DNA of 64,000 nucleotides from Brachyhypopomus gauderio (lineage: Eukaryota; Chordata; Actinopteri; Gymnotiformes; Hypopomidae), in assembly GCF_052324685.1 (NCBI RefSeq), contig NW_027507041.1:1-64000 (forward strand). The letters run 5' to 3'. Position numbers and translations under genes: made by a program. Positions 1 to 64,000 of this stretch are shown here, piece after piece. Positions within the stretch are counted from its first letter, which is position 1, and each line of letters begins with the position of its first letter. Below the pieces are notes generated by a model that made no database searches, had not been told where the DNA came from, and saw only the letters and a program-made list of their open reading frames with translations.

Positions 1-1420
1 AATACTTAAATAGTCTCAATTTTAACACTCTAACACTTTGGGCTACTTTTGGCTTCTGACGGGCGCATTTTACACTGACTTTGGCCGGAATATTTATGTA
101 CGACCTGCCAACCCTGGCCACACTTCGCTCGTGTTGACTGCAAGTGCACCAACTTATCAGTCCACAGAGACAAGCTGGAGCCTTACAAGTGATTGGAACC
201 TCTTCTAACCAATACTTTACTTCCTTCTGAAGCTAACCAGCCCTCATTTGCCACGATTGCTCAATTATATTTTTTTATTGAGCCCTCGGAAAGTCGCGCT
301 TCATTTCCAATGTGGGTCCGCTAGCATAGCAACATAAGCTAACCTTTGCTAACCTAAGCCAAGCTCCCCAGAACACACTATTCGGCGAAACTGAAGCAGT
401 CGTGGATTATTTTGTTCGTTTTTATTCTGATTGTGGATACTTTTGAACATAAACCGATAACTTTTTATGGAATATATGAGCAATTTTCGGCATTTTCGCC
501 AACCCGGAAGTGAGACCGTACACCCGCTACGACGCGACTCGGTGTACTCGTGAGTAAAAATTGATAATTTTTCATAAGCGATATTGTACAAAATATATAT
601 TCTAATACTGTCTATAATCTAATGTTTAGTATTGGAGCTTTTGAGTGCTGGAGTACTCTGTATCGTGTCGGATGCTACCGGAGTTGGCTACGGTAGCTTG
701 CATAGCCTGTCGGACTATATTGGACATAAATGTCATATCATATAACGTTCATAATTGGACATGGAATTTATTCATTGGAATTTTCTGGTCTTTCTGTAAT
801 ATGTGCAACGTTGTTGTTTGAAATAGCTCATCGGTTTCGTGTATGGAATTTGTTAGCATGTTGGCTTGGTTGGCTAAGGGTGTGTACTGGCTGTGGCATA
901 CATTGGAATGTTGAACTTGACATTCCTTGGAACAAAGTGGAATAACTTTGCAATGCTTGCATGGATTTGCTCCATTTTTTCTGTGTTATTAGAAAAGACC
1001 ATAGCGAAATATATTTCAAATTTATAGACTGAATGGAATGGAGCTATGTGAACATACATGCTTGTGATGCTCAAGGTCAAGTGCATTTCTGACATTCCTG
1101 GCATATTAGCATCTGTAATAGAGGTTCTAAAATAAAACAAACCAAGGAATATGGTATTGAAGTGAATCAATATGTTCCCCCAACTGTCTACTTCAGTTTG
1201 AGCCATGAATTATCATTTCCCTATATGTACAACTTGAGATATCTAGTTTTATAGTGGACTATGTCGGGAATCTGAGGAATTTTAAAAATGGCCGCCTGGA
1301 ATGTGTGCACAATAGAGTTAAAATGATCTAAAAAGGTGAGCTTCTGAACAAAAATACTGGATATGACTGATTAGTTTTTGATCAGTGTATCTTAATAATC
1401 CATCTACTGTCTTTGCAGGT
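1..1420. other. Non-coding left part of the 7.18-kb unit
   Basis: No convincing coding region; open frames are short and shared only because the unit is duplicated. The stretch probably holds the 5' part of the transposase gene. A good splice-donor-like GTGAGT lies near 550 on +, and a splice acceptor (TTTGCAG) lies just before the DDE exon. Upstream exons were not recognised. Equivalent stretches are 7179-8598, 14360-15779 and, in part, 21503-22744. Confidence 0.6.
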
Positions 1421-2119
1421 TTGCAACCTACAACCACCTGATGGCCTTCTGGGAACTGATTGAACCTGCAACACATCAGATGATACGGGTCACCAACTCC
1501 AAACCTACAGTTTCTTTTAGGGTCTGTCTGCATTTGGATGCCCAAAGACAAAGTACAGGCCTACCTGCCAGAGGAGTTTGGGAATTTTCAGGACACACAA
1601 GTTATCCTGGATTGTACAGAGCTCTGCTGCCAAACACCATCATCCCTGCTGTTACAGAGTGAAGTCTTTTCCAATTATAAGTCTCATTGTACCTTCAAGG
1701 CCTTAATTGGAATGGCACCCCATGGTGCCATAACCTTTGTGTCTGGACTCTATGCTGGGTCTATTAGTGACAGGGAGATGTTCAGACAGTCAGGAATTAT
1801 TCCTCTACTTACCCCTGACATGGCAATAATGGTGGATAAGGGCTTCCTGGTAGACGATCTTGTACCATGTAAGATCCACAGGCCAGTTTTCCTGAAAAGG
1901 TGCACACGAATGTCTGCACATGACGTAAAACACACACAGTCCGTAGCCAGGCTCAGGGTACATGTTGAACGGTGCATCCGACGAGTAAAGGAGCACAAAT
2001 TGTTTGACACCGTCATCCCCATGTCTATTTCAGGCAGCATAAATCAGCTATTTACTGTATCTTGTCTGCTTGTGAACTATCAGAATGGACCACTTGTAAA
2101 GACATGGAGCAAATTTTAG
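1421..2119 (+). pseudogene. ISL2EU/Harbinger-type DDE transposase exon with internal deletion
   Basis: Role in the family: DDE (RNase-H-fold) transposase that cuts and joins transposon ends. An acceptor-like TTTGCAG precedes the exon. The first segment from 1421 reads as the usual N-terminal piece (AFWELIEPATHQMIRVT). The frame then shifts, and from about 1520 the catalytic domain is open to 2119. Counting from the ATG at 1538, the catalytic residues are D25 (ILDCTE), D100 (MVDKGF) and E144 (RVHVERCIRR), with the family signature GAITFVSGLYAGSISDRE between. Relatives have some 55-60 residues with a helix-turn-helix between the two segments; here these are missing, which also explains the frame change. 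AATAAA lies at 2197-2202. It is a relic, though its catalytic triad is intact. Confidence 0.85.
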
Positions 2120-2373
2120 AATGTATGCATTTAAATATCGAAAATATGTAAATATGTTTTGATGCTTTAATATTACTGGTCTTAATAACCTGCTGTAATA
2201 AACCTTGGCTTGGAGAATCAAAAATCCTTCTCATATTTTTTTTATGTCTGCACTTAAAGGAAGACATAAAAACAGTGGAATTAATGCATTGACAGAAAAA
2301 ACAAACAAATCACTTCTTAATGAACAACAGATAATTAATCTGACACTATACAGGTAATCATTGTATTTATGTT

Positions 2374-2914
2374 TTACTGCAAACACTTTTGTATGTAATG
2401 GTAAAAGAAAAAATGATCCGCTTTTTCTCTAATGGTGTGCATCACTTCTTGATTTTTGTAAACTCGCTCAACTAGTGTGTCCTCCTGAGCACACACAACA
2501 AAATCACACCATTCTAAACCAGTCAAGAGGATCTGTCTCTGAACTTGCCAGCAGTACTTGTGTTGCCTCTGAAGTTTCAAAGCACCGCTTGACATTTTCA
2601 GATAGGGGCAGTCCACATAACTCTGAATGTTGGGGCATTTGACTTCTAAGAGTCCAAATGGTGGATTCTCAGAGGGATCGAAGATTACTCCATCAGGGGA
2701 ACAACCCAGCCATGGAGCATCAGGGTGAATGACAAATCCACATGGTGAATAATTCACATTTTTCAGAATGCAGTACTCTTGAACTGCAACTGGCTCCATA
2801 TGAATTCCTCCCCTCATGTCCTTGGTCTGGACAGTTCCCCTGTAGATTCTCTCTGCCAAATTATCTGCAGAAGTATGTCCTCGAACATGGTTTGCCTCAT
2901 GGAAACGTGTAGAT
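2374..2914 (-). pseudogene. YqaJ-type exonuclease domain, 3' part of the ISL2EU second gene
   Basis: Lambda-exonuclease/YqaJ-fold nuclease (PD-(D/E)XK). Reading from 2914 down: the N-terminal RFHEANHVRGH segment, then HMEP, HPDAPWLGCSPDGVI (catalytic D), LLEVKCP (E-x-K) and KYCWQVQ. These are the family motifs in the right order and spacing. The frame is open down to the stop at 2374. The open frame often called from 2859 begins at a TTG, but coding similarity runs further upstream to the hAT junction at 2914, so that start is not real. The 5' continuation lies beyond the hAT at 4066-4275. Confidence 0.85.
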
Positions 2915-4065
2915 CAGGCATGTCAAACTCAGTTTGGCTGTGGGGCCGGATCCAGACCTTCTGTTCTTAGGTGAGCCGGATCAGTAACTACAAATCAACT
3001 CCAAATATTTCGCTTTATTTTTCAGTACTATGCTTTATCATTCAGCCTACATTTTATAATCATGGATGAAAAGGGATCTTTTCTAAGCACAACACATTAA
3101 AACAATGAAAAAAAAAAGATTTTCATGTTTGACGGTGAATGTGTTAACAACTGGTTTATTTTAACAGTTGAGTGAATGCAGTTTTATACCTGAAGCAACT
3201 CACCACATTAACAAACTCAAGTGGGAGCTATGAAAAAAACATTTTCGCCTTAATAGTCATACTGCTTTGAAATAAATAAAAAAAGAAATACAAATAAAAG
3301 TTATAGCAGTGCATGGGTAATAAAATTAGACTACATCAGATCAAACTACTAGGCTGGGCCTACTGAAGCTGAGAACATACTGCACAATATTAATTATCTT
3401 TAATATGAAACCAGATGAATCTTATTTTTAATGATCTGTATTCATGAGTGCAAACAAATTTCGTGTCATCACACTTTTTTTCTCTCTCTCTCACTGCATT
3501 CCTGCAGTCTACTTGCTGCTGCTGGCTCCTGTAACTTGGCATCTTTTTGCCTTCACAAGTGCATCGATATTAGGTGTCAAATCCTGAGTAGCAGCACATT
3601 TAACAATGTCATTCAAGTGTTTATTTGTTAACCTTGAGCGCTGCTTTGTTTTATTATTGTTCATTACAGAGAACACCTGTTCACAAAGATAAGTAGTCCC
3701 AAACATGGATAGAACTTATGCAGCCATGGCTGTTAATTTGGGGTAACCTGGCACGAGATATTGATAAAACGTATTCAATTCCACGGACCCAAATTTATCC
3801 TTCATAGCAGAATCGCTTCATAGCGGAATTGCATCCTTTGACTGAAGCTTTAACTCGTGTCAGTGCTGCATGCTGTCATTTACTTTCCTCTAGCGACCAG
3901 AGAGAGCTTTTGATTTGTATTCATTTTTTAAAAATCACAACTTTTGATAGAAATGAGCTAGAGACTTGATTCATTTTTTGACATACTCAGAAATTTATGC
4001 CGGGCCGTATTAAATAATCCAACGGGCCGGGTCCGGCCCGCGGGGCCCTATCTTTCACATGCCTG
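2915..4065 (-). mobile_element. hAT (Charlie-like) element inserted in the YqaJ gene
   Basis: 1151 bp with terminal inverted repeats beginning CAGGCATGT at both ends. The sub-terminal parts are GC-rich on the right (GGGCCGG and related words) and partly on the left. It is flanked by 8-mers GTGTAGAT (2907-2914) and CTCTACAT (4066-4073), which fit the 8-bp hAT target site with three differences. It retains the end of a transposase (hATC dimerisation region, 3509-3706, minus strand) and little else recognisable. Removing element plus one flank puts the YqaJ reading frame back in register, so this is a clean insertion. Confidence 0.85.
3509..3706 (-). pseudogene. hAT transposase C-terminal (hATC) fragment
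   Basis: 65 residues containing FGTTYLCEQVFSVMNNNK, then RSRLTNKHLNDIVKCA and LTPNIDALVKAKRCQ. This is the conserved C-terminal dimerisation region of hAT transposases in the ZBED/GTF2IRD2-like (Charlie) branch. The rest of the roughly 600-residue protein was not found, so this copy cannot make transposase. Confidence 0.85.
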
Positions 4066-4275
4066 CTCTACATCTTACTCTCATCTTTCTCAGACCATGC
4101 CATTCTTCACATCAACTCTGCTCCTGTCTTGCAGCTTCAATCCTCTGCCCCATGCTCAATCACACTTCCAGGGACTTAACATGCACTTCTTCCTCTTCTC
4201 ACAAAACATACGCACATTCTCATCGTCCCAGCCTATAGTTTTCCATAGCAAGGGGTGCTTCACTGGGGGCACCTG
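4066..4275 (-). pseudogene. YqaJ-gene segment 5' of the hAT insertion
   Basis: On the minus strand the segment reads PPVKHPLLWKTIGWDDENV, then a lysine/arginine-rich stretch, then IEAARQEQS, stop, CEEWHGLRKMRV directly against the hAT. The last words are the start of the YqaJ fold in relatives (E-Q-S-x-C-x-x-W-H-x-L-R). At least two in-frame stops are present, so the gene was decayed as well as interrupted. A CCCAG acceptor-like site precedes it at about 4276. The stretch 4277-4600 may hold more of the gene, but I could not read it. Confidence 0.65.
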
Positions 4276-4600
4276 GGATGTTCACAATTTCTCTCACTGC
4301 TGCTGGCTTATCATGGAATCAAACCACACTCCCTGCCTCTACAGGCCCAAAAGCACATTCAACTAATGGGACTGCAGTTCACATGCCCATTGTTGCAACC
4401 AGAGGGGCAATTACAGGACTAAAACTTCTTATAGACCTCTCACACTCTTAGCATGGCAACATTGGGCATTTCTCCATCCAACGCTTTATAATGTCAACTT
4501 CTGAAAAATATTAAAAGCAAAAACGTGTATAACCATTTAATCAAATTACTGCCACAATATAATCTAAACTTCATTACACATCACATGGATCAAAGGTAAT

Positions 4601-5343
4601 ATTTTTTTATTTTTTTATTTGCCTTTATTTAACCAGGTTAGTCCCTTGAGATACAAGATCTCTTTTACAAGAGAGACCTGGCCAAGAGAGACCGAGCAGC
4701 AGCACAAATTACAACATTCAAGATGCATTCAAAATCTCACATAAAATTTATTAAAACACGCACACACAGATGATCTGGACCTGACTGATTTTATCAGAGT
4801 CTTAAATCTGTTCAAAGAAACAAGGTCCTTGATTTTTATATCAGCCTGTAACCGGTTCCATGTGTATGGAGCAGCAAAACTAAAAGCAGTCTTTCCTAGC
4901 TCTGTTCGAGCTCTAGGAACAGCAAGTTGCAAAAACTCACTCGAACGAAGACTGAGCAGACTTTGCCTTCTATTCAGAAGACAACATAAATAATTAGGCA
5001 AATTCCCAATTAGTGCTTTGTAAATAAAAACATACCAATGTGCAAAACGTCGTGCCTGCAACGAAGTCCAATTCACTTTTGTATATAACAAACAATGATG
5101 AGTAAGAGGTCGACAGTTTGTTATAAATCGCAAAGCACTATGATACACACTGTCCAGTATGCTCAAACAGTGCACAGGAGCATTCATATACAAAATATCT
5201 CCATAATCTAATACAGGCATGAACGTTGCTTCAACTAACTTCTTTTTTACAATAAAAGAAAAACAAGATTTATTTCTATAATAAAAACCTAACAAAAGTC
5301 TAAGCTTTTTAATTAGATGTTGAATATAAGGTTTAAAAGATAA

Positions 5344-5345
<2 letters not shown>
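4601..5345 (-). mobile_element. 5'-truncated LINE fragment (RT C-terminal end and 3' tail)
   Basis: Minus-strand frame gives the region after the reverse transcriptase core of a non-LTR element: VEATFMPVLDYGDILYMNA, SALRFITNC, HHCLLYTKVNW, and AFSFAAPYTWNRLQ near the end, stopping at 4729. The 3' tail (4601-4728) contains the widespread fish LINE tail around TTTATTTAACCAGGTTAGTC and ends in a T-rich run on +, that is, an A-rich tail on -. The 5' end stops at the (TA)n tract. Family is probably L2/CR1-like. Confidence 0.75.

Positions 5346-5400
<55 letters not shown>
5346..5400. repeat. (TA)n microsatellite
   Basis: About 27 TA repeats at the 5' break of the LINE fragment. In this copy only, the tract keeps an open minus-strand frame (alternating Tyr-Ile) from the SWIM-gene exon into the LINE fragment. 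Confidence 0.97.
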
Positions 5401-5401
5401 C

Positions 5402-5736
5402 CTCACACAGTCAGCAGTTGAATTCCTTGGTTTTCGAACCTCCATTTCTCCAACGGGTCCCGGCTTCACACCCTAAAAGTAGGGACACATTTAGCACTGT
5501 TTTAATGGTGGCTACATATGGATGAACATACATGTGACATACAAACTGACATGCTAGGTAACTCGCTGCTCGGTGTCTGTGCAGCTTTGGACTGGGGGTA
5601 CAGCAGGAATATCTAGCTGAGAATAGTGTGCAGTCTGATAAAGAAGGGCAACCAAATGATTGCACAGGGCACATCCTGCCACACAGGAGCAATGGGTGCT
5701 CACCAAAATGACAGGGCTCGAGTGTTTTAACACCAT
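5402..5736 (-). pseudogene. SWIM zinc-finger exons of the ISL2EU second gene
   Basis: Exon A (5736-5563) follows a CTCCTTAG acceptor and reads CSCVAGCALCNHLVALLYQ: a CxC...CxH SWIM zinc finger, followed by the family's SCTDTEQR. A GT donor follows at 5562. Exon B (5472 to about 5402) follows a TTTTAG acceptor and reads GVKPGPVGEMEVRKPR, again as in relatives. In this family SWIM precedes YqaJ in the same protein. The gene is broken immediately after exon B by the (TA)n tract and LINE fragment. Confidence 0.75.
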
Positions 5737-6069
5737 CTAAGGAGAAAAAATATATTAAAATATCTGTTAACATTTTATTGAACAGCAGTAATTGAGCAAA
5801 AATAAATAAGTCAGGTAAAGTTTCCCAAATTAGTTGACTGTACACATCCACTTTAATTCACTGAAGGTAGAGAGATAAAATATGTAGGCACATGCAAAAG
5901 CTTGGGCACCAAATACCATGTTTTATTGATGCTATAGATTTAGTCAATGTGATTAGTGAAGGGTGTGATTGGAGATGACCACACCTTCAATATTTAATCA
6001 GCTTTGCTTATATTATGGCAGTAATCTCATGTAGTGGTTATACACTTCTATACACTTATACATTAAAGG
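5737..6069. other. Non-coding stretch, probably upstream part of the SWIM-YqaJ gene
   Basis: No recognisable coding. By position it should contain the intron before the SWIM exon and possibly earlier exons on -, but none could be identified. Equivalents are 12918-13250 and 20069-20391. Confidence 0.4.
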
Positions 6070-6240
6070 AGTGGTTCCCAAACGTTTTCTGCCGTGCCCC
6101 CCATTAATAGATGAGAATAATTTTGCGCCCCCCACTGCGCCCAATATTTTGTTGAGTGAGAACAGGATATTTTGTTTTGCCAGAACAGGAACAACTGTAT
6201 GTGAAGTCCCTGGAAGTCTTATTCAGCAAAGACCACAGGA
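6070..6240. repeat. Single hAT-like terminus
   Basis: AGTGGTTCCCAAACG followed by a C-rich sub-terminal block resembles the end of Charlie-type hAT elements (normally starting CAGTGGTTCCCAAAC). The terminal C is replaced and no matching inverted end was found in the unit, so this is a one-ended remnant with an arbitrary right limit. Other copies begin near 13251 and 20392. Confidence 0.5.
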
Positions 6241-7045
6241 TTAAGGCTGCTTTTGCTTCTTTAGTTCAGACTGCCATATTTAAATATCTTGCGAAAAAAC
6301 AGTAATTGTTATGACTGATTAGTGCATGTTTGTACATACATACATACATACATATATACACAAACACTTGTGTGTGTGTGTAACCATTGATCCTACTCTC
6401 AAGTCATGTGGCTTTTCACTTTTCCTCATAGACCTATGACAAACTGCCCTCACGCGGACCTCTCCTGTCACCTTGTTATTCATTGACACTGTGCAGGGGG
6501 GAAGATGAATAAAAATAAAAATGTAATGATATGCTACTTACACAGCAGCTTCATAGTTAGCAAGCTAAAACAAACATCTCAATAGTAAGTAATAGCTTCT
6601 GGTCTGTCAAGGTAAATTTATTGATACAATCACTAACGTTAACATGGATACGAGGAAGCGTTTGCTAACCATACTTTATTAGATGCAGCACAATATAACA
6701 AAAAAAAGATGCCTTAATTGTCAAATTTGATCAAGCCAGTCCAAAGATATTCAGTTAGCTCGTTAGTTTCCTGTTTACTTCCTAGAATCGTCAGCGGGCG
6801 TCATATGCCGACTTGAAGCTGATTGGTTTATGCAAAATAGTAATGCATTGTGGTAGCGAAATCTTATTTTTGCACAGGGAAAAATGGAATAATGTTTGAA
6901 CAGTTAATGTAGAACTAGAATATATGTAATATAGGACTATTCTGTTTCCTAAAATATATTTAGGTTAATATACTTTTTGGCATACCGTCCTCGAAACATA
7001 TATGAATTTGCAGCGCTTTATATCCTGCACATACGGTCTAAACCC
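6241..7045. other. Non-coding AT-rich stretch with short microsatellites
   Basis: No coding region recognised. It holds a (CATA)n run near 6333-6358 and a short (GT)n near 6368-6382. The GT run is longer in copy 3 (near 20692). Equivalent stretches are 13422-14226 and 20563-21369. Confidence 0.6.
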
Positions 7046-7291
7046 GGTTGCCAGATTCGCCGTTTTCACTCCAAATTGGGCTTGTTTGAAACTCCTTCAA
7101 AGTTTTTCGTTTTTGGGCTACTTTTCACTTGGCCCACCGCGGGACTTACAAGTCAACAATAACAATCCATGGCGATATAATACTTAAATAGTCTCAATTT
7201 TAACACTCTAACACTTTGGGCTACTTTTGGCTTCTGACGGGCGCATTTTACACTGACTTTGGCCGGAATATTTATGTACGACCTGCCAACC
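7046..7291. repeat. Possible small inverted-repeat element (MITE-like)
   Basis: GGTTGCCAG at 7046-7054 and CTGCCAACC at 7283-7291 are inverted with one mismatch and about 230 bp between them. The interior has a repeated GGGCTACTTTT word. Same pairs occur at 14227-14472 and 21370-21615. Target duplications were not recognised. Confidence 0.35.
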
Positions 7292-8598
7292 CTGGCCACA
7301 CTTCGCTCGTGTTGACTGCAAGTGCACCAACTTATCAGTCCACAGAGACAAGCTGGAGCCTTACAAGTGATTGGAACCTCTTCTAACCAATACTTTACTT
7401 CCTTCTGAAGCTAACCAGCCCTCATTTGCCACGATTGCTCAATTATATTTTTTTATTGAGCCCTCGGAAAGTCGCGCTTCATTTCCAATGTGGGTCCGCT
7501 AGCATAGCAACATAAGCTAACCTTTGCTAACCTAAGCCAAGCTCCCCAGAACACACTATTCGGCGAAACTGAAGCAGTCGTGGATTATTTTGTTCGTTTT
7601 TATTCTGATTGTGGATACTTTTGAACATAAACCGATAACTTTTTATGGAATATATGAGCAATTTTCGGCATTTTCGCCAACCCGGAAGTGAGACCGTACA
7701 CCCGCTACGACGCGACTCGGTGTACTCGTGAGTAAAAATTGATAATTTTTCATAAGCGATATTGTACAAAATATATATTCTAATACTGTCTATAATCTAA
7801 TGTTTAGTATTGGAGCTTTTGAGTGCTGGAGTACTCTGTATCGTGTCGGATGCTACCGGAGTTGGCTACGGTAGCTTGCATAGCCTGTCGGACTATATTG
7901 GACATAAATGTCATATCATATAACGTTCATAATTGGACATGGAATTTATTCATTGGAATTTTCTGGTCTTTCTGTAATATGTGCAACGTTGTTGTTTGAA
8001 ATAGCTCATCGGTTTCGTGTATGGAATTTGTTAGCATGTTGGCTTGGTTGGCTAAGGGTGTGTACTGGCTGTGGCATACATTGGAATGTTGAACTTGACA
8101 TTCCTTGGAACAAAGTGGAATAACTTTGCAATGCTTGCATGGATTTGCTCCATTTTTTCTGTGTTATTAGAAAAGACCATAGCGAAATATATTTCAAATT
8201 TATAGACTGAATGGAATGGAGCTATGTGAACATACATGCTTGTGATGCTCAAGGTCAAGTGCATTTCTGACATTCCTGGCATATTAGCATCTGTAATAGA
8301 GGTTCTAAAATAAAACAAACCAAGGAATATGGTATTGAAGTGAATCAATATGTTCCCCCAACTGTCTACTTCAGTTTGAGCCATGAATTATCATTTCCCT
8401 ATATGTACAACTTGAGATATCTAGTTTTATAGTGGACTATGTCGGGAATCTGAGGAATTTTAAAAATGGCCGCCTGGAATGTGTGCACAATAGAGTTAAA
8501 ATGATCTAAAAAGGTGAGCTTCTGAACAAAAATACTGGATATGACTGATTAGTTTTTGATCAGTGTATCTTAATAATCCATCTACTGTCTTTGCAGGT

Positions 8599-9297
8599 TT
8601 GCAACCTACAACCACCTGATGGCCTTCTGGGAACTGATTGAACCTGCAACACATCAGATGATACGGGTCACCAACTCCAAACCTACAGTTTCTTTTAGGG
8701 TCTGTCTGCATTTGGATGCCCAAAGACAAAGTACAGGCCTACCTGCCAGAGGAGTTTGGGAATTTTCAGGACACACAAGTTATCCTGGATTGTACAGAGC
8801 TCTGCTGCCAAACACCATCATCCCTGCTGTTACAGAGTGAAGTCTTTTCCAATTATAAGTCTCATTGTACCTTCAAGGCCTTAATTGGAATGGCACCCCA
8901 TGGTGCCATAACCTTTGTGTCTGGACTCTATGCTGGGTCTATTAGTGACAGGGAGATGTTCAGACAGTCAGGAATTATTCCTCTACTTACCCCTGACATG
9001 GCAATAATGGTGGATAAGGGCTTCCTGGTAGACGATCTTGTACCATGTAAGATCCACAGGCCAGTTTTCCTGAAAAGGTGCACACGAATGTCTGCACATG
9101 ACGTAAAACACACACAGTCCGTAGCCAGGCTCAGGGTACATGTTGAACGGTGCATCCGACGAGTAAAGGAGCACAAATTGTTTGACACCGTCATCCCCAT
9201 GTCTATTTCAGGCAGCATAAATCAGCTATTTACTGTATCTTGTCTGCTTGTGAACTATCAGAATGGACCACTTGTAAAGACATGGAGCAAATTTTAG
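8599..9297 (+). pseudogene. ISL2EU-type DDE transposase exon, copy 2
   Basis: Identical protein to copy 1 (catalytic D, D and E present; the same helix-turn-helix deletion). Confidence 0.85.
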
Positions 9298-9551
9298 AAT
9301 GTATGCATTTAAATATCGAAAATATGTAAATATGTTTTGATGCTTTAATATTACTGGTCTTAATAACCTGCTGTAATAAACCTTGGCTTGGAGAATCAAA
9401 AATCCTTCTCATATTTTTTTTATGTCTGCACTTAAAGGAAGACATAAAAACAGTGGAATTAATGCATTGACAGAAAAAACAAACAAATCACTTCTTAATG
9501 AACAACAGATAATTAATCTGACACTATACAGGTAATCATTGTATTTATGTT

Positions 9552-10092
9552 TTACTGCAAACACTTTTGTATGTAATGGTAAAAGAAAAAATGATCCGCT
9601 TTTTCTCTAATGGTGTGCATCACTTCTTGATTTTTGTAAACTCGCTCAACTAGTGTGTCCTCCTGAGCACACACAACAAAATCACACCATTCTAAACCAG
9701 TCAAGAGGATCTGTCTCTGAACTTGCCAGCAGTACTTGTGTTGCCTCTGAAGTTTCAAAGCACCGCTTGACATTTTCAGATAGGGGCAGTCCACATAACT
9801 CTGAATGTTGGGGCATTTGACTTCTAAGAGTCCAAATGGTGGATTCTCAGAGGGATCGAAGATTACTCCATCAGGGGAACAACCCAGCCATGGAGCATCA
9901 GGGTGAATGACAAATCCACATGGTGAATAATTCACATTTTTCAGAATGCAGTACTCTTGAACTGCAACTGGCTCCATATGAATTCCTCCCCTCATGTCCT
10001 TGGTCTGGACAGTTCCCCTGTAGATTCTCTCTGCCAAATTATCTGCAGAAGTATGTCCTCGAACATGGTTTGCCTCATGGAAACGTGTAGAT
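9552..10092 (-). pseudogene. YqaJ exonuclease domain, copy 2
   Basis: Same protein as at 2374-2914, ending against the hAT at the same codon. Confidence 0.85.
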
Positions 10093-11244
10093 CAGGCATG
10101 TCAAACTCAGTTTGGCTGTGGGGCCGGATCCAGACCTTCTGTTCTTAGGTGAGCCGGATCAGTAACTACAAATCAACTCCAAATATTTCGCTTTATTTTT
10201 CAGTACTATGCTTTATCATTCAGCCTACATTTTATAATCATGGATGAAAAGGGATCTTTTCTAAGCACAACACATTAAAACAATGAAAAAAAAAAAGATT
10301 TTCATGTTTGACGGTGAATGTGTTAACAACTGGTTTATTTTAACAGTTGAGTGAATGCAGTTTTATACCTGAAGCAACTCACCACATTAACAAACTCAAG
10401 TGGGAGCTATGAAAAAAACATTTTCGCCTTAATAGTCATACTGCTTTGAAATAAATAAAAAAAGAAATACAAATAAAAGTTATAGCAGTGCATGGGTAAT
10501 AAAATTAGACTACATCAGATCAAACTACTAGGCTGGGCCTACTGAAGCTGAGAACATACTGCACAATATTAATTATCTTTAATATGAAACCAGATGAATC
10601 TTATTTTTAATGATCTGTATTCATGAGTGCAAACAAATTTCGTGTCATCACACTTTTTTTCTCTCTCTCTCACTGCATTCCTGCAGTCTACTTGCTGCTG
10701 CTGGCTCCTGTAACTTGGCATCTTTTTGCCTTCACAAGTGCATCGATATTAGGTGTCAAATCCTGAGTAGCAGCACATTTAACAATGTCATTCAAGTGTT
10801 TATTTGTTAACCTTGAGCGCTGCTTTGTTTTATTATTGTTCATTACAGAGAACACCTGTTCACAAAGATAAGTAGTCCCAAACATGGATAGAACTTATGC
10901 AGCCATGGCTGTTAATTTGGGGTAACCTGGCACGAGATATTGATAAAACGTATTCAATTCCACGGACCCAAATTTATCCTTCATAGCAGAATCGCTTCAT
11001 AGCGGAATTGCATCCTTTGACTGAAGCTTTAACTCGTGTCAGTGCTGCATGCTGTCATTTACTTTCCTCTAGCGACCAGAGAGAGCTTTTGATTTGTATT
11101 CATTTTTTAAAAATCACAACTTTTGATAGAAATGAGCTAGAGACTTGATTCATTTTTTGACATACTCAGAAATTTATGCCGGGCCGTATTAAATAATCCA
11201 ACGGGCCGGGTCCGGCCCGCGGGGCCCTATCTTTCACATGCCTG
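10093..11244 (-). mobile_element. hAT (Charlie-like) element, copy 2
   Basis: Same ends and flanks as copy 1; one base longer through an A-run. It contains the hATC remnant at 10688-10885 (minus strand). Confidence 0.85.
10688..10885 (-). pseudogene. hATC fragment, copy 2
   Basis: Identical to the fragment at 3509-3706. Confidence 0.85.
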
Positions 11245-11454
11245 CTCTACATCTTACTCTCATCTTTCTCAGACCATGCCATTCTTCACATCAACTCTGC
11301 TCCTGTCTTGCAGCTTCAATCCTCTGCCCCATGCTCAATCACACTTCCAGGGACTTAACATGCACTTCTTCCTCTTCTCACAAAACATACGCACATTCTC
11401 ATCGTCCCAGCCTATAGTTTTCCATAGCAAGGGGTGCTTCACTGGGGGCACCTG
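11245..11454 (-). pseudogene. YqaJ-gene segment 5' of the hAT, copy 2
   Basis: Same sequence and same in-frame stops as 4066-4275. Confidence 0.65.
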
Positions 11455-11779
11455 GGATGTTCACAATTTCTCTCACTGCTGCTGGCTTATCATGGAATCA
11501 AACCACACTCCCTGCCTCTACAGGCCCAAAAGCACATTCAACTAATGGGACTGCAGTTCACATGCCCATTGTTGCAACCAGAGGGGCAATTACAGGACTA
11601 AAACTTCTTATAGACCTCTCACACTCTTAGCATGGCAACATTGGGCATTTCTCCATCCAACGCTTTATAATGTCAACTTCTGAAAAATATTAAAAGCAAA
11701 AACGTGTATAACCATTTAATCAAATTACTGCCACAATATAATCTAAACTTCATTACACATCACATGGATCAAAGGTAAT

Positions 11780-12522
11780 ATTTTTTTATTTTTTTATTTG
11801 CCTTTATTTAACCAGGTTAGTCCCTTGAGATACAAGATCTCTTTTACAAGAGAGACCTGGCCAAGAGAGACCGAGCAGCAGCACAAATTACAACATTCAA
11901 GATGCATTCAAAATCTCACATAAAATTTATTAAAACACGCACACACAGATGATCTGGACCTGACTGATTTTATCAGAGTCTTAAATCTGTTCAAAGAAAC
12001 AAGGTCCTTGATTTTTATATCAGCCTGTAACCGGTTCCATGTGTATGGAGCAGCAAAACTAAAAGCAGTCTTTCCTAGCTCTGTTCGAGCTCTAGGAACA
12101 GCAAGTTGCAAAAACTCACTCGAACGAAGACTGAGCAGACTTTGCCTTCTATTCAGAAGACAACATAAATAATTAGGCAAATTCCCAATTAGTGCTTTGT
12201 AAATAAAAACATACCAATGTGCAAAACGTCGTGCCTGCAACGAAGTCCAATTCACTTTTGTATATAACAAACAATGATGAGTAAGAGGTCGACAGTTTGT
12301 TATAAATCGCAAAGCACTATGATACACACTGTCCAGTATGCTCAAACAGTGCACAGGAGCATTCATATACAAAATATCTCCATAATCTAATACAGGCATG
12401 AACGTTGCTTCAACTAACTTCTTTTTTACAATAAAAGAAAAACAAGATTTATTTCTATAATAAAAACCTAACAAAAGTCTAAGCTTTTTAATTAGATGTT
12501 GAATATAAGGTTTAAAAGATAA

Positions 12523-12524
<2 letters not shown>
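11780..12524 (-). mobile_element. 5'-truncated LINE fragment, copy 2
   Basis: Same fragment as 4601-5345; coding part ends at 11908. Confidence 0.75.

Positions 12525-12581
<57 letters not shown>
12525..12581. repeat. (TA)n microsatellite, copy 2
   Basis: About one repeat longer than in copy 1. This is enough to shift the frame, so the chance SWIM-LINE open frame of copy 1 is absent here. Confidence 0.97.
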
Positions 12582-12582
12582 C

Positions 12583-12917
12583 CTCACACAGTCAGCAGTT
12601 GAATTCCTTGGTTTTCGAACCTCCATTTCTCCAACGGGTCCCGGCTTCACACCCTAAAAGTAGGGACACATTTAGCACTGTTTTAATGGTGGCTACATAT
12701 GGATGAACATACATGTGACATACAAACTGACATGCTAGGTAACTCGCTGCTCGGTGTCTGTGCAGCTTTGGACTGGGGGTACAGCAGGAATATCTAGCTG
12801 AGAATAGTGTGCAGTCTGATAAAGAAGGGCAACCAAATGATTGCACAGGGCACATCCTGCCACACAGGAGCAATGGGTGCTCACCAAAATGACAGGGCTC
12901 GAGTGTTTTAACACCAT
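12583..12917 (-). pseudogene. SWIM zinc-finger exons, copy 2
   Basis: Same as 5402-5736. Confidence 0.75.
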
Positions 12918-13250
12918 CTAAGGAGAAAAAATATATTAAAATATCTGTTAACATTTTATTGAACAGCAGTAATTGAGCAAAAATAAATAAGTCAGGTAAA
13001 GTTTCCCAAATTAGTTGACTGTACACATCCACTTTAATTCACTGAAGGTAGAGAGATAAAATATGTAGGCACATGCAAAAGCTTGGGCACCAAATACCAT
13101 GTTTTATTGATGCTATAGATTTAGTCAATGTGATTAGTGAAGGGTGTGATTGGAGATGACCACACCTTCAATATTTAATCAGCTTTGCTTATATTATGGC
13201 AGTAATCTCATGTAGTGGTTATACACTTCTATACACTTATACATTAAAGG

Positions 13251-13421
13251 AGTGGTTCCCAAACGTTTTCTGCCGTGCCCCCCATTAATAGATGAGAATA
13301 ATTTTGCGCCCCCCACTGCGCCCAATATTTTGTTGAGTGAGAACAGGATATTTTGTTTTGCCAGAACAGGAACAACTGTATGTGAAGTCCCTGGAAGTCT
13401 TATTCAGCAAAGACCACAGGA
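13251..13421. repeat. Single hAT-like terminus, copy 2
   Basis: Same as the copy at 6070. Confidence 0.5.
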
Positions 13422-15779
13422 TTAAGGCTGCTTTTGCTTCTTTAGTTCAGACTGCCATATTTAAATATCTTGCGAAAAAACAGTAATTGTTATGACTGAT
13501 TAGTGCATGTTTGTACATACATACATACATACATATATACACAAACACTTGTGTGTGTGTGTAACCATTGATCCTACTCTCAAGTCATGTGGCTTTTCAC
13601 TTTTCCTCATAGACCTATGACAAACTGCCCTCACGCGGACCTCTCCTGTCACCTTGTTATTCATTGACACTGTGCAGGGGGGAAGATGAATAAAAATAAA
13701 AATGTAATGATATGCTACTTACACAGCAGCTTCATAGTTAGCAAGCTAAAACAAACATCTCAATAGTAAGTAATAGCTTCTGGTCTGTCAAGGTAAATTT
13801 ATTGATACAATCACTAACGTTAACATGGATACGAGGAAGCGTTTGCTAACCATACTTTATTAGATGCAGCACAATATAACAAAAAAAAGATGCCTTAATT
13901 GTCAAATTTGATCAAGCCAGTCCAAAGATATTCAGTTAGCTCGTTAGTTTCCTGTTTACTTCCTAGAATCGTCAGCGGGCGTCATATGCCGACTTGAAGC
14001 TGATTGGTTTATGCAAAATAGTAATGCATTGTGGTAGCGAAATCTTATTTTTGCACAGGGAAAAATGGAATAATGTTTGAACAGTTAATGTAGAACTAGA
14101 ATATATGTAATATAGGACTATTCTGTTTCCTAAAATATATTTAGGTTAATATACTTTTTGGCATACCGTCCTCGAAACATATATGAATTTGCAGCGCTTT
14201 ATATCCTGCACATACGGTCTAAACCCGGTTGCCAGATTCGCCGTTTTCACTCCAAATTGGGCTTGTTTGAAACTCCTTCAAAGTTTTTCGTTTTTGGGCT
14301 ACTTTTCACTTGGCCCACCGCGGGACTTACAAGTCAACAATAACAATCCATGGCGATATAATACTTAAATAGTCTCAATTTTAACACTCTAACACTTTGG
14401 GCTACTTTTGGCTTCTGACGGGCGCATTTTACACTGACTTTGGCCGGAATATTTATGTACGACCTGCCAACCCTGGCCACACTTCGCTCGTGTTGACTGC
14501 AAGTGCACCAACTTATCAGTCCACAGAGACAAGCTGGAGCCTTACAAGTGATTGGAACCTCTTCTAACCAATACTTTACTTCCTTCTGAAGCTAACCAGC
14601 CCTCATTTGCCACGATTGCTCAATTATATTTTTTTATTGAGCCCTCGGAAAGTCGCGCTTCATTTCCAATGTGGGTCCGCTAGCATAGCAACATAAGCTA
14701 ACCTTTGCTAACCTAAGCCAAGCTCCCCAGAACACACTATTCGGCGAAACTGAAGCAGTCGTGGATTATTTTGTTCGTTTTTATTCTGATTGTGGATACT
14801 TTTGAACATAAACCGATAACTTTTTATGGAATATATGAGCAATTTTCGGCATTTTCGCCAACCCGGAAGTGAGACCGTACACCCGCTACGACGCGACTCG
14901 GTGTACTCGTGAGTAAAAATTGATAATTTTTCATAAGCGATATTGTACAAAATATATATTCTAATACTGTCTATAATCTAATGTTTAGTATTGGAGCTTT
15001 TGAGTGCTGGAGTACTCTGTATCGTGTCGGATGCTACCGGAGTTGGCTACGGTAGCTTGCATAGCCTGTCGGACTATATTGGACATAAATGTCATATCAT
15101 ATAACGTTCATAATTGGACATGGAATTTATTCATTGGAATTTTCTGGTCTTTCTGTAATATGTGCAACGTTGTTGTTTGAAATAGCTCATCGGTTTCGTG
15201 TATGGAATTTGTTAGCATGTTGGCTTGGTTGGCTAAGGGTGTGTACTGGCTGTGGCATACATTGGAATGTTGAACTTGACATTCCTTGGAACAAAGTGGA
15301 ATAACTTTGCAATGCTTGCATGGATTTGCTCCATTTTTTCTGTGTTATTAGAAAAGACCATAGCGAAATATATTTCAAATTTATAGACTGAATGGAATGG
15401 AGCTATGTGAACATACATGCTTGTGATGCTCAAGGTCAAGTGCATTTCTGACATTCCTGGCATATTAGCATCTGTAATAGAGGTTCTAAAATAAAACAAA
15501 CCAAGGAATATGGTATTGAAGTGAATCAATATGTTCCCCCAACTGTCTACTTCAGTTTGAGCCATGAATTATCATTTCCCTATATGTACAACTTGAGATA
15601 TCTAGTTTTATAGTGGACTATGTCGGGAATCTGAGGAATTTTAAAAATGGCCGCCTGGAATGTGTGCACAATAGAGTTAAAATGATCTAAAAAGGTGAGC
15701 TTCTGAACAAAAATACTGGATATGACTGATTAGTTTTTGATCAGTGTATCTTAATAATCCATCTACTGTCTTTGCAGGT

Positions 15780-16478
15780 TTGCAACCTACAACCACCTGA
15801 TGGCCTTCTGGGAACTGATTGAACCTGCAACACATCAGATGATACGGGTCACCAACTCCAAACCTACAGTTTCTTTTAGGGTCTGTCTGCATTTGGATGC
15901 CCAAAGACAAAGTACAGGCCTACCTGCCAGAGGAGTTTGGGAATTTTCAGGACACACAAGTTATCCTGGATTGTACAGAGCTCTGCTGCCAAACACCATC
16001 ATCCCTGCTGTTACAGAGTGAAGTCTTTTCCAATTATAAGTCTCATTGTACCTTCAAGGCCTTAATTGGAATGGCACCCCATGGTGCCATAACCTTTGTG
16101 TCTGGACTCTATGCTGGGTCTATTAGTGACAGGGAGATGTTCAGACAGTCAGGAATTATTCCTCTACTTACCCCTGACATGGCAATAATGGTGGATAAGG
16201 GCTTCCTGGTAGACGATCTTGTACCATGTAAGATCCACAGGCCAGTTTTCCTGAAAAGGTGCACACGAATGTCTGCACATGACGTAAAACACACACAGTC
16301 CGTAGCCAGGCTCAGGGTACATGTTGAACGGTGCATCCGACGAGTAAAGGAGCACAAATTGTTTGACACCGTCATCCCCATGTCTATTTCAGGCAGCATA
16401 AATCAGCTATTTACTGTATCTTGTCTGCTTGTGAACTATCAGAATGGACCACTTGTAAAGACATGGAGCAAATTTTAG
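15780..16478 (+). pseudogene. ISL2EU-type DDE transposase exon, copy 3
   Basis: Identical protein to copies 1 and 2. Confidence 0.85.
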
Positions 16479-16732
16479 AATGTATGCATTTAAATATCGA
16501 AAATATGTAAATATGTTTTGATGCTTTAATATTACTGGTCTTAATAACCTGCTGTAATAAACCTTGGCTTGGAGAATCAAAAATCCTTCTCATATTTTTT
16601 TTATGTCTGCACTTAAAGGAAGACATAAAAACAGTGGAATTAATGCATTGACAGAAAAAACAAACAAATCACTTCTTAATGAACAACAGATAATTAATCT
16701 GACACTATACAGGTAATCATTGTATTTATGTT

Positions 16733-17273
16733 TTACTGCAAACACTTTTGTATGTAATGGTAAAAGAAAAAATGATCCGCTTTTTCTCTAATGGTGTGCA
16801 TCACTTCTTGATTTTTGTAAACTCGCTCAACTAGTGTGTCCTCCTGAGCACACACAACAAAATCACACCATTCTAAACCAGTCAAGAGGATCTGTCTCTG
16901 AACTTGCCAGCAGTACTTGTGTTGCCTCTGAAGTTTCAAAGCACCGCTTGACATTTTCAGATAGGGGCAGTCCACATAACTCTGAATGTTGGGGCATTTG
17001 ACTTCTAAGAGTCCAAATGGTGGATTCTCAGAGGGATCGAAGATTACTCCATCAGGGGAACAACCCAGCCATGGAGCATCAGGGTGAATGACAAATCCAC
17101 ATGGTGAATAATTCACATTTTTCAGAATGCAGTACTCTTGAACTGCAACTGGCTCCATATGAATTCCTCCCCTCATGTCCTTGGTCTGGACAGTTCCCCT
17201 GTAGATTCTCTCTGCCAAATTATCTGCAGAAGTATGTCCTCGAACATGGTTTGCCTCATGGAAACGTGTAGAT
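16733..17273 (-). pseudogene. YqaJ exonuclease domain, copy 3
   Basis: Identical to copies 1 and 2. Confidence 0.85.
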
Positions 17274-18425
17274 CAGGCATGTCAAACTCAGTTTGGCTGT
17301 GGGGCCGGATCCAGACCTTCTGTTCTTAGGTGAGCCGGATCAGTAACTACAAATCAACTCCAAATATTTCGCTTTATTTTTCAGTACTATGCTTTATCAT
17401 TCAGCCTACATTTTATAATCATGGATGAAAAGGGATCTTTTCTAAGCACAACACATTAAAACAATGAAAAAAAAAAAGATTTTCATGTTTGACGGTGAAT
17501 GTGTTAACAACTGGTTTATTTTAACAGTTGAGTGAATGCAGTTTTATACCTGAAGCAACTCACCACATTAACAAACTCAAGTGGGAGCTATGAAAAAAAC
17601 ATTTTCGCCTTAATAGTCATACTGCTTTGAAATAAATAAAAAAAGAAATACAAATAAAAGTTATAGCAGTGCATGGGTAATAAAATTAGACTACATCAGA
17701 TCAAACTACTAGGCTGGGCCTACTGAAGCTGAGAACATACTGCACAATATTAATTATCTTTAATATGAAACCAGATGAATCTTATTTTTAATGATCTGTA
17801 TTCATGAGTGCAAACAAATTTCGTGTCATCACACTTTTTTTCTCTCTCTCTCACTGCATTCCTGCAGTCTACTTGCTGCTGCTGGCTCCTGTAACTTGGC
17901 ATCTTTTTGCCTTCACAAGTGCATCGATATTAGGTGTCAAATCCTGAGTAGCAGCACATTTAACAATGTCATTCAAGTGTTTATTTGTTAACCTTGAGCG
18001 CTGCTTTGTTTTATTATTGTTCATTACAGAGAACACCTGTTCACAAAGATAAGTAGTCCCAAACATGGATAGAACTTATGCAGCCATGGCTGTTAATTTG
18101 GGGTAACCTGGCACGAGATATTGATAAAACGTATTCAATTCCACGGACCCAAATTTATCCTTCATAGCAGAATCGCTTCATAGCGGAATTGCATCCTTTG
18201 ACTGAAGCTTTAACTCGTGTCAGTGCTGCATGCTGTCATTTACTTTCCTCTAGCGACCAGAGAGAGCTTTTGATTTGTATTCATTTTTTAAAAATCACAA
18301 CTTTTGATAGAAATGAGCTAGAGACTTGATTCATTTTTTGACATACTCAGAAATTTATGCCGGGCCGTATTAAATAATCCAACGGGCCGGGTCCGGCCCG
18401 CGGGGCCCTATCTTTCACATGCCTG
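17274..18425 (-). mobile_element. hAT (Charlie-like) element, copy 3
   Basis: Same ends and flanks as copy 2. hATC remnant at 17869-18066 (minus strand). Confidence 0.85.
17869..18066 (-). pseudogene. hATC fragment, copy 3
   Basis: Identical to the fragment at 3509-3706. Confidence 0.85.
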
Positions 18426-18635
18426 CTCTACATCTTACTCTCATCTTTCTCAGACCATGCCATTCTTCACATCAACTCTGCTCCTGTCTTGCAGCTTCAA
18501 TCCTCTGCCCCATGCTCAATCACACTTCCAGGGACTTAACATGCACTTCTTCCTCTTCTCACAAAACATACGCACATTCTCATCGTCCCAGCCTATAGTT
18601 TTCCATAGCAAGGGGTGCTTCACTGGGGGCACCTG
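18426..18635 (-). pseudogene. YqaJ-gene segment 5' of the hAT, copy 3
   Basis: Same sequence and stops as 4066-4275. Confidence 0.65.
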
Positions 18636-18960
18636 GGATGTTCACAATTTCTCTCACTGCTGCTGGCTTATCATGGAATCAAACCACACTCCCTGCCTCT
18701 ACAGGCCCAAAAGCACATTCAACTAATGGGACTGCAGTTCACATGCCCATTGTTGCAACCAGAGGGGCAATTACAGGACTAAAACTTCTTATAGACCTCT
18801 CACACTCTTAGCATGGCAACATTGGGCATTTCTCCATCCAACGCTTTATAATGTCAACTTCTGAAAAATATTAAAAGCAAAAACGTGTATAACCATTTAA
18901 TCAAATTACTGCCACAATATAATCTAAACTTCATTACACATCACATGGATCAAAGGTAAT

Positions 18961-19705
18961 ATTTTTTTATTTTTTTATTTGCCTTTATTTAACCAGGTTA
19001 GTCCCTTGAGATACAAGATCTCTTTTACAAGAGAGACCTGGCCAAGAGAGACCGAGCAGCAGCACAAATTACAACATTCAAGATACATTCAAAATCTCAC
19101 ATAAAATTTATTAAAACACGCACACACAGATGATCTGGACCTGACTGATTTTATCAGAGTCTTAAATCTGTTCAAAGAAACAAGGTCCTTGATTTTTATA
19201 TCAGCCTGTAACCGGTTCCATGTGTATGGAGCAGCAAAACTAAAAGCAGTCTTTCCTAGCTCTGTTCGAGCTCTAGGAACAGCAAGTTGCAAAAACTCAC
19301 TCGAACGAAGACTGAGCAGACTTTGCCTTCTATTCAGAAGACAACATAAATAATTAGGCAAATTCCCAATTAGTGCTTTGTAAATAAAAACATACCAATG
19401 TGCAAAACGTCGTGCCTGCAACGAAGTCCAATTCACTTTTGTATATAACAAACAATGATGAGTAAGAGGTCGACAGTTTGTTATAAATCGCAAAGCACTA
19501 TGATACACACTGTCCAGTATGCTCAAACAGTGCACAGGAGCATTCATATACAAAATATCTCCATAATCTAATACAGGCATGAACGTTGCTTCAACTAACT
19601 TCTTTTTTACAATAAAAGAAAAACAAGATTTATTTCTATAATAAAAACCTAACAAAAGTCTAAGCTTTTTAATTAGATGTTGAATATAAGGTTTAAAAGA
19701 TAACT
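18961..19705 (-). mobile_element. 5'-truncated LINE fragment, copy 3
   Basis: Same fragment; the first private substitution of copy 3 (near 19084) lies in its 3' tail. Confidence 0.75.
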
Positions 19706-19731
19706 TATATATATATATATATATATATATA
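19706..19731. repeat. (TA)n microsatellite, copy 3 (short allele)
   Basis: About 13 TA repeats against 27-28 in copies 1 and 2; accounts for most of the shorter length of this unit. Confidence 0.97.
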
Positions 19732-19733
19732 AC

Positions 19734-20068
19734 CTCACACAGTCAGCAGTTGAATTCCTTGGTTTTCGAACCTCCATTTCTCCAACGGGTCCCGGCTTCA
19801 CACCCTAAAAGTAGGGACACATTTAGCACTGTTTTAATGGTGGCTACATATGGATGAACATACATGTGACATACAAACTGACATGCTAGGTAACTCGCTG
19901 CTCGGCGTCTGTGCAGGTTTGGACTGGGGGTACAGCAGGAATATCTAGCTGAGAATAGTGTGCAGTCTGATAAAGAAGGGCAACCAAATGATTGCACAGG
20001 GCACATCCTGCCACACAGGAGCAATGGGTGCTCACCAAAATGACAGGGCTCGAGTGTTTTAACACCAT
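19734..20068 (-). pseudogene. SWIM zinc-finger exons, copy 3
   Basis: SWIM cysteines and histidine are kept. Two changes near 19905 and 19917 alter the SCTDTEQR region (S to T, T to A). Confidence 0.75.
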
Positions 20069-20391
20069 CTAAGGAGAAAAAATATATTAAAATATCTGTT
20101 AACATTTTATTGAACAGCAGTAATTGAGCAAAAATAAATAAGTCAGGTAAAGTTTCCCAAATTAGTTGACTGTACACATCCACTTTAATTCACTGAAGGT
20201 AGAGAGATAAAATATGTAGGCACATGCAAAAGCTTGGGCACCAAATACCATGTTTTATTGATGCTATAGATTTAGTCAATGTGATTAGTGAAGGGTGTGA
20301 TTGGAGATGACCACACCTTCAATATTTAATCAGCTTTGCTTATATTATGGCAGTAATCTGATGTAGTGGTTATACACTTATACATTAAAGG

Positions 20392-20562
20392 AGTGGTTCC
20401 CAAACGTTTTCTGCCGTGCCCCCCATTAATAGATGAGAATAATTTTGCGCCCCCCACTGCGCCCAATATTTTGTTGAGTGAGAACAGGATATTTTGTTTT
20501 GCCAGAACAGGAACAACTGTATGTGAAGTCCCTGGAAGTCTTATTCAGCAAAGACCACAGGA
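20392..20562. repeat. Single hAT-like terminus, copy 3
   Basis: Same as the copy at 6070, preceded by a 10-bp deletion relative to copies 1 and 2. Confidence 0.5.
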
Positions 20563-21502
20563 TTAAGGCTGCTTTTGCTTCTTTAGTTCAGACTGCCATA
20601 TTTAAATATCTTGCGAAAAAACAGTAATTGTTATGACTGATTAGTGCATGTTTGTACATACATACATACATACATATATACACAAACACTTGTGTGTGTG
20701 TGTGTAACCATTGATCCTACTCTCAAGTCATGTGGCTTTTCACTTTTCCTCATAGACCTATGACAAACTGCCCTCACGCGGACCTCTCCTGTCACCTTGT
20801 TTTTCATTGACACTGTGCAGGGGGGAAGATGAATAAAAATAAAAATGTAATGATATGCTACTTACACAGCAGCTTCATAGTTAGCTAGCTAAAACAAACA
20901 TCTCAATAGTAAGTAATAGCTTCTGGTCTGTCAAGGTAAATTTATTGATACAATCACTAACGTTAACATGGATACGAGGAAGCGTTTGCTAACCATACTT
21001 TATTAGATGCAGCACAATATAACAAAAAAAAGATGCCTTAATTGTCAAATTTGATCAAGCCAGTCCAAAGATATTCAGTTAGCTCGTTAGTTTCCTGTTT
21101 ACTTCCTAGAATCGTCAGCGGGCGTCATATGCCGACTTGAAGCTGATTGGTTTATGCAAAATAGTAATGCATTGTGGTAGCGAAATCTTATTTTTGCACA
21201 GGGAAAAATGGAATAATGTTTGAACAGTTAATGTAGAACTAGAATATATGTAATATAGGACTATTCTGTTTCCTAAAATATATTTAGGTTAATATACTTT
21301 TTGGCATACCGTCCTCGAAACATATATGAATTTGCAGCGCTTTATATCCTGCACATACGGTCTAAACCCGGTTGCCAGATTCGCCGTTTTCACTCCAAAT
21401 TGGGCTTGTTTGAAACTCCTTCAAAGTTTTTCGTTTTTGGGCTACTTTTCACTTGGCCCACCGCGGGACTTACAAGTCAACAATAACAATCCATGGCGAT
21501 AT

Positions 21503-22744
21503 AATACTTAAATAGTCTCAATTTTAACACTCTAACACTTTGGGCTACTTTTGGCTTCTGACGGGCGCATTTTACACTGACTTTGGCCGGAATATTTATG
21601 TACGACCTGCCAACCCTGGCCACACTTCGCTCGTGTTGACTGCAAGTGCACCAACTTATCAGTCCACAGAGACAAGCTGGAGCCTTACAAGTGATTGGAA
21701 CCTCTTCTAACCAATACTTTACTTCCTTCTGAAGCTAACCAGCCCTCATTTGCCACGATTGCTCAATTATATTTTTTTATTGAGCCCTCGGAAAGTCGCG
21801 CTTCATTTCCAATGTGGGTCCGCTAGCATAGCAACATAAGCTAACCTTTGCTAACCTAAGCCAAGCTCCCCAGAACACACTATTCGGCGAAACTGAAGCA
21901 GTCGTGGATTATTTTGTTCGTTTTTATTCTGATTGTGGATACTTTTGAACATAAACCGATAACTTTTTATGGAATATATGAGCAATTTTCGGCATTTTCG
22001 CCAACCCGGAAGTGAGACCGTACACCCGCTACGACGCGACTCGGTGTACTCGTGAGTAAAAATTGATAATTTTTCATAAGCGATATTGTACAAAATATAT
22101 ATTCTAATACTGTCTATAATCTAATGTTTAGTATTGGAGCTTTTGAGTGCTGGAGTACTCTGTATCGTGTCGGATGCTACCGGAGTTGGCTACGGTAGCT
22201 TGCATAGCCTGTCGGACTATATTGGACATAAATGTCATATCATATAACGTTCATAATTGGACATGGAATTTATTCATTGGAATTTTCTGGTCTTTCTGTA
22301 ATATGTGCAACGTTGTTGTTTGAAATAGCTCATCGGTTTCGTGTATGGAATTTGTTAGCATGTTGGCTTGGTTGGCTAAGGGTGTGTACTGGGTGTGGCA
22401 TACATTGGAATGTTGAACTTGACATTCCTTGGAACAAAGTGGAATAACTTTGCAATGCTTGCATGGATTTGCTCCATTTTTTCTGTGTTATTAGAAAAGA
22501 CCATAGCGAAATATATTTCAAATTTATAGACTGAATGGAATGGAGCTATGTGAATATACATGCTTGTGATGCTCAAGGTCAAGTGCATTTCTGACATTCC
22601 TGGCATATTAGCATCTGTAATAGAGGTTCTAAAATAAAACAAACCAAGGAATATGGTATTGAAGTGAATCAATATGTTCCCCCAACTGTCTACTTCAGTT
22701 TGAGCCATGAATTATCATTTCCCTATATGTACAACTTGAGATAT
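21503..22744. repeat. 7.18-kb unit, copy 4, truncated at the LINE
   Basis: Matches the first 1242 bp of the other units with a few substitutions (for example near 22391 and 22555), then stops at GAGATATC where the LINE tail begins. The remaining 5.9 kb of the unit is absent on the far side of the LINE. Confidence 0.95.
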
Positions 22745-22762
22745 CAATCAATCAATCAATCA

Positions 22763-23435
22763 AATTTTATTTATATAGCGCTTTTTACAACAGTTGTTGT
22801 CACAAAGCAGCTTTACAAGTGCCGAGTCCTAGCCCCCAGTGAGCAAGCCAAGGGCGACAGTGGCAAGGAAAAACTCCCTAGTTTTTTGCTTGAGGAAGAA
22901 ACCTTGAGAGGAACCAAGACTCAGGGGGGGAACCCATCCTCCTCTGGCCGACACCGGTCACCATGACAACAACAACAACAATTTAGACAGAAAGAAGAGA
23001 AAGAAAATGAAAAATATGTAATAATGTCCATCATGATGTATGCATCCGGTTAGGCAGGAGGTGGCTGGCTCAGGATGGATCGCTGGTCTCCTCATCTCAT
23101 TATTCCTCAAACAGGCGGGCAGCCATGTGGAGAAATGAAACAGGGAAAATTAGCTCTGTATGAGGACATATACAGGACAGGTAAAATTATAAACATTTCC
23201 GGAGTGTGGCAGCAACTCCGGCATTTAGTTAAATTATTACAGCCTAGCTAAAAAGGCAGAACCAGAAGGTAACATAGGCTTGGGGGTATTCTGAGACAAG
23301 GGCATCCGTCCACTGCACTGTCAACAAACTTGAGTGACCACGAGCAGTGACAGGACGACAGCACCAGCGCCCCAGTCTACCATAAAACCCTTTGTCTATG
23401 AACCCCTGGATCTGTACTTTTATCTAAGGGGGATA
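22763..23435 (-). other. 3' UTR of the L2-like LINE
   Basis: Non-coding 3' end between the ORF2 stop and the (CAAT)n tail. The terminal block near 22763-22970 is the conserved tail recognised by the element's own RT in this family, and it is often shared with SINEs. Confidence 0.8.
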
Positions 23436-26399
23436 TTAATTATCAAACGCTAAACTAAATAAGTGGGTTTTCAACCTAGACTTAAAGATTGTGACTGTGT
23501 CGGAGTCCCGGACGCATTTAGGAAGATTATTCCAAAGCTGGGGGGCCTTACAAGAAAAGGCTCTTCCCCCTGCTGTTACCTTATTAATTTTTGGAACTAA
23601 TAAAAGACCAGCACCCTGTGATCTTAGTGGGCGTGGGGGTTCGTAATAGGAAATAAGTTCCTGAAGGTACTCAGGAGCAAGCCCGTGCAATGCTTTATAA
23701 GTTAATAAAAGAATTTTAAAGTCAATACGGAATTTAACTGGGAGCCAATGCAGGGCTGATAGGACTGGACTGATATGCTGAAATTTTCTAGTTCTGGTCA
23801 GAACCCTGGCTGCGGCATTTTGAACTATTTGAAGTTTATTTAGATTCCTATTTGAACATCCTGACAGTAGTGCATTGCAGTAGTCTAATCTAGAGCTAAC
23901 AAAGGCGTGCACCAATTTTTCCGCATCATCCTGTGATAATGCATTTCTTAATTTAGCAATGTTACGGAGATGTAGAAAAGCTATCCTAGTAGTATTATCT
24001 ATGTATTTATCAAATGATAGGTCAGAGTCGAGTATGACGCCTAGGTTTTTGGCTACTGTGCCAGGTGTAATGGGGTAGCCTGCGAGATTAAGCATTAGAT
24101 CTGGAATTTTCTGTTTTGAGGCCTTAGGGCCCAGAAGAAGAACTTCTGTTTTGTCCTCATTAAGTTGGAGGAAGTTTAGAGACATCCAGCATTTAATATC
24201 TTTTACACAGGCCTCAATTTTTCTTAAACCGAGTTTGTCATCAGGTTTGGCTGATATGTAAAGTTGAGTGTCATCTGCATAGCAGTGAAAATTGACACCA
24301 TGTTTGTTTATAACTGTGCCCAATGGTAGCATATATAATGTAAATAATAGTGGTCCTAGAATGGAGCCTTGCGGGATCCCATATTTAACTTTTGTACGTT
24401 TGGATGGAATATTATTGAGCTCTACAAACTGATAGCGATTTGTTAAGTAAGAATGAAACCATGAAAGGGCTGTGCCAGAGACTCCAACCCAGCGTTCTAA
24501 CCTTTCTAGCAAGATCCTATGATCAATTGTGTCGAAAGCTGCACTAAGATCAAGAAGCACTAACAGCGATACATAACCTTGATCTGAAGCAAGGAGGAGG
24601 TCATTTGTTACTTTAACTAATGCTGTTTCAGTACTGTGATGGGGCCTAAAACCAGATTGGAACTTTTCAAATATGTGATGCCTATGCAGATATAGGCATA
24701 ATTGCTGGGCAACAGCTTTTTCTATGATCTTAGATATAAATGATGTGTTTGAAATGGGTCTATAATTAGATAGTACAGTAGGATCAAGATTTGGTTTCTT
24801 AATCAGAGGTTTAATAACTGCTAATTTACATGATTTGGGCATGTGACCTATTGTAATGGATGAGTTAACTATAGTTAGAAGAGGTTCAGTTACCGCTGGT
24901 AATACCTCTTTTAATAACTTTGATGGAACCGAGTCTAGTGTGCAGGTAGCACAATTTAAGGAAGAAATTATTTTCTCTAATTCTGATTGTGGGAGTGGAT
25001 GAAAAGCATCAAGTTTTTCTCCCAGTATGCGATTTAAATCGATGTCAACCAAACCAGATGACATACCAGTTGTATTACTAATAAAAGGTTTTATATTTTG
25101 TCTAATATTCTCTATTTTATTATCAAAGAAATCTATAAATACATTACTAGTGAGGTTTACTGGAATCTGAGGTTCTGCGCCTGCTTGATTTTTTGTAAGT
25201 TTGGAAATAGCATTAAAAAGAAATCTAGGATTGTTTTTATTTTTCTCTATCAGTGAGGCTAGGTATGCTGAGCGTGCTTTAGCGAGTGCCCGTTTGTAGT
25301 CAATGATGCTATCCTTCCAGGCACAGTAGAATACTTCCAACTTAGTAGATCGCCATTTACGCTCTAATTTACGTGCTATTTGTTTTAAGTTTCTAGTTTG
25401 GTCAGTGTACCACGGAGCGAGTTTTTTAGATCTAGTCTTTTTATATTTGAGTGGAGCTACTATATCTAGAGCTGATCTGCAGGTATTCTCTATGCAGTTG
25501 GTTAGACTGTCTAACTCTCCTGGATAGGATGGCGAGTGGGCTAGAGCAGTTAAATCAGGGAGGGCTTCAATAAACTGTGTTGATGTTAATGAATTTATCG
25601 AGCGCTTCATACACTGCCGAGGAGACGGGCGGGTATTTATGTTAAGATGAATCTCAAATTTGACTAAATAGTGATCAGAGATAGCTACGGTTTGCGGGAG
25701 TATATTTATATTATCTACGTCAATACCCAACGTTAAGATTAAATCTAGGGTATGATTTTGATAGTGTGTGGGTCCTACAACGTTTTGTGTAATGCCAACA
25801 GAGTTCAATATAGAAGTAAAAGCCCTTGTCAGTGGATCCTCCGCATTATCAAAATGTATGTTAAAGTCTCCTACCATTATTATTTTGTCACTACTAACTG
25901 CTAAATTTGCTGTAAAATCTGTGAAATCTTTTAAGAAATCTGAGTAAGGCCCTGGTGGTCTATATACATTTGTTAGGGAAAATGAACTTTTATTTTCAGA
26001 TGGACTAGTTACATTAATAGACAGCATCTCAAATGAATTAAAGATATCCAAGTATTTCTGATGAATTTCTAAACAATCACGATATATTATACATATTCCT
26101 CCTCCTCTGCCTGACAATCTAGGTTTATGTATATAACTATATCCCACAGGAGTGGCTTCGTTTAGAGATAAATAGTCACCAGATTGAATCCACGTTTCAG
26201 TTAGACATAAAATATCAATTTTCTGGTCAGTTATAAGTTCATTCATAAAAACTGCTTTAGAGTTGAGTGATCGAATATTAATTAATCCAATTTTCAGATC
26301 GGTCATATAGGTAATAATTGGATGTGAAGTTTGAATATTAGTTAAAAACTTAGGACGGACTATTTTCTTATGATTTAATTTAACCCGGGGCACAGACAC
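23436..26399 (-). CDS. LINE ORF2: APE endonuclease and reverse transcriptase
   Basis: 987 residues, uninterrupted. The N-terminal APE-type endonuclease nicks target DNA: NIRSL (N41), LTETW (E68), VYRPPG (146-150), VGDFN (D178, N180), [12 protein letters not shown] (about 211-222) and SDH (241-243). The reverse transcriptase then copies the element RNA by target-primed reverse transcription: [11 protein letters not shown] and NYRPIS (about 530-550), motif [13 protein letters not shown] (D617), motif [15 protein letters not shown] (about 673-686), and motif [10 protein letters not shown] (YADD 707-710). The C-terminal region ([24 protein letters not shown]) is typical of L2. All catalytic residues are present. 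The exact start is uncertain; the first Met is used. The stop of ORF1 lies 96 bp upstream. Confidence 0.95.
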
Positions 26400-26495
26400 A
26401 GTCTCAATCCTATGGGATCTTGGTGACGCCTCTAAGCAGCTCGCAGACAGACGGTTTAGCCCGTTAGTCTGCGGCCTGGTCGCGACTCTGGTTAG

Positions 26496-27404
26496 TCAGC
26501 AGCTCCTAGTACTACACTGCCCACTAACTAAAAGACTACGGGCTATGCTGCAAGATAACAGGGCAGCGCCATCCCGGGTGGGGTGGACACCGTCCCTGCC
26601 TAAAAGACCAGGCTTGCCCTCGAAATCTTTCCAATTATCAATAAAGCCCACTTGATTTTCGGAGCACCACTTGGACATCCAGCGGTTTAGCGACGTGAGC
26701 CTGCTGTACTGCTCATCACCGCGCCGCATTGGGATGGGGCCAGAGCAGATTACGGCATCGGACATCGTCTGGGCTAATTTAACCACCTCTTTAACATTAG
26801 CCTTAGTCACCTCTGACTGCCGCAGACGTATATCGTTGGCCCCTACATGTATAACTATCCTAGAGAATCGTTTATGGGCTAACAGTCTAAGGTTGCCACT
26901 AATGTCCGGCGCTCTGGCTCCCGGTAAACAGCTGACTGTAACCGCTGGTGCCCCTACAGGAATAGCAACTTTCACGTGTCGGACTATAGAGTCTCCTATG
27001 ACCAGAGTCTCCTCAGAGGGTGTAGCACTGAGCGGGGCAAACCTGTTGGACACGTGAACCGGGGAGTGGTGCTCTGGTGGGCTAGCGCTGGCGTTAGCGG
27101 TAGCTGCAGCCCTCGCTCTCCGACTACGCCACCGAGACGTCACCCATTCGCCCCGCTGTGAGGGCTCTATCGCCGGAGTCGCGGAGGCGCTAGTTCTCCC
27201 TGGCGCGTCCACACCTACTACAGACCCTGTCTCTCTATCCCTCAATAATGAGTGGACGCGGCGCTCTAAACTTTCCACTTTCGCCACAAGAGAAGTAACT
27301 AACTGGCACCTCTCACAAATACTATCACTATTACTATCAGTGGCGAAAGGGTCTAGACTAAACATGCCACACTCCGAACAAGGAAACAAACCAACACCAG
27401 CCAT
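26496..27404 (-). CDS. LINE ORF1: zinc-knuckle, coiled coil and SGNH esterase
   Basis: 302 residues from the Met chosen because the N-terminal cysteines follow at once; an upstream in-frame Met at 27446 would add 14 residues. CxxC pairs at C9/C12 and C30/C33 suggest a zinc-binding site. A heptad stretch follows (about 34-55, LVAKVESLERRVHSLL), then an Arg/Ala/Ser-rich linker. The SGNH hydrolase-like domain shows VIGDSIVRH (S139), LPGARAPD (about 160-167), HVGANDIR (N190) and DGVHPTRDGA (D271, H274), so the catalytic Ser/Asp/His set is complete. Esterase ORF1 proteins are known in L2 and CR1 elements, where they bind the element RNA; the esterase substrate is unknown. Confidence 0.92.
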   Translation of the reverse strand: MAGVGLFPCSECGMFSLDPFATDSNSDSICERCQLVTSLVAKVESLERRVHSLLRDRETGSVVGVDAPGRTSASATPAIEPSQRGEWVTSRWRSRRARAAATANASASPPEHHSPVHVSNRFAPLSATPSEETLVIGDSIVRHVKVAIPVGAPAVTVSCLPGARAPDISGNLRLLAHKRFSRIVIHVGANDIRLRQSEVTKANVKEVVKLAQTMSDAVICSGPIPMRRGDEQYSRLTSLNRWMSKWCSENQVGFIDNWKDFEGKPGLLGRDGVHPTRDGAALLSCSIARSLLVSGQCSTRSC

Positions 27405-27681
27405 GAATAAATCAAAACACTTACCGTGTCTAGCCGATTTATACAAACTTACGCTAGCTGATTTTTAGAAGCAGAAAGTTGATCAGCGGCCGGAATATTC
27501 AGCTGCCCGTCTTGACGGTGGAAGTACTATCTGTAAAAAATTATCTAGGAAGGCAAAAAATAAAGATTAGCACGTAAACAGATTAGTACACTTTAGAAAA
27601 ACAATTTCAAAGTTCGCTCCGCAGCAGCGTCGGCAGGAAGCAGCAGGAAGCAGCAGGAGCAGCCAGTGACGTCAGCAGATC
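27405..27681 (-). promoter_or_regulatory. 5' UTR/internal promoter region of the L2-like LINE
   Basis: Non-coding leader with a GC-rich, CAG-repeating start on the array side (about 27620-27680). Full-length LINEs carry their pol II promoter here; no specific site could be named. Confidence 0.5.
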
Positions 27682-27693
27682 AGATATTATGAT

Positions 27694-28289
27694 TTATGAT
27701 AGGAAAAACTCAAAGAATCTTGGTGACCTACAGGTTTGATTCATCTGCCTTCCTAGTTAAGTCATGCGAACCATTTGCTGCAAAATTGGCTTTAGCTACA
27801 TTGGCAATTCATTTTGTCTTCGTATTCCAGTGCATTGTACTGAACTGCAATATCCATCTTAGATCAACTGAGATTTTGCATTTCTCTCTTTCCCACATGC
27901 AAGTTCTGAATTTCTTGGCACACATTACTGCTTTGCATCTACTAAAAGCACTCCAGAGAAAGCTTCACTTCATACCTTCATGAGGTAGGTGTCGTTTGTA
28001 CTTGTATTTTGGTGGTATTTTTGTTTTTTTTTTTGTTTGTGTGCGTTGTTTGTCTACTCTTGGAACATCCTGTGATTGGTTAGGGTAGGATTAGAGTTTA
28101 ATTACGTTGGCCTCAGATTCTGGTTAATTCCAGGCTTCTTGTGCTAACCTTGTTGTTTGTTAGCTGTTGTTGGCAGTAATTAGTTGCTGCAGGTGCACTT
28201 GCCGCCATGCTCCAAGGAGTGAATTGGGGGCGGATACATTTTTTCTCCAGCTTTGTTAGTTCTTCCTCAGCCTCGCTTCTTCTTTCCTA
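27694..28289. other. Spacer of the tRNA unit (type example, unit 1)
   Basis: No gene recognised in the 596 bp before tRNA-Met. The 95-codon open frame here is kept only because the unit is duplicated; it has no domain and is broken by the 8-bp deletion in units 9 and 17. A T-run of variable length lies near 28023-28035. The other spacers (Met-Ser 583 bp, Ser-Asp 404 bp, and Asp to next unit about 167 bp) also show no gene. Confidence 0.7.
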
Positions 28290-28362
28290 GCCTCGTTAGC
28301 ACAGTAGGTAGCGCGTCAGTCTCATAATCTGAAGGTCGTGAGTTCGACCCTCACACGGGGCA
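28290..28362 (+). tRNA. tRNA-Met(CAT), elongator, unit 1 (A12 variant)
   Basis: 73 nt, full cloverleaf: acceptor GCCTCGT/ACGGGGC, anticodon loop CTCATAA, T-arm GTGAG-TTCGACC-CTCAC. The T1-loop and acceptor match vertebrate elongator Met rather than initiator. Internal box A and box B are present and a T5 terminator follows at 28371-28375. This copy has A at position 12 (GCAC for GCGC), giving an A-C mismatch in the D stem. Confidence 0.96.
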
Positions 28363-28370
28363 GCAGAAGC

Positions 28371-28375
28371 TTTTT
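28371..28375 (+). terminator. Pol III terminator of tRNA-Met (type example)
   Basis: TTTTT starting 9 nt after the tRNA. The same site is seen in every unit. Confidence 0.85.
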
Positions 28376-28945
28376 GAAAAGATTGACGAGCCCCCAAAAG
28401 ATGCTCAAACGCTCTTTCCTTATTCACTCGCATGCTGAGCACACCCCCTACCTGAAAATAGTATTGGCACATGACTCTTACAGGTCATCCCTAGTTGATT
28501 CAAGCTGTGCTTTTTCTTTTGTAAATTCGCGTGTACACAGCAAGTTGTGTTGCATCCAATTCAATTCTCTCCACTGACCGTTCAGTCAATACCTTGATGG
28601 CGTCTGTATTGACACCTCTACTGAGACATCAAGCTGCCTCTTTGGAGCATGTTCGCTCCCAGATCAAACTGCAGTGTCGTGGTGCCAACACAGAATAATG
28701 GACCACGTCGGACACTTTTCACTTTTGATTCTTTTTGATTCACTTTTGATGACACGCTTTTGAATACCTGATCACCTGGAATTGGTACCAGCTTGAAGTT
28801 AATAGTGAGTAGACTTATGGAGATTCATTTATTTGAATTTTCTTCTCAAGCCATTTGCAACTCAGAAGCAATGACACTTGTGCACTCATCATTGAGCTTG
28901 AGGAAGTCCAAGGAATTGATCTCTATGTTACTCTCGCTCCGCCGA

Positions 28946-29027
28946 GCTGCGATGGCCGAGAGGTTAAGGCGTTGGACTTGAAATCCAATGGGGTTTCCCC
29001 GCGCAGGTTCGACTCCTGCTTGCAGCG
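28946..29027 (+). tRNA. tRNA-Ser(TGA), unit 1 (G1/G13 form)
   Basis: 82 nt class II tRNA: acceptor GCTGCGA/TTGCAGC, discriminator G, anticodon loop CTTGAAA (TGA), long variable arm TGGGG-TTT-CCCC, T-arm GCAGG-TTCGACT-CCTGC. No intron. The first T4 terminator is about 57 nt downstream, after a hairpin. This is the fully paired form. Confidence 0.96.
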
Positions 29028-29048
29028 TGAGTGTCTTGTTGGGCGTGT

Positions 29049-29073
29049 GGAAAGAGAGAGTGTGCTCTCTTCC
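29049..29073 (+). other. Hairpin in the tRNA-Ser trailer (type example)
   Basis: GGAAAGAGAG and CTCTCTTCC pair around a loop of about 6 nt with one bulged A. It lies between tRNA-Ser and its first T4. Present in all units; units 10 and 18 have an A-to-G change at the loop edge. Confidence 0.5.
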
Positions 29074-29083
29074 TGCTAGCCAG

Positions 29084-29087
29084 TTTT
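29084..29087 (+). terminator. Likely Pol III terminator of tRNA-Ser (type example)
   Basis: First TTTT after tRNA-Ser, giving a trailer of about 56 nt, long for a tRNA gene. Same in all units. Confidence 0.6.
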
Positions 29088-29421
29088 AAATATGCTTCTC
29101 ATGCCATTTGCAACTTTGTGCTGCCAAACTTTAGCAGTCCTAACTGATCCTGAAATAGTCCCAGGAATTGAGTTACAAATGGCTGCTTCGTCGTTACAAT
29201 GTGTTGGCATGGAAATGCAGTGGGGTCTCTTGCAGCGTAGAGGATTAACTTGCCTCTCTAATGTGATTTGTGATGAGACCTTATGCCACCAGTGGGGAGA
29301 GCTCGCACTCACAGGTGCTTCATCCAAAGATCTTCATGCAACATAGCGATGTCTTGTTTCAGGTAAAAGAAAAAGTGCCACATTCTTTCATGGCCGGTCA
29401 CTGGTTGCTCCGCCTTGCGCT

Positions 29422-29425
29422 AAAA
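29422..29425 (-). terminator. Pol III terminator of tRNA-Asp (type example)
   Basis: TTTT on the minus strand 6 nt past the tRNA-Asp 3' end. Confidence 0.8.
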
Positions 29426-29431
29426 GAGGGT

Positions 29432-29503
29432 CTCCCCGTCGGGGAATCGAACCCCGGTCTTCCGCGTGACAGGCGGAGATACTATCCACTATACTAACGA
29501 GGA
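29432..29503 (-). tRNA. tRNA-Asp(GTC), unit 1
   Basis: 72 nt cloverleaf: acceptor TCCTCGT/ACGGGGA, anticodon loop CTGTCAC (GTC), T-arm CGGGG-TTCGATT-CCCCG, discriminator G. Transcribed against the other two tRNAs. Fully paired form. Confidence 0.97.
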
Positions 29504-30265
29504 CACGTGCTGTGTCTCGCAGTGATGCTGAGTCAGGTGACGTGCACTTGTCCCCTTGATTTTAAAGTACTCTGAATCATTGTGCCTGCAAGGAGGTGGT
29601 AAAAAGAACACATTGTGGTGATATTGACTCACTGTTGCCACTCCTCTTTTACCATCGTCAGTTTGTGGACTTATGATAGGAAAAACTCAAAGAATCTTGG
29701 TGACCTACAGGTTTGATTCATCTGCCTTCCTAGTTAAGTCATGCAAACCATTTGCTGCAAAATTGGCTTTAGCTACATTGGCAATTCATTTTGTCTTTGT
29801 ATTCCAGTGCATTGTACCGAACTGCAATATCCATCTTAGATCAACTGAGATTTTGCATTTCTCTCTTTCCCACATGCAAGTTCTGAATTTCTTGGCACAC
29901 ATTACTGCTTTGCATCTACTAAAAGCACTCCAGAGAAAGCTTCACTTCATACCTTCATGAGGTAGGTGTCGTTTGTACTTGTATTTTGGTGGTATTTTTG
30001 TTTTTTTTTTGTTTGTGTGCGTTGTTTGTCTACTCTTGGAACATCCTGTGATTGGTTAGGGTAGGATTAGAGTTTAATTACGTTGGCCTCAGATTCTGGT
30101 TAATTCCAGGCTTCTTGTGCTAACCTTGTTGTTTGTTAGCTGTTGTTGGCAGTAATTAGTTGCTGCAGGTGCACTTGCCGCCATGCTCCAAGGAGTGAAT
30201 TGGGGGCGGATACATTTTTTCTCCAGCTTTGTTAGTTCTTCCTCAGCCTCGCTTCTTCTTTCCTA

Positions 30266-30338
30266 GCCTCGTTAGCGCAGTAGGTAGCGCGTCAGTCTCA
30301 TAATCTGAAGGTCGTGAGTTCGACCCTCACACGGGGCA
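30266..30338 (+). tRNA. tRNA-Met(CAT), unit 2
   Basis: Standard form with G12 (D stem GCGC/GCGC fully paired). Confidence 0.97.
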
Positions 30339-30921
30339 GCAGAAGCTTTTTGAAAAGATTGACGAGCCCCCAAAAGATGCTCAAACGCTCTTTCCTTATT
30401 CACTCGCATGCTGAGCACACCCCCTACCTGAAAATAGTATTGGCACATGACTCTTACAGGTCATCCCTAGTTGATTCAAGCTGTGCTTTTTCTTTTGTAA
30501 ATTCGCGTGTACACAGCAAGTTGTGTTGCATCCAATTCAATTCTCTCCACTGACCGTTCAGTCAATACCTTGATGGCGTCTGTATTGACACCTCTACTGA
30601 GACATCAAGCTGCCTCTTTGGAGCATGTTCGCTCCCAGATCAAACTGCAGTGTCGTGGTGCCAACACAGAATAATGGACCACGTCGGACACTTTTCACTT
30701 TTGATTCTTTTTGATTCACTTTTGATGACACGCTTTTGAATACCTGATCACTTGGAATTGGTACCAGCTTGAAGTTAATAGTGAGTAGACTTATGGAGAT
30801 TCATTTATTTGAATTTTCTTCTCAAGCCATTTGCAACTCAGAAGCAATGACACTTGTGCACTCATCATTGAGCTTGAGGAAGTCCAAGGAATTGATCTCT
30901 ATGTTACTCTCGCTCCGCCGA

Positions 30922-31003
30922 GCTGTGATGGCCGAGAGGTTAAGGTGTTGGACTTGAAATCCAATGGGGTTTCCCCGTGCAGGTTCGACTCCTGCTTGCA
31001 GCG
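30922..31003 (+). tRNA. tRNA-Ser(TGA), unit 2 (three private changes)
   Basis: G1/G13 form with C-to-T at positions 5, 25 and 57 of the gene (all CpG-type), leaving G-U wobbles in acceptor and D stems. Still foldable. Confidence 0.92.
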
Positions 31004-31407
31004 TGAGTGTCTTGTTGGGCGTGTGGAAAGAGAGAGTGTGCTCTCTTCCTGCTAGCCAGTTTTAAATATGCTTCTCATGCCATTTGCAACTTTGTGCTGC
31101 CAAACTTTAGCAGTCCTAACTGATCCTGAAATAGTCCCAGGAATTGAGTTACAAATGGCTGCTTCGTCGTTACAATGTGTTGGCATGGAAATGCAGTGGG
31201 GTCTCTTGCAGCGTAGAGGATTAACTTGCCTCTCTAATGTGATTTGTGATGAGACCTTATGCCACCAGTGGGGAGAGCTCGCACTCACAGGTGCTTCATC
31301 CAAAGATCTTCATGCAACATAGTGATGTCTTGTTTCAGGTAAAAGAAAAAGTGCCACATTCTTTCATGGCCGGTCACTGGTTGCTCCGCCTTGCGCTAAA
31401 AGAGGGT

Positions 31408-31479
31408 CTCCCCGTCGGGGAATCGAACCCCGGTCTTCCGCGTGACAGGCGGAGATACTATCCACTATACTAACGAGGA
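31408..31479 (-). tRNA. tRNA-Asp(GTC), unit 2
   Basis: Standard form. Confidence 0.97.
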
Positions 31480-32242
31480 CACGTGCTGTGTCTCGCAGTG
31501 ATGCTGAGTCAGGTGACGTGCACTTGTCCCCTTGATTTTAAAGTACTCTGAATCATTGTGCCTGCAAGGAGGTGGTAAAAAGAACACATTGTGGTGATAT
31601 TGACTCACTGTTGCCACTCCTCTTTTACCATCGTCAGTTTGTGGACTTATGATAGGAAAAACTCAAAGAATCTTGGTGACCTACAAGTTTGATTCATCTG
31701 CCTTCCTAGTTAAGTCATGCAAACCATTTGCTGCAAAATTGGCTTTAGCTACATTGGCAATTCATTTTGTCTTCGTATTCCAGTGCATTGTACCGAACTG
31801 CAATATCCATCTTAGATCAACTGAGATTTTGCATTTCTCTCTTTCCCACATGCAAGTTCTGAATTTCTTGGCACACATTACTGCTTTGCATCTACTAAAA
31901 GCACTCCAGAGAAAGCTTCACTTCATACCTTCATGAGGTAGGTGTCGTTTGTACTTGTATTTTGGTGGTATTTTTGTTTTTTTTTTTGTTTGTGTGCGTT
32001 GTTTGTCTACTCTTGGAACATCCTGTGATTGGTTAGGGTAGGATTAGAGTTTAATTACGTTGGCCTCAGATTCTGGTTAATTCCAGGCTTCTTGTGCTAA
32101 CCTTGTTGTTTGTTAGCTGTTGTTGGCAGTAATTAGTTGCTGCAGGTGCACTTGCCGCCATGCTCCAAGGAGTGAATTGGGGGCGGATACATTTTTTCTC
32201 CAGCTTTGTTAGTTCTTCCTCAGCCTCGCTTCTTCTTTCCTA

Positions 32243-32315
32243 GCCTCGTTAGCACAGTAGGTAGCGCGTCAGTCTCATAATCTGAAGGTCGTGAGTTCGA
32301 CCCTCACACGGGGCA
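32243..32315 (+). tRNA. tRNA-Met(CAT), unit 3 (A12 variant)
   Basis: A12 gives the D-stem mismatch, as in units 1 and 6. Confidence 0.95.
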
Positions 32316-32898
32316 GCAGAAGCTTTTTGAAAAGATTGACGAGCCCCCAAAAGATGCTCAAACGCTCTTTCCTTATTCACTCGCATGCTGAGCACACCCC
32401 CTACCTGAAAATAGTATTGGCACATGACTCTTACAGGTCATCCCTAGTTGATTCAAGCTGTGCTTTTTCTTTTGTAAATTCGCGTGTACACAGCAAGTTG
32501 TGTTGCATCCAATTCAATTCTCTCCACTGACCGTTCAGTCAATACCTTGATGGCGTCTGTATTGACACCTCTACTGAGACATCAAGCTGCCTCTTTGGAG
32601 CATGTTCGCTCCCAGATCAAATTGCAGTGTCGTGGTGCCAACACAGAATAATGGACCACGTCGGACACTTTTCACTTTTGATTCTTTTTGATTCACTTTT
32701 GATGACACGCTTTTGAATACCTGATCACCTGGAATTGGTACCAGCTTGAAGTTAATAGTGAGTAGACTTATGGAGATTCATTTATTTGAATTTTCTACTC
32801 AAGCCATTTGCAACTCAGAAGCAATGACACTTGTGCACTCATCATTGAGCTTGAGGAAGTCCAAGGAATTGATCTCTATGTTACTCTCGCTCCTCCGA

Positions 32899-32980
32899 AC
32901 TGCGATGGCCTAGAGGTTAAGGCGTTGGACTTGAAATCCAATGGGGTTTCCCCGCGCAGGTTCGACTCCTGCTTGCAGCG
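32899..32980 (+). tRNA. tRNA-Ser(TGA), unit 3 (A1/T13 form)
   Basis: First base A instead of G leaves an A-C mismatch at the acceptor end, and position 13 is T instead of G. Box A and box B still fit the consensus. Confidence 0.9.
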
Positions 32981-33384
32981 TGAGTGTCTTGTTGGGCGTG
33001 TGGAAAGAGAGAGTGTGCTCTCTTCCTGCTAGCCAGTTTTAAATATGCTTCTCATGCCGTTTGCAACTTTGTGCTGCCAAACTTTAGCAGTCCTAACTGA
33101 TCCTGAAATAGTCCCAGGAATTGAGTTACAAATGGCTGCTTTGTCGTTACAATGTGTTGGCATGGAAATGCAGTGGGGTCTCTTGCAGCGTAGAGGATTA
33201 ACTTGCCTCTCTAATGTGATTTGTGATGAGACCTTATGCCACCAGTGGGGAGAGCTTGCACTCACAGGTGCTTCATCCAAAGATCTTCATGCAACATAGC
33301 GATGTCTTGTTTCAGGTAAAAGAAAAAGTGCCACATTCTTTCATGGCTGGTCACTGGTTGCTCCGCCTTGCGCTAAAAGAGGGT

Positions 33385-33456
33385 CTCCCCGTCTGGGAAT
33401 CGAACCCCGGTCTTCCGCGTGACAGGCAGAGATACTATCCACTATACTAACGAGGA
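33385..33456 (-). tRNA. tRNA-Asp(GTC), unit 3 (T-stem mismatch)
   Basis: CCCAG instead of CCCCG in the T stem (A-G mismatch), plus a change in the anticodon stem leaving a G-U pair. Likely weakened. Confidence 0.9.
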
Positions 33457-34216
33457 CACGTGCTGTGTCTTGCAGTGATGCTGAGTCAGGTGACGTGCAC
33501 TTGTCCCCTTGATTTTAAAGTACTCTGAATCATTGTGCCTGCAAGGAGGTGGTAAAAAGAACACATTGTGGTGATATTGACTCACTGTTGCCATTCCTCT
33601 TTTACCATCGTCAGTTTGTGGACTTATGATAGGAAAAACTCAAAGAATCTTGGTGACCTACAGGTTTGATTCATCTGCCTTCCTAGTTAAGTCATGCAAA
33701 CCATTTGCTGCAAAATTGGCTTTAGCTACATTGGCAATTCATTTTGTCTTTGTATTCCAGTGCATTGTACCGAACTGCAATATCCATCTTAGATCAACTG
33801 AGATTTTGCATTTCTCTCTTTCCCACATGCAAGTTCTGAATTTCTTGGCACACATTACTGCTTTGCATCTACTAAAAGCACTCCAGAGAAAGCTTCACTT
33901 CATACCTTCATGAGGTAGCTGTCGTTTGTACTTGTATTTTGGTGGTATTTTTGTTTTTTTTGTTTGTGTGCGTTGTTTGTCTACTCTTGGAACATCCTGT
34001 GATTGGTTAGGGTAGGATTAGAGTTTAATTACGTTGGCCTCAGATTCTGGTTAATTCCAGGCTTCTTGTGCTAAGCTTGTTGTTTGTTAGCTGTTGTTGG
34101 CAGTAATTAGTTGCTGCAGGTGCACTTGCCGCCATGCTCCAAGGAGTGAATTGGGGGCGGATACATTTTTTCTCCAGCTTTGTTAGTTCTTCCTCAGCCT
34201 CGCTTCTTCTTTCCTA

Positions 34217-34289
34217 GCCTCGTTAGCGCAGTAGGTAGCGCGTCAGTCTCATAATCTGAAGGTCGTGAGTTCGACCCTCACACGGGGCA
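34217..34289 (+). tRNA. tRNA-Met(CAT), unit 4
   Basis: Standard G12 form. Confidence 0.97.
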
Positions 34290-34872
34290 GCAGAAGCTTT
34301 TTGAAAAGATTGACGAGCCCCCAAAAGATGCTCAAACGCTCTTTCCTTATTCACTCGCATGCTGAGCACACCCCCTACCTAAAAATAGTATTGGCACATG
34401 ACTCTTACAGGTCATCCCTAGTTGATTCAAGCTGTGCTTTTTCTTTTGTAAATTCGCGTGTACACAGCAAGTTGTGTTGCATCCAATTCAATTCTCTCCA
34501 CTGACCGTTCAGTCAATACCTTGATGGCGTCTGTATTGACACCTCTACTGAGACATCAAGCTGCCTCTTTGGAGCATGTTCGCTCCCAGATCAAACTGCA
34601 GTGTCGTGGTGCCAACACAGAATAATGGACCACGTCGGACACTTTTCACTTTTGATTCTTTTTGATTCACTTTTGATGACACGCTTTTGAATACCTGATC
34701 ACCTGGAATTGGTACCAGCTTGAAGTTAATAGTGAGTAGACTTATGGAGATTCATTTATTTGAATTTTCTTCTCAAGCCATTTGCAACTCAGAAGCAATG
34801 ACACTTGTGCACTCATCATTGAGCTTGAGGAAGTCCAAGGAATTGATCTCTATGTTACTCTCGCTCCGCCGA

Positions 34873-34954
34873 GCTGCGATGGCCGAGAGGTTAAGGCGTT
34901 GGACTTGAAATCCAATGGGGTTTCCCCGCGCAGGTTCGACTCCTGCTTGCAGCG
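34873..34954 (+). tRNA. tRNA-Ser(TGA), unit 4 (G1/G13 form)
   Basis: Identical to unit 1. Confidence 0.96.
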
Positions 34955-35358
34955 TGAGTGTCTTGTTGGGCGTGTGGAAAGAGAGAGTGTGCTCTCTTCC
35001 TGCTAGCCAGTTTTAAATATGCTTCTCATGCCATTTGCAACTTTGTGCTGCCAAACTTTAGCAGTCCTAACTGATCCTGAAATAGTCCCAGGAATTGAGT
35101 TACAAATGGCTGCTTCGTCGTTACAATGTGTTGGCATGGAAATGCAGTGGGGTCTCTTGCAGCTTAGAGGATTAACTTGCCTCTCTAATGTGATTTGTGA
35201 TGAGACCTTATGCCACCAGTGGGGAGAGCTTGCACTCACAGGTGCTTCATCCAAAGATCTTCATGCAACATAGTGATGTCTTGTTTCAGGTAAAAGAAAA
35301 AGTGCCACATTCTTTCATGGCCGGTCACTGGTTGCTCCGCCTTGCGCTAAAAGAGGGT

Positions 35359-35430
35359 CTCCCCGTCGGGGAATCGAACCCCGGTCTTCCGCGTGACAGG
35401 CGGAGATACTATCCACTATACTAACGAGGA
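35359..35430 (-). tRNA. tRNA-Asp(GTC), unit 4
   Basis: Standard form. Confidence 0.97.
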
Positions 35431-36192
35431 CACGTGCTGTGTCTCGCAGTGATGCTGAGTCAGGTGACGTGCACTTGTCCCCTTGATTTTAAAGTACTCT
35501 GAATCATTGTGCCTGCAAGGAGGTGGTAAAAAGAACACATTGTGGTGATATTGACTCACTGTTGCCACTCCTCTTTTACCATCGTCAGTTTGTGGACTTA
35601 TGATAGGAAAAACTCAAAGAATCTTGGTGACCTACAGGTTTGATTCATCTGCCTTCCTAGTTAAGTCATGCAAACCATTTGCTGCAAAATTGGCTTTAGC
35701 TACATTGGCAATTCATTTTGTCTTTGTATTCCAGTGCATTGTACCGAACTGCAATATCCATCTTAGATCAACTGAGATTTTGCATTTCTCTCTTTCCCAC
35801 ATGCAAGTTCTGAATTTCTTGGCACACATTACTGCTTTGCATCTACTAAAAGCACTCCAGAGAAAGCTTCACTTCATACCTTCATGAGGTAGGTGTCGTT
35901 TGTACTTGTATTTTGGTGGTATTTTTGTTTTTTTTTTGTTTGTGTGCGTTGTTTGTCTACTCTTGGAACATCCTGTGATTGGTTAGGGTAGGATTAGAGT
36001 TTAATTACGTTGGCCTCAGATTCTGGTTAATTCCAGGCTTCTTGTGCTAACCTTGTTGTTTGTTAGCTGTTGTTGGCAGTAATTAGTTGCTGCAGGTGCA
36101 CTTGCCGCCATGCTCCAAGGAGTGAATTGGGGGCGGATACATTTTTTCTCCAGCTTTGTTAGTTCTTCCTCAGCCTCGCTTCTTCTTTCCTA

Positions 36193-36265
36193 GCCTCGTT
36201 AGCGCAGTAGGTAGCGCGTCAGTCTCATAATCTGAAGGTCGTGAGTTCGACCCTCACACGGGGCA
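36193..36265 (+). tRNA. tRNA-Met(CAT), unit 5
   Basis: Standard G12 form. Confidence 0.97.
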
Positions 36266-36848
36266 GCAGAAGCTTTTTGAAAAGATTGACGAGCCCCCAA
36301 AAGATGCTCAAACGCTCTTTCCTTATTCACTCGCATGCTGAGCACACCCCCTACCTGAAAATAGTATTGGCACATGACTCTTACAGGTCATCCCTAGTTG
36401 ATTCAAGCTGTGCTTTTTCTTTTGTAAATTCGCGTGTACACAGCAAGTTGTGTTGCATCCAATTCAATTCTCTCCACTGACCGTTCAGTCAATACCTTGA
36501 TGGCGTCTGTATTGACACCTCTACTGAGACATCAAGCTGCCTCTTTGGAGCATGTTCGCTCCCAGATCAAACTGCAGTGTCGTGGTGCCAACACAGAATA
36601 ATGGACCACGTCGGACACTTTTCACTTTTGATTCTTTTTGATTCACTTTTGATGACACGCTTTTGAATACCTGATCACTTGGAATTGGTACCAGCTTGAA
36701 GTTAATAGTGAGTAGACTTATGGAGATTCATTTATTTGAATTTTCTTCTCAAGCCATTTGCAACTCAGAAGCAATGACACTTGTGCACTCATCATTGAGC
36801 TTGAGGAAGTCCAAGGAATTGATCTCTATGTTACTCTCGCTCCGCCGA

Positions 36849-36930
36849 GCTGTGATGGCCGAGAGGTTAAGGCGTTGGACTTGAAATCCAATGGGGTTTC
36901 CCCGCGCAGGTTCGACTCCTGCTTGCAGCG
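36849..36930 (+). tRNA. tRNA-Ser(TGA), unit 5 (T5 change)
   Basis: G1/G13 form with T at position 5, shared with unit 2; supports a 3-unit duplication. Confidence 0.94.
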
Positions 36931-37334
36931 TGAGTGTCTTGTTGGGCGTGTGGAAAGAGAGAGTGTGCTCTCTTCCTGCTAGCCAGTTTTAAATATGCTT
37001 CTCATGCCATTTGCAACTTTGTGCTGCCAAACTTTAGCAGTCCTAACTGATCCTGAAATAGTCCCAGGAATTGAGTTACAAATGGCTGCTTCGTCGTTAC
37101 AATGTGTTGGCATGGAAATGCAGTGGGGTCTCTTGCAGCGTAGAGGATTAACTTGCCTCTCTAATGTGATTTGTGATGAGACCTTATGCCACCAGTGGGG
37201 AGAGCTCGCACTCACAGGTGCTTCATCCAAAGATCTTCATGCAACATAGTGATGTCTTGTTTCAGGTAAAAGAAAAAGTGCCACATTCTTTCATGGCCGG
37301 TCACTGGTTGCTCCGCCTTGCGCTAAAAGAGGGT

Positions 37335-37406
37335 CTCCCCGTCGGGGAATCGAACCCCGGTCTTCCGCGTGACAGGCGGAGATACTATCCACTATACTAA
37401 CGAGGA
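37335..37406 (-). tRNA. tRNA-Asp(GTC), unit 5
   Basis: Standard form. Confidence 0.97.
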
Positions 37407-38169
37407 CACGTGCTGTGTCTCGCAGTGATGCTGAGTCAGGTGACGTGCACTTGTCCCCTTGATTTTAAAGTACTCTGAATCATTGTGCCTGCAAGGAGGT
37501 GGTAAAAAGAACACATTGTGGTGATATTGACTCACTGTTGCCACTCCTCTTTTACCATCGTCAGTTTGTGGACTTATGATAGGAAAAACTCAAAGAATCT
37601 TGGTGACCTACAAGTTTGATTCATCTGCCTTCCTAGTTAAGTCATGCAAACCATTTGCTGCAAAATTGGCTTTAGCTACATTGGCAATTCATTTTGTCTT
37701 CGTATTCCAGTGCATTGTACCGAACTGCAATATCCATCTTAGATCAACTGAGATTTTGCATTTCTCTCTTTCCCACATGCAAGTTCTGAATTTCTTGGCA
37801 CACATTACTGCTTTGCATCTACTAAAAGCACTCCAGAGAAAGCTTCACTTCATACCTTCATGAGGTAGGTGTCGTTTGTACTTGTATTTTGGTGGTATTT
37901 TTGTTTTTTTTTTTGTTTGTGTGCGTTGTTTGTCTACTCTTGGAACATCCTGTGATTGGTTAGGGTAGGATTAGAGTTTAATTACGTTGGCCTCAGATTC
38001 TGGTTAATTCCAGGCTTCTTGTGCTAACCTTGTTGTTTGTTAGCTGTTGTTGGCAGTAATTAGTTGCTGCAGGTGCACTTGCCGCCATGCTCCAAGGAGT
38101 GAATTGGGGGCGGATACATTTTTTCTCCAGCTTTGTTAGTTCTTCCTCAGCCTCGCTTCTTCTTTCCTA

Positions 38170-38242
38170 GCCTCGTTAGCACAGTAGGTAGCGCGTCAGT
38201 CTCATAATCTGAAGGTCGTGAGTTCGACCCTCACACGGGGCA
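38170..38242 (+). tRNA. tRNA-Met(CAT), unit 6 (A12 variant)
   Basis: A12 variant shared with units 1 and 3. Confidence 0.95.
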
Positions 38243-38825
38243 GCAGAAGCTTTTTGAAAAGATTGACGAGCCCCCAAAAGATGCTCAAACGCTCTTTCCT
38301 TATTCACTCGCATGCTGAGCACACCCCCTACCTGAAAATAGTATTGGCACATGACTCTTACAGGTCATCCCTAGTTGATTCAAGCTGTGCTTTTTCTTTT
38401 GTAAATTCGCGTGTACACAGCAAGTTGTGTTGCATCCAATTCAATTCTCTCCACTGACCGTTCAGTCAATACCTTGATGGCGTCTGTATTGACACCTCTA
38501 CTGAGACATCAAGCTGCCTCTTTGGAGCATGTTCGCTCCCAGATCAAACTGCAGTGTCGTGGTGCCAACACAGAATAATGGACCACGTCGGACACTTTTC
38601 ACTTTTGATTCTTTTTGATTCACTTTTGATGACACGCTTTTGAATACCTGATCACCTGGAATTGGTACCAGCTTGAAGTTAATAGTGAGTAGACTTATGG
38701 AGATTCATTTATTTGAATTTTCTTCTCAAGCCATTTGCAACTCAGAAGCAATGACACTTGTGCACTCATCATTGAGCTTGAGGAAGTCCAAGGAATTGAT
38801 CTCTATGTTACTCTCGCTCCGCCGA

Positions 38826-38907
38826 GCTGCGATGGCCGAGAGGTTAAGGCGTTGGACTTGAAATCCAATGGGGTTTCCCCGCGCAGGTTCGACTCCTGCT
38901 TGCAGCG
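38826..38907 (+). tRNA. tRNA-Ser(TGA), unit 6 (G1/G13 form)
   Basis: Identical to unit 1. Confidence 0.96.
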
Positions 38908-39311
38908 TGAGTGTCTTGTTGGGCGTGTGGAAAGAGAGAGTGTGCTCTCTTCCTGCTAGCCAGTTTTAAATATGCTTCTCATGCCATTTGCAACTTTGTG
39001 CTGCCAAACTTTAGCAGTCCTAACTGATCCTGAAATAGTCCCAGGAATTGAGTTACAAATGGCTGCTTTGTCGTTACAATGTGTTGGCATGGAAATGCAG
39101 TGGGGTCTCTTGCAGCGTAGAGGATTAACTTGCCTCTCTAATGTGATTTGTGATGAGACCTTATGCCACCAGTGGGGAGAGCTTGCACTCACAGGTGCTT
39201 CATCCAAAGATCTTCATGCAACATAGCGATGTCTTGTTTCAGGTAAAAGAAAAAGTGCCACATTCTTTCATGGCTGGTCACTGGTTGCTCCGCCTTGCGC
39301 TAAAAGAGGGT

Positions 39312-39383
39312 CTCCCCGTCTGGGAATCGAACCCCGGTCTTCCGCGTGACAGGCGGAGATACTATCCACTATACTAACGAGGA
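39312..39383 (-). tRNA. tRNA-Asp(GTC), unit 6 (T-stem mismatch)
   Basis: CCCAG variant of the T stem, without the anticodon-stem change of unit 3. Confidence 0.91.
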
Positions 39384-40145
39384 CACGTGCTGTGTCTTGC
39401 AGTGATGCTGAGTCAGGTGACGTGCACTTGTCCCCTTGATTTTAAAGTACTCTGAATCATTGTGCCTGCAAGGAGGTGGTAAAAAGAACACATTGTGGTG
39501 ATATTGACTCACTGTTGCCATTCCTCTTTTACCATCGTCAGTTTGTGGACTTATGATAGGAAAAACTCAAAGAATCTTGGTGACCTACAGGTTTGATTCA
39601 TCTGCCTTCCTAGTTAAGTCATGCAAACCATTTGCTGCAAAATTGGCTTTAGCTACATTGGCAATTCATTTTGTCTTTGTATTCCAGTGCATTGTACCGA
39701 ACTGCAATATCCATCTTAGATCAACTGAGATTTTGCATTTCTCTCTTTCCCACATGCAAGTTCTGAATTTCTTGGCACACATTACTGCTTTGCATCTACT
39801 AAAAGCACTCCAGAGAAAGCTTCACTTCATACCTTCATGAGGTAGGTGTCGTTTGTACTTGTATTTTGGTGGTATTTTTGTTTTTTTTTTGTTTGTGTGC
39901 GTTGTTTGTCTACTCTTGGAACATCCTGTGATTGGTTAGGGTAGGATTAGAGTTTAATTACGTTGGCCTCAGATTCTGGTTAATTCCAGGCTTCTTGTGC
40001 TAACCTTGTTGTTTGTTAGCTGTTGTTGGCAGTAATTAGTTGCTGCAGGTGCACTTGCCGCCATGCTCCAAGGAGTGAATTGGGGGCGGATACATTTTTT
40101 CTCCAGCTTTGTTAGTTCTTCCTCAGCCTCGCTTCTTCTTTCCTA

Positions 40146-40218
40146 GCCTCGTTAGCGCAGTAGGTAGCGCGTCAGTCTCATAATCTGAAGGTCGTGAGTT
40201 CGACCCTCACACGGGGCA
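40146..40218 (+). tRNA. tRNA-Met(CAT), unit 7
   Basis: Standard G12 form; an extra C about 90 bp downstream is shared with units 10, 13, 16 and 18. Confidence 0.97.
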
Positions 40219-40802
40219 GCAGAAGCTTTTTGAAAAGATTGACGAGCCCCCAAAAGATGCTCAAACGCTCTTTCCTTATTCACTCGCATGCTGAGCACAC
40301 CCCCTACCCTGAAAATAGTATTGGCACATGACTCTTACAGGTCATCCCTAGTTGATTCAAGCTGTGCTTTTTCTTTTGTAAATTCGCGTGTACACAGCAA
40401 GTTGTGTTGCATCCAATTCAATTCTCTCCACTGACCGTTCAGTCAATACCTTGATGGCGTCTGTATTGACACCTCTACTGAGACATCAAGCTGCCTCTTT
40501 GGAGCATGTTTGCTCCCAGATCAAACTGCAGTGTCGTGGTGCCAACACAGAATAATGGACCACGTCGGACACTTTTCACTTTTGATTCTTTTTGATTCAC
40601 TTTTGATGACACGCTTTTGAATACCTGATCACCTGGAATTGGTACCAGCTTGAAGTTAATAGTGAGTAGACTTATGGAGATTCATTTATTTGAATTTTCT
40701 TCTCAAGCCATTTGCAACTCAGAAGCAATGACACTTGTGCACTCATCATTGAGCTTGAGGAAGTCCAAGGAATTGATCTCTATGTTACTCTCGCTCCGCC
40801 GA

Positions 40803-40884
40803 GCTGCGATGGCCGAGAGGTTAAGGCGTTGGACTTGAAATCCAATGGGGTTTCCCCGCGCAGGTTCGACTCCTGCTTGCAGCG
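40803..40884 (+). tRNA. tRNA-Ser(TGA), unit 7 (G1/G13 form)
   Basis: Identical to unit 1. Confidence 0.96.
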
Positions 40885-41288
40885 TGAGTGTCTTGTTGGG
40901 CGTGTGGAAAGAGAGAGTGTGCTCTCTTCCTGCTAGCCAGTTTTAAATATGCTTCTCATGCCATTTGCAACTTTGTGCTGCCAAACTTTAGCAGTCCTAA
41001 CTGATCCTGAAATAGTCCCAGGAATTGAGTTACAAATGGCTGCTTTGTCGTTACAATGTGTTGGCATGGAAATGCAGTGGGGTCTCTTGCAGCGTAGAGG
41101 ATTAACTTGCCTCTCTAATGTGATTTGTGATGAGACCTTATGCCACCAGTGGGGAGAGCTTGCACTCACAGGTGCTTCATCCAAAGATCTTCATGCAACA
41201 TAGCGATGTCTTGTTTCAGGTAAAAGAAAAAGTGCCACATTCTTTCATGGCTGGTCACTGGTTGCTCCGCCTTGCGCTAAAAGAGGGT

Positions 41289-41360
41289 CTCCCCGTCGGG
41301 GAATCGAACCCCGGTCTTCCGCGTGACAGGCGGAGATACTATCCACTATACTAACGAGGA
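41289..41360 (-). tRNA. tRNA-Asp(GTC), unit 7
   Basis: Standard form. Confidence 0.97.
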
Positions 41361-42122
41361 CACGTGCTGTGTCTTGCAGTGATGCTGAGTCAGGTGACGT
41401 GCACTTGTCCCCTTGATTTTAAAGTACTCTGAATCATTGTGCCTGCAAGGAGGTGGTAAAAAGAACACATTGTGGTGATATTGACTCACTGTTGCCATTC
41501 CTCTTTTACCATCGTCAGTTTGTGGACTTATGATAGGAAAAACTCAAAGAATCTTGGTGACCTACAGGTTTGATTCATCTGCCTTCCTAGTTAAGTCATG
41601 CAAACCATTTGCTGCAAAATTGGCTTTAGCTACATTGGCAATTCATTTTGTCTTTGTATTCCAGTGCATTGTACCGAACTGCAATATCCATCTTAGATCA
41701 ACTGAGATTTTGCATTTCTCTCTTTCCCACATGCAAGTTCTGAATTTCTTGGCACACATTACTGCTTTGCATCTACTAAAAGCACTCCAGAGAAAGCTTC
41801 ACTTCATACCTTCATGAGGTAGGTGTCGTTTGTACTTGTATTTTGGTGGTATTTTTGTTTTTTTTTTGTTTGTGTGCGTTGTTTGTCTACTCTTGGAACA
41901 TCCTGTGATTGGTTAGGGTAGGATTAGAGTTTAATTACGTTGGCCTCAGATTCTGGTTAATTCCAGGCTTCTTGTGCTAACCTTGTTGTTTGTTAGCTGT
42001 TGTTGGCAGTAATTAGTTGCTGCAGGTGCACTTGCCGCCATGCTCCAAGGAGTGAATTGGGGGCGGATACATTTTTTCTCCAGCTTTGTTAGTTCTTCCT
42101 CAGCCTCGCTTCTTCTTTCCTA

Positions 42123-42195
42123 GCCTCGTTAGCGCAGTAGGTAGCGCGTCAGTCTCATAATCTGAAGGTCGTGAGTTCGACCCTCACACGGGGTA
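42123..42195 (+). tRNA. tRNA-Met(CAT), unit 8 (T72 change)
   Basis: Ends GGGGTA rather than GGGGCA, turning the terminal G1-C72 pair into G-U. Private to this unit. Confidence 0.93.
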
Positions 42196-42778
42196 GCAGA
42201 AGCTTTTTGAAAAGATTGACGAGCCCCCAAAAGATGCTCAAACGCTCTTTCCTTATTCACTCGCATGCTGAGCACACCCCCTACCTGAAAATAGTATTGG
42301 CACATGACTCTTACAGGTCATCCCTAGTTGATTCAAGCTGTGCTTTTTCTTTTGTAAATTCGCGTGTACACAGCAAGTTGTGTTGCATCCAATTCAATTC
42401 TCTCCACTGACCGTTCAGTCAATACCTTGATGGCATCTGTATTGACACCTCTACTGAGACATCAAGCTGCCTCTTTGGAGCATGTTCGCTCCCAGATCAA
42501 ACTGCAGTGTCGTGGTGCCAACACAGAATAATGGACCACGTCGGACACTTTTCACTTTTGATTCTTTTTGATTCACTTTTGATGACACGCTTTTGAATAC
42601 CTGATCACCTGGAATTGGTACCAGCTTGAAGTTAATAGTGAGTAGACTTATGGAGATTCATTTATTTGAATTTTCTACTCAAGCCATTTGCAACTCAGAA
42701 GCAATGACACTTGTGCACTCATCATTGAGCTTGAGGAAGTCCAAGGAATTGATCTCTATGTTACTCTCGCTCCTCCGA

Positions 42779-42860
42779 ACTGCGATGGCCTAGAGGTTAA
42801 GGCGTTGGACTTGAAATCCAATGGGGTTTCCCCGCGCAGGTTCGACTCCTGCTTGCAGCG
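42779..42860 (+). tRNA. tRNA-Ser(TGA), unit 8 (A1/T13 form)
   Basis: A1/T13 form, but the upstream marker (ATCAAACTG) is the one otherwise found with G1/G13 units, so this unit looks recombinant. Confidence 0.9.
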
Positions 42861-43264
42861 TGAGTGTCTTGTTGGGCGTGTGGAAAGAGAGAGTGTGCTC
42901 TCTTCCTGCTAGCCAGTTTTAAATATGCTTCTCATGCCATTTGCAACTTTGTGCTGCCAAACTTTAGCAGTCCTAACTGATCCTGAAATAGTCCCAGGAA
43001 TTGAGTTACAAATGGCTGCTTCGTCGTTACAATGTGTTGGCATGGAAATGCAGTGGGGTCTCTTGCAGCTTAGAGGATTAACTTGCCTCTCTAATGTGAT
43101 TTGTGATGAGACCTTATGCCACCAGTGGGGAGAGCTTGCACTCACAGGTGCTTCATCCAAAGATCTTCATGCAACATAGTGATGTCTTGTTTCAGGTAAA
43201 AGAAAAAGTGCCACATTCTTTCATGGCCGGTCACTGGTTGCTCCGCCTTGCGCTAAAAGAGGGT

Positions 43265-43336
43265 CTCCCCGTCGGGGAATCGAACCCCGGTCTTCCGCGT
43301 GACAGGCGGAGATACTATCCACTATACTAACGAGGA
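43265..43336 (-). tRNA. tRNA-Asp(GTC), unit 8
   Basis: Standard form. Confidence 0.97.
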
Positions 43337-44091
43337 CACGTGCTGTGTCTCGCAGTGATGCTGAGTCAGGTGACGTGCACTTGTCCCCTTGATTTTAAAG
43401 TACTCTGAATCATTGTGCCTGCAAGGAGGTGGTAAAAAGAACACATTGTGGTGATATTGACTCACTGTTGCCACTCCTCTTTTACCATCGTCAGTTTGTG
43501 GACTTATGATAGGAAAAACTCAAAGAATCTTGGTGACCTACAAGTTTGATTCATCTGCCTTCCTAGTTAAAACCATTTGCTGCAAAATTGGCTTTAGCTA
43601 CATTGGCAATTCATTTTGTCTTCGTATTCCAGTGCATTGTAGCGAACTGCAATATCCATCTTAGATCAACTGAGATTTTGCATTTCTCTCTTTCCCACAT
43701 GCAAGTTCTGAATTTCTTGGCACACATTACTGCTTTGCATCTACTAAAAGCACTCCAGAGAAAGCTTCACTTCATACCTTCATGAGGTAGGTGTCGTTTG
43801 TACTTGTATTTTGGTGGTATTTTTGTTTTTTTTTTTGTTTGTGTGCGTTGTTTGTCTACTCTTGGAACATCCTGTGATTGGTTAGGTTAGGATTAGAGTT
43901 TAATTACGTTGGCCTCAGATTCTGGTTAATTCCAGGCTTCTTGTGCTAACCTTGTTGTTTGTTAGCTGTTGTTGGCAGTAATTAGTTGCTGCAGGTGCAC
44001 TTGCCGCCATGCTCCAAGGAGTGAATTGGGGGCGGATACATTTTTTCTCCAGCTTTGTTAGTTCTTCCTCAGCCTCGCTTCTTCTTTCCTA

Positions 44092-44164
44092 GCCTCGTTA
44101 GCGCAGTAGGTAGCGCGTCAGTCTCATAATCTGAAGGTCGTGAGTTCGACCCTCACACGGGGCA
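44092..44164 (+). tRNA. tRNA-Met(CAT), unit 9
   Basis: Standard G12 form. Confidence 0.97.
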
Positions 44165-44747
44165 GCAGAAGCTTTTTGAAAAGATTGACGAGCCCCCAAA
44201 AGATGCTCAAACGCTCTTTCCTTATTCACTCGCATGCTGAGCACACCCCCTACCTGAAAATAGTATTGGCACATGACTCTTACAGGTCATCCCTAGTTGA
44301 TTCAAGCTGTGCTTTTTCTTTTGTAAATTCGCGTGTACACAGCAAGTTGTGTTGCATCCAATTCAATTCTCTCCACTGACCGTTCAGTCAATACCTTGAT
44401 GGCGTCTGTATTGACACCTCTACTGAGACATCAAGCTGCCTCTTTGGAGCATGTTCGCTCCCAGATCAAATTGCAGTGTCGTGGTGCCAACACAGAATAA
44501 TGGACCACGTCGGACACTTTTCACTTTTGATTCTTTTTGATTCACTTTTGATGACACGCTTTTGAATACCTGATCACCTGGAATTGGTACCAGCTTGAAG
44601 TTAATAGTGAGTAGACTTATGGAGATTCATTTATTTGAATTTTCTACTCAAGCCATTTGCAACTCAGAAGCAATGACACTTGTGCACTCATCATTGAGCT
44701 TGAGGAAGTCCAAGGAATTGATCTCTATGTTACTCTCGCTCCTCCGA

Positions 44748-44829
44748 ACTGCGATGGCCTAGAGGTTAAGGCGTTGGACTTGAAATCCAATGGGGTTTCC
44801 CCGCGCAGGTTCGACTCCTGCTTGCAGCG
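44748..44829 (+). tRNA. tRNA-Ser(TGA), unit 9 (A1/T13 form)
   Basis: A1/T13 form; first unit with the GGGAGTG trailer variant. Confidence 0.9.
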
Positions 44830-45233
44830 TGAGTGTCTTGTTGGGAGTGTGGAAAGAGAGAGTGTGCTCTCTTCCTGCTAGCCAGTTTTAAATATGCTTC
44901 TCATGCCATTTGCAACTTTGTGCTGCCAAACTTTAGCAGTCCTAACTGATCCTGAAATAGTCCCAGGAATTGAGTTACAAATGGCTGCTTTGTCGTTACA
45001 ATGTGTTGGCATGGAAATGCAGTGGGGTCTCTTGCAGCGTAGAGGATTAACTTGCCTCTCTAATGTGATTTGTGATGAGACCTTATGCCACCAGTGGGGA
45101 GAGCTTGCACTCACAGGTGCTTCATCCAAAGATCTTCATGCAACATAGCGATGTCTTGTTTCAGGTAAAAGAAAAAGTGCCACATTCTTTCATGGCTGGT
45201 CACTGGTTGCTCCGCCTTGCGCTAAAAGAGGGT

Positions 45234-45305
45234 CTCCCCGTCTGGGAATCGCACCCCGGTCTTCCGCGTGACAGGCGGAGATACTATCCACTATACTAAC
45301 GAGGA
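45234..45305 (-). tRNA. tRNA-Asp(GTC), unit 9, probably non-functional
   Basis: T-stem CCCAG mismatch plus T55 changed to G in the T loop (TGCGATT for TTCGATT). T55 is near-invariant (pseudouridine in the tRNA) and lies in the core of box B, so both transcription and folding should suffer. Confidence 0.85.
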
Positions 45306-46068
45306 CACGTGCTGTGTCTTGCAGTGATGCTGAGTCAGGTGACGTGCACTTGTCCCCTTGATTTTAAAGTACTCTGAATCATTGTGCCTGCAAGGAGGTG
45401 GTAAAAAGAACACATTGTGGTGATATTGACTCACTGTTGCCATTCCTCTTTTACCATCGTCAGTTTGTGGACTTATGATAGGAAAAACTCAAAGAATCTT
45501 GGTGACCTACAGGTTTGATTCATCTGCCTTCCTAGTTAAGTCATGCAAACCATTTGCTGCAAAATTGGCTTTAGCTACATTGGCAATTCATTTTGTCTTT
45601 GTATTCCAGTGCATTGTACCGAACTGCAATATCCATCTTAGATCAACTGAGATTTTGCATTTCTCTCTTTCCCACATGCAAGTTCTGAATTTCTTGGCAC
45701 ACATTACTGCTTTGCATCTACTAAAAGCACTCCAGAGAAAGCTTCACTTCATACCTTCATGAGGTAGGTGTCGTTTGTACTTGTATTTTGGTGGTATTTT
45801 TGTTTTTTTTTTTGTTTGTGTGCGTTGTTTGTCTACTCTTGGAACATCCTGTGATTGGTTAGGGTAGGATTAGAGTTTAATTACGTTGGCCTCAGATTCT
45901 GGTTAATTCCAGGCTTCTTGTGCTAACCTTGTTGTTTGTTAGCTGTTGTTGGCAGTAATTAGTTGCTGCAGGTGCACTTGCCGCCATGCTCCAAGGAGTG
46001 AATTGGGGGCGGATACATTTTTTCTCCAGCTTTGTTAGTTCTTCCTCAGCCTCGCTTCTTCTTTCCTA

Positions 46069-46141
46069 GCCTCGTTAGCGCAGTAGGTAGCGCGTCAGTC
46101 TCATAATCTGAAGGTCGTGAGTTCGACCCTCACACGGGGCA
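46069..46141 (+). tRNA. tRNA-Met(CAT), unit 10
   Basis: Standard G12 form; trailer changes from GCAGAAG to GCAAAAG from here to unit 15. Confidence 0.97.
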
Positions 46142-46725
46142 GCAAAAGCTTTTTGAAAAGATTGACGAGCCCCCAAAAGATGCTCAAACGCTCTTTCCTT
46201 ATTCACTCGCATGCTGAGCACACCCCCTACCCTGAAAATAGTATTGGCACATGACTCTTACAGGTCATCCCTAGTTGATTCAAGCTGTGCTTTTTCTTTT
46301 GTAAATTCGCGTGTACACAGCAAGTTGTGTTGCATCCAATTCAATTCTCTCCACTGACCGTTCAGTCAATACCTTGATGGCGTCTGTATTGACACCTCTA
46401 CTGAGACATCAAGCTGCCTCTTTGGAGCATGTTCGCTCCCAGATCAAATTGCAGTGTCGTGGTGCCAACACAGAATAATGGACCACGTCGGACACTTTTC
46501 ACTTTTGATTCTTTTTGATTCACTTTTGATGACACGCTTTTGAATACCTGATCACCTGGAATTGGTACCAGCTTGAAGTTAATAGTGAGTAGACTTATGG
46601 AGATTCATTTATTTGAATTTTCTACTCAAGCCATTTGCAACTCAGAAGCAATGACACTTGTGCACTCATCATTGAGCTTGAGGAAGTCCAAGGAATTGAT
46701 CTCTATGTTACTCTCGCTCCTCCGA

Positions 46726-46807
46726 ACTGCGATGGCCTAGAGGTTAAGGCGTTGGACTTGAAATCCAATGGGGTTTCCCCGCGCAGGTTCGACTCCTGCT
46801 TGCAGCG
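46726..46807 (+). tRNA. tRNA-Ser(TGA), unit 10 (A1/T13 form)
   Basis: A1/T13 form; trailer hairpin has the A-to-G change shared only with unit 18. Confidence 0.9.
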
Positions 46808-47211
46808 TGAGTGTCTTGTTGGGAGTGTGGAAAGAGAGGGTGTGCTCTCTTCCTGCTAGCCAGTTTTAAATATGCTTCTCATGCCATTTGCAACTTTGTG
46901 CTGCCAAACTTTAGCAGTCCTAACTGATCCTGAAATAGTCCCAGGAATTGAGTTACAAATGGCTGCTTTGTCGTTACAATGTGTTGGCATGGAAATGCAG
47001 TGGGGTCTCTTGCAGCGTAGAGGATTAACTTGCCTCTCTAATGTGATTTGTGATGAGACCTTATGCCACCAGTGGGGAGAGCTTGCACTCACAGGTGCTT
47101 CATCCAAAGATCTTCATGCAACATAGCGATGTCTTGTTTCAGGTAAAAGAAAAAGTGCCACATTCTTTCATGGCTGGTCACTGGTTGCTCCGCCTTGCGC
47201 TAAAAGAGGGT

Positions 47212-47283
47212 CTCCCCGTCGGGGAATCGAACCCCGGTCTTCCGCGTGACAGGCGGAGATACTATCCACTATACTAACGAGGA
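47212..47283 (-). tRNA. tRNA-Asp(GTC), unit 10
   Basis: Standard form. Confidence 0.97.
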
Positions 47284-48046
47284 CACGTGCTGTGTCTTGC
47301 AGTGATGCTGAGTCAGGTGACGTGCACTTGTCCCCTTGATTTTAAAGTACTCTGAATCATTGTGCCTGCAAGGAGGTGGTAAAAAGAACACATTGTGGTG
47401 ATATTGACTCACTGTTGCCATTCCTCTTTTACCATCGTCAGTTTGTGGACTTATGATAGGAAAAACTCAAAGAATCTTGGTGACCTACAGGTTTGATTCA
47501 TCTGCCTTCCTAGTTAAGTCATGCAAACCATTTGCTGCAAAATTGGCTTTAGCTACATTGGCAATTCATTTTGTCTTTGTATTCCAGTGCATTGTACCGA
47601 ACTGCAATATCCATCTTAGATCAACTGAGATTTTGCATTTCTCTCTTTCCCACATGCAAGTTCTGAATTTCTTGGCACACATTACTGCTTTGCATCTACT
47701 AAAAGCACTCCAGAGAAAGCTTCACTTCATACCTTCATGAGGTAGGTGTCGTTTGTACTTGTATTTTGGTGGTATTTTTGTTTTTTTTTTTGTTTGTGTG
47801 CGTTGTTTGTCTACTCTTGGAACATCCTGTGATTGGTTAGGGTAGGATTAGAGTTTAATTACGTTGGCCTCAGATTCTGGTTAATTCCAGGCTTCTTGTG
47901 CTAACCTTGTTGTTTGTTAGCTGTTGTTGGCAGTAATTAGTTGCTGCAGGTGCACTTGCCGCCATGCTCCAAGGAGTGAATTGGGGGCGGATACATTTTT
48001 TCTCCAGCTTTGTTAGTTCTTCCTCAGCCTCGCTTCTTCTTTCCTA

Positions 48047-48119
48047 GCCTCGTTAGCGCAGTAGGTAGCGCGTCAGTCTCATAATCTGAAGGTCGTGAGT
48101 TCGACCCTCACACGGGGCA
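48047..48119 (+). tRNA. tRNA-Met(CAT), unit 11
   Basis: Standard G12 form. Confidence 0.97.
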
Positions 48120-48702
48120 GCAAAAGCTTTTTGAAAAGATTGACGAGCCCCCAAAAGATGCTCAAACGCTCTTTCCTTATTCACTCGCATGCTGAGCACA
48201 CCCCCTACCTGAAAATAGTATTGGCACATGACTCTTACAGGTCATCCCTAGTTGATTCAAGCTGTGCTTTTTCTTTTGTAAATTCGCGTGTACACAGCAA
48301 GTTGTGTTGCATCCAATTCAATTCTCTCCACTGACCGTTCAGTCAATACCTTGATGGCGTCTGTATTGACACCTCTACTGAGACATCAAGCTGCCTCTTT
48401 GGAGCATGTTCGCTCCCAGATCAAATTGCAGTGTCGTGGTGCCAACACAGAATAATGGACCACGTCGGACACTTTTCACTTTTGATTCTTTTTGATTCAC
48501 TTTTGATGACACGCTTTTGAATACCTGATCACCTGGAATTGGTACCAGCTTGAAGTTAATAGTGAGTAGACTTATGGAGATTCATTTATTTGAATTTTCT
48601 ACTCAAGCCATTTGCAACTCAGAAGCAATGACACTTGTGCACTCATCATTGAGCTTGAGGAAGTCCAAGGAATTGATCTCTATGTTACTCTCGCTCCTCC
48701 GA

Positions 48703-48784
48703 ACTGCGATGGCCTAGAGGTTAAGGCGTTGGACTTGAAATCCAATGGGGTTTCCCCGCGCAGGTTCGACTCCTGCTTGCAGCG
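48703..48784 (+). tRNA. tRNA-Ser(TGA), unit 11 (A1/T13 form)
   Basis: A1/T13 form. Confidence 0.9.
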
Positions 48785-49188
48785 TGAGTGTCTTGTTGGG
48801 AGTGTGGAAAGAGAGAGTGTGCTCTCTTCCTGCTAGCCAGTTTTAAATATGCTTCTCATGCCATTTGCAACTTTGTGCTGCCAAACTTTAGCAGTCCTAA
48901 CTGATCCTGAAATAGTCCCAGGAATTGAGTTACAAATGGCTGCTTTGTCGTTACAATGTGTTGGCATGGAAATGCAGTGGGGTCTCTTGCAGCGTAGAGG
49001 ATTAACTTGCCTCTCTAATGTGATTTGTGATGAGACCTTATGCCACCAGTGGGGAGAGCTTGCACTCACAGGTGCTTCATCCAAAGATCTTCATGCAACA
49101 TAGCGATGTCTTGTTTCAGGTAAAAGAAAAAGTGCCACATTCTTTCATGGCTGGTCACTGGTTGCTCCGCCTTGCGCTAAAAGAGGGT

Positions 49189-49260
49189 CTCCCCGTCTGG
49201 GAATCGAACCCCGGTCTTCCGCGTGACAGGCGGAGATACTATCCACTATACTAACGAGGA
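49189..49260 (-). tRNA. tRNA-Asp(GTC), unit 11 (T-stem mismatch)
   Basis: CCCAG variant; T55 kept. Confidence 0.91.
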
Positions 49261-50023
49261 CACGTGCTGTGTCTTGCAGTGATGCTGAGTCAGGTGACGT
49301 GCACTTGTCCCCTTGATTTTAAAGTACTCTGAATCATTGTGCCTGCAAGGAGGTGGTAAAAAGAACACATTGTGGTGATATTGACTCACTGTTGCCATTC
49401 CTCTTTTACCATCGTCAGTTTGTGGACTTATGATAGGAAAAACTCAAAGAATCTTGGTGACCTACAGGTTTGATTCATCTGCCTTCCTAGTTAAGTCATG
49501 CAAACCATTTGCTGCAAAATTGGCTTTAGCTACATTGGCAATTCATTTTGTCTTTGTATTCCAGTGCATTGTACCGAACTGCAATATCCATCTTAGATCA
49601 ACTGAGATTTTGCATTTCTCTCTTTCCCACATGCAAGTTCTGAATTTCTTGGCACACATTACTGCTTTGCATCTACTAAAAGCACTCCAGAGAAAGCTTC
49701 ACTTCATACCTTCATGAGGTAGGTGTCGTTTGTACTTGTATTTTGGTGGTATTTTTGTTTTTTTTTTTGTTTGTGTGCGTTGTTTGTCTACTCTTGGAAC
49801 ATCCTGTGATTGGTTAGGGTAGGATTAGAGTTTAATTACGTTGGCCTCAGATTCTGGTTAATTCCAGGCTTCTTGTGCTAACCTTGTTGTTTGTTAGCTG
49901 TTGTTGGCAGTAATTAGTTGCTGCAGGTGCACTTGCCGCCATGCTCCAAGGAGTGAATTGGGGGCGGATACATTTTTTCTCCAGCTTTGTTAGTTCTTCC
50001 TCAGCCTCGCTTCTTCTTTCCTA

Positions 50024-50096
50024 GCCTCGTTAGCGCAGTAGGTAGCGCGTCAGTCTCATAATCTGAAGGTCGTGAGTTCGACCCTCACACGGGGCA
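50024..50096 (+). tRNA. tRNA-Met(CAT), unit 12
   Basis: Standard G12 form. Confidence 0.97.
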
Positions 50097-50679
50097 GCAA
50101 AAGCTTTTTGAAAAGATTGACGAGCCCCCAAAAGATGCTCAAACGCTCTTTCCTTATTCACTCGCATGCTGAGCACACCCCCTACCTGAAAATAGTATTG
50201 GCACATGACTCTTACAGGTCATCCCTAGTTGATTCAAGCTGTGCTTTTTCTTTTGTAAATTCGCGTGTACACAGCAAGTTGTGTTGCATCCAATTCAATT
50301 CTCTCCACTGACCGTTCAGTCAATACCTTGATGGCGTCTGTATTGACACCTCTACTGAGACATCAAGCTGCCTCTTTGGAGCATGTTCGCTCCCAGATCA
50401 AATTGCAGTGTCGTGGTGCCAACACAGAATAATGGACCACGTCGGACACTTTTCACTTTTGATTCTTTTTGATTCACTTTTGATGACACGCTTTTGAATA
50501 CCTGATCACCTGGAATTGGTACCAGCTTGAAGTTAATAGTGAGTAGACTTATGGAGATTCATTTATTTGAATTTTCTACTCAAGCCATTTGCAACTCAGA
50601 AGCAATGACACTTGTGCACTCATCATTGAGCTTGAGGAAGTCCAAGGAATTGATCTCTATGTTACTCTCGCTCCTCCGA

Positions 50680-50761
50680 ACTGCGATGGCCTAGAGGTTA
50701 AGGCGTTGGACTTGAAATCCAATGGGGTTTCCCCGCGCAGGTTCGACTCCTGCTTGCAGCG
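50680..50761 (+). tRNA. tRNA-Ser(TGA), unit 12 (A1/T13 form)
   Basis: A1/T13 form. Confidence 0.9.
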
Positions 50762-51165
50762 TGAGTGTCTTGTTGGGAGTGTGGAAAGAGAGAGTGTGCT
50801 CTCTTCCTGCTAGCCAGTTTTAAATATGCTTCTCATGCCATTTGCAACTTTGTGCTGCCAAACTTTAGCAGTCCTAACTGATCCTGAAATAGTCCCAGGA
50901 ATTGAGTTACAAATGGCTGCTTTGTCGTTACAATGTGTTGGCATGGAAATGCAGTGGGGTCTCTTGCAGCGTAGAGGATTAACTTGCCTCTCTAATGTGA
51001 TTTGTGATGAGACCTTATGCCACCAGTGGGGAGAGCTTGCACTCACAGGTGCTTCATCCAAAGATCTTCATGCAACATAGCGATGTCTTGTTTCAGGTAA
51101 AAGAAAAAGTGCCACATTCTTTCATGGCTGGTCACTGGTTGCTCCGCCTTGCGCTAAAAGAGGGT

Positions 51166-51237
51166 CTCCCCGTCTGGGAATCGAACCCCGGTCTTCCGCG
51201 TGACAGGCGGAGATACTATCCACTATACTAACGAGGA
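51166..51237 (-). tRNA. tRNA-Asp(GTC), unit 12 (T-stem mismatch)
   Basis: CCCAG variant; T55 kept. Confidence 0.91.
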
Positions 51238-52000
51238 CACGTGCTGTGTCTTGCAGTGATGCTGAGTCAGGTGACGTGCACTTGTCCCCTTGATTTTAAA
51301 GTACTCTGAATCATTGTGCCTGCAAGGAGGTGGTAAAAAGAACACATTGTGGTGATATTGACTCACTGTTGCCATTCCTCTTTTACCATCGTCAGTTTGT
51401 GGACTTATGATAGGAAAAACTCAAAGAATCTTGGTGACCTACAGGTTTGATTCATCTGCCTTCCTAGTTAAGTCATGCAAACCATTTGCTGCAAAATTGG
51501 CTTTAGCTACATTGGCAATTCATTTTGTCTTTGTATTCCAGTGCATTGTACCGAACTGCAATATCCATCTTAGATCAACTGAGATTTTGCATTTCTCTCT
51601 TTCCCACATGCAAGTTCTGAATTTCTTGGCACACATTACTGCTTTGCATCTACTAAAAGCACTCCAGAGAAAGCTTCACTTCATACCTTCATGAGGTAGG
51701 TGTCGTTTGTACTTGTATTTTGGTGGTATTTTTGTTTTTTTTTTTGTTTGTGTGCGTTGTTTGTCTACTCTTGGAACATCCTGTGATTGGTTAGGGTAGG
51801 ATTAGAGTTTAATTACGTTGGCCTCAGATTCTGGTTAATTCCAGGCTTCTTGTGCTAACCTTGTTGTTTGTTAGCTGTTGTTGGCAGTAATTAGTTGCTG
51901 CAGGTGCACTTGCCGCCATGCTCCAAGGAGTGAATTGGGGGCGGATACATTTTTTCTCCAGCTTTGTTAGTTCTTCCTCAGCCTCGCTTCTTCTTTCCTA

Positions 52001-52073
52001 GCCTCGTTAGCGCAGTAGGTAGCGCGTCAGTCTCATAATCTGAAGGTCGTGAGTTCGACCCTCACACGGGGCA
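52001..52073 (+). tRNA. tRNA-Met(CAT), unit 13
   Basis: Standard G12 form. Confidence 0.97.
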
Positions 52074-52657
52074 GCAAAAGCTTTTTGAAAAGATTGACGA
52101 GCCCCCAAAAGATGCTCAAACGCTCTTTCCTTATTCACTCGCATGCTGAGCACACCCCCTACCCTGAAAATAGTATTGGCACATGACTCTTACAGGTCAT
52201 CCCTAGTTGATTCAAGCTGTGCTTTTTCTTTTGTAAATTCGCGTGTACACAGCAAGTTGTGTTGCATCCAATTCAATTCTCTCCACTGACCGTTCAGTCA
52301 ATACCTTGATGGCGTCTGTATTGACACCTCTACTGAGACATCAAGCTGCCTCTTTGGAGCATGTTTGCTCCCAGATCAAACTGCAGTGTCGTGGTGCCAA
52401 CACAGAATAATGGACCACGTCGGACACTTTTCACTTTTGATTCTTTTTGATTCACTTTTGATGACACGCTTTTGAATACCTGATCACCTGGAATTGGTAC
52501 CAGCTTGAAGTTAATAGTGAGTAGACTTATGGAGATTCATTTATTTGAATTTTCTTCTCAAGCCATTTGCAACTCAGAAGCAATGACACTTGTGCACTCA
52601 TCATTGAGCTTGAGGAAGTCCAAGGAATTGATCTCTATGTTACTCTCGCTCCGCCGA

Positions 52658-52739
52658 GCTGCGATGGCCGAGAGGTTAAGGCGTTGGACTTGAAATCCAA
52701 TGGGGTTTCCCCGCGCAGGTTCGACTCCTGCTTGCAGCG
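52658..52739 (+). tRNA. tRNA-Ser(TGA), unit 13 (G1/G13 form)
   Basis: Fully paired form; flanks match units 7 and 16. Confidence 0.96.
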
Positions 52740-53143
52740 TGAGTGTCTTGTTGGGCGTGTGGAAAGAGAGAGTGTGCTCTCTTCCTGCTAGCCAGTTTTA
52801 AATATGCTTCTCATGCCATTTGCAACTTTGTGCTGCCAAACTTTAGCAGTCCTAACTGATCCTGAAATAGTCCCAGGAATTGAGTTACAAATGGCTGCTT
52901 TGTCGTTACAATGTGTTGGCATGGAAATGCAGTGGGGTCTCTTGCAGCGTAGAGGATTAACTTGCCTCTCTAATGTGATTTGTGATGAGACCTTATGCCA
53001 CCAGTGGGGAGAGCTTGCACTCACAGGTGCTTCATCCAAAGATCTTCATGCAACATAGCGATGTCTTGTTTCAGGTAAAAGAAAAAGTGCCACATTCTTT
53101 CATGGCTGGTCACTGGTTGCTCCGCCTTGTGCTAAAAGAGGGT

Positions 53144-53215
53144 CTCCCCGTCGGGGAATCGAACCCCGGTCTTCCGCGTGACAGGCGGAGATACTATCCA
53201 CTATACTAACGAGGA
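53144..53215 (-). tRNA. tRNA-Asp(GTC), unit 13
   Basis: Standard form. Confidence 0.97.
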
Positions 53216-53978
53216 CACGTGCTGTGTCTTGCAGTGATGCTGAGTCAGGTGACGTGCACTTGTCCCCTTGATTTTAAAGTACTCTGAATCATTGTGCCTG
53301 CAAGGAGGTGGTAAAAAGAACACATTGTGGTGATATTGACTCACTGTTGCCATTCCTCTTTTACCATCGTCAGTTTGTGGACTTATGATAGGAAAAACTC
53401 AAAGAATCTTGGTGACCTACAGGTTTGATTCATCTGCCTTCCTAGTTAAGTCATGCAAACCATTTGCTGCAAAATTGGCTTTAGCTACATTGGCAATTCA
53501 TTTTGTCTTTGTATTCCAGTGCATTGTACCGAACTGCAATATCCATCTTAGATCAACTGAGATTTTGCATTTCTCTCTTTCCCACATGCAAGTTCTGAAT
53601 TTCTTGGCACACATTACTGCTTTGCATCTACTAAAAGCACTCCAGAGAAAGCTTCACTTCATACCTTCATGAGGTAGGTGTCGTTTGTACTTGTATTTTG
53701 GTGGTATTTTTGTTTTTTTTTTTGTTTGTGTGCGTTGTTTGTCTACTCTTGGAACATCCTGTGATTGGTTAGGGTAGGATTAGAGTTTAATTACGTTGGC
53801 CTCAGATTCTGGTTAATTCCAGGCTTCTTGTGCTAACCTTGTTGTTTGTTAGCTGTTGTTGGCAGTAATTAGTTGCTGCAGGTGCACTTGCCGCCATGCT
53901 CCAAGGAGTGAATTGGGGGCGGATACATTTTTTCTCCAGCTTTGTTAGTTCTTCCTCAGCCTCGCTTCTTCTTTCCTA

Positions 53979-54051
53979 GCCTCGTTAGCGCAGTAGGTAG
54001 CGCGTCAGTCTCATAATCTGAAGGTCGTGAGTTCGACCCTCACACGGGGCA
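53979..54051 (+). tRNA. tRNA-Met(CAT), unit 14
   Basis: Standard G12 form. Confidence 0.97.
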
Positions 54052-54634
54052 GCAAAAGCTTTTTGAAAAGATTGACGAGCCCCCAAAAGATGCTCAAACG
54101 CTCTTTCCTTATTCACTCGCATGCTGAGCACACCCCCTACCTGAAAATAGTATTGGCACATGACTCTTACAGGTCATCCCTAGTTGATTCAAGCTGTGCT
54201 TTTTCTTTTGTAAATTCGCGTGTACACAGCAAGTTGTGTTGCATCCAATTCAATTCTCTCCACTGACCGTTCAGTCAATACCTTGATGGCGTCTGTATTG
54301 ACACCTCTACTGAGACATCAAGCTGCCTCTTTGGAGCATGTTCGCTCCCAGATCAAATTGCAGTGTCGTGGTGCCAACACAGAATAATGGACCACGTCGG
54401 ACACTTTTCACTTTTGATTCTTTTTGATTCACTTTTGATGACACGCTTTTGAATACCTGATCACCTGGAATTGGTACCAGCTTGAAGTTAATAGTGAGTA
54501 GACTTATGGAGATTCATTTATTTGAATTTTCTACTCAAGCCATTTGCAACTCAGAAGCAATGACACTTGTGCACTCATCATTGAGCTTGAGGAAGTCCAA
54601 GGAATTGATCTCTATGTTACTCTCGCTCCTCCGA

Positions 54635-54716
54635 ACTGCGATGGCCTAGAGGTTAAGGCGTTGGACTTGAAATCCAATGGGGTTTCCCCGCGCAGGTTCG
54701 ACTCCTGCTTGCAGCG
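54635..54716 (+). tRNA. tRNA-Ser(TGA), unit 14 (A1/T13 form)
   Basis: A1/T13 form. Confidence 0.9.
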
Positions 54717-55120
54717 TGAGTGTCTTGTTGGGAGTGTGGAAAGAGAGAGTGTGCTCTCTTCCTGCTAGCCAGTTTTAAATATGCTTCTCATGCCATTTGC
54801 AACTTTGTGCTGCCAAACTTTAGCAGTCCTAACTGATCCTGAAATAGTCCCAGGAATTGAGTTACAAATGGCTGCTTTGTCGTTACAATGTGTTGGCATG
54901 GAAATGCAGTGGGGTCTCTTGCAGCGTAGAGGATTAACTTGCCTCTCTAATGTGATTTGTGATGAGACCTTATGCCACCAGTGGGGAGAGCTTGCACTCA
55001 CAGGTGCTTCATCCAAAGATCTTCATGCAACATAGCGATGTCTTGTTTCAGGTAAAAGAAAAAGTGCCACATTCTTTCATGGCTGGTCACTGGTTGCTCC
55101 GCCTTGCGCTAAAAGAGGGT

Positions 55121-55192
55121 CTCCCCGTCGGGGAATCGAACCCCGGTCTTCCGCGTGACAGGCGGAGATACTATCCACTATACTAACGAGGA
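55121..55192 (-). tRNA. tRNA-Asp(GTC), unit 14
   Basis: Standard form. Confidence 0.97.
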
Positions 55193-55955
55193 CACGTGCT
55201 GTGTCTTGCAGTGATGCTGAGTCAGGTGACGTGCACTTGTCCCCTTGATTTTAAAGTACTCTGAATCATTGTGCCTGCAAGGAGGTGGTAAAAAGAACAC
55301 ATTGTGGTGATATTGACTCACTGTTGCCATTCCTCTTTTACCATCGTCAGTTTGTGGACTTATGATAGGAAAAACTCAAAGAATCTTGGTGACCTACAGG
55401 TTTGATTCATCTGCCTTCCTAGTTAAGTCATGCAAACCATTTGCTGCAAAATTGGCTTTAGCTACATTGGCAATTCATTTTGTCTTTGTATTCCAGTGCA
55501 TTGTACCGAACTGCAATATCCATCTTAGATCAACTGAGATTTTGCATTTCTCTCTTTCCCACATGCAAGTTCTGAATTTCTTGGCACACATTACTGCTTT
55601 GCATCTACTAAAAGCACTCCAGAGAAAGCTTCACTTCATACCTTCATGAGGTAGGTGTCGTTTGTACTTGTATTTTGGTGGTATTTTTGTTTTTTTTTTT
55701 GTTTGTGTGCGTTGTTTGTCTACTCTTGGAACATCCTGTGATTGGTTAGGGTAGGATTAGAGTTTAATTACGTTGGCCTCAGATTCTGGTTAATTCCAGG
55801 CTTCTTGTGCTAACCTTGTTGTTTGTTAGCTGTTGTTGGCAGTAATTAGTTGCTGCAGGTGCACTTGCCGCCATGCTCCAAGGAGTGAATTGGGGGCGGA
55901 TACATTTTTTCTCCAGCTTTGTTAGTTCTTCCTCAGCCTCGCTTCTTCTTTCCTA

Positions 55956-56028
55956 GCCTCGTTAGCGCAGTAGGTAGCGCGTCAGTCTCATAATCTGAAG
56001 GTCGTGAGTTCGACCCTCACACGGGGCA
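55956..56028 (+). tRNA. tRNA-Met(CAT), unit 15
   Basis: Standard G12 form. Confidence 0.97.
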
Positions 56029-56611
56029 GCAAAAGCTTTTTGAAAAGATTGACGAGCCCCCAAAAGATGCTCAAACGCTCTTTCCTTATTCACTCGCATG
56101 CTGAGCACACCCCCTACCTGAAAATAGTATTGGCACATGACTCTTACAGGTCATCCCTAGTTGATTCAAGCTGTGCTTTTTCTTTTGTAAATTCGCGTGT
56201 ACACAGCAAGTTGTGTTGCATCCAATTCAATTCTCTCCACTGACCGTTCAGTCAATACCTTGATGGCGTCTGTATTGACACCTCTACTGAGACATCAAGC
56301 TGCCTCTTTGGAGCATGTTCGCTCCCAGATCAAATTGCAGTGTCGTGGTGCCAACACAGAATAATGGACCACGTCGGACACTTTTCACTTTTGATTCTTT
56401 TTGATTCACTTTTGATGACACGCTTTTGAATACCTGATCACCTGGAATTGGTACCAGCTTGAAGTTAATAGTGAGTAGACTTATGGAGATTCATTTATTT
56501 GAATTTTCTACTCAAGCCATTTGCAACTCAGAAGCAATGACACTTGTGCACTCATCATTGAGCTTGAGGAAGTCCAAGGAATTGATCTCTATGTTACTCT
56601 CGCTCCTCCGA

Positions 56612-56693
56612 ACTGCGATGGCCTAGAGGTTAAGGCGTTGGACTTGAAATCCAATGGGGTTTCCCCGCGCAGGTTCGACTCCTGCTTGCAGCG
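56612..56693 (+). tRNA. tRNA-Ser(TGA), unit 15 (A1/T13 form)
   Basis: A1/T13 form. Confidence 0.9.
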
Positions 56694-57097
56694 TGAGTGT
56701 CTTGTTGGGAGTGTGGAAAGAGAGAGTGTGCTCTCTTCCTGCTAGCCAGTTTTAAATATGCTTCTCATGCCATTTGCAACTTTGTGCTGCCAAACTTTAG
56801 CAGTCCTAACTGATCCTGAAATAGTCCCAGGAATTGAGTTACAAATGGCTGCTTCGTCGTTACAATGTGTTGGCATGGAAATGCAGTGGGGTCTCTTGCA
56901 GCGTAGAGGATTAACTTGCCTCTCTAATGTGATTTGTGATGAGACCTTATGCCACCAGTGGGGAGAGCTTGCACTCACAGGTGCTTCATCCAAAGATCTT
57001 CATGCAACATAGCGATGTCTTGTTTCAGGTAAAAGAAAAAGTGCCACATTCTTTCATGGCTGGTCACTGGTTGCTCCGCCTTGCGCTAAATGAGGGT

Positions 57098-57169
57098 CTC
57101 CCCGTCTGGGAATCGAACCCCGGTCTTCCGCGTGACAGGCGGAGATACTATCCACTATACTAACGAGGA
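57098..57169 (-). tRNA. tRNA-Asp(GTC), unit 15 (T-stem mismatch)
   Basis: CCCAG variant. A change just past the 3' end (AAAT for AAAA on +) leaves only a T3 run on the minus strand at the terminator site. Confidence 0.9.
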
Positions 57170-57931
57170 CACGTGCTGTGTCTTGCAGTGATGCTGAGTC
57201 AGGTGACGTGCACTTGTCCCCTTGATTTTAAAGTACTCTGAATCATTGTGCCTGCAAGGAGGTGGTAAAAAGAACACATTGTGGTGATATTGACTCACTG
57301 TTGCCATTCCTCTTTTACCATCGTCAGTTTGTGGACTTATGATAGGAAAAACTCAAAGAATCTTGGTGACCTACAGGTTTGATTCATCTGCCTTCCTAGT
57401 TAAGTCATGCAAACCATTTGCTGCAAAATTGGCTTTAGCTACATTGGCAATTCATTTTGTCTTTGTATTCCAGTGCATTGTACCGAACTGCAATATCCAT
57501 CTTAGATCAACTGAGATTTTGCATTTCTCTCTTTCCCACATGCAAGTTCTGAATTTCTTGGCACACATTACTGCTTTGCATCTACTAAAAGCACTCCAGA
57601 GAAAGCTTCACTTCATACCTTCATGAGGTAGGTGTCGTTTGTACTTGTATTTTGGTGGTATTTTTGTTTTTTTTTTGTTTGTGTGCGTTGTTTGTCTACT
57701 CTTGGAACATCCTGTGATTGGTTAGGGTAGGATTAGAGTTTAATTACGTTGGCCTCAGATTCTGGTTAATTCCAGGCTTCTTGTGCTAACCTTGTTGTTT
57801 GTTAGCTGTTGTTGGCAGTAATTAGTTGCTGCAGGTGCACTTGCCGCCATGCTCCAAGGAGTGAATTGGGGGCGGATACATTTTTTCTCCAGCTTTGTTA
57901 GTTCTTCCTCAGCCTCGCTTCTTCTTTCCTA

Positions 57932-58004
57932 GCCTCGTTAGCGCAGTAGGTAGCGCGTCAGTCTCATAATCTGAAGGTCGTGAGTTCGACCCTCACACGG
58001 GGCA
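57932..58004 (+). tRNA. tRNA-Met(CAT), unit 16
   Basis: Standard G12 form. Confidence 0.97.
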
Positions 58005-58588
58005 GCAGAAGCTTTTTGAAAAGATTGACGAGCCCCCAAAAGATGCTCAAACGCTCTTTCCTTATTCACTCGCATGCTGAGCACACCCCCTACCCTGAAA
58101 ATAGTATTGGCACATGACTCTTACAGGTCATCCCTAGTTGATTCAAGCTGTGCTTTTTCTTTTGTAAATTCGCGTGTACACAGCAAGTTGTGTTGCATCC
58201 AATTCAATTCTCTCCACTGACCGTTCAGTCAATACCTTGATGGCGTCTGTATTGACACCTCTACTGAGACATCAAGCTGCCTCTTTGGAGCATGTTTGCT
58301 CCCAGATCAAACTGCAGTGTCGTGGTGCCAACACAGAATAATGGACCACGTCGGACACTTTTCACTTTTGATTCTTTTTGATTCACTTTTGATGACACGC
58401 TTTTGAATACCTGATCACCTGGAATTGGTACCAGCTTGAAGTTAATAGTGAGTAGACTTATGGAGATTCATTTATTTGAATTTTCTTCTCAAGCCATTTG
58501 CAACTCAGAAGCAATGACACTTGTGCACTCATCATTGAGCTTGAGGAAGTCCAAGGAATTGATCTCTATGTTACTCTCGCTCCGCCGA

Positions 58589-58670
58589 GCTGCGATGGCC
58601 GAGAGGTTAAGGCGTTGGACTTGAAATCCAATGGGGTTTCCCCGCGCAGGTTCGACTCCTGCTTGCAGCG
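58589..58670 (+). tRNA. tRNA-Ser(TGA), unit 16 (G1/G13 form)
   Basis: Fully paired form. Confidence 0.96.
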
Positions 58671-59074
58671 TGAGTGTCTTGTTGGGCGTGTGGAAAGAGA
58701 GAGTGTGCTCTCTTCCTGCTAGCCAGTTTTAAATATGCTTCTCATGCCATTTGCAACTTTGTGCTGCCAAACTTTAGCAGTCCTAACTGATCCTGAAATA
58801 GTCCCAGGAATTGAGTTACAAATGGCTGCTTTGTCGTTACAATGTGTTGGCATGGAAATGCAGTGGGGTCTCTTGCAGCGTAGAGGATTAACTTGCCTCT
58901 CTAATGTGATTTGTGATGAGACCTTATGCCACCAGTGGGGAGAGCTTGCACTCACAGGTGCTTCATCCAAAGATCTTCATGCAACATAGCGATGTCTTGT
59001 TTCAGGTAAAAGAAAAAGTGCCACATTCTTTCATGGCTGGTCACTGGTTGCTCCGCCTTGCGCTAAAAGAGGGT

Positions 59075-59146
59075 CTCCCCGTCGGGGAATCGAACCCCGG
59101 TCTTCCGCGTGACAGGCGGAGATACTATCCACTATACTAACGAGGA
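59075..59146 (-). tRNA. tRNA-Asp(GTC), unit 16
   Basis: Standard form. Confidence 0.97.
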
Positions 59147-59901
59147 CACGTGCTGTGTCTCGCAGTGATGCTGAGTCAGGTGACGTGCACTTGTCCCCTT
59201 GATTTTAAAGTACTCTGAATCATTGTGCCTGCAAGGAGGTGGTAAAAAGAACACATTGTGGTGATATTGACTCACTGTTGCCACTCCTCTTTTACCATCG
59301 TCAGTTTGTGGACTTATGATAGGAAAAACTCAAAGAATCTTGGTGACCTACAAGTTTGATTCATCTGCCTTCCTAGTTAAAACCATTTGCTGCAAAATTG
59401 GCTTTAGCTACATTGGCAATTCATTTTGTCTTCGTATTCCAGTGCATTGTAGCGAACTGCAATATCCATCTTAGATCAACTGAGATTTTGCATTTCTCTC
59501 TTTCCCACATGCAAGTTCTGAATTTCTTGGCACACATTACTGCTTTGCATCTACTAAAAGCACTCCAGAGAAAGCTTCACTTCATACCTTCATGAGGTAG
59601 GTGTCGTTTGTACTTGTATTTTGGTGGTATTTTTGTTTTTTTTTTTGTTTGTGTGCGTTGTTTGTCTACTCTTGGAACATCCTGTGATTGGTTAGGGTAG
59701 GATTAGAGTTTAATTACGTTGGCCTCAGATTCTGGTTAATTCCAGGCTTCTTGTGCTAACCTTGTTGTTTGTTAGCTGTTGTTGGCAGTAATTAGTTGCT
59801 GCAGGTGCACTTGCCGCCATGCTCCAAGGAGTGAATTGGGGGCGGATACATTTTTTCTCCAGCTTTGTTAGTTCTTCCTCAGCCTCGCTTCTTCTTTCCT
59901 A

Positions 59902-59974
59902 GCCTCGTTAGCGCAGTAGGTAGCGCGTCAGTCTCATAATCTGAAGGTCGTGAGTTCGACCCTCACACGGGGCA
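59902..59974 (+). tRNA. tRNA-Met(CAT), unit 17
   Basis: Standard G12 form; counterpart of unit 9. Confidence 0.97.
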
Positions 59975-60557
59975 GCAGAAGCTTTTTGAAAAGATTGACG
60001 AGCCCCCAAAAGATGCTCAAACGCTCTTTCCTTATTCACTCGCATGCTGAGCACACCCCCTACCTGAAAATAGTATTGGCACATGACTCTTACAGGTCAT
60101 CCCTAGTTGATTCAAGCTGTGCTTTTTCTTTTGTAAATTCGCGTGTACACAGCAAGTTGTGTTGCATCCAATTCAATTCTCTCCACTGACCGTTCAGTCA
60201 ATACCTTGATGGCGTCTGTATTGACACCTCTACTGAGACATCAAGCTGCCTCTTTGGAGCATGTTCGCTCCCAGATCAAATTGCAGTGTCGTGGTGCCAA
60301 CACAGAATAATGGACCACGTCGGACACTTTTCACTTTTGATTCTTTTTGATTCACTTTTGATGACACGCTTTTGAATACCTGATCACCTGGAATTGGTAC
60401 CAGCTTGAAGTTAATAGTGAGTAGACTTATGGAGATTCATTTATTTGAATTTTCTACTCAAGCCATTTGCAACTCAGAAGCAATGACACTTGTGCACTCA
60501 TCATTGAGCTTGAGGAAGTCCAAGGAATTGATCTCTATGTTACTCTCGCTCCTCCGA

Positions 60558-60639
60558 ACTGCGATGGCCTAGAGGTTAAGGCGTTGGACTTGAAATCCAA
60601 TGGGGTTTCCCCGCGCAGGTTCGACTCCTGCTTGCAGCG
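60558..60639 (+). tRNA. tRNA-Ser(TGA), unit 17 (A1/T13 form)
   Basis: A1/T13 form; counterpart of unit 9. Confidence 0.9.
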
Positions 60640-61043
60640 TGAGTGTCTTGTTGGGAGTGTGGAAAGAGAGAGTGTGCTCTCTTCCTGCTAGCCAGTTTTA
60701 AATATGCTTCTCATGCCATTTGCAACTTTGTGCTGCCAAACTTTAGCAGTCCTAACTGATCCTGAAATAGTCCCAGGAATTGAGTTACAAATGGCTGCTT
60801 TGTCGTTACAATGTGTTGGCATGGAAATGCAGTGGGGTCTCTTGCAGCGTAGAGGATTAACTTGCCTCTCTAATGTGATTTGTGATGAGACCTTATGCCA
60901 CCAGTGGGGAGAGCTTGCACTCACAGGTGCTTCATCCAAAGATCTTCATGCAACATAGCGATGTCTTGTTTCAGGTAAAAGAAAAAGTGCCACATTCTTT
61001 CATGGCTGGTCACTGGTTGCTCCGCCTTGCGCTAAAAGAGGGT

Positions 61044-61115
61044 CTCCCCGTCTGGGAATCGCACCCCGGTCTTCCGCGTGACAGGCGGAGATACTATCCA
61101 CTATACTAACGAGGA
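61044..61115 (-). tRNA. tRNA-Asp(GTC), unit 17, probably non-functional
   Basis: Carries both lesions of unit 9 (CCCAG and G55), so the damaged gene was copied by the 15.8-kb duplication. Confidence 0.85.
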
Positions 61116-61878
61116 CACGTGCTGTGTCTTGCAGTGATGCTGAGTCAGGTGACGTGCACTTGTCCCCTTGATTTTAAAGTACTCTGAATCATTGTGCCTG
61201 CAAGGAGGTGGTAAAAAGAACACATTGTGGTGATATTGACTCACTGTTGCCATTCCTCTTTTACCATCGTCAGTTTGTGGACTTATGATAGGAAAAACTC
61301 AAAGAATCTTGGTGACCTACAGGTTTGATTCATCTGCCTTCCTAGTTAAGTCATGCAAACCATTTGCTGCAAAATTGGCTTTAGCTACATTGGCAATTCA
61401 TTTTGTCTTTGTATTCCAGTGCATTGTACCGAACTGCAATATCCATCTTAGATCAACTGAGATTTTGCATTTCTCTCTTTCCCACATGCAAGTTCTGAAT
61501 TTCTTGGCACACATTACTGCTTTGCATCTACTAAAAGCACTCCAGAGAAAGCTTCACTTCATACCTTCATGAGGTAGGTGTCGTTTGTACTTGTATTTTG
61601 GTGGTATTTTTGTTTTTTTTTTTGTTTGTGTGCGTTGTTTGTCTACTCTTGGAACATCCTGTGATTGGTTAGGGTAGGATTAGAGTTTAATTACGTTGGC
61701 CTCAGATTCTGGTTAATTCCAGGCTTCTTGTGCTAACCTTGTTGTTTGTTAGCTGTTGTTGGCAGTAATTAGTTGCTGCAGGTGCACTTGCCGCCATGCT
61801 CCAAGGAGTGAATTGGGGGCGGATACATTTTTTCTCCAGCTTTGTTAGTTCTTCCTCAGCCTCGCTTCTTCTTTCCTA

Positions 61879-61951
61879 GCCTCGTTAGCGCAGTAGGTAG
61901 CGCGTCAGTCTCATAATCTGAAGGTCGTGAGTTCGACCCTCACACGGGGCA
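61879..61951 (+). tRNA. tRNA-Met(CAT), unit 18
   Basis: Standard G12 form; counterpart of unit 10. Confidence 0.97.
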
Positions 61952-62535
61952 GCAAAAGCTTTTTGAAAAGATTGACGAGCCCCCAAAAGATGCTCAAACG
62001 CTCTTTCCTTATTCACTCGCATGCTGAGCACACCCCCTACCCTGAAAATAGTATTGGCACATGACTCTTACAGGTCATCCCTAGTTGATTCAAGCTGTGC
62101 TTTTTCTTTTGTAAATTCGCGTGTACACAGCAAGTTGTGTTGCATCCAATTCAATTCTCTCCACTGACCGTTCAGTCAATACCTTGATGGCGTCTGTATT
62201 GACACCTCTACTGAGACATCAAGCTGCCTCTTTGGAGCATGTTCGCTCCCAGATCAAATTGCAGTGTCGTGGTGCCAACACAGAATAATGGACCACGTCG
62301 GACACTTTTCACTTTTGATTCTTTTTGATTCACTTTTGATGACACGCTTTTGAATACCTGATCACCTGGAATTGGTACCAGCTTGAAGTTAATAGTGAGT
62401 AGACTTATGGAGATTCATTTATTTGAATTTTCTACTCAAGCCATTTGCAACTCAGAAGCAATGACACTTGTGCACTCATCATTGAGCTTGAGGAAGTCCA
62501 AGGAATTGATCTCTATGTTACTCTCGCTCCTCCGA

Positions 62536-62617
62536 ACTGCGATGGCCTAGAGGTTAAGGCGTTGGACTTGAAATCCAATGGGGTTTCCCCGCGCAGGTTC
62601 GACTCCTGCTTGCAGCG
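62536..62617 (+). tRNA. tRNA-Ser(TGA), unit 18 (A1/T13 form)
   Basis: A1/T13 form with the unit-10 trailer change. Confidence 0.9.
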
Positions 62618-63021
62618 TGAGTGTCTTGTTGGGAGTGTGGAAAGAGAGGGTGTGCTCTCTTCCTGCTAGCCAGTTTTAAATATGCTTCTCATGCCATTTG
62701 CAACTTTGTGCTGCCAAACTTTAGCAGTCCTAACTGATCCTGAAATAGTCCCAGGAATTGAGTTACAAATGGCTGCTTTGTCGTTACAATGTGTTGGCAT
62801 GGAAATGCAGTGGGGTCTCTTGCAGCGTAGAGGATTAACTTGCCTCTCTAATGTGATTTGTGATGAGACCTTATGCCACCAGTGGGGAGAGCTTGCACTC
62901 ACAGGTGCTTCATCCAAAGATCTTCATGCAACATAGCGATGTCTTGTTTCAGGTAAAAGAAAAAGTGCCACATTCTTTCATGGCTGGTCACTGGTTGCTC
63001 CGCCTTGCGCTAAAAGAGGGT

Positions 63022-63093
63022 CTCCCCGTCGGGGAATCGAACCCCGGTCTTCCGCGTGACAGGCGGAGATACTATCCACTATACTAACGAGGA
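63022..63093 (-). tRNA. tRNA-Asp(GTC), unit 18
   Basis: Standard form. Confidence 0.97.
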
Positions 63094-63856
63094 CACGTGC
63101 TGTGTCTTGCAGTGATGCTGAGTCAGGTGACGTGCACTTGTCCCCTTGATTTTAAAGTACTCTGAATCATTGTGCCTGCAAGGAGGTGGTAAAAAGAACA
63201 CATTGTGGTGATATTGACTCACTGTTGCCATTCCTCTTTTACCATCGTCAGTTTGTGGACTTATGATAGGAAAAACTCAAAGAATCTTGGTGACCTACAG
63301 GTTTGATTCATCTGCCTTCCTAGTTAAGTCATGCAAACCATTTGCTGCAAAATTGGCTTTAGCTACATTGGCAATTCATTTTGTCTTTGTATTCCAGTGC
63401 ATTGTACCGAACTGCAATATCCATCTTAGATCAACTGAGATTTTGCATTTCTCTCTTTCCCACATGCAAGTTCTGAATTTCTTGGCACACATTACTGCTT
63501 TGCATCTACTAAAAGCACTCCAGAGAAAGCTTCACTTCATACCTTCATGAGGTAGGTGTCGTTTGTACTTGTATTTTGGTGGTATTTTTGTTTTTTTTTT
63601 TGTTTGTGTGCGTTGTTTGTCTACTCTTGGAACATCCTGTGATTGGTTAGGGTAGGATTAGAGTTTAATTACGTTGGCCTCAGATTCTGGTTAATTCCAG
63701 GCTTCTTGTGCTAACCTTGTTGTTTGTTAGCTGTTGTTGGCAGTAATTAGTTGCTGCAGGTGCACTTGCCGCCATGCTCCAAGGAGTGAATTGGGGGCGG
63801 ATACATTTTTTCTCCAGCTTTGTTAGTTCTTCCTCAGCCTCGCTTCTTCTTTCCTA

Positions 63857-63929
63857 GCCTCGTTAGCGCAGTAGGTAGCGCGTCAGTCTCATAATCTGAA
63901 GGTCGTGAGTTCGACCCTCACACGGGGCA
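63857..63929 (+). tRNA. tRNA-Met(CAT), unit 19 (unit cut by window end)
   Basis: Standard G12 form; complete, although its unit continues past 64000. Confidence 0.97.
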
Positions 63930-64000
63930 GCAAAAGCTTTTTGAAAAGATTGACGAGCCCCCAAAAGATGCTCAAACGCTCTTTCCTTATTCACTCGCAT

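Follow-up and report, generated by a model that had tools for sequence, protein, structure and literature searches.

The 64,000-nt stretch of Brachyhypopomus gauderio contig NW_027507041.1 analyzed here (the window; the contig is called C197 below) carries a tandem array on the forward strand from 27,696 to 64,000, made up of 18 complete units of ~1,977 bp and the beginning of a 19th. The first unit spans 27,696-29,672 and the last complete unit, the 18th, spans 61,285-63,262. The preliminary description had recognized this array but began it at 27,694, two bases off. Adjoining the array, as a neighbor outside the unit, is a LINE-type retrotransposon on the reverse strand (22,745-27,631, approximate ends) with an endonuclease/reverse-transcriptase frame (26,495-23,436, reverse strand, 1,019 aa) and a GDSL-esterase frame (27,464-26,496, reverse strand, 322 aa); the left junction of the array lies at 27,632-27,711.

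The 55 tRNA genes counted in the preliminary description, from 28,290 to 63,929, were all called by both ARAGORN and Rfam, so that a rejection of most copies by a tRNA scan, which that description had named as grounds for abandoning the array, was seen with neither program. All 55 scored between 46.8 and 66.8 bits against Rfam RF00005, above its gathering score of 29 bits. They comprise 19 Met-CAT and 18 Ser-TGA genes on the forward strand and 18 Asp-GTC genes on the reverse strand, corresponding to 18 full Met-Ser-Asp units and one extra Met. The layout is fixed, as had been claimed, with near-constant spacings in all 18 units: 1,969-1,978 bp from Met to Met, 656-657 bp from Met to Ser start to start, and 486 bp from Ser to Asp start to start in 18/18 units. 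Because the 17 other complete window units match unit 2 at 98.4-99.9% identity, a range shared by the complete units of C197, a chance origin of the repetition is not at issue. A multi-tRNA unit repeated head to tail in this way is a tandem tDNA array, and its predicted extension beyond the window was borne out: on the same contig it runs from 27,696 to 117,852 (45.6 units, 45 complete), with a GC content of 44.4-44.8% and, across 90 kb, a tRNA gene every 660 bp or so.

The tRNA-Met(CAT) gene of unit 1 lies at 28,290-28,362 (forward strand), and the other 18 Met genes start at 30,266, 32,243, 34,217, 36,193, 38,170, 40,146, 42,123, 44,092, 46,069, 48,047, 50,024, 52,001, 53,979, 55,956, 57,932, 59,902, 61,879 and 63,857. 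This tRNA is presumably of the elongator type, judging from its T-arm; its commonest sequence is found in 15 of the 19 window copies, and in the unit consensus a TTTTT lies 8 nt 3' of the gene. The tRNA-Ser(TGA) gene occupies 28,946-29,027 (forward strand) in unit 1 and starts at 30,922, 32,899, 34,873, 36,849, 38,826, 40,803, 42,779, 44,748, 46,726, 48,703, 50,680, 52,658, 54,635, 56,612, 58,589, 60,558 and 62,536 in the other 17. Ten of the 18 window Ser copies carry G1>A, producing an A1.C72 mismatch, together with G13>T. The first TTTT downstream of Ser in the unit consensus is 56 nt away, and none was found within 40 nt of the gene in 90 units, the run standing at 56 nt in 89 and at 40 nt in one. 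The tRNA-Asp(GTC) gene is at 29,432-29,503 (reverse strand) in unit 1, with the other 17 starting at 31,408, 33,385, 35,359, 37,335, 39,312, 41,289, 43,265, 45,234, 47,212, 49,189, 51,166, 53,144, 55,121, 57,098, 59,075, 61,044 and 63,022; a T-stem mismatch is present in 7/18 window copies, two of which also have an altered T-loop/B-box base, and the consensus has a TTTT 4 nt 3' of the gene. The unit consensus also contains the remnant of a fourth gene, a second tRNA-Ser, of which about 48 bp are still recognizable (29,193-29,240 of the forward strand in unit 1, a position carried over from the consensus), with a diverged duplicate of the sequence upstream of Ser in front of it. Flank and gene together score 92, compared with 55 for the best of 1,000 dinucleotide shuffles; the gene by itself scores 34, a value reached in 1/1,000 such shuffles.

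Individual units vary considerably. All three genes have their commonest form in 4/18 window units, and in 8/45 and 19/45 units on two contigs. There are 67 distinct sequences among 90 complete units compared, two C197 units differ at a median of 14 positions, and identical units recur several units apart on C197 (for example those at 79,078, 86,989, 94,897 and 100,828). The copies are homogenized, in keeping with concerted evolution. Variation affects 37/118 CpG sites versus 35/773 other G/C sites, and the CpG observed/expected ratio is 0.42 in the spacer and 0.56 in the whole unit; from this CpG decay we infer that germ-line CpG methylation probably covers the array much of the time. Before CpG content is considered, varying sites are denser in the genes than in the spacer (23/227 vs 62/1,750, p=6.6e-5), and when the gene mask was rotated round the unit, 23 varying sites were reached in 27 of 1,977 positions. 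We discount this excess, and have dropped faster, transcription-linked mutation of the genes as its source, because no CpG stratum differs between genes and spacer (CpG sites, 16/44 vs 21/74, p=0.41; other G/C sites, 6/89 vs 29/684, p=0.28). The frequencies of variant alleles in genes and spacer did not differ by a rank test (p=0.85), while variants above 10% were somewhat rarer in the genes (3/23) than in the spacer (21/62, p=0.064).

Across the genome, a unit-specific 30-mer occurs 371 times with up to 2 mismatches, contigs C3 and C134 included; that is, the unit has been multiplied to at least some 371 copies in the assembly. These counts, with the gene calls, support the earlier view of a real, very high-copy tDNA array. 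A Met 31-mer occurs 400 times with up to 1 mismatch, and assuming one per counted unit, ~93% of Met genes of the array type are inside units. The array on C134 has about 87.6 units versus about 45.6 on C197, and left and right ends are common to both; the 36-mer across the left junction (27,676-27,711) has three genomic occurrences, on C134, C151 and C197. Ends in common would suit two alleles of differing unit number, but there is the third left end on C151, and no match was found between the C134 right flank (11.8 kb and three further 1.5-kb samples) and 46 kb of the C197 right flank, partly masked. Two TTAA-flanked insertions lie within the C134 array, one of them interrupting a Ser gene. 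Contig C3 terminates within the array, with an exact Met 31-mer in its last 600 bases, and the matches listed there are also spaced at a second unit length, about 1,660 bp. A second array is present on C57, where the 11 spacings among the 12 Ser 31-mers listed are two of 662 bp, four of 1,324 bp and five that are not multiples of 662; three sequence patterns designed for its unit had no match.

The co-amplification of Met(CAT), Ser(TGA) and Asp(GTC) proposed at the outset holds throughout the window but not everywhere. Outside it the trio is not always Met-Ser-Asp, because 12 genes in the genome, on two contigs, combine an Asp body with the Asn anticodon GTT; none of the 18 window Asp genes does so, and the consensus unit adds the Ser relic to the trio. 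The GTT form also carries C40>T and, on C197, additionally G68>A, and it fits the definition of an alloacceptor, with one family's body and another family's anticodon. The array could be read as a site where tRNA identity changes and spreads, the GTC-to-GTT change in Asp having been carried to 12 copies by unequal exchange, although we consider this unlikely.

Several arrays of this general kind are known. The 3.18-kb tDNA repeat of Xenopus laevis is a tandem multi-tRNA unit with oocyte-type use; its units hold more genes than those of the present array, and of different specificities. Zebrafish clusters on chromosomes 4, 8 and 3 are, in the available parts of two reports, very high-copy tRNA genes of mixed specificity in repeat-rich DNA (PMC11574265, PMC11417395); there CpG methylation was measured (PMC11574265), here it is read from sequence, and the present unit is a Met-Ser-Asp trio whose third gene lies on the other strand. 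The tRNA VNTR at human/mouse 1q23.3 is likewise a tandem multi-tRNA unit of variable copy number (9-43 there), but the portion of the report at hand gives a unit of 7.3 kb that is GC-rich, CpG-rich and CTCF-binding, whereas ours is 2 kb, about 44.5% GC and CpG-poor, with no near CTCF match (PMC4041453). In Arabidopsis, the SYY (Ser-Tyr-Tyr) cluster resembles the array in its tandem tRNA genes, whose intact and decayed copies occupy separate zones, and differs, according to the excerpted account, in its plant host, specificities, reactivation in root cap cells and lower copy number (54 clustered Tyr genes) (PMC12308677). The Entamoeba histolytica arrays are also tandem tRNA gene repeats, in a protist, and are likened here by name alone (PMC2888827, in part). 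No published Met-Ser-Asp array was found among the part of the matching papers covered, judged by titles and abstract openings. Because zebrafish and other species have comparable arrays, this one is a striking yet recognizable example and no new kind of system.

We place about even confidence in the array being a tDNA satellite like those of zebrafish and Xenopus, one that turns over through unequal exchange, carries germ-line methylation and, if it is used at all, serves mainly in oocytes. Its 1,977-bp unit, whose Asp gene is convergent with Met and Ser and lies on the strand opposite theirs, has been multiplied; unequal exchange and block duplication would alter the length of the satellite and spread its variants, processes suggested by the repeated blocks and shared variants. 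Germ-line CpG methylation would cause individual copies to rot, and turnover would preserve the common sequence while single copies decay. By analogy with zebrafish repeat-encoded tRNAs, the array's most likely use, if any, would be to supply eggs with tRNA from oocyte-type pol III genes that are silent in most body cells; the T-run terminators close 3' of Met and Asp count toward this reading. In the accessible portions of the zebrafish studies, egg isodecoders come from repetitive regions and later-rising ones from scattered genes, with Asp-GTC among the switching families (PMC11417395), and clustered tRNA genes are near-completely CpG-methylated in embryos (PMC11574265). Against an oocyte-type satellite, CpG decay is equally compatible with a wholly dead one, Ser has no TTTT inside 40 nt, and many units lack the commonest trio.

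A near competitor, possible but the less probable of the two, is an inert satellite spread by unequal exchange alone, in which the tRNA genes are silenced, decaying passengers and scattered genes do the work. The absence of a significant gene-spacer difference in either CpG stratum, the similar allele frequencies, the many altered gene copies, the lack of a near Ser terminator and the C134 insertions are all consistent with it. However, each of the three genes in its commonest form still scores as a full tRNA, a somewhat smaller share of the gene variants exceeds 10%, and with ~93% of array-type Met genes located in units it is unlikely that all are dead, unless other Met types exist.

The preliminary description had suggested that the array matters for translation dose or acts as a barrier, and neither reading receives support here. 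Hundreds of active copies that raise the three tRNAs in every cell would fit the copy number and the intact common gene forms, but the many changed genes, the CpG pattern pointing to germ-line methylation and, in the part of the zebrafish report available, embryo tRNA levels that do not reflect gene copy number (PMC11574265) make a role in bulk translation quite improbable. A boundary, in which TFIIIC and pol III bound to three genes in every 2 kb separate chromatin domains, would draw on the gene density and on the human 1q23.3 tandem repeat, proposed as a boundary with its CTCF sites in the portion of that report at hand (PMC4041453); we judge it very improbable, as, unlike the human repeat, the array lacks a high GC content and is built of CpG-poor units. 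A search of the window for CTCF-like sites, a weak test, also gave none with 1 mismatch or fewer to the consensus. Barrier function need not involve CTCF. At 2 mismatches there are 44 such sites in the window, versus an expectation of 16.0 and at most 25 in any of 100 shuffles, an excess due to unit repetition: 37 of the 44 are in the array at two per unit, with Met genes holding 19 and the spacer between Ser and Asp the other 18. All 44 carry 2 mismatches, and the idea of a CTCF site in each unit was dropped. Expansion of one or a few units by the assembler, for which the end of C3 within the array might speak, is exceedingly improbable because 67/90 units are distinct, and the second unit length among the C3 matches listed, the C134 insertions and the left junction common to three contigs also argue against it.

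The array is an unusually clean, large tDNA array in which common, damaged and anticodon-shifted units lie adjacent and can be told apart by sequence; tRNA sequencing of eggs and body would therefore reveal the copies in use. As an example it further shows why counting tRNA genes may be a poor guide to tRNA dose. On the identity-change reading held unlikely above, a GTT form made in oocytes and carrying Asn would be a shift from Asp to Asn identity in the course of spreading through a satellite; if it is still charged with Asp, Asp would enter at Asn codons in eggs.

Over the first 64,000 bases of contig C197, the preliminary description had claimed 55 tRNA genes in a fixed Met-Ser-Asp array, with two genes on the + strand and one on the - strand per unit and 18 units running on beyond the window. 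ARAGORN and Rfam RF00005 (run at the gathering threshold) agreed on 55/55 genes, lying at 28,290-63,929, with tRNA-Met(CAT) and tRNA-Ser(TGA) on the + strand and tRNA-Asp(GTC) on the - strand; they fill 18 whole units, and one further Met gene opens the next. The claim was confirmed. In the window units the Met-to-Met period is 1,969-1,978 bp, and start-to-start distances are 656-657 bp for Met-Ser and 486 bp for Ser-Asp. In the unit consensus, Ser and Asp are convergent with 402 bp between them, while Asp and the following Met are divergent and 765 bp apart. C197 was read as far as base 164,000 of 201,116, and its array stops at 117,852 after 45 complete units and part of another (45.6 in total). 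ARAGORN detected 80 additional tRNA genes on C197 beyond the window, 135 with those of the window, and one more Ser gene is expected from the spacing across the border of two analysed pieces.

The genome examined (796.5 Mb in 840 contigs) carries the same array elsewhere. On contig C134 its limits are 73,915-252,683, with both ends read and the 1.5-kb samples between (L030-L033 and L039) all array, which by arithmetic gives ~87.6 units if the array is continuous between the parts read. Bases 100,001-200,000 of C134 are array throughout apart from two TTAA-flanked insertions, one at 100,876-105,426 (L017:876-5426), which splits a tRNA-Ser gene, and one at 155,605-156,639 (L022:5605-6639). We take the TTAA flanks to be target sites as left by piggyBac-type elements, and both insertions are presumably piggyBac-like. 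Contig C151 has the left junction of the array and array-type Ser genes. A 30-mer from the unit spacer (≤2 mismatches) gave 370 matches on one strand and 1 on the other genome-wide; the 100 matches listed were all on C3 and C134, and the C197 unit was established by direct reading. On C3 (41,981,624 bases), the first Met copy among the matches listed is at 41.665 Mb, and the last 600 bases of the contig are still unit sequence. Spacings among the matches listed place a shorter unit of ~1,660 bp, interleaved with full units, at 41.76-41.85 Mb of C3, with 316 bp absent between Asp and Met.

A Met 31-mer (≤1 mismatch) has 400 copies genome-wide. If each unit bearing the 30-mer holds one Met gene, ~93% (371/400) of Met genes of the array kind are in units, and the share would be higher with the C3 short units, from which the 30-mer is apparently absent. 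One Met copy, C14:6,129,338, is on a contig without any unit among the matches listed. Genome totals are 617 for Ser and 629 for Asp; because these exceed Met by 217 and 229 copies, there may be an array of Ser and Asp genes that has no Met. Contig C57 carries at least 12 Ser-type 31-mers at 1,128,542-1,158,353; neighbours are 662 bp apart in two of the 11 intervals and 1,324 bp apart in four, and judging by these matches it is possibly a second array. A small Asp cluster on C9 (12,089,814-12,100,196), with both orientations and uneven spacing among the matches listed, is unlike the array.

At the left edge of the array in the window lies a LINE (22745-27631) with open frames of 1,019 aa and 322 aa and Pfam matches to RVT_1, Exo_endo_phos and a GDSL esterase; the LINE is present at the same place beside the C134 array. 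Left of it in the window (1-22745) is a ~7,181-bp tandem repeat in three copies plus an incomplete fourth. Frames for a DDE_Tnp_4 transposase and a YqaJ recombinase-like protein were seen in three copies, with Pfam run on the first; this repeat is also left of the C134 array, at ~99.6% identity. The left flank common to C134 and C197 is 99.93% identical over 7,072 bp (~5.1 kb of it flank), and that common to C151 and C197 is 99.7% identical over 3,036 columns, of which flank makes up roughly half. C134 and C197 also have the right array end in common, and the sequence beyond diverges. The two contigs may represent allelic copies whose flank was rearranged, or else a duplication of the locus; the presence of three left ends suggests more than one simple pair.

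To compare units, we aligned 90 complete ones, 45 from C197 and 45 from C134 100,001-200,000, and set aside incomplete units as well as those lying elsewhere on C134. The commonest form of each gene was found in 65 (Met), 55 (Ser) and 55 (Asp) units, and all three genes had it in 4/18 units of the window, 8/45 of C197 and 19/45 of C134. The Ser changes G1>A and G13>T occur jointly in 29/90 units and break the first acceptor pair; a 30-mer of this variant has 52 exact copies in the whole genome (20 on C134, 11 on C151, 21 on C197), with zero on C3. A T-stem mismatch affects Asp in 26/90 units, alone or combined with other changes, two of these genes also having a T-loop change in the pol III B box. 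A gene with an altered base need not be dead: all 55 window genes score above the Rfam threshold. Met is followed by TTTTT 8 nt 3' in 90/90 units and Asp by TTTT 4 nt 3' in the consensus, with the T run interrupted in 1/90; for Ser, the first TTTT is 56 nt downstream in 89/90 units and 40 nt in the other. Between Ser and Asp we found a second-Ser relic with its upstream flank (score 92 vs a maximum of 55 in 1,000 dinucleotide shuffles). Flank and gene have to be taken together for this call, because the gene part alone scored 34, attained by 1/1,000 shuffles, and the relic was absent from Rfam matches to unit 1 even at E=10.

Variable sites are denser in genes (23/227) than in spacer (62/1,750; p=6.6e-5), and when the gene mask was rotated round the unit, 23 variable sites were reached at 27/1,977 positions. 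That genes are intrinsically more variable was rejected, as the excess tracks CpG content: across the 90 units, genes and spacer showed no significant difference at CpG (16/44 vs 21/74, p=0.41), other G/C (6/89 vs 29/684, p=0.28) or A/T sites (1/94 vs 12/992, p=1.0). With genes and spacer pooled, 37/118 CpG sites were variable vs 35/773 other G/C sites (p=1.7e-16), and CpG observed/expected was 0.42 in spacer and 0.98-1.32 in genes. Variants above 10% were fewer in genes (3/23) than in spacer (21/62; p=0.064), a weak hint of selection, and a rank test of variant frequencies found no difference between the two (medians 0.033 and 0.022, p=0.85). All these p values serve as guides only, because sites in linked blocks are non-independent.

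We read the CpG pattern as a probable sign that the array is methylated in the germ line and that selection acts little on its individual copies. By analogy, its tRNA genes may be used mainly in oocytes; a closely competing reading makes the array an inert satellite. One zebrafish study reports near-complete methylation in embryos of tRNA genes in large clusters, and that gene copy number does not reflect tRNA level (PMC11574265). The Arabidopsis SYY cluster is an example of tandem tRNA genes that are methylated and can nevertheless serve in a special tissue (PMC12308677).

The array is a multi-tRNA satellite, homogenised but with variants in both length and sequence. Among the 90 units, 67 sequences are distinct, and identical units recur several units apart, in blocks, which speaks against assembler stutter, in which one repeated copy would lie behind the array. 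This diversity and block pattern is the trace expected from unequal exchange and block duplication, and the array would turn over through unequal exchange. Asp gene bodies with the Asn anticodon GTT occur in 6/90 units and have 12 copies in the whole genome, all inside the array: six on C134 (199840, 209726, 211705, 213682, 245319 and 251250) and six on C197 (80832, 88743, 90720, 96651, 102582 and 104559). C36>T, C40>T and G68>A are common to all six C197 genes; for the six on C134, the part of the gene covered by the match shows the first two of these changes. From these shared changes we infer that the GTT genes probably arose in a single event and were copied later.

The preliminary remark that tRNA arrays occur in fish agrees with the literature: fish tRNA genes are known to be clustered, the clustered share of tRNA genes and pseudogenes being 65% in zebrafish and 87% in stickleback (PMC2888827). 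Tandem tRNA units are already known in human (PMC4041453) and Entamoeba (named in PMC2888827), and anticodon shifts between amino-acid families are also known, with 30 reported in eukaryotes (PMC3923123). The particular features of this genome are the Met-Ser-Asp trio, the gathering there of most array-type Met genes, and the spreading Asp-bodied GTT form.
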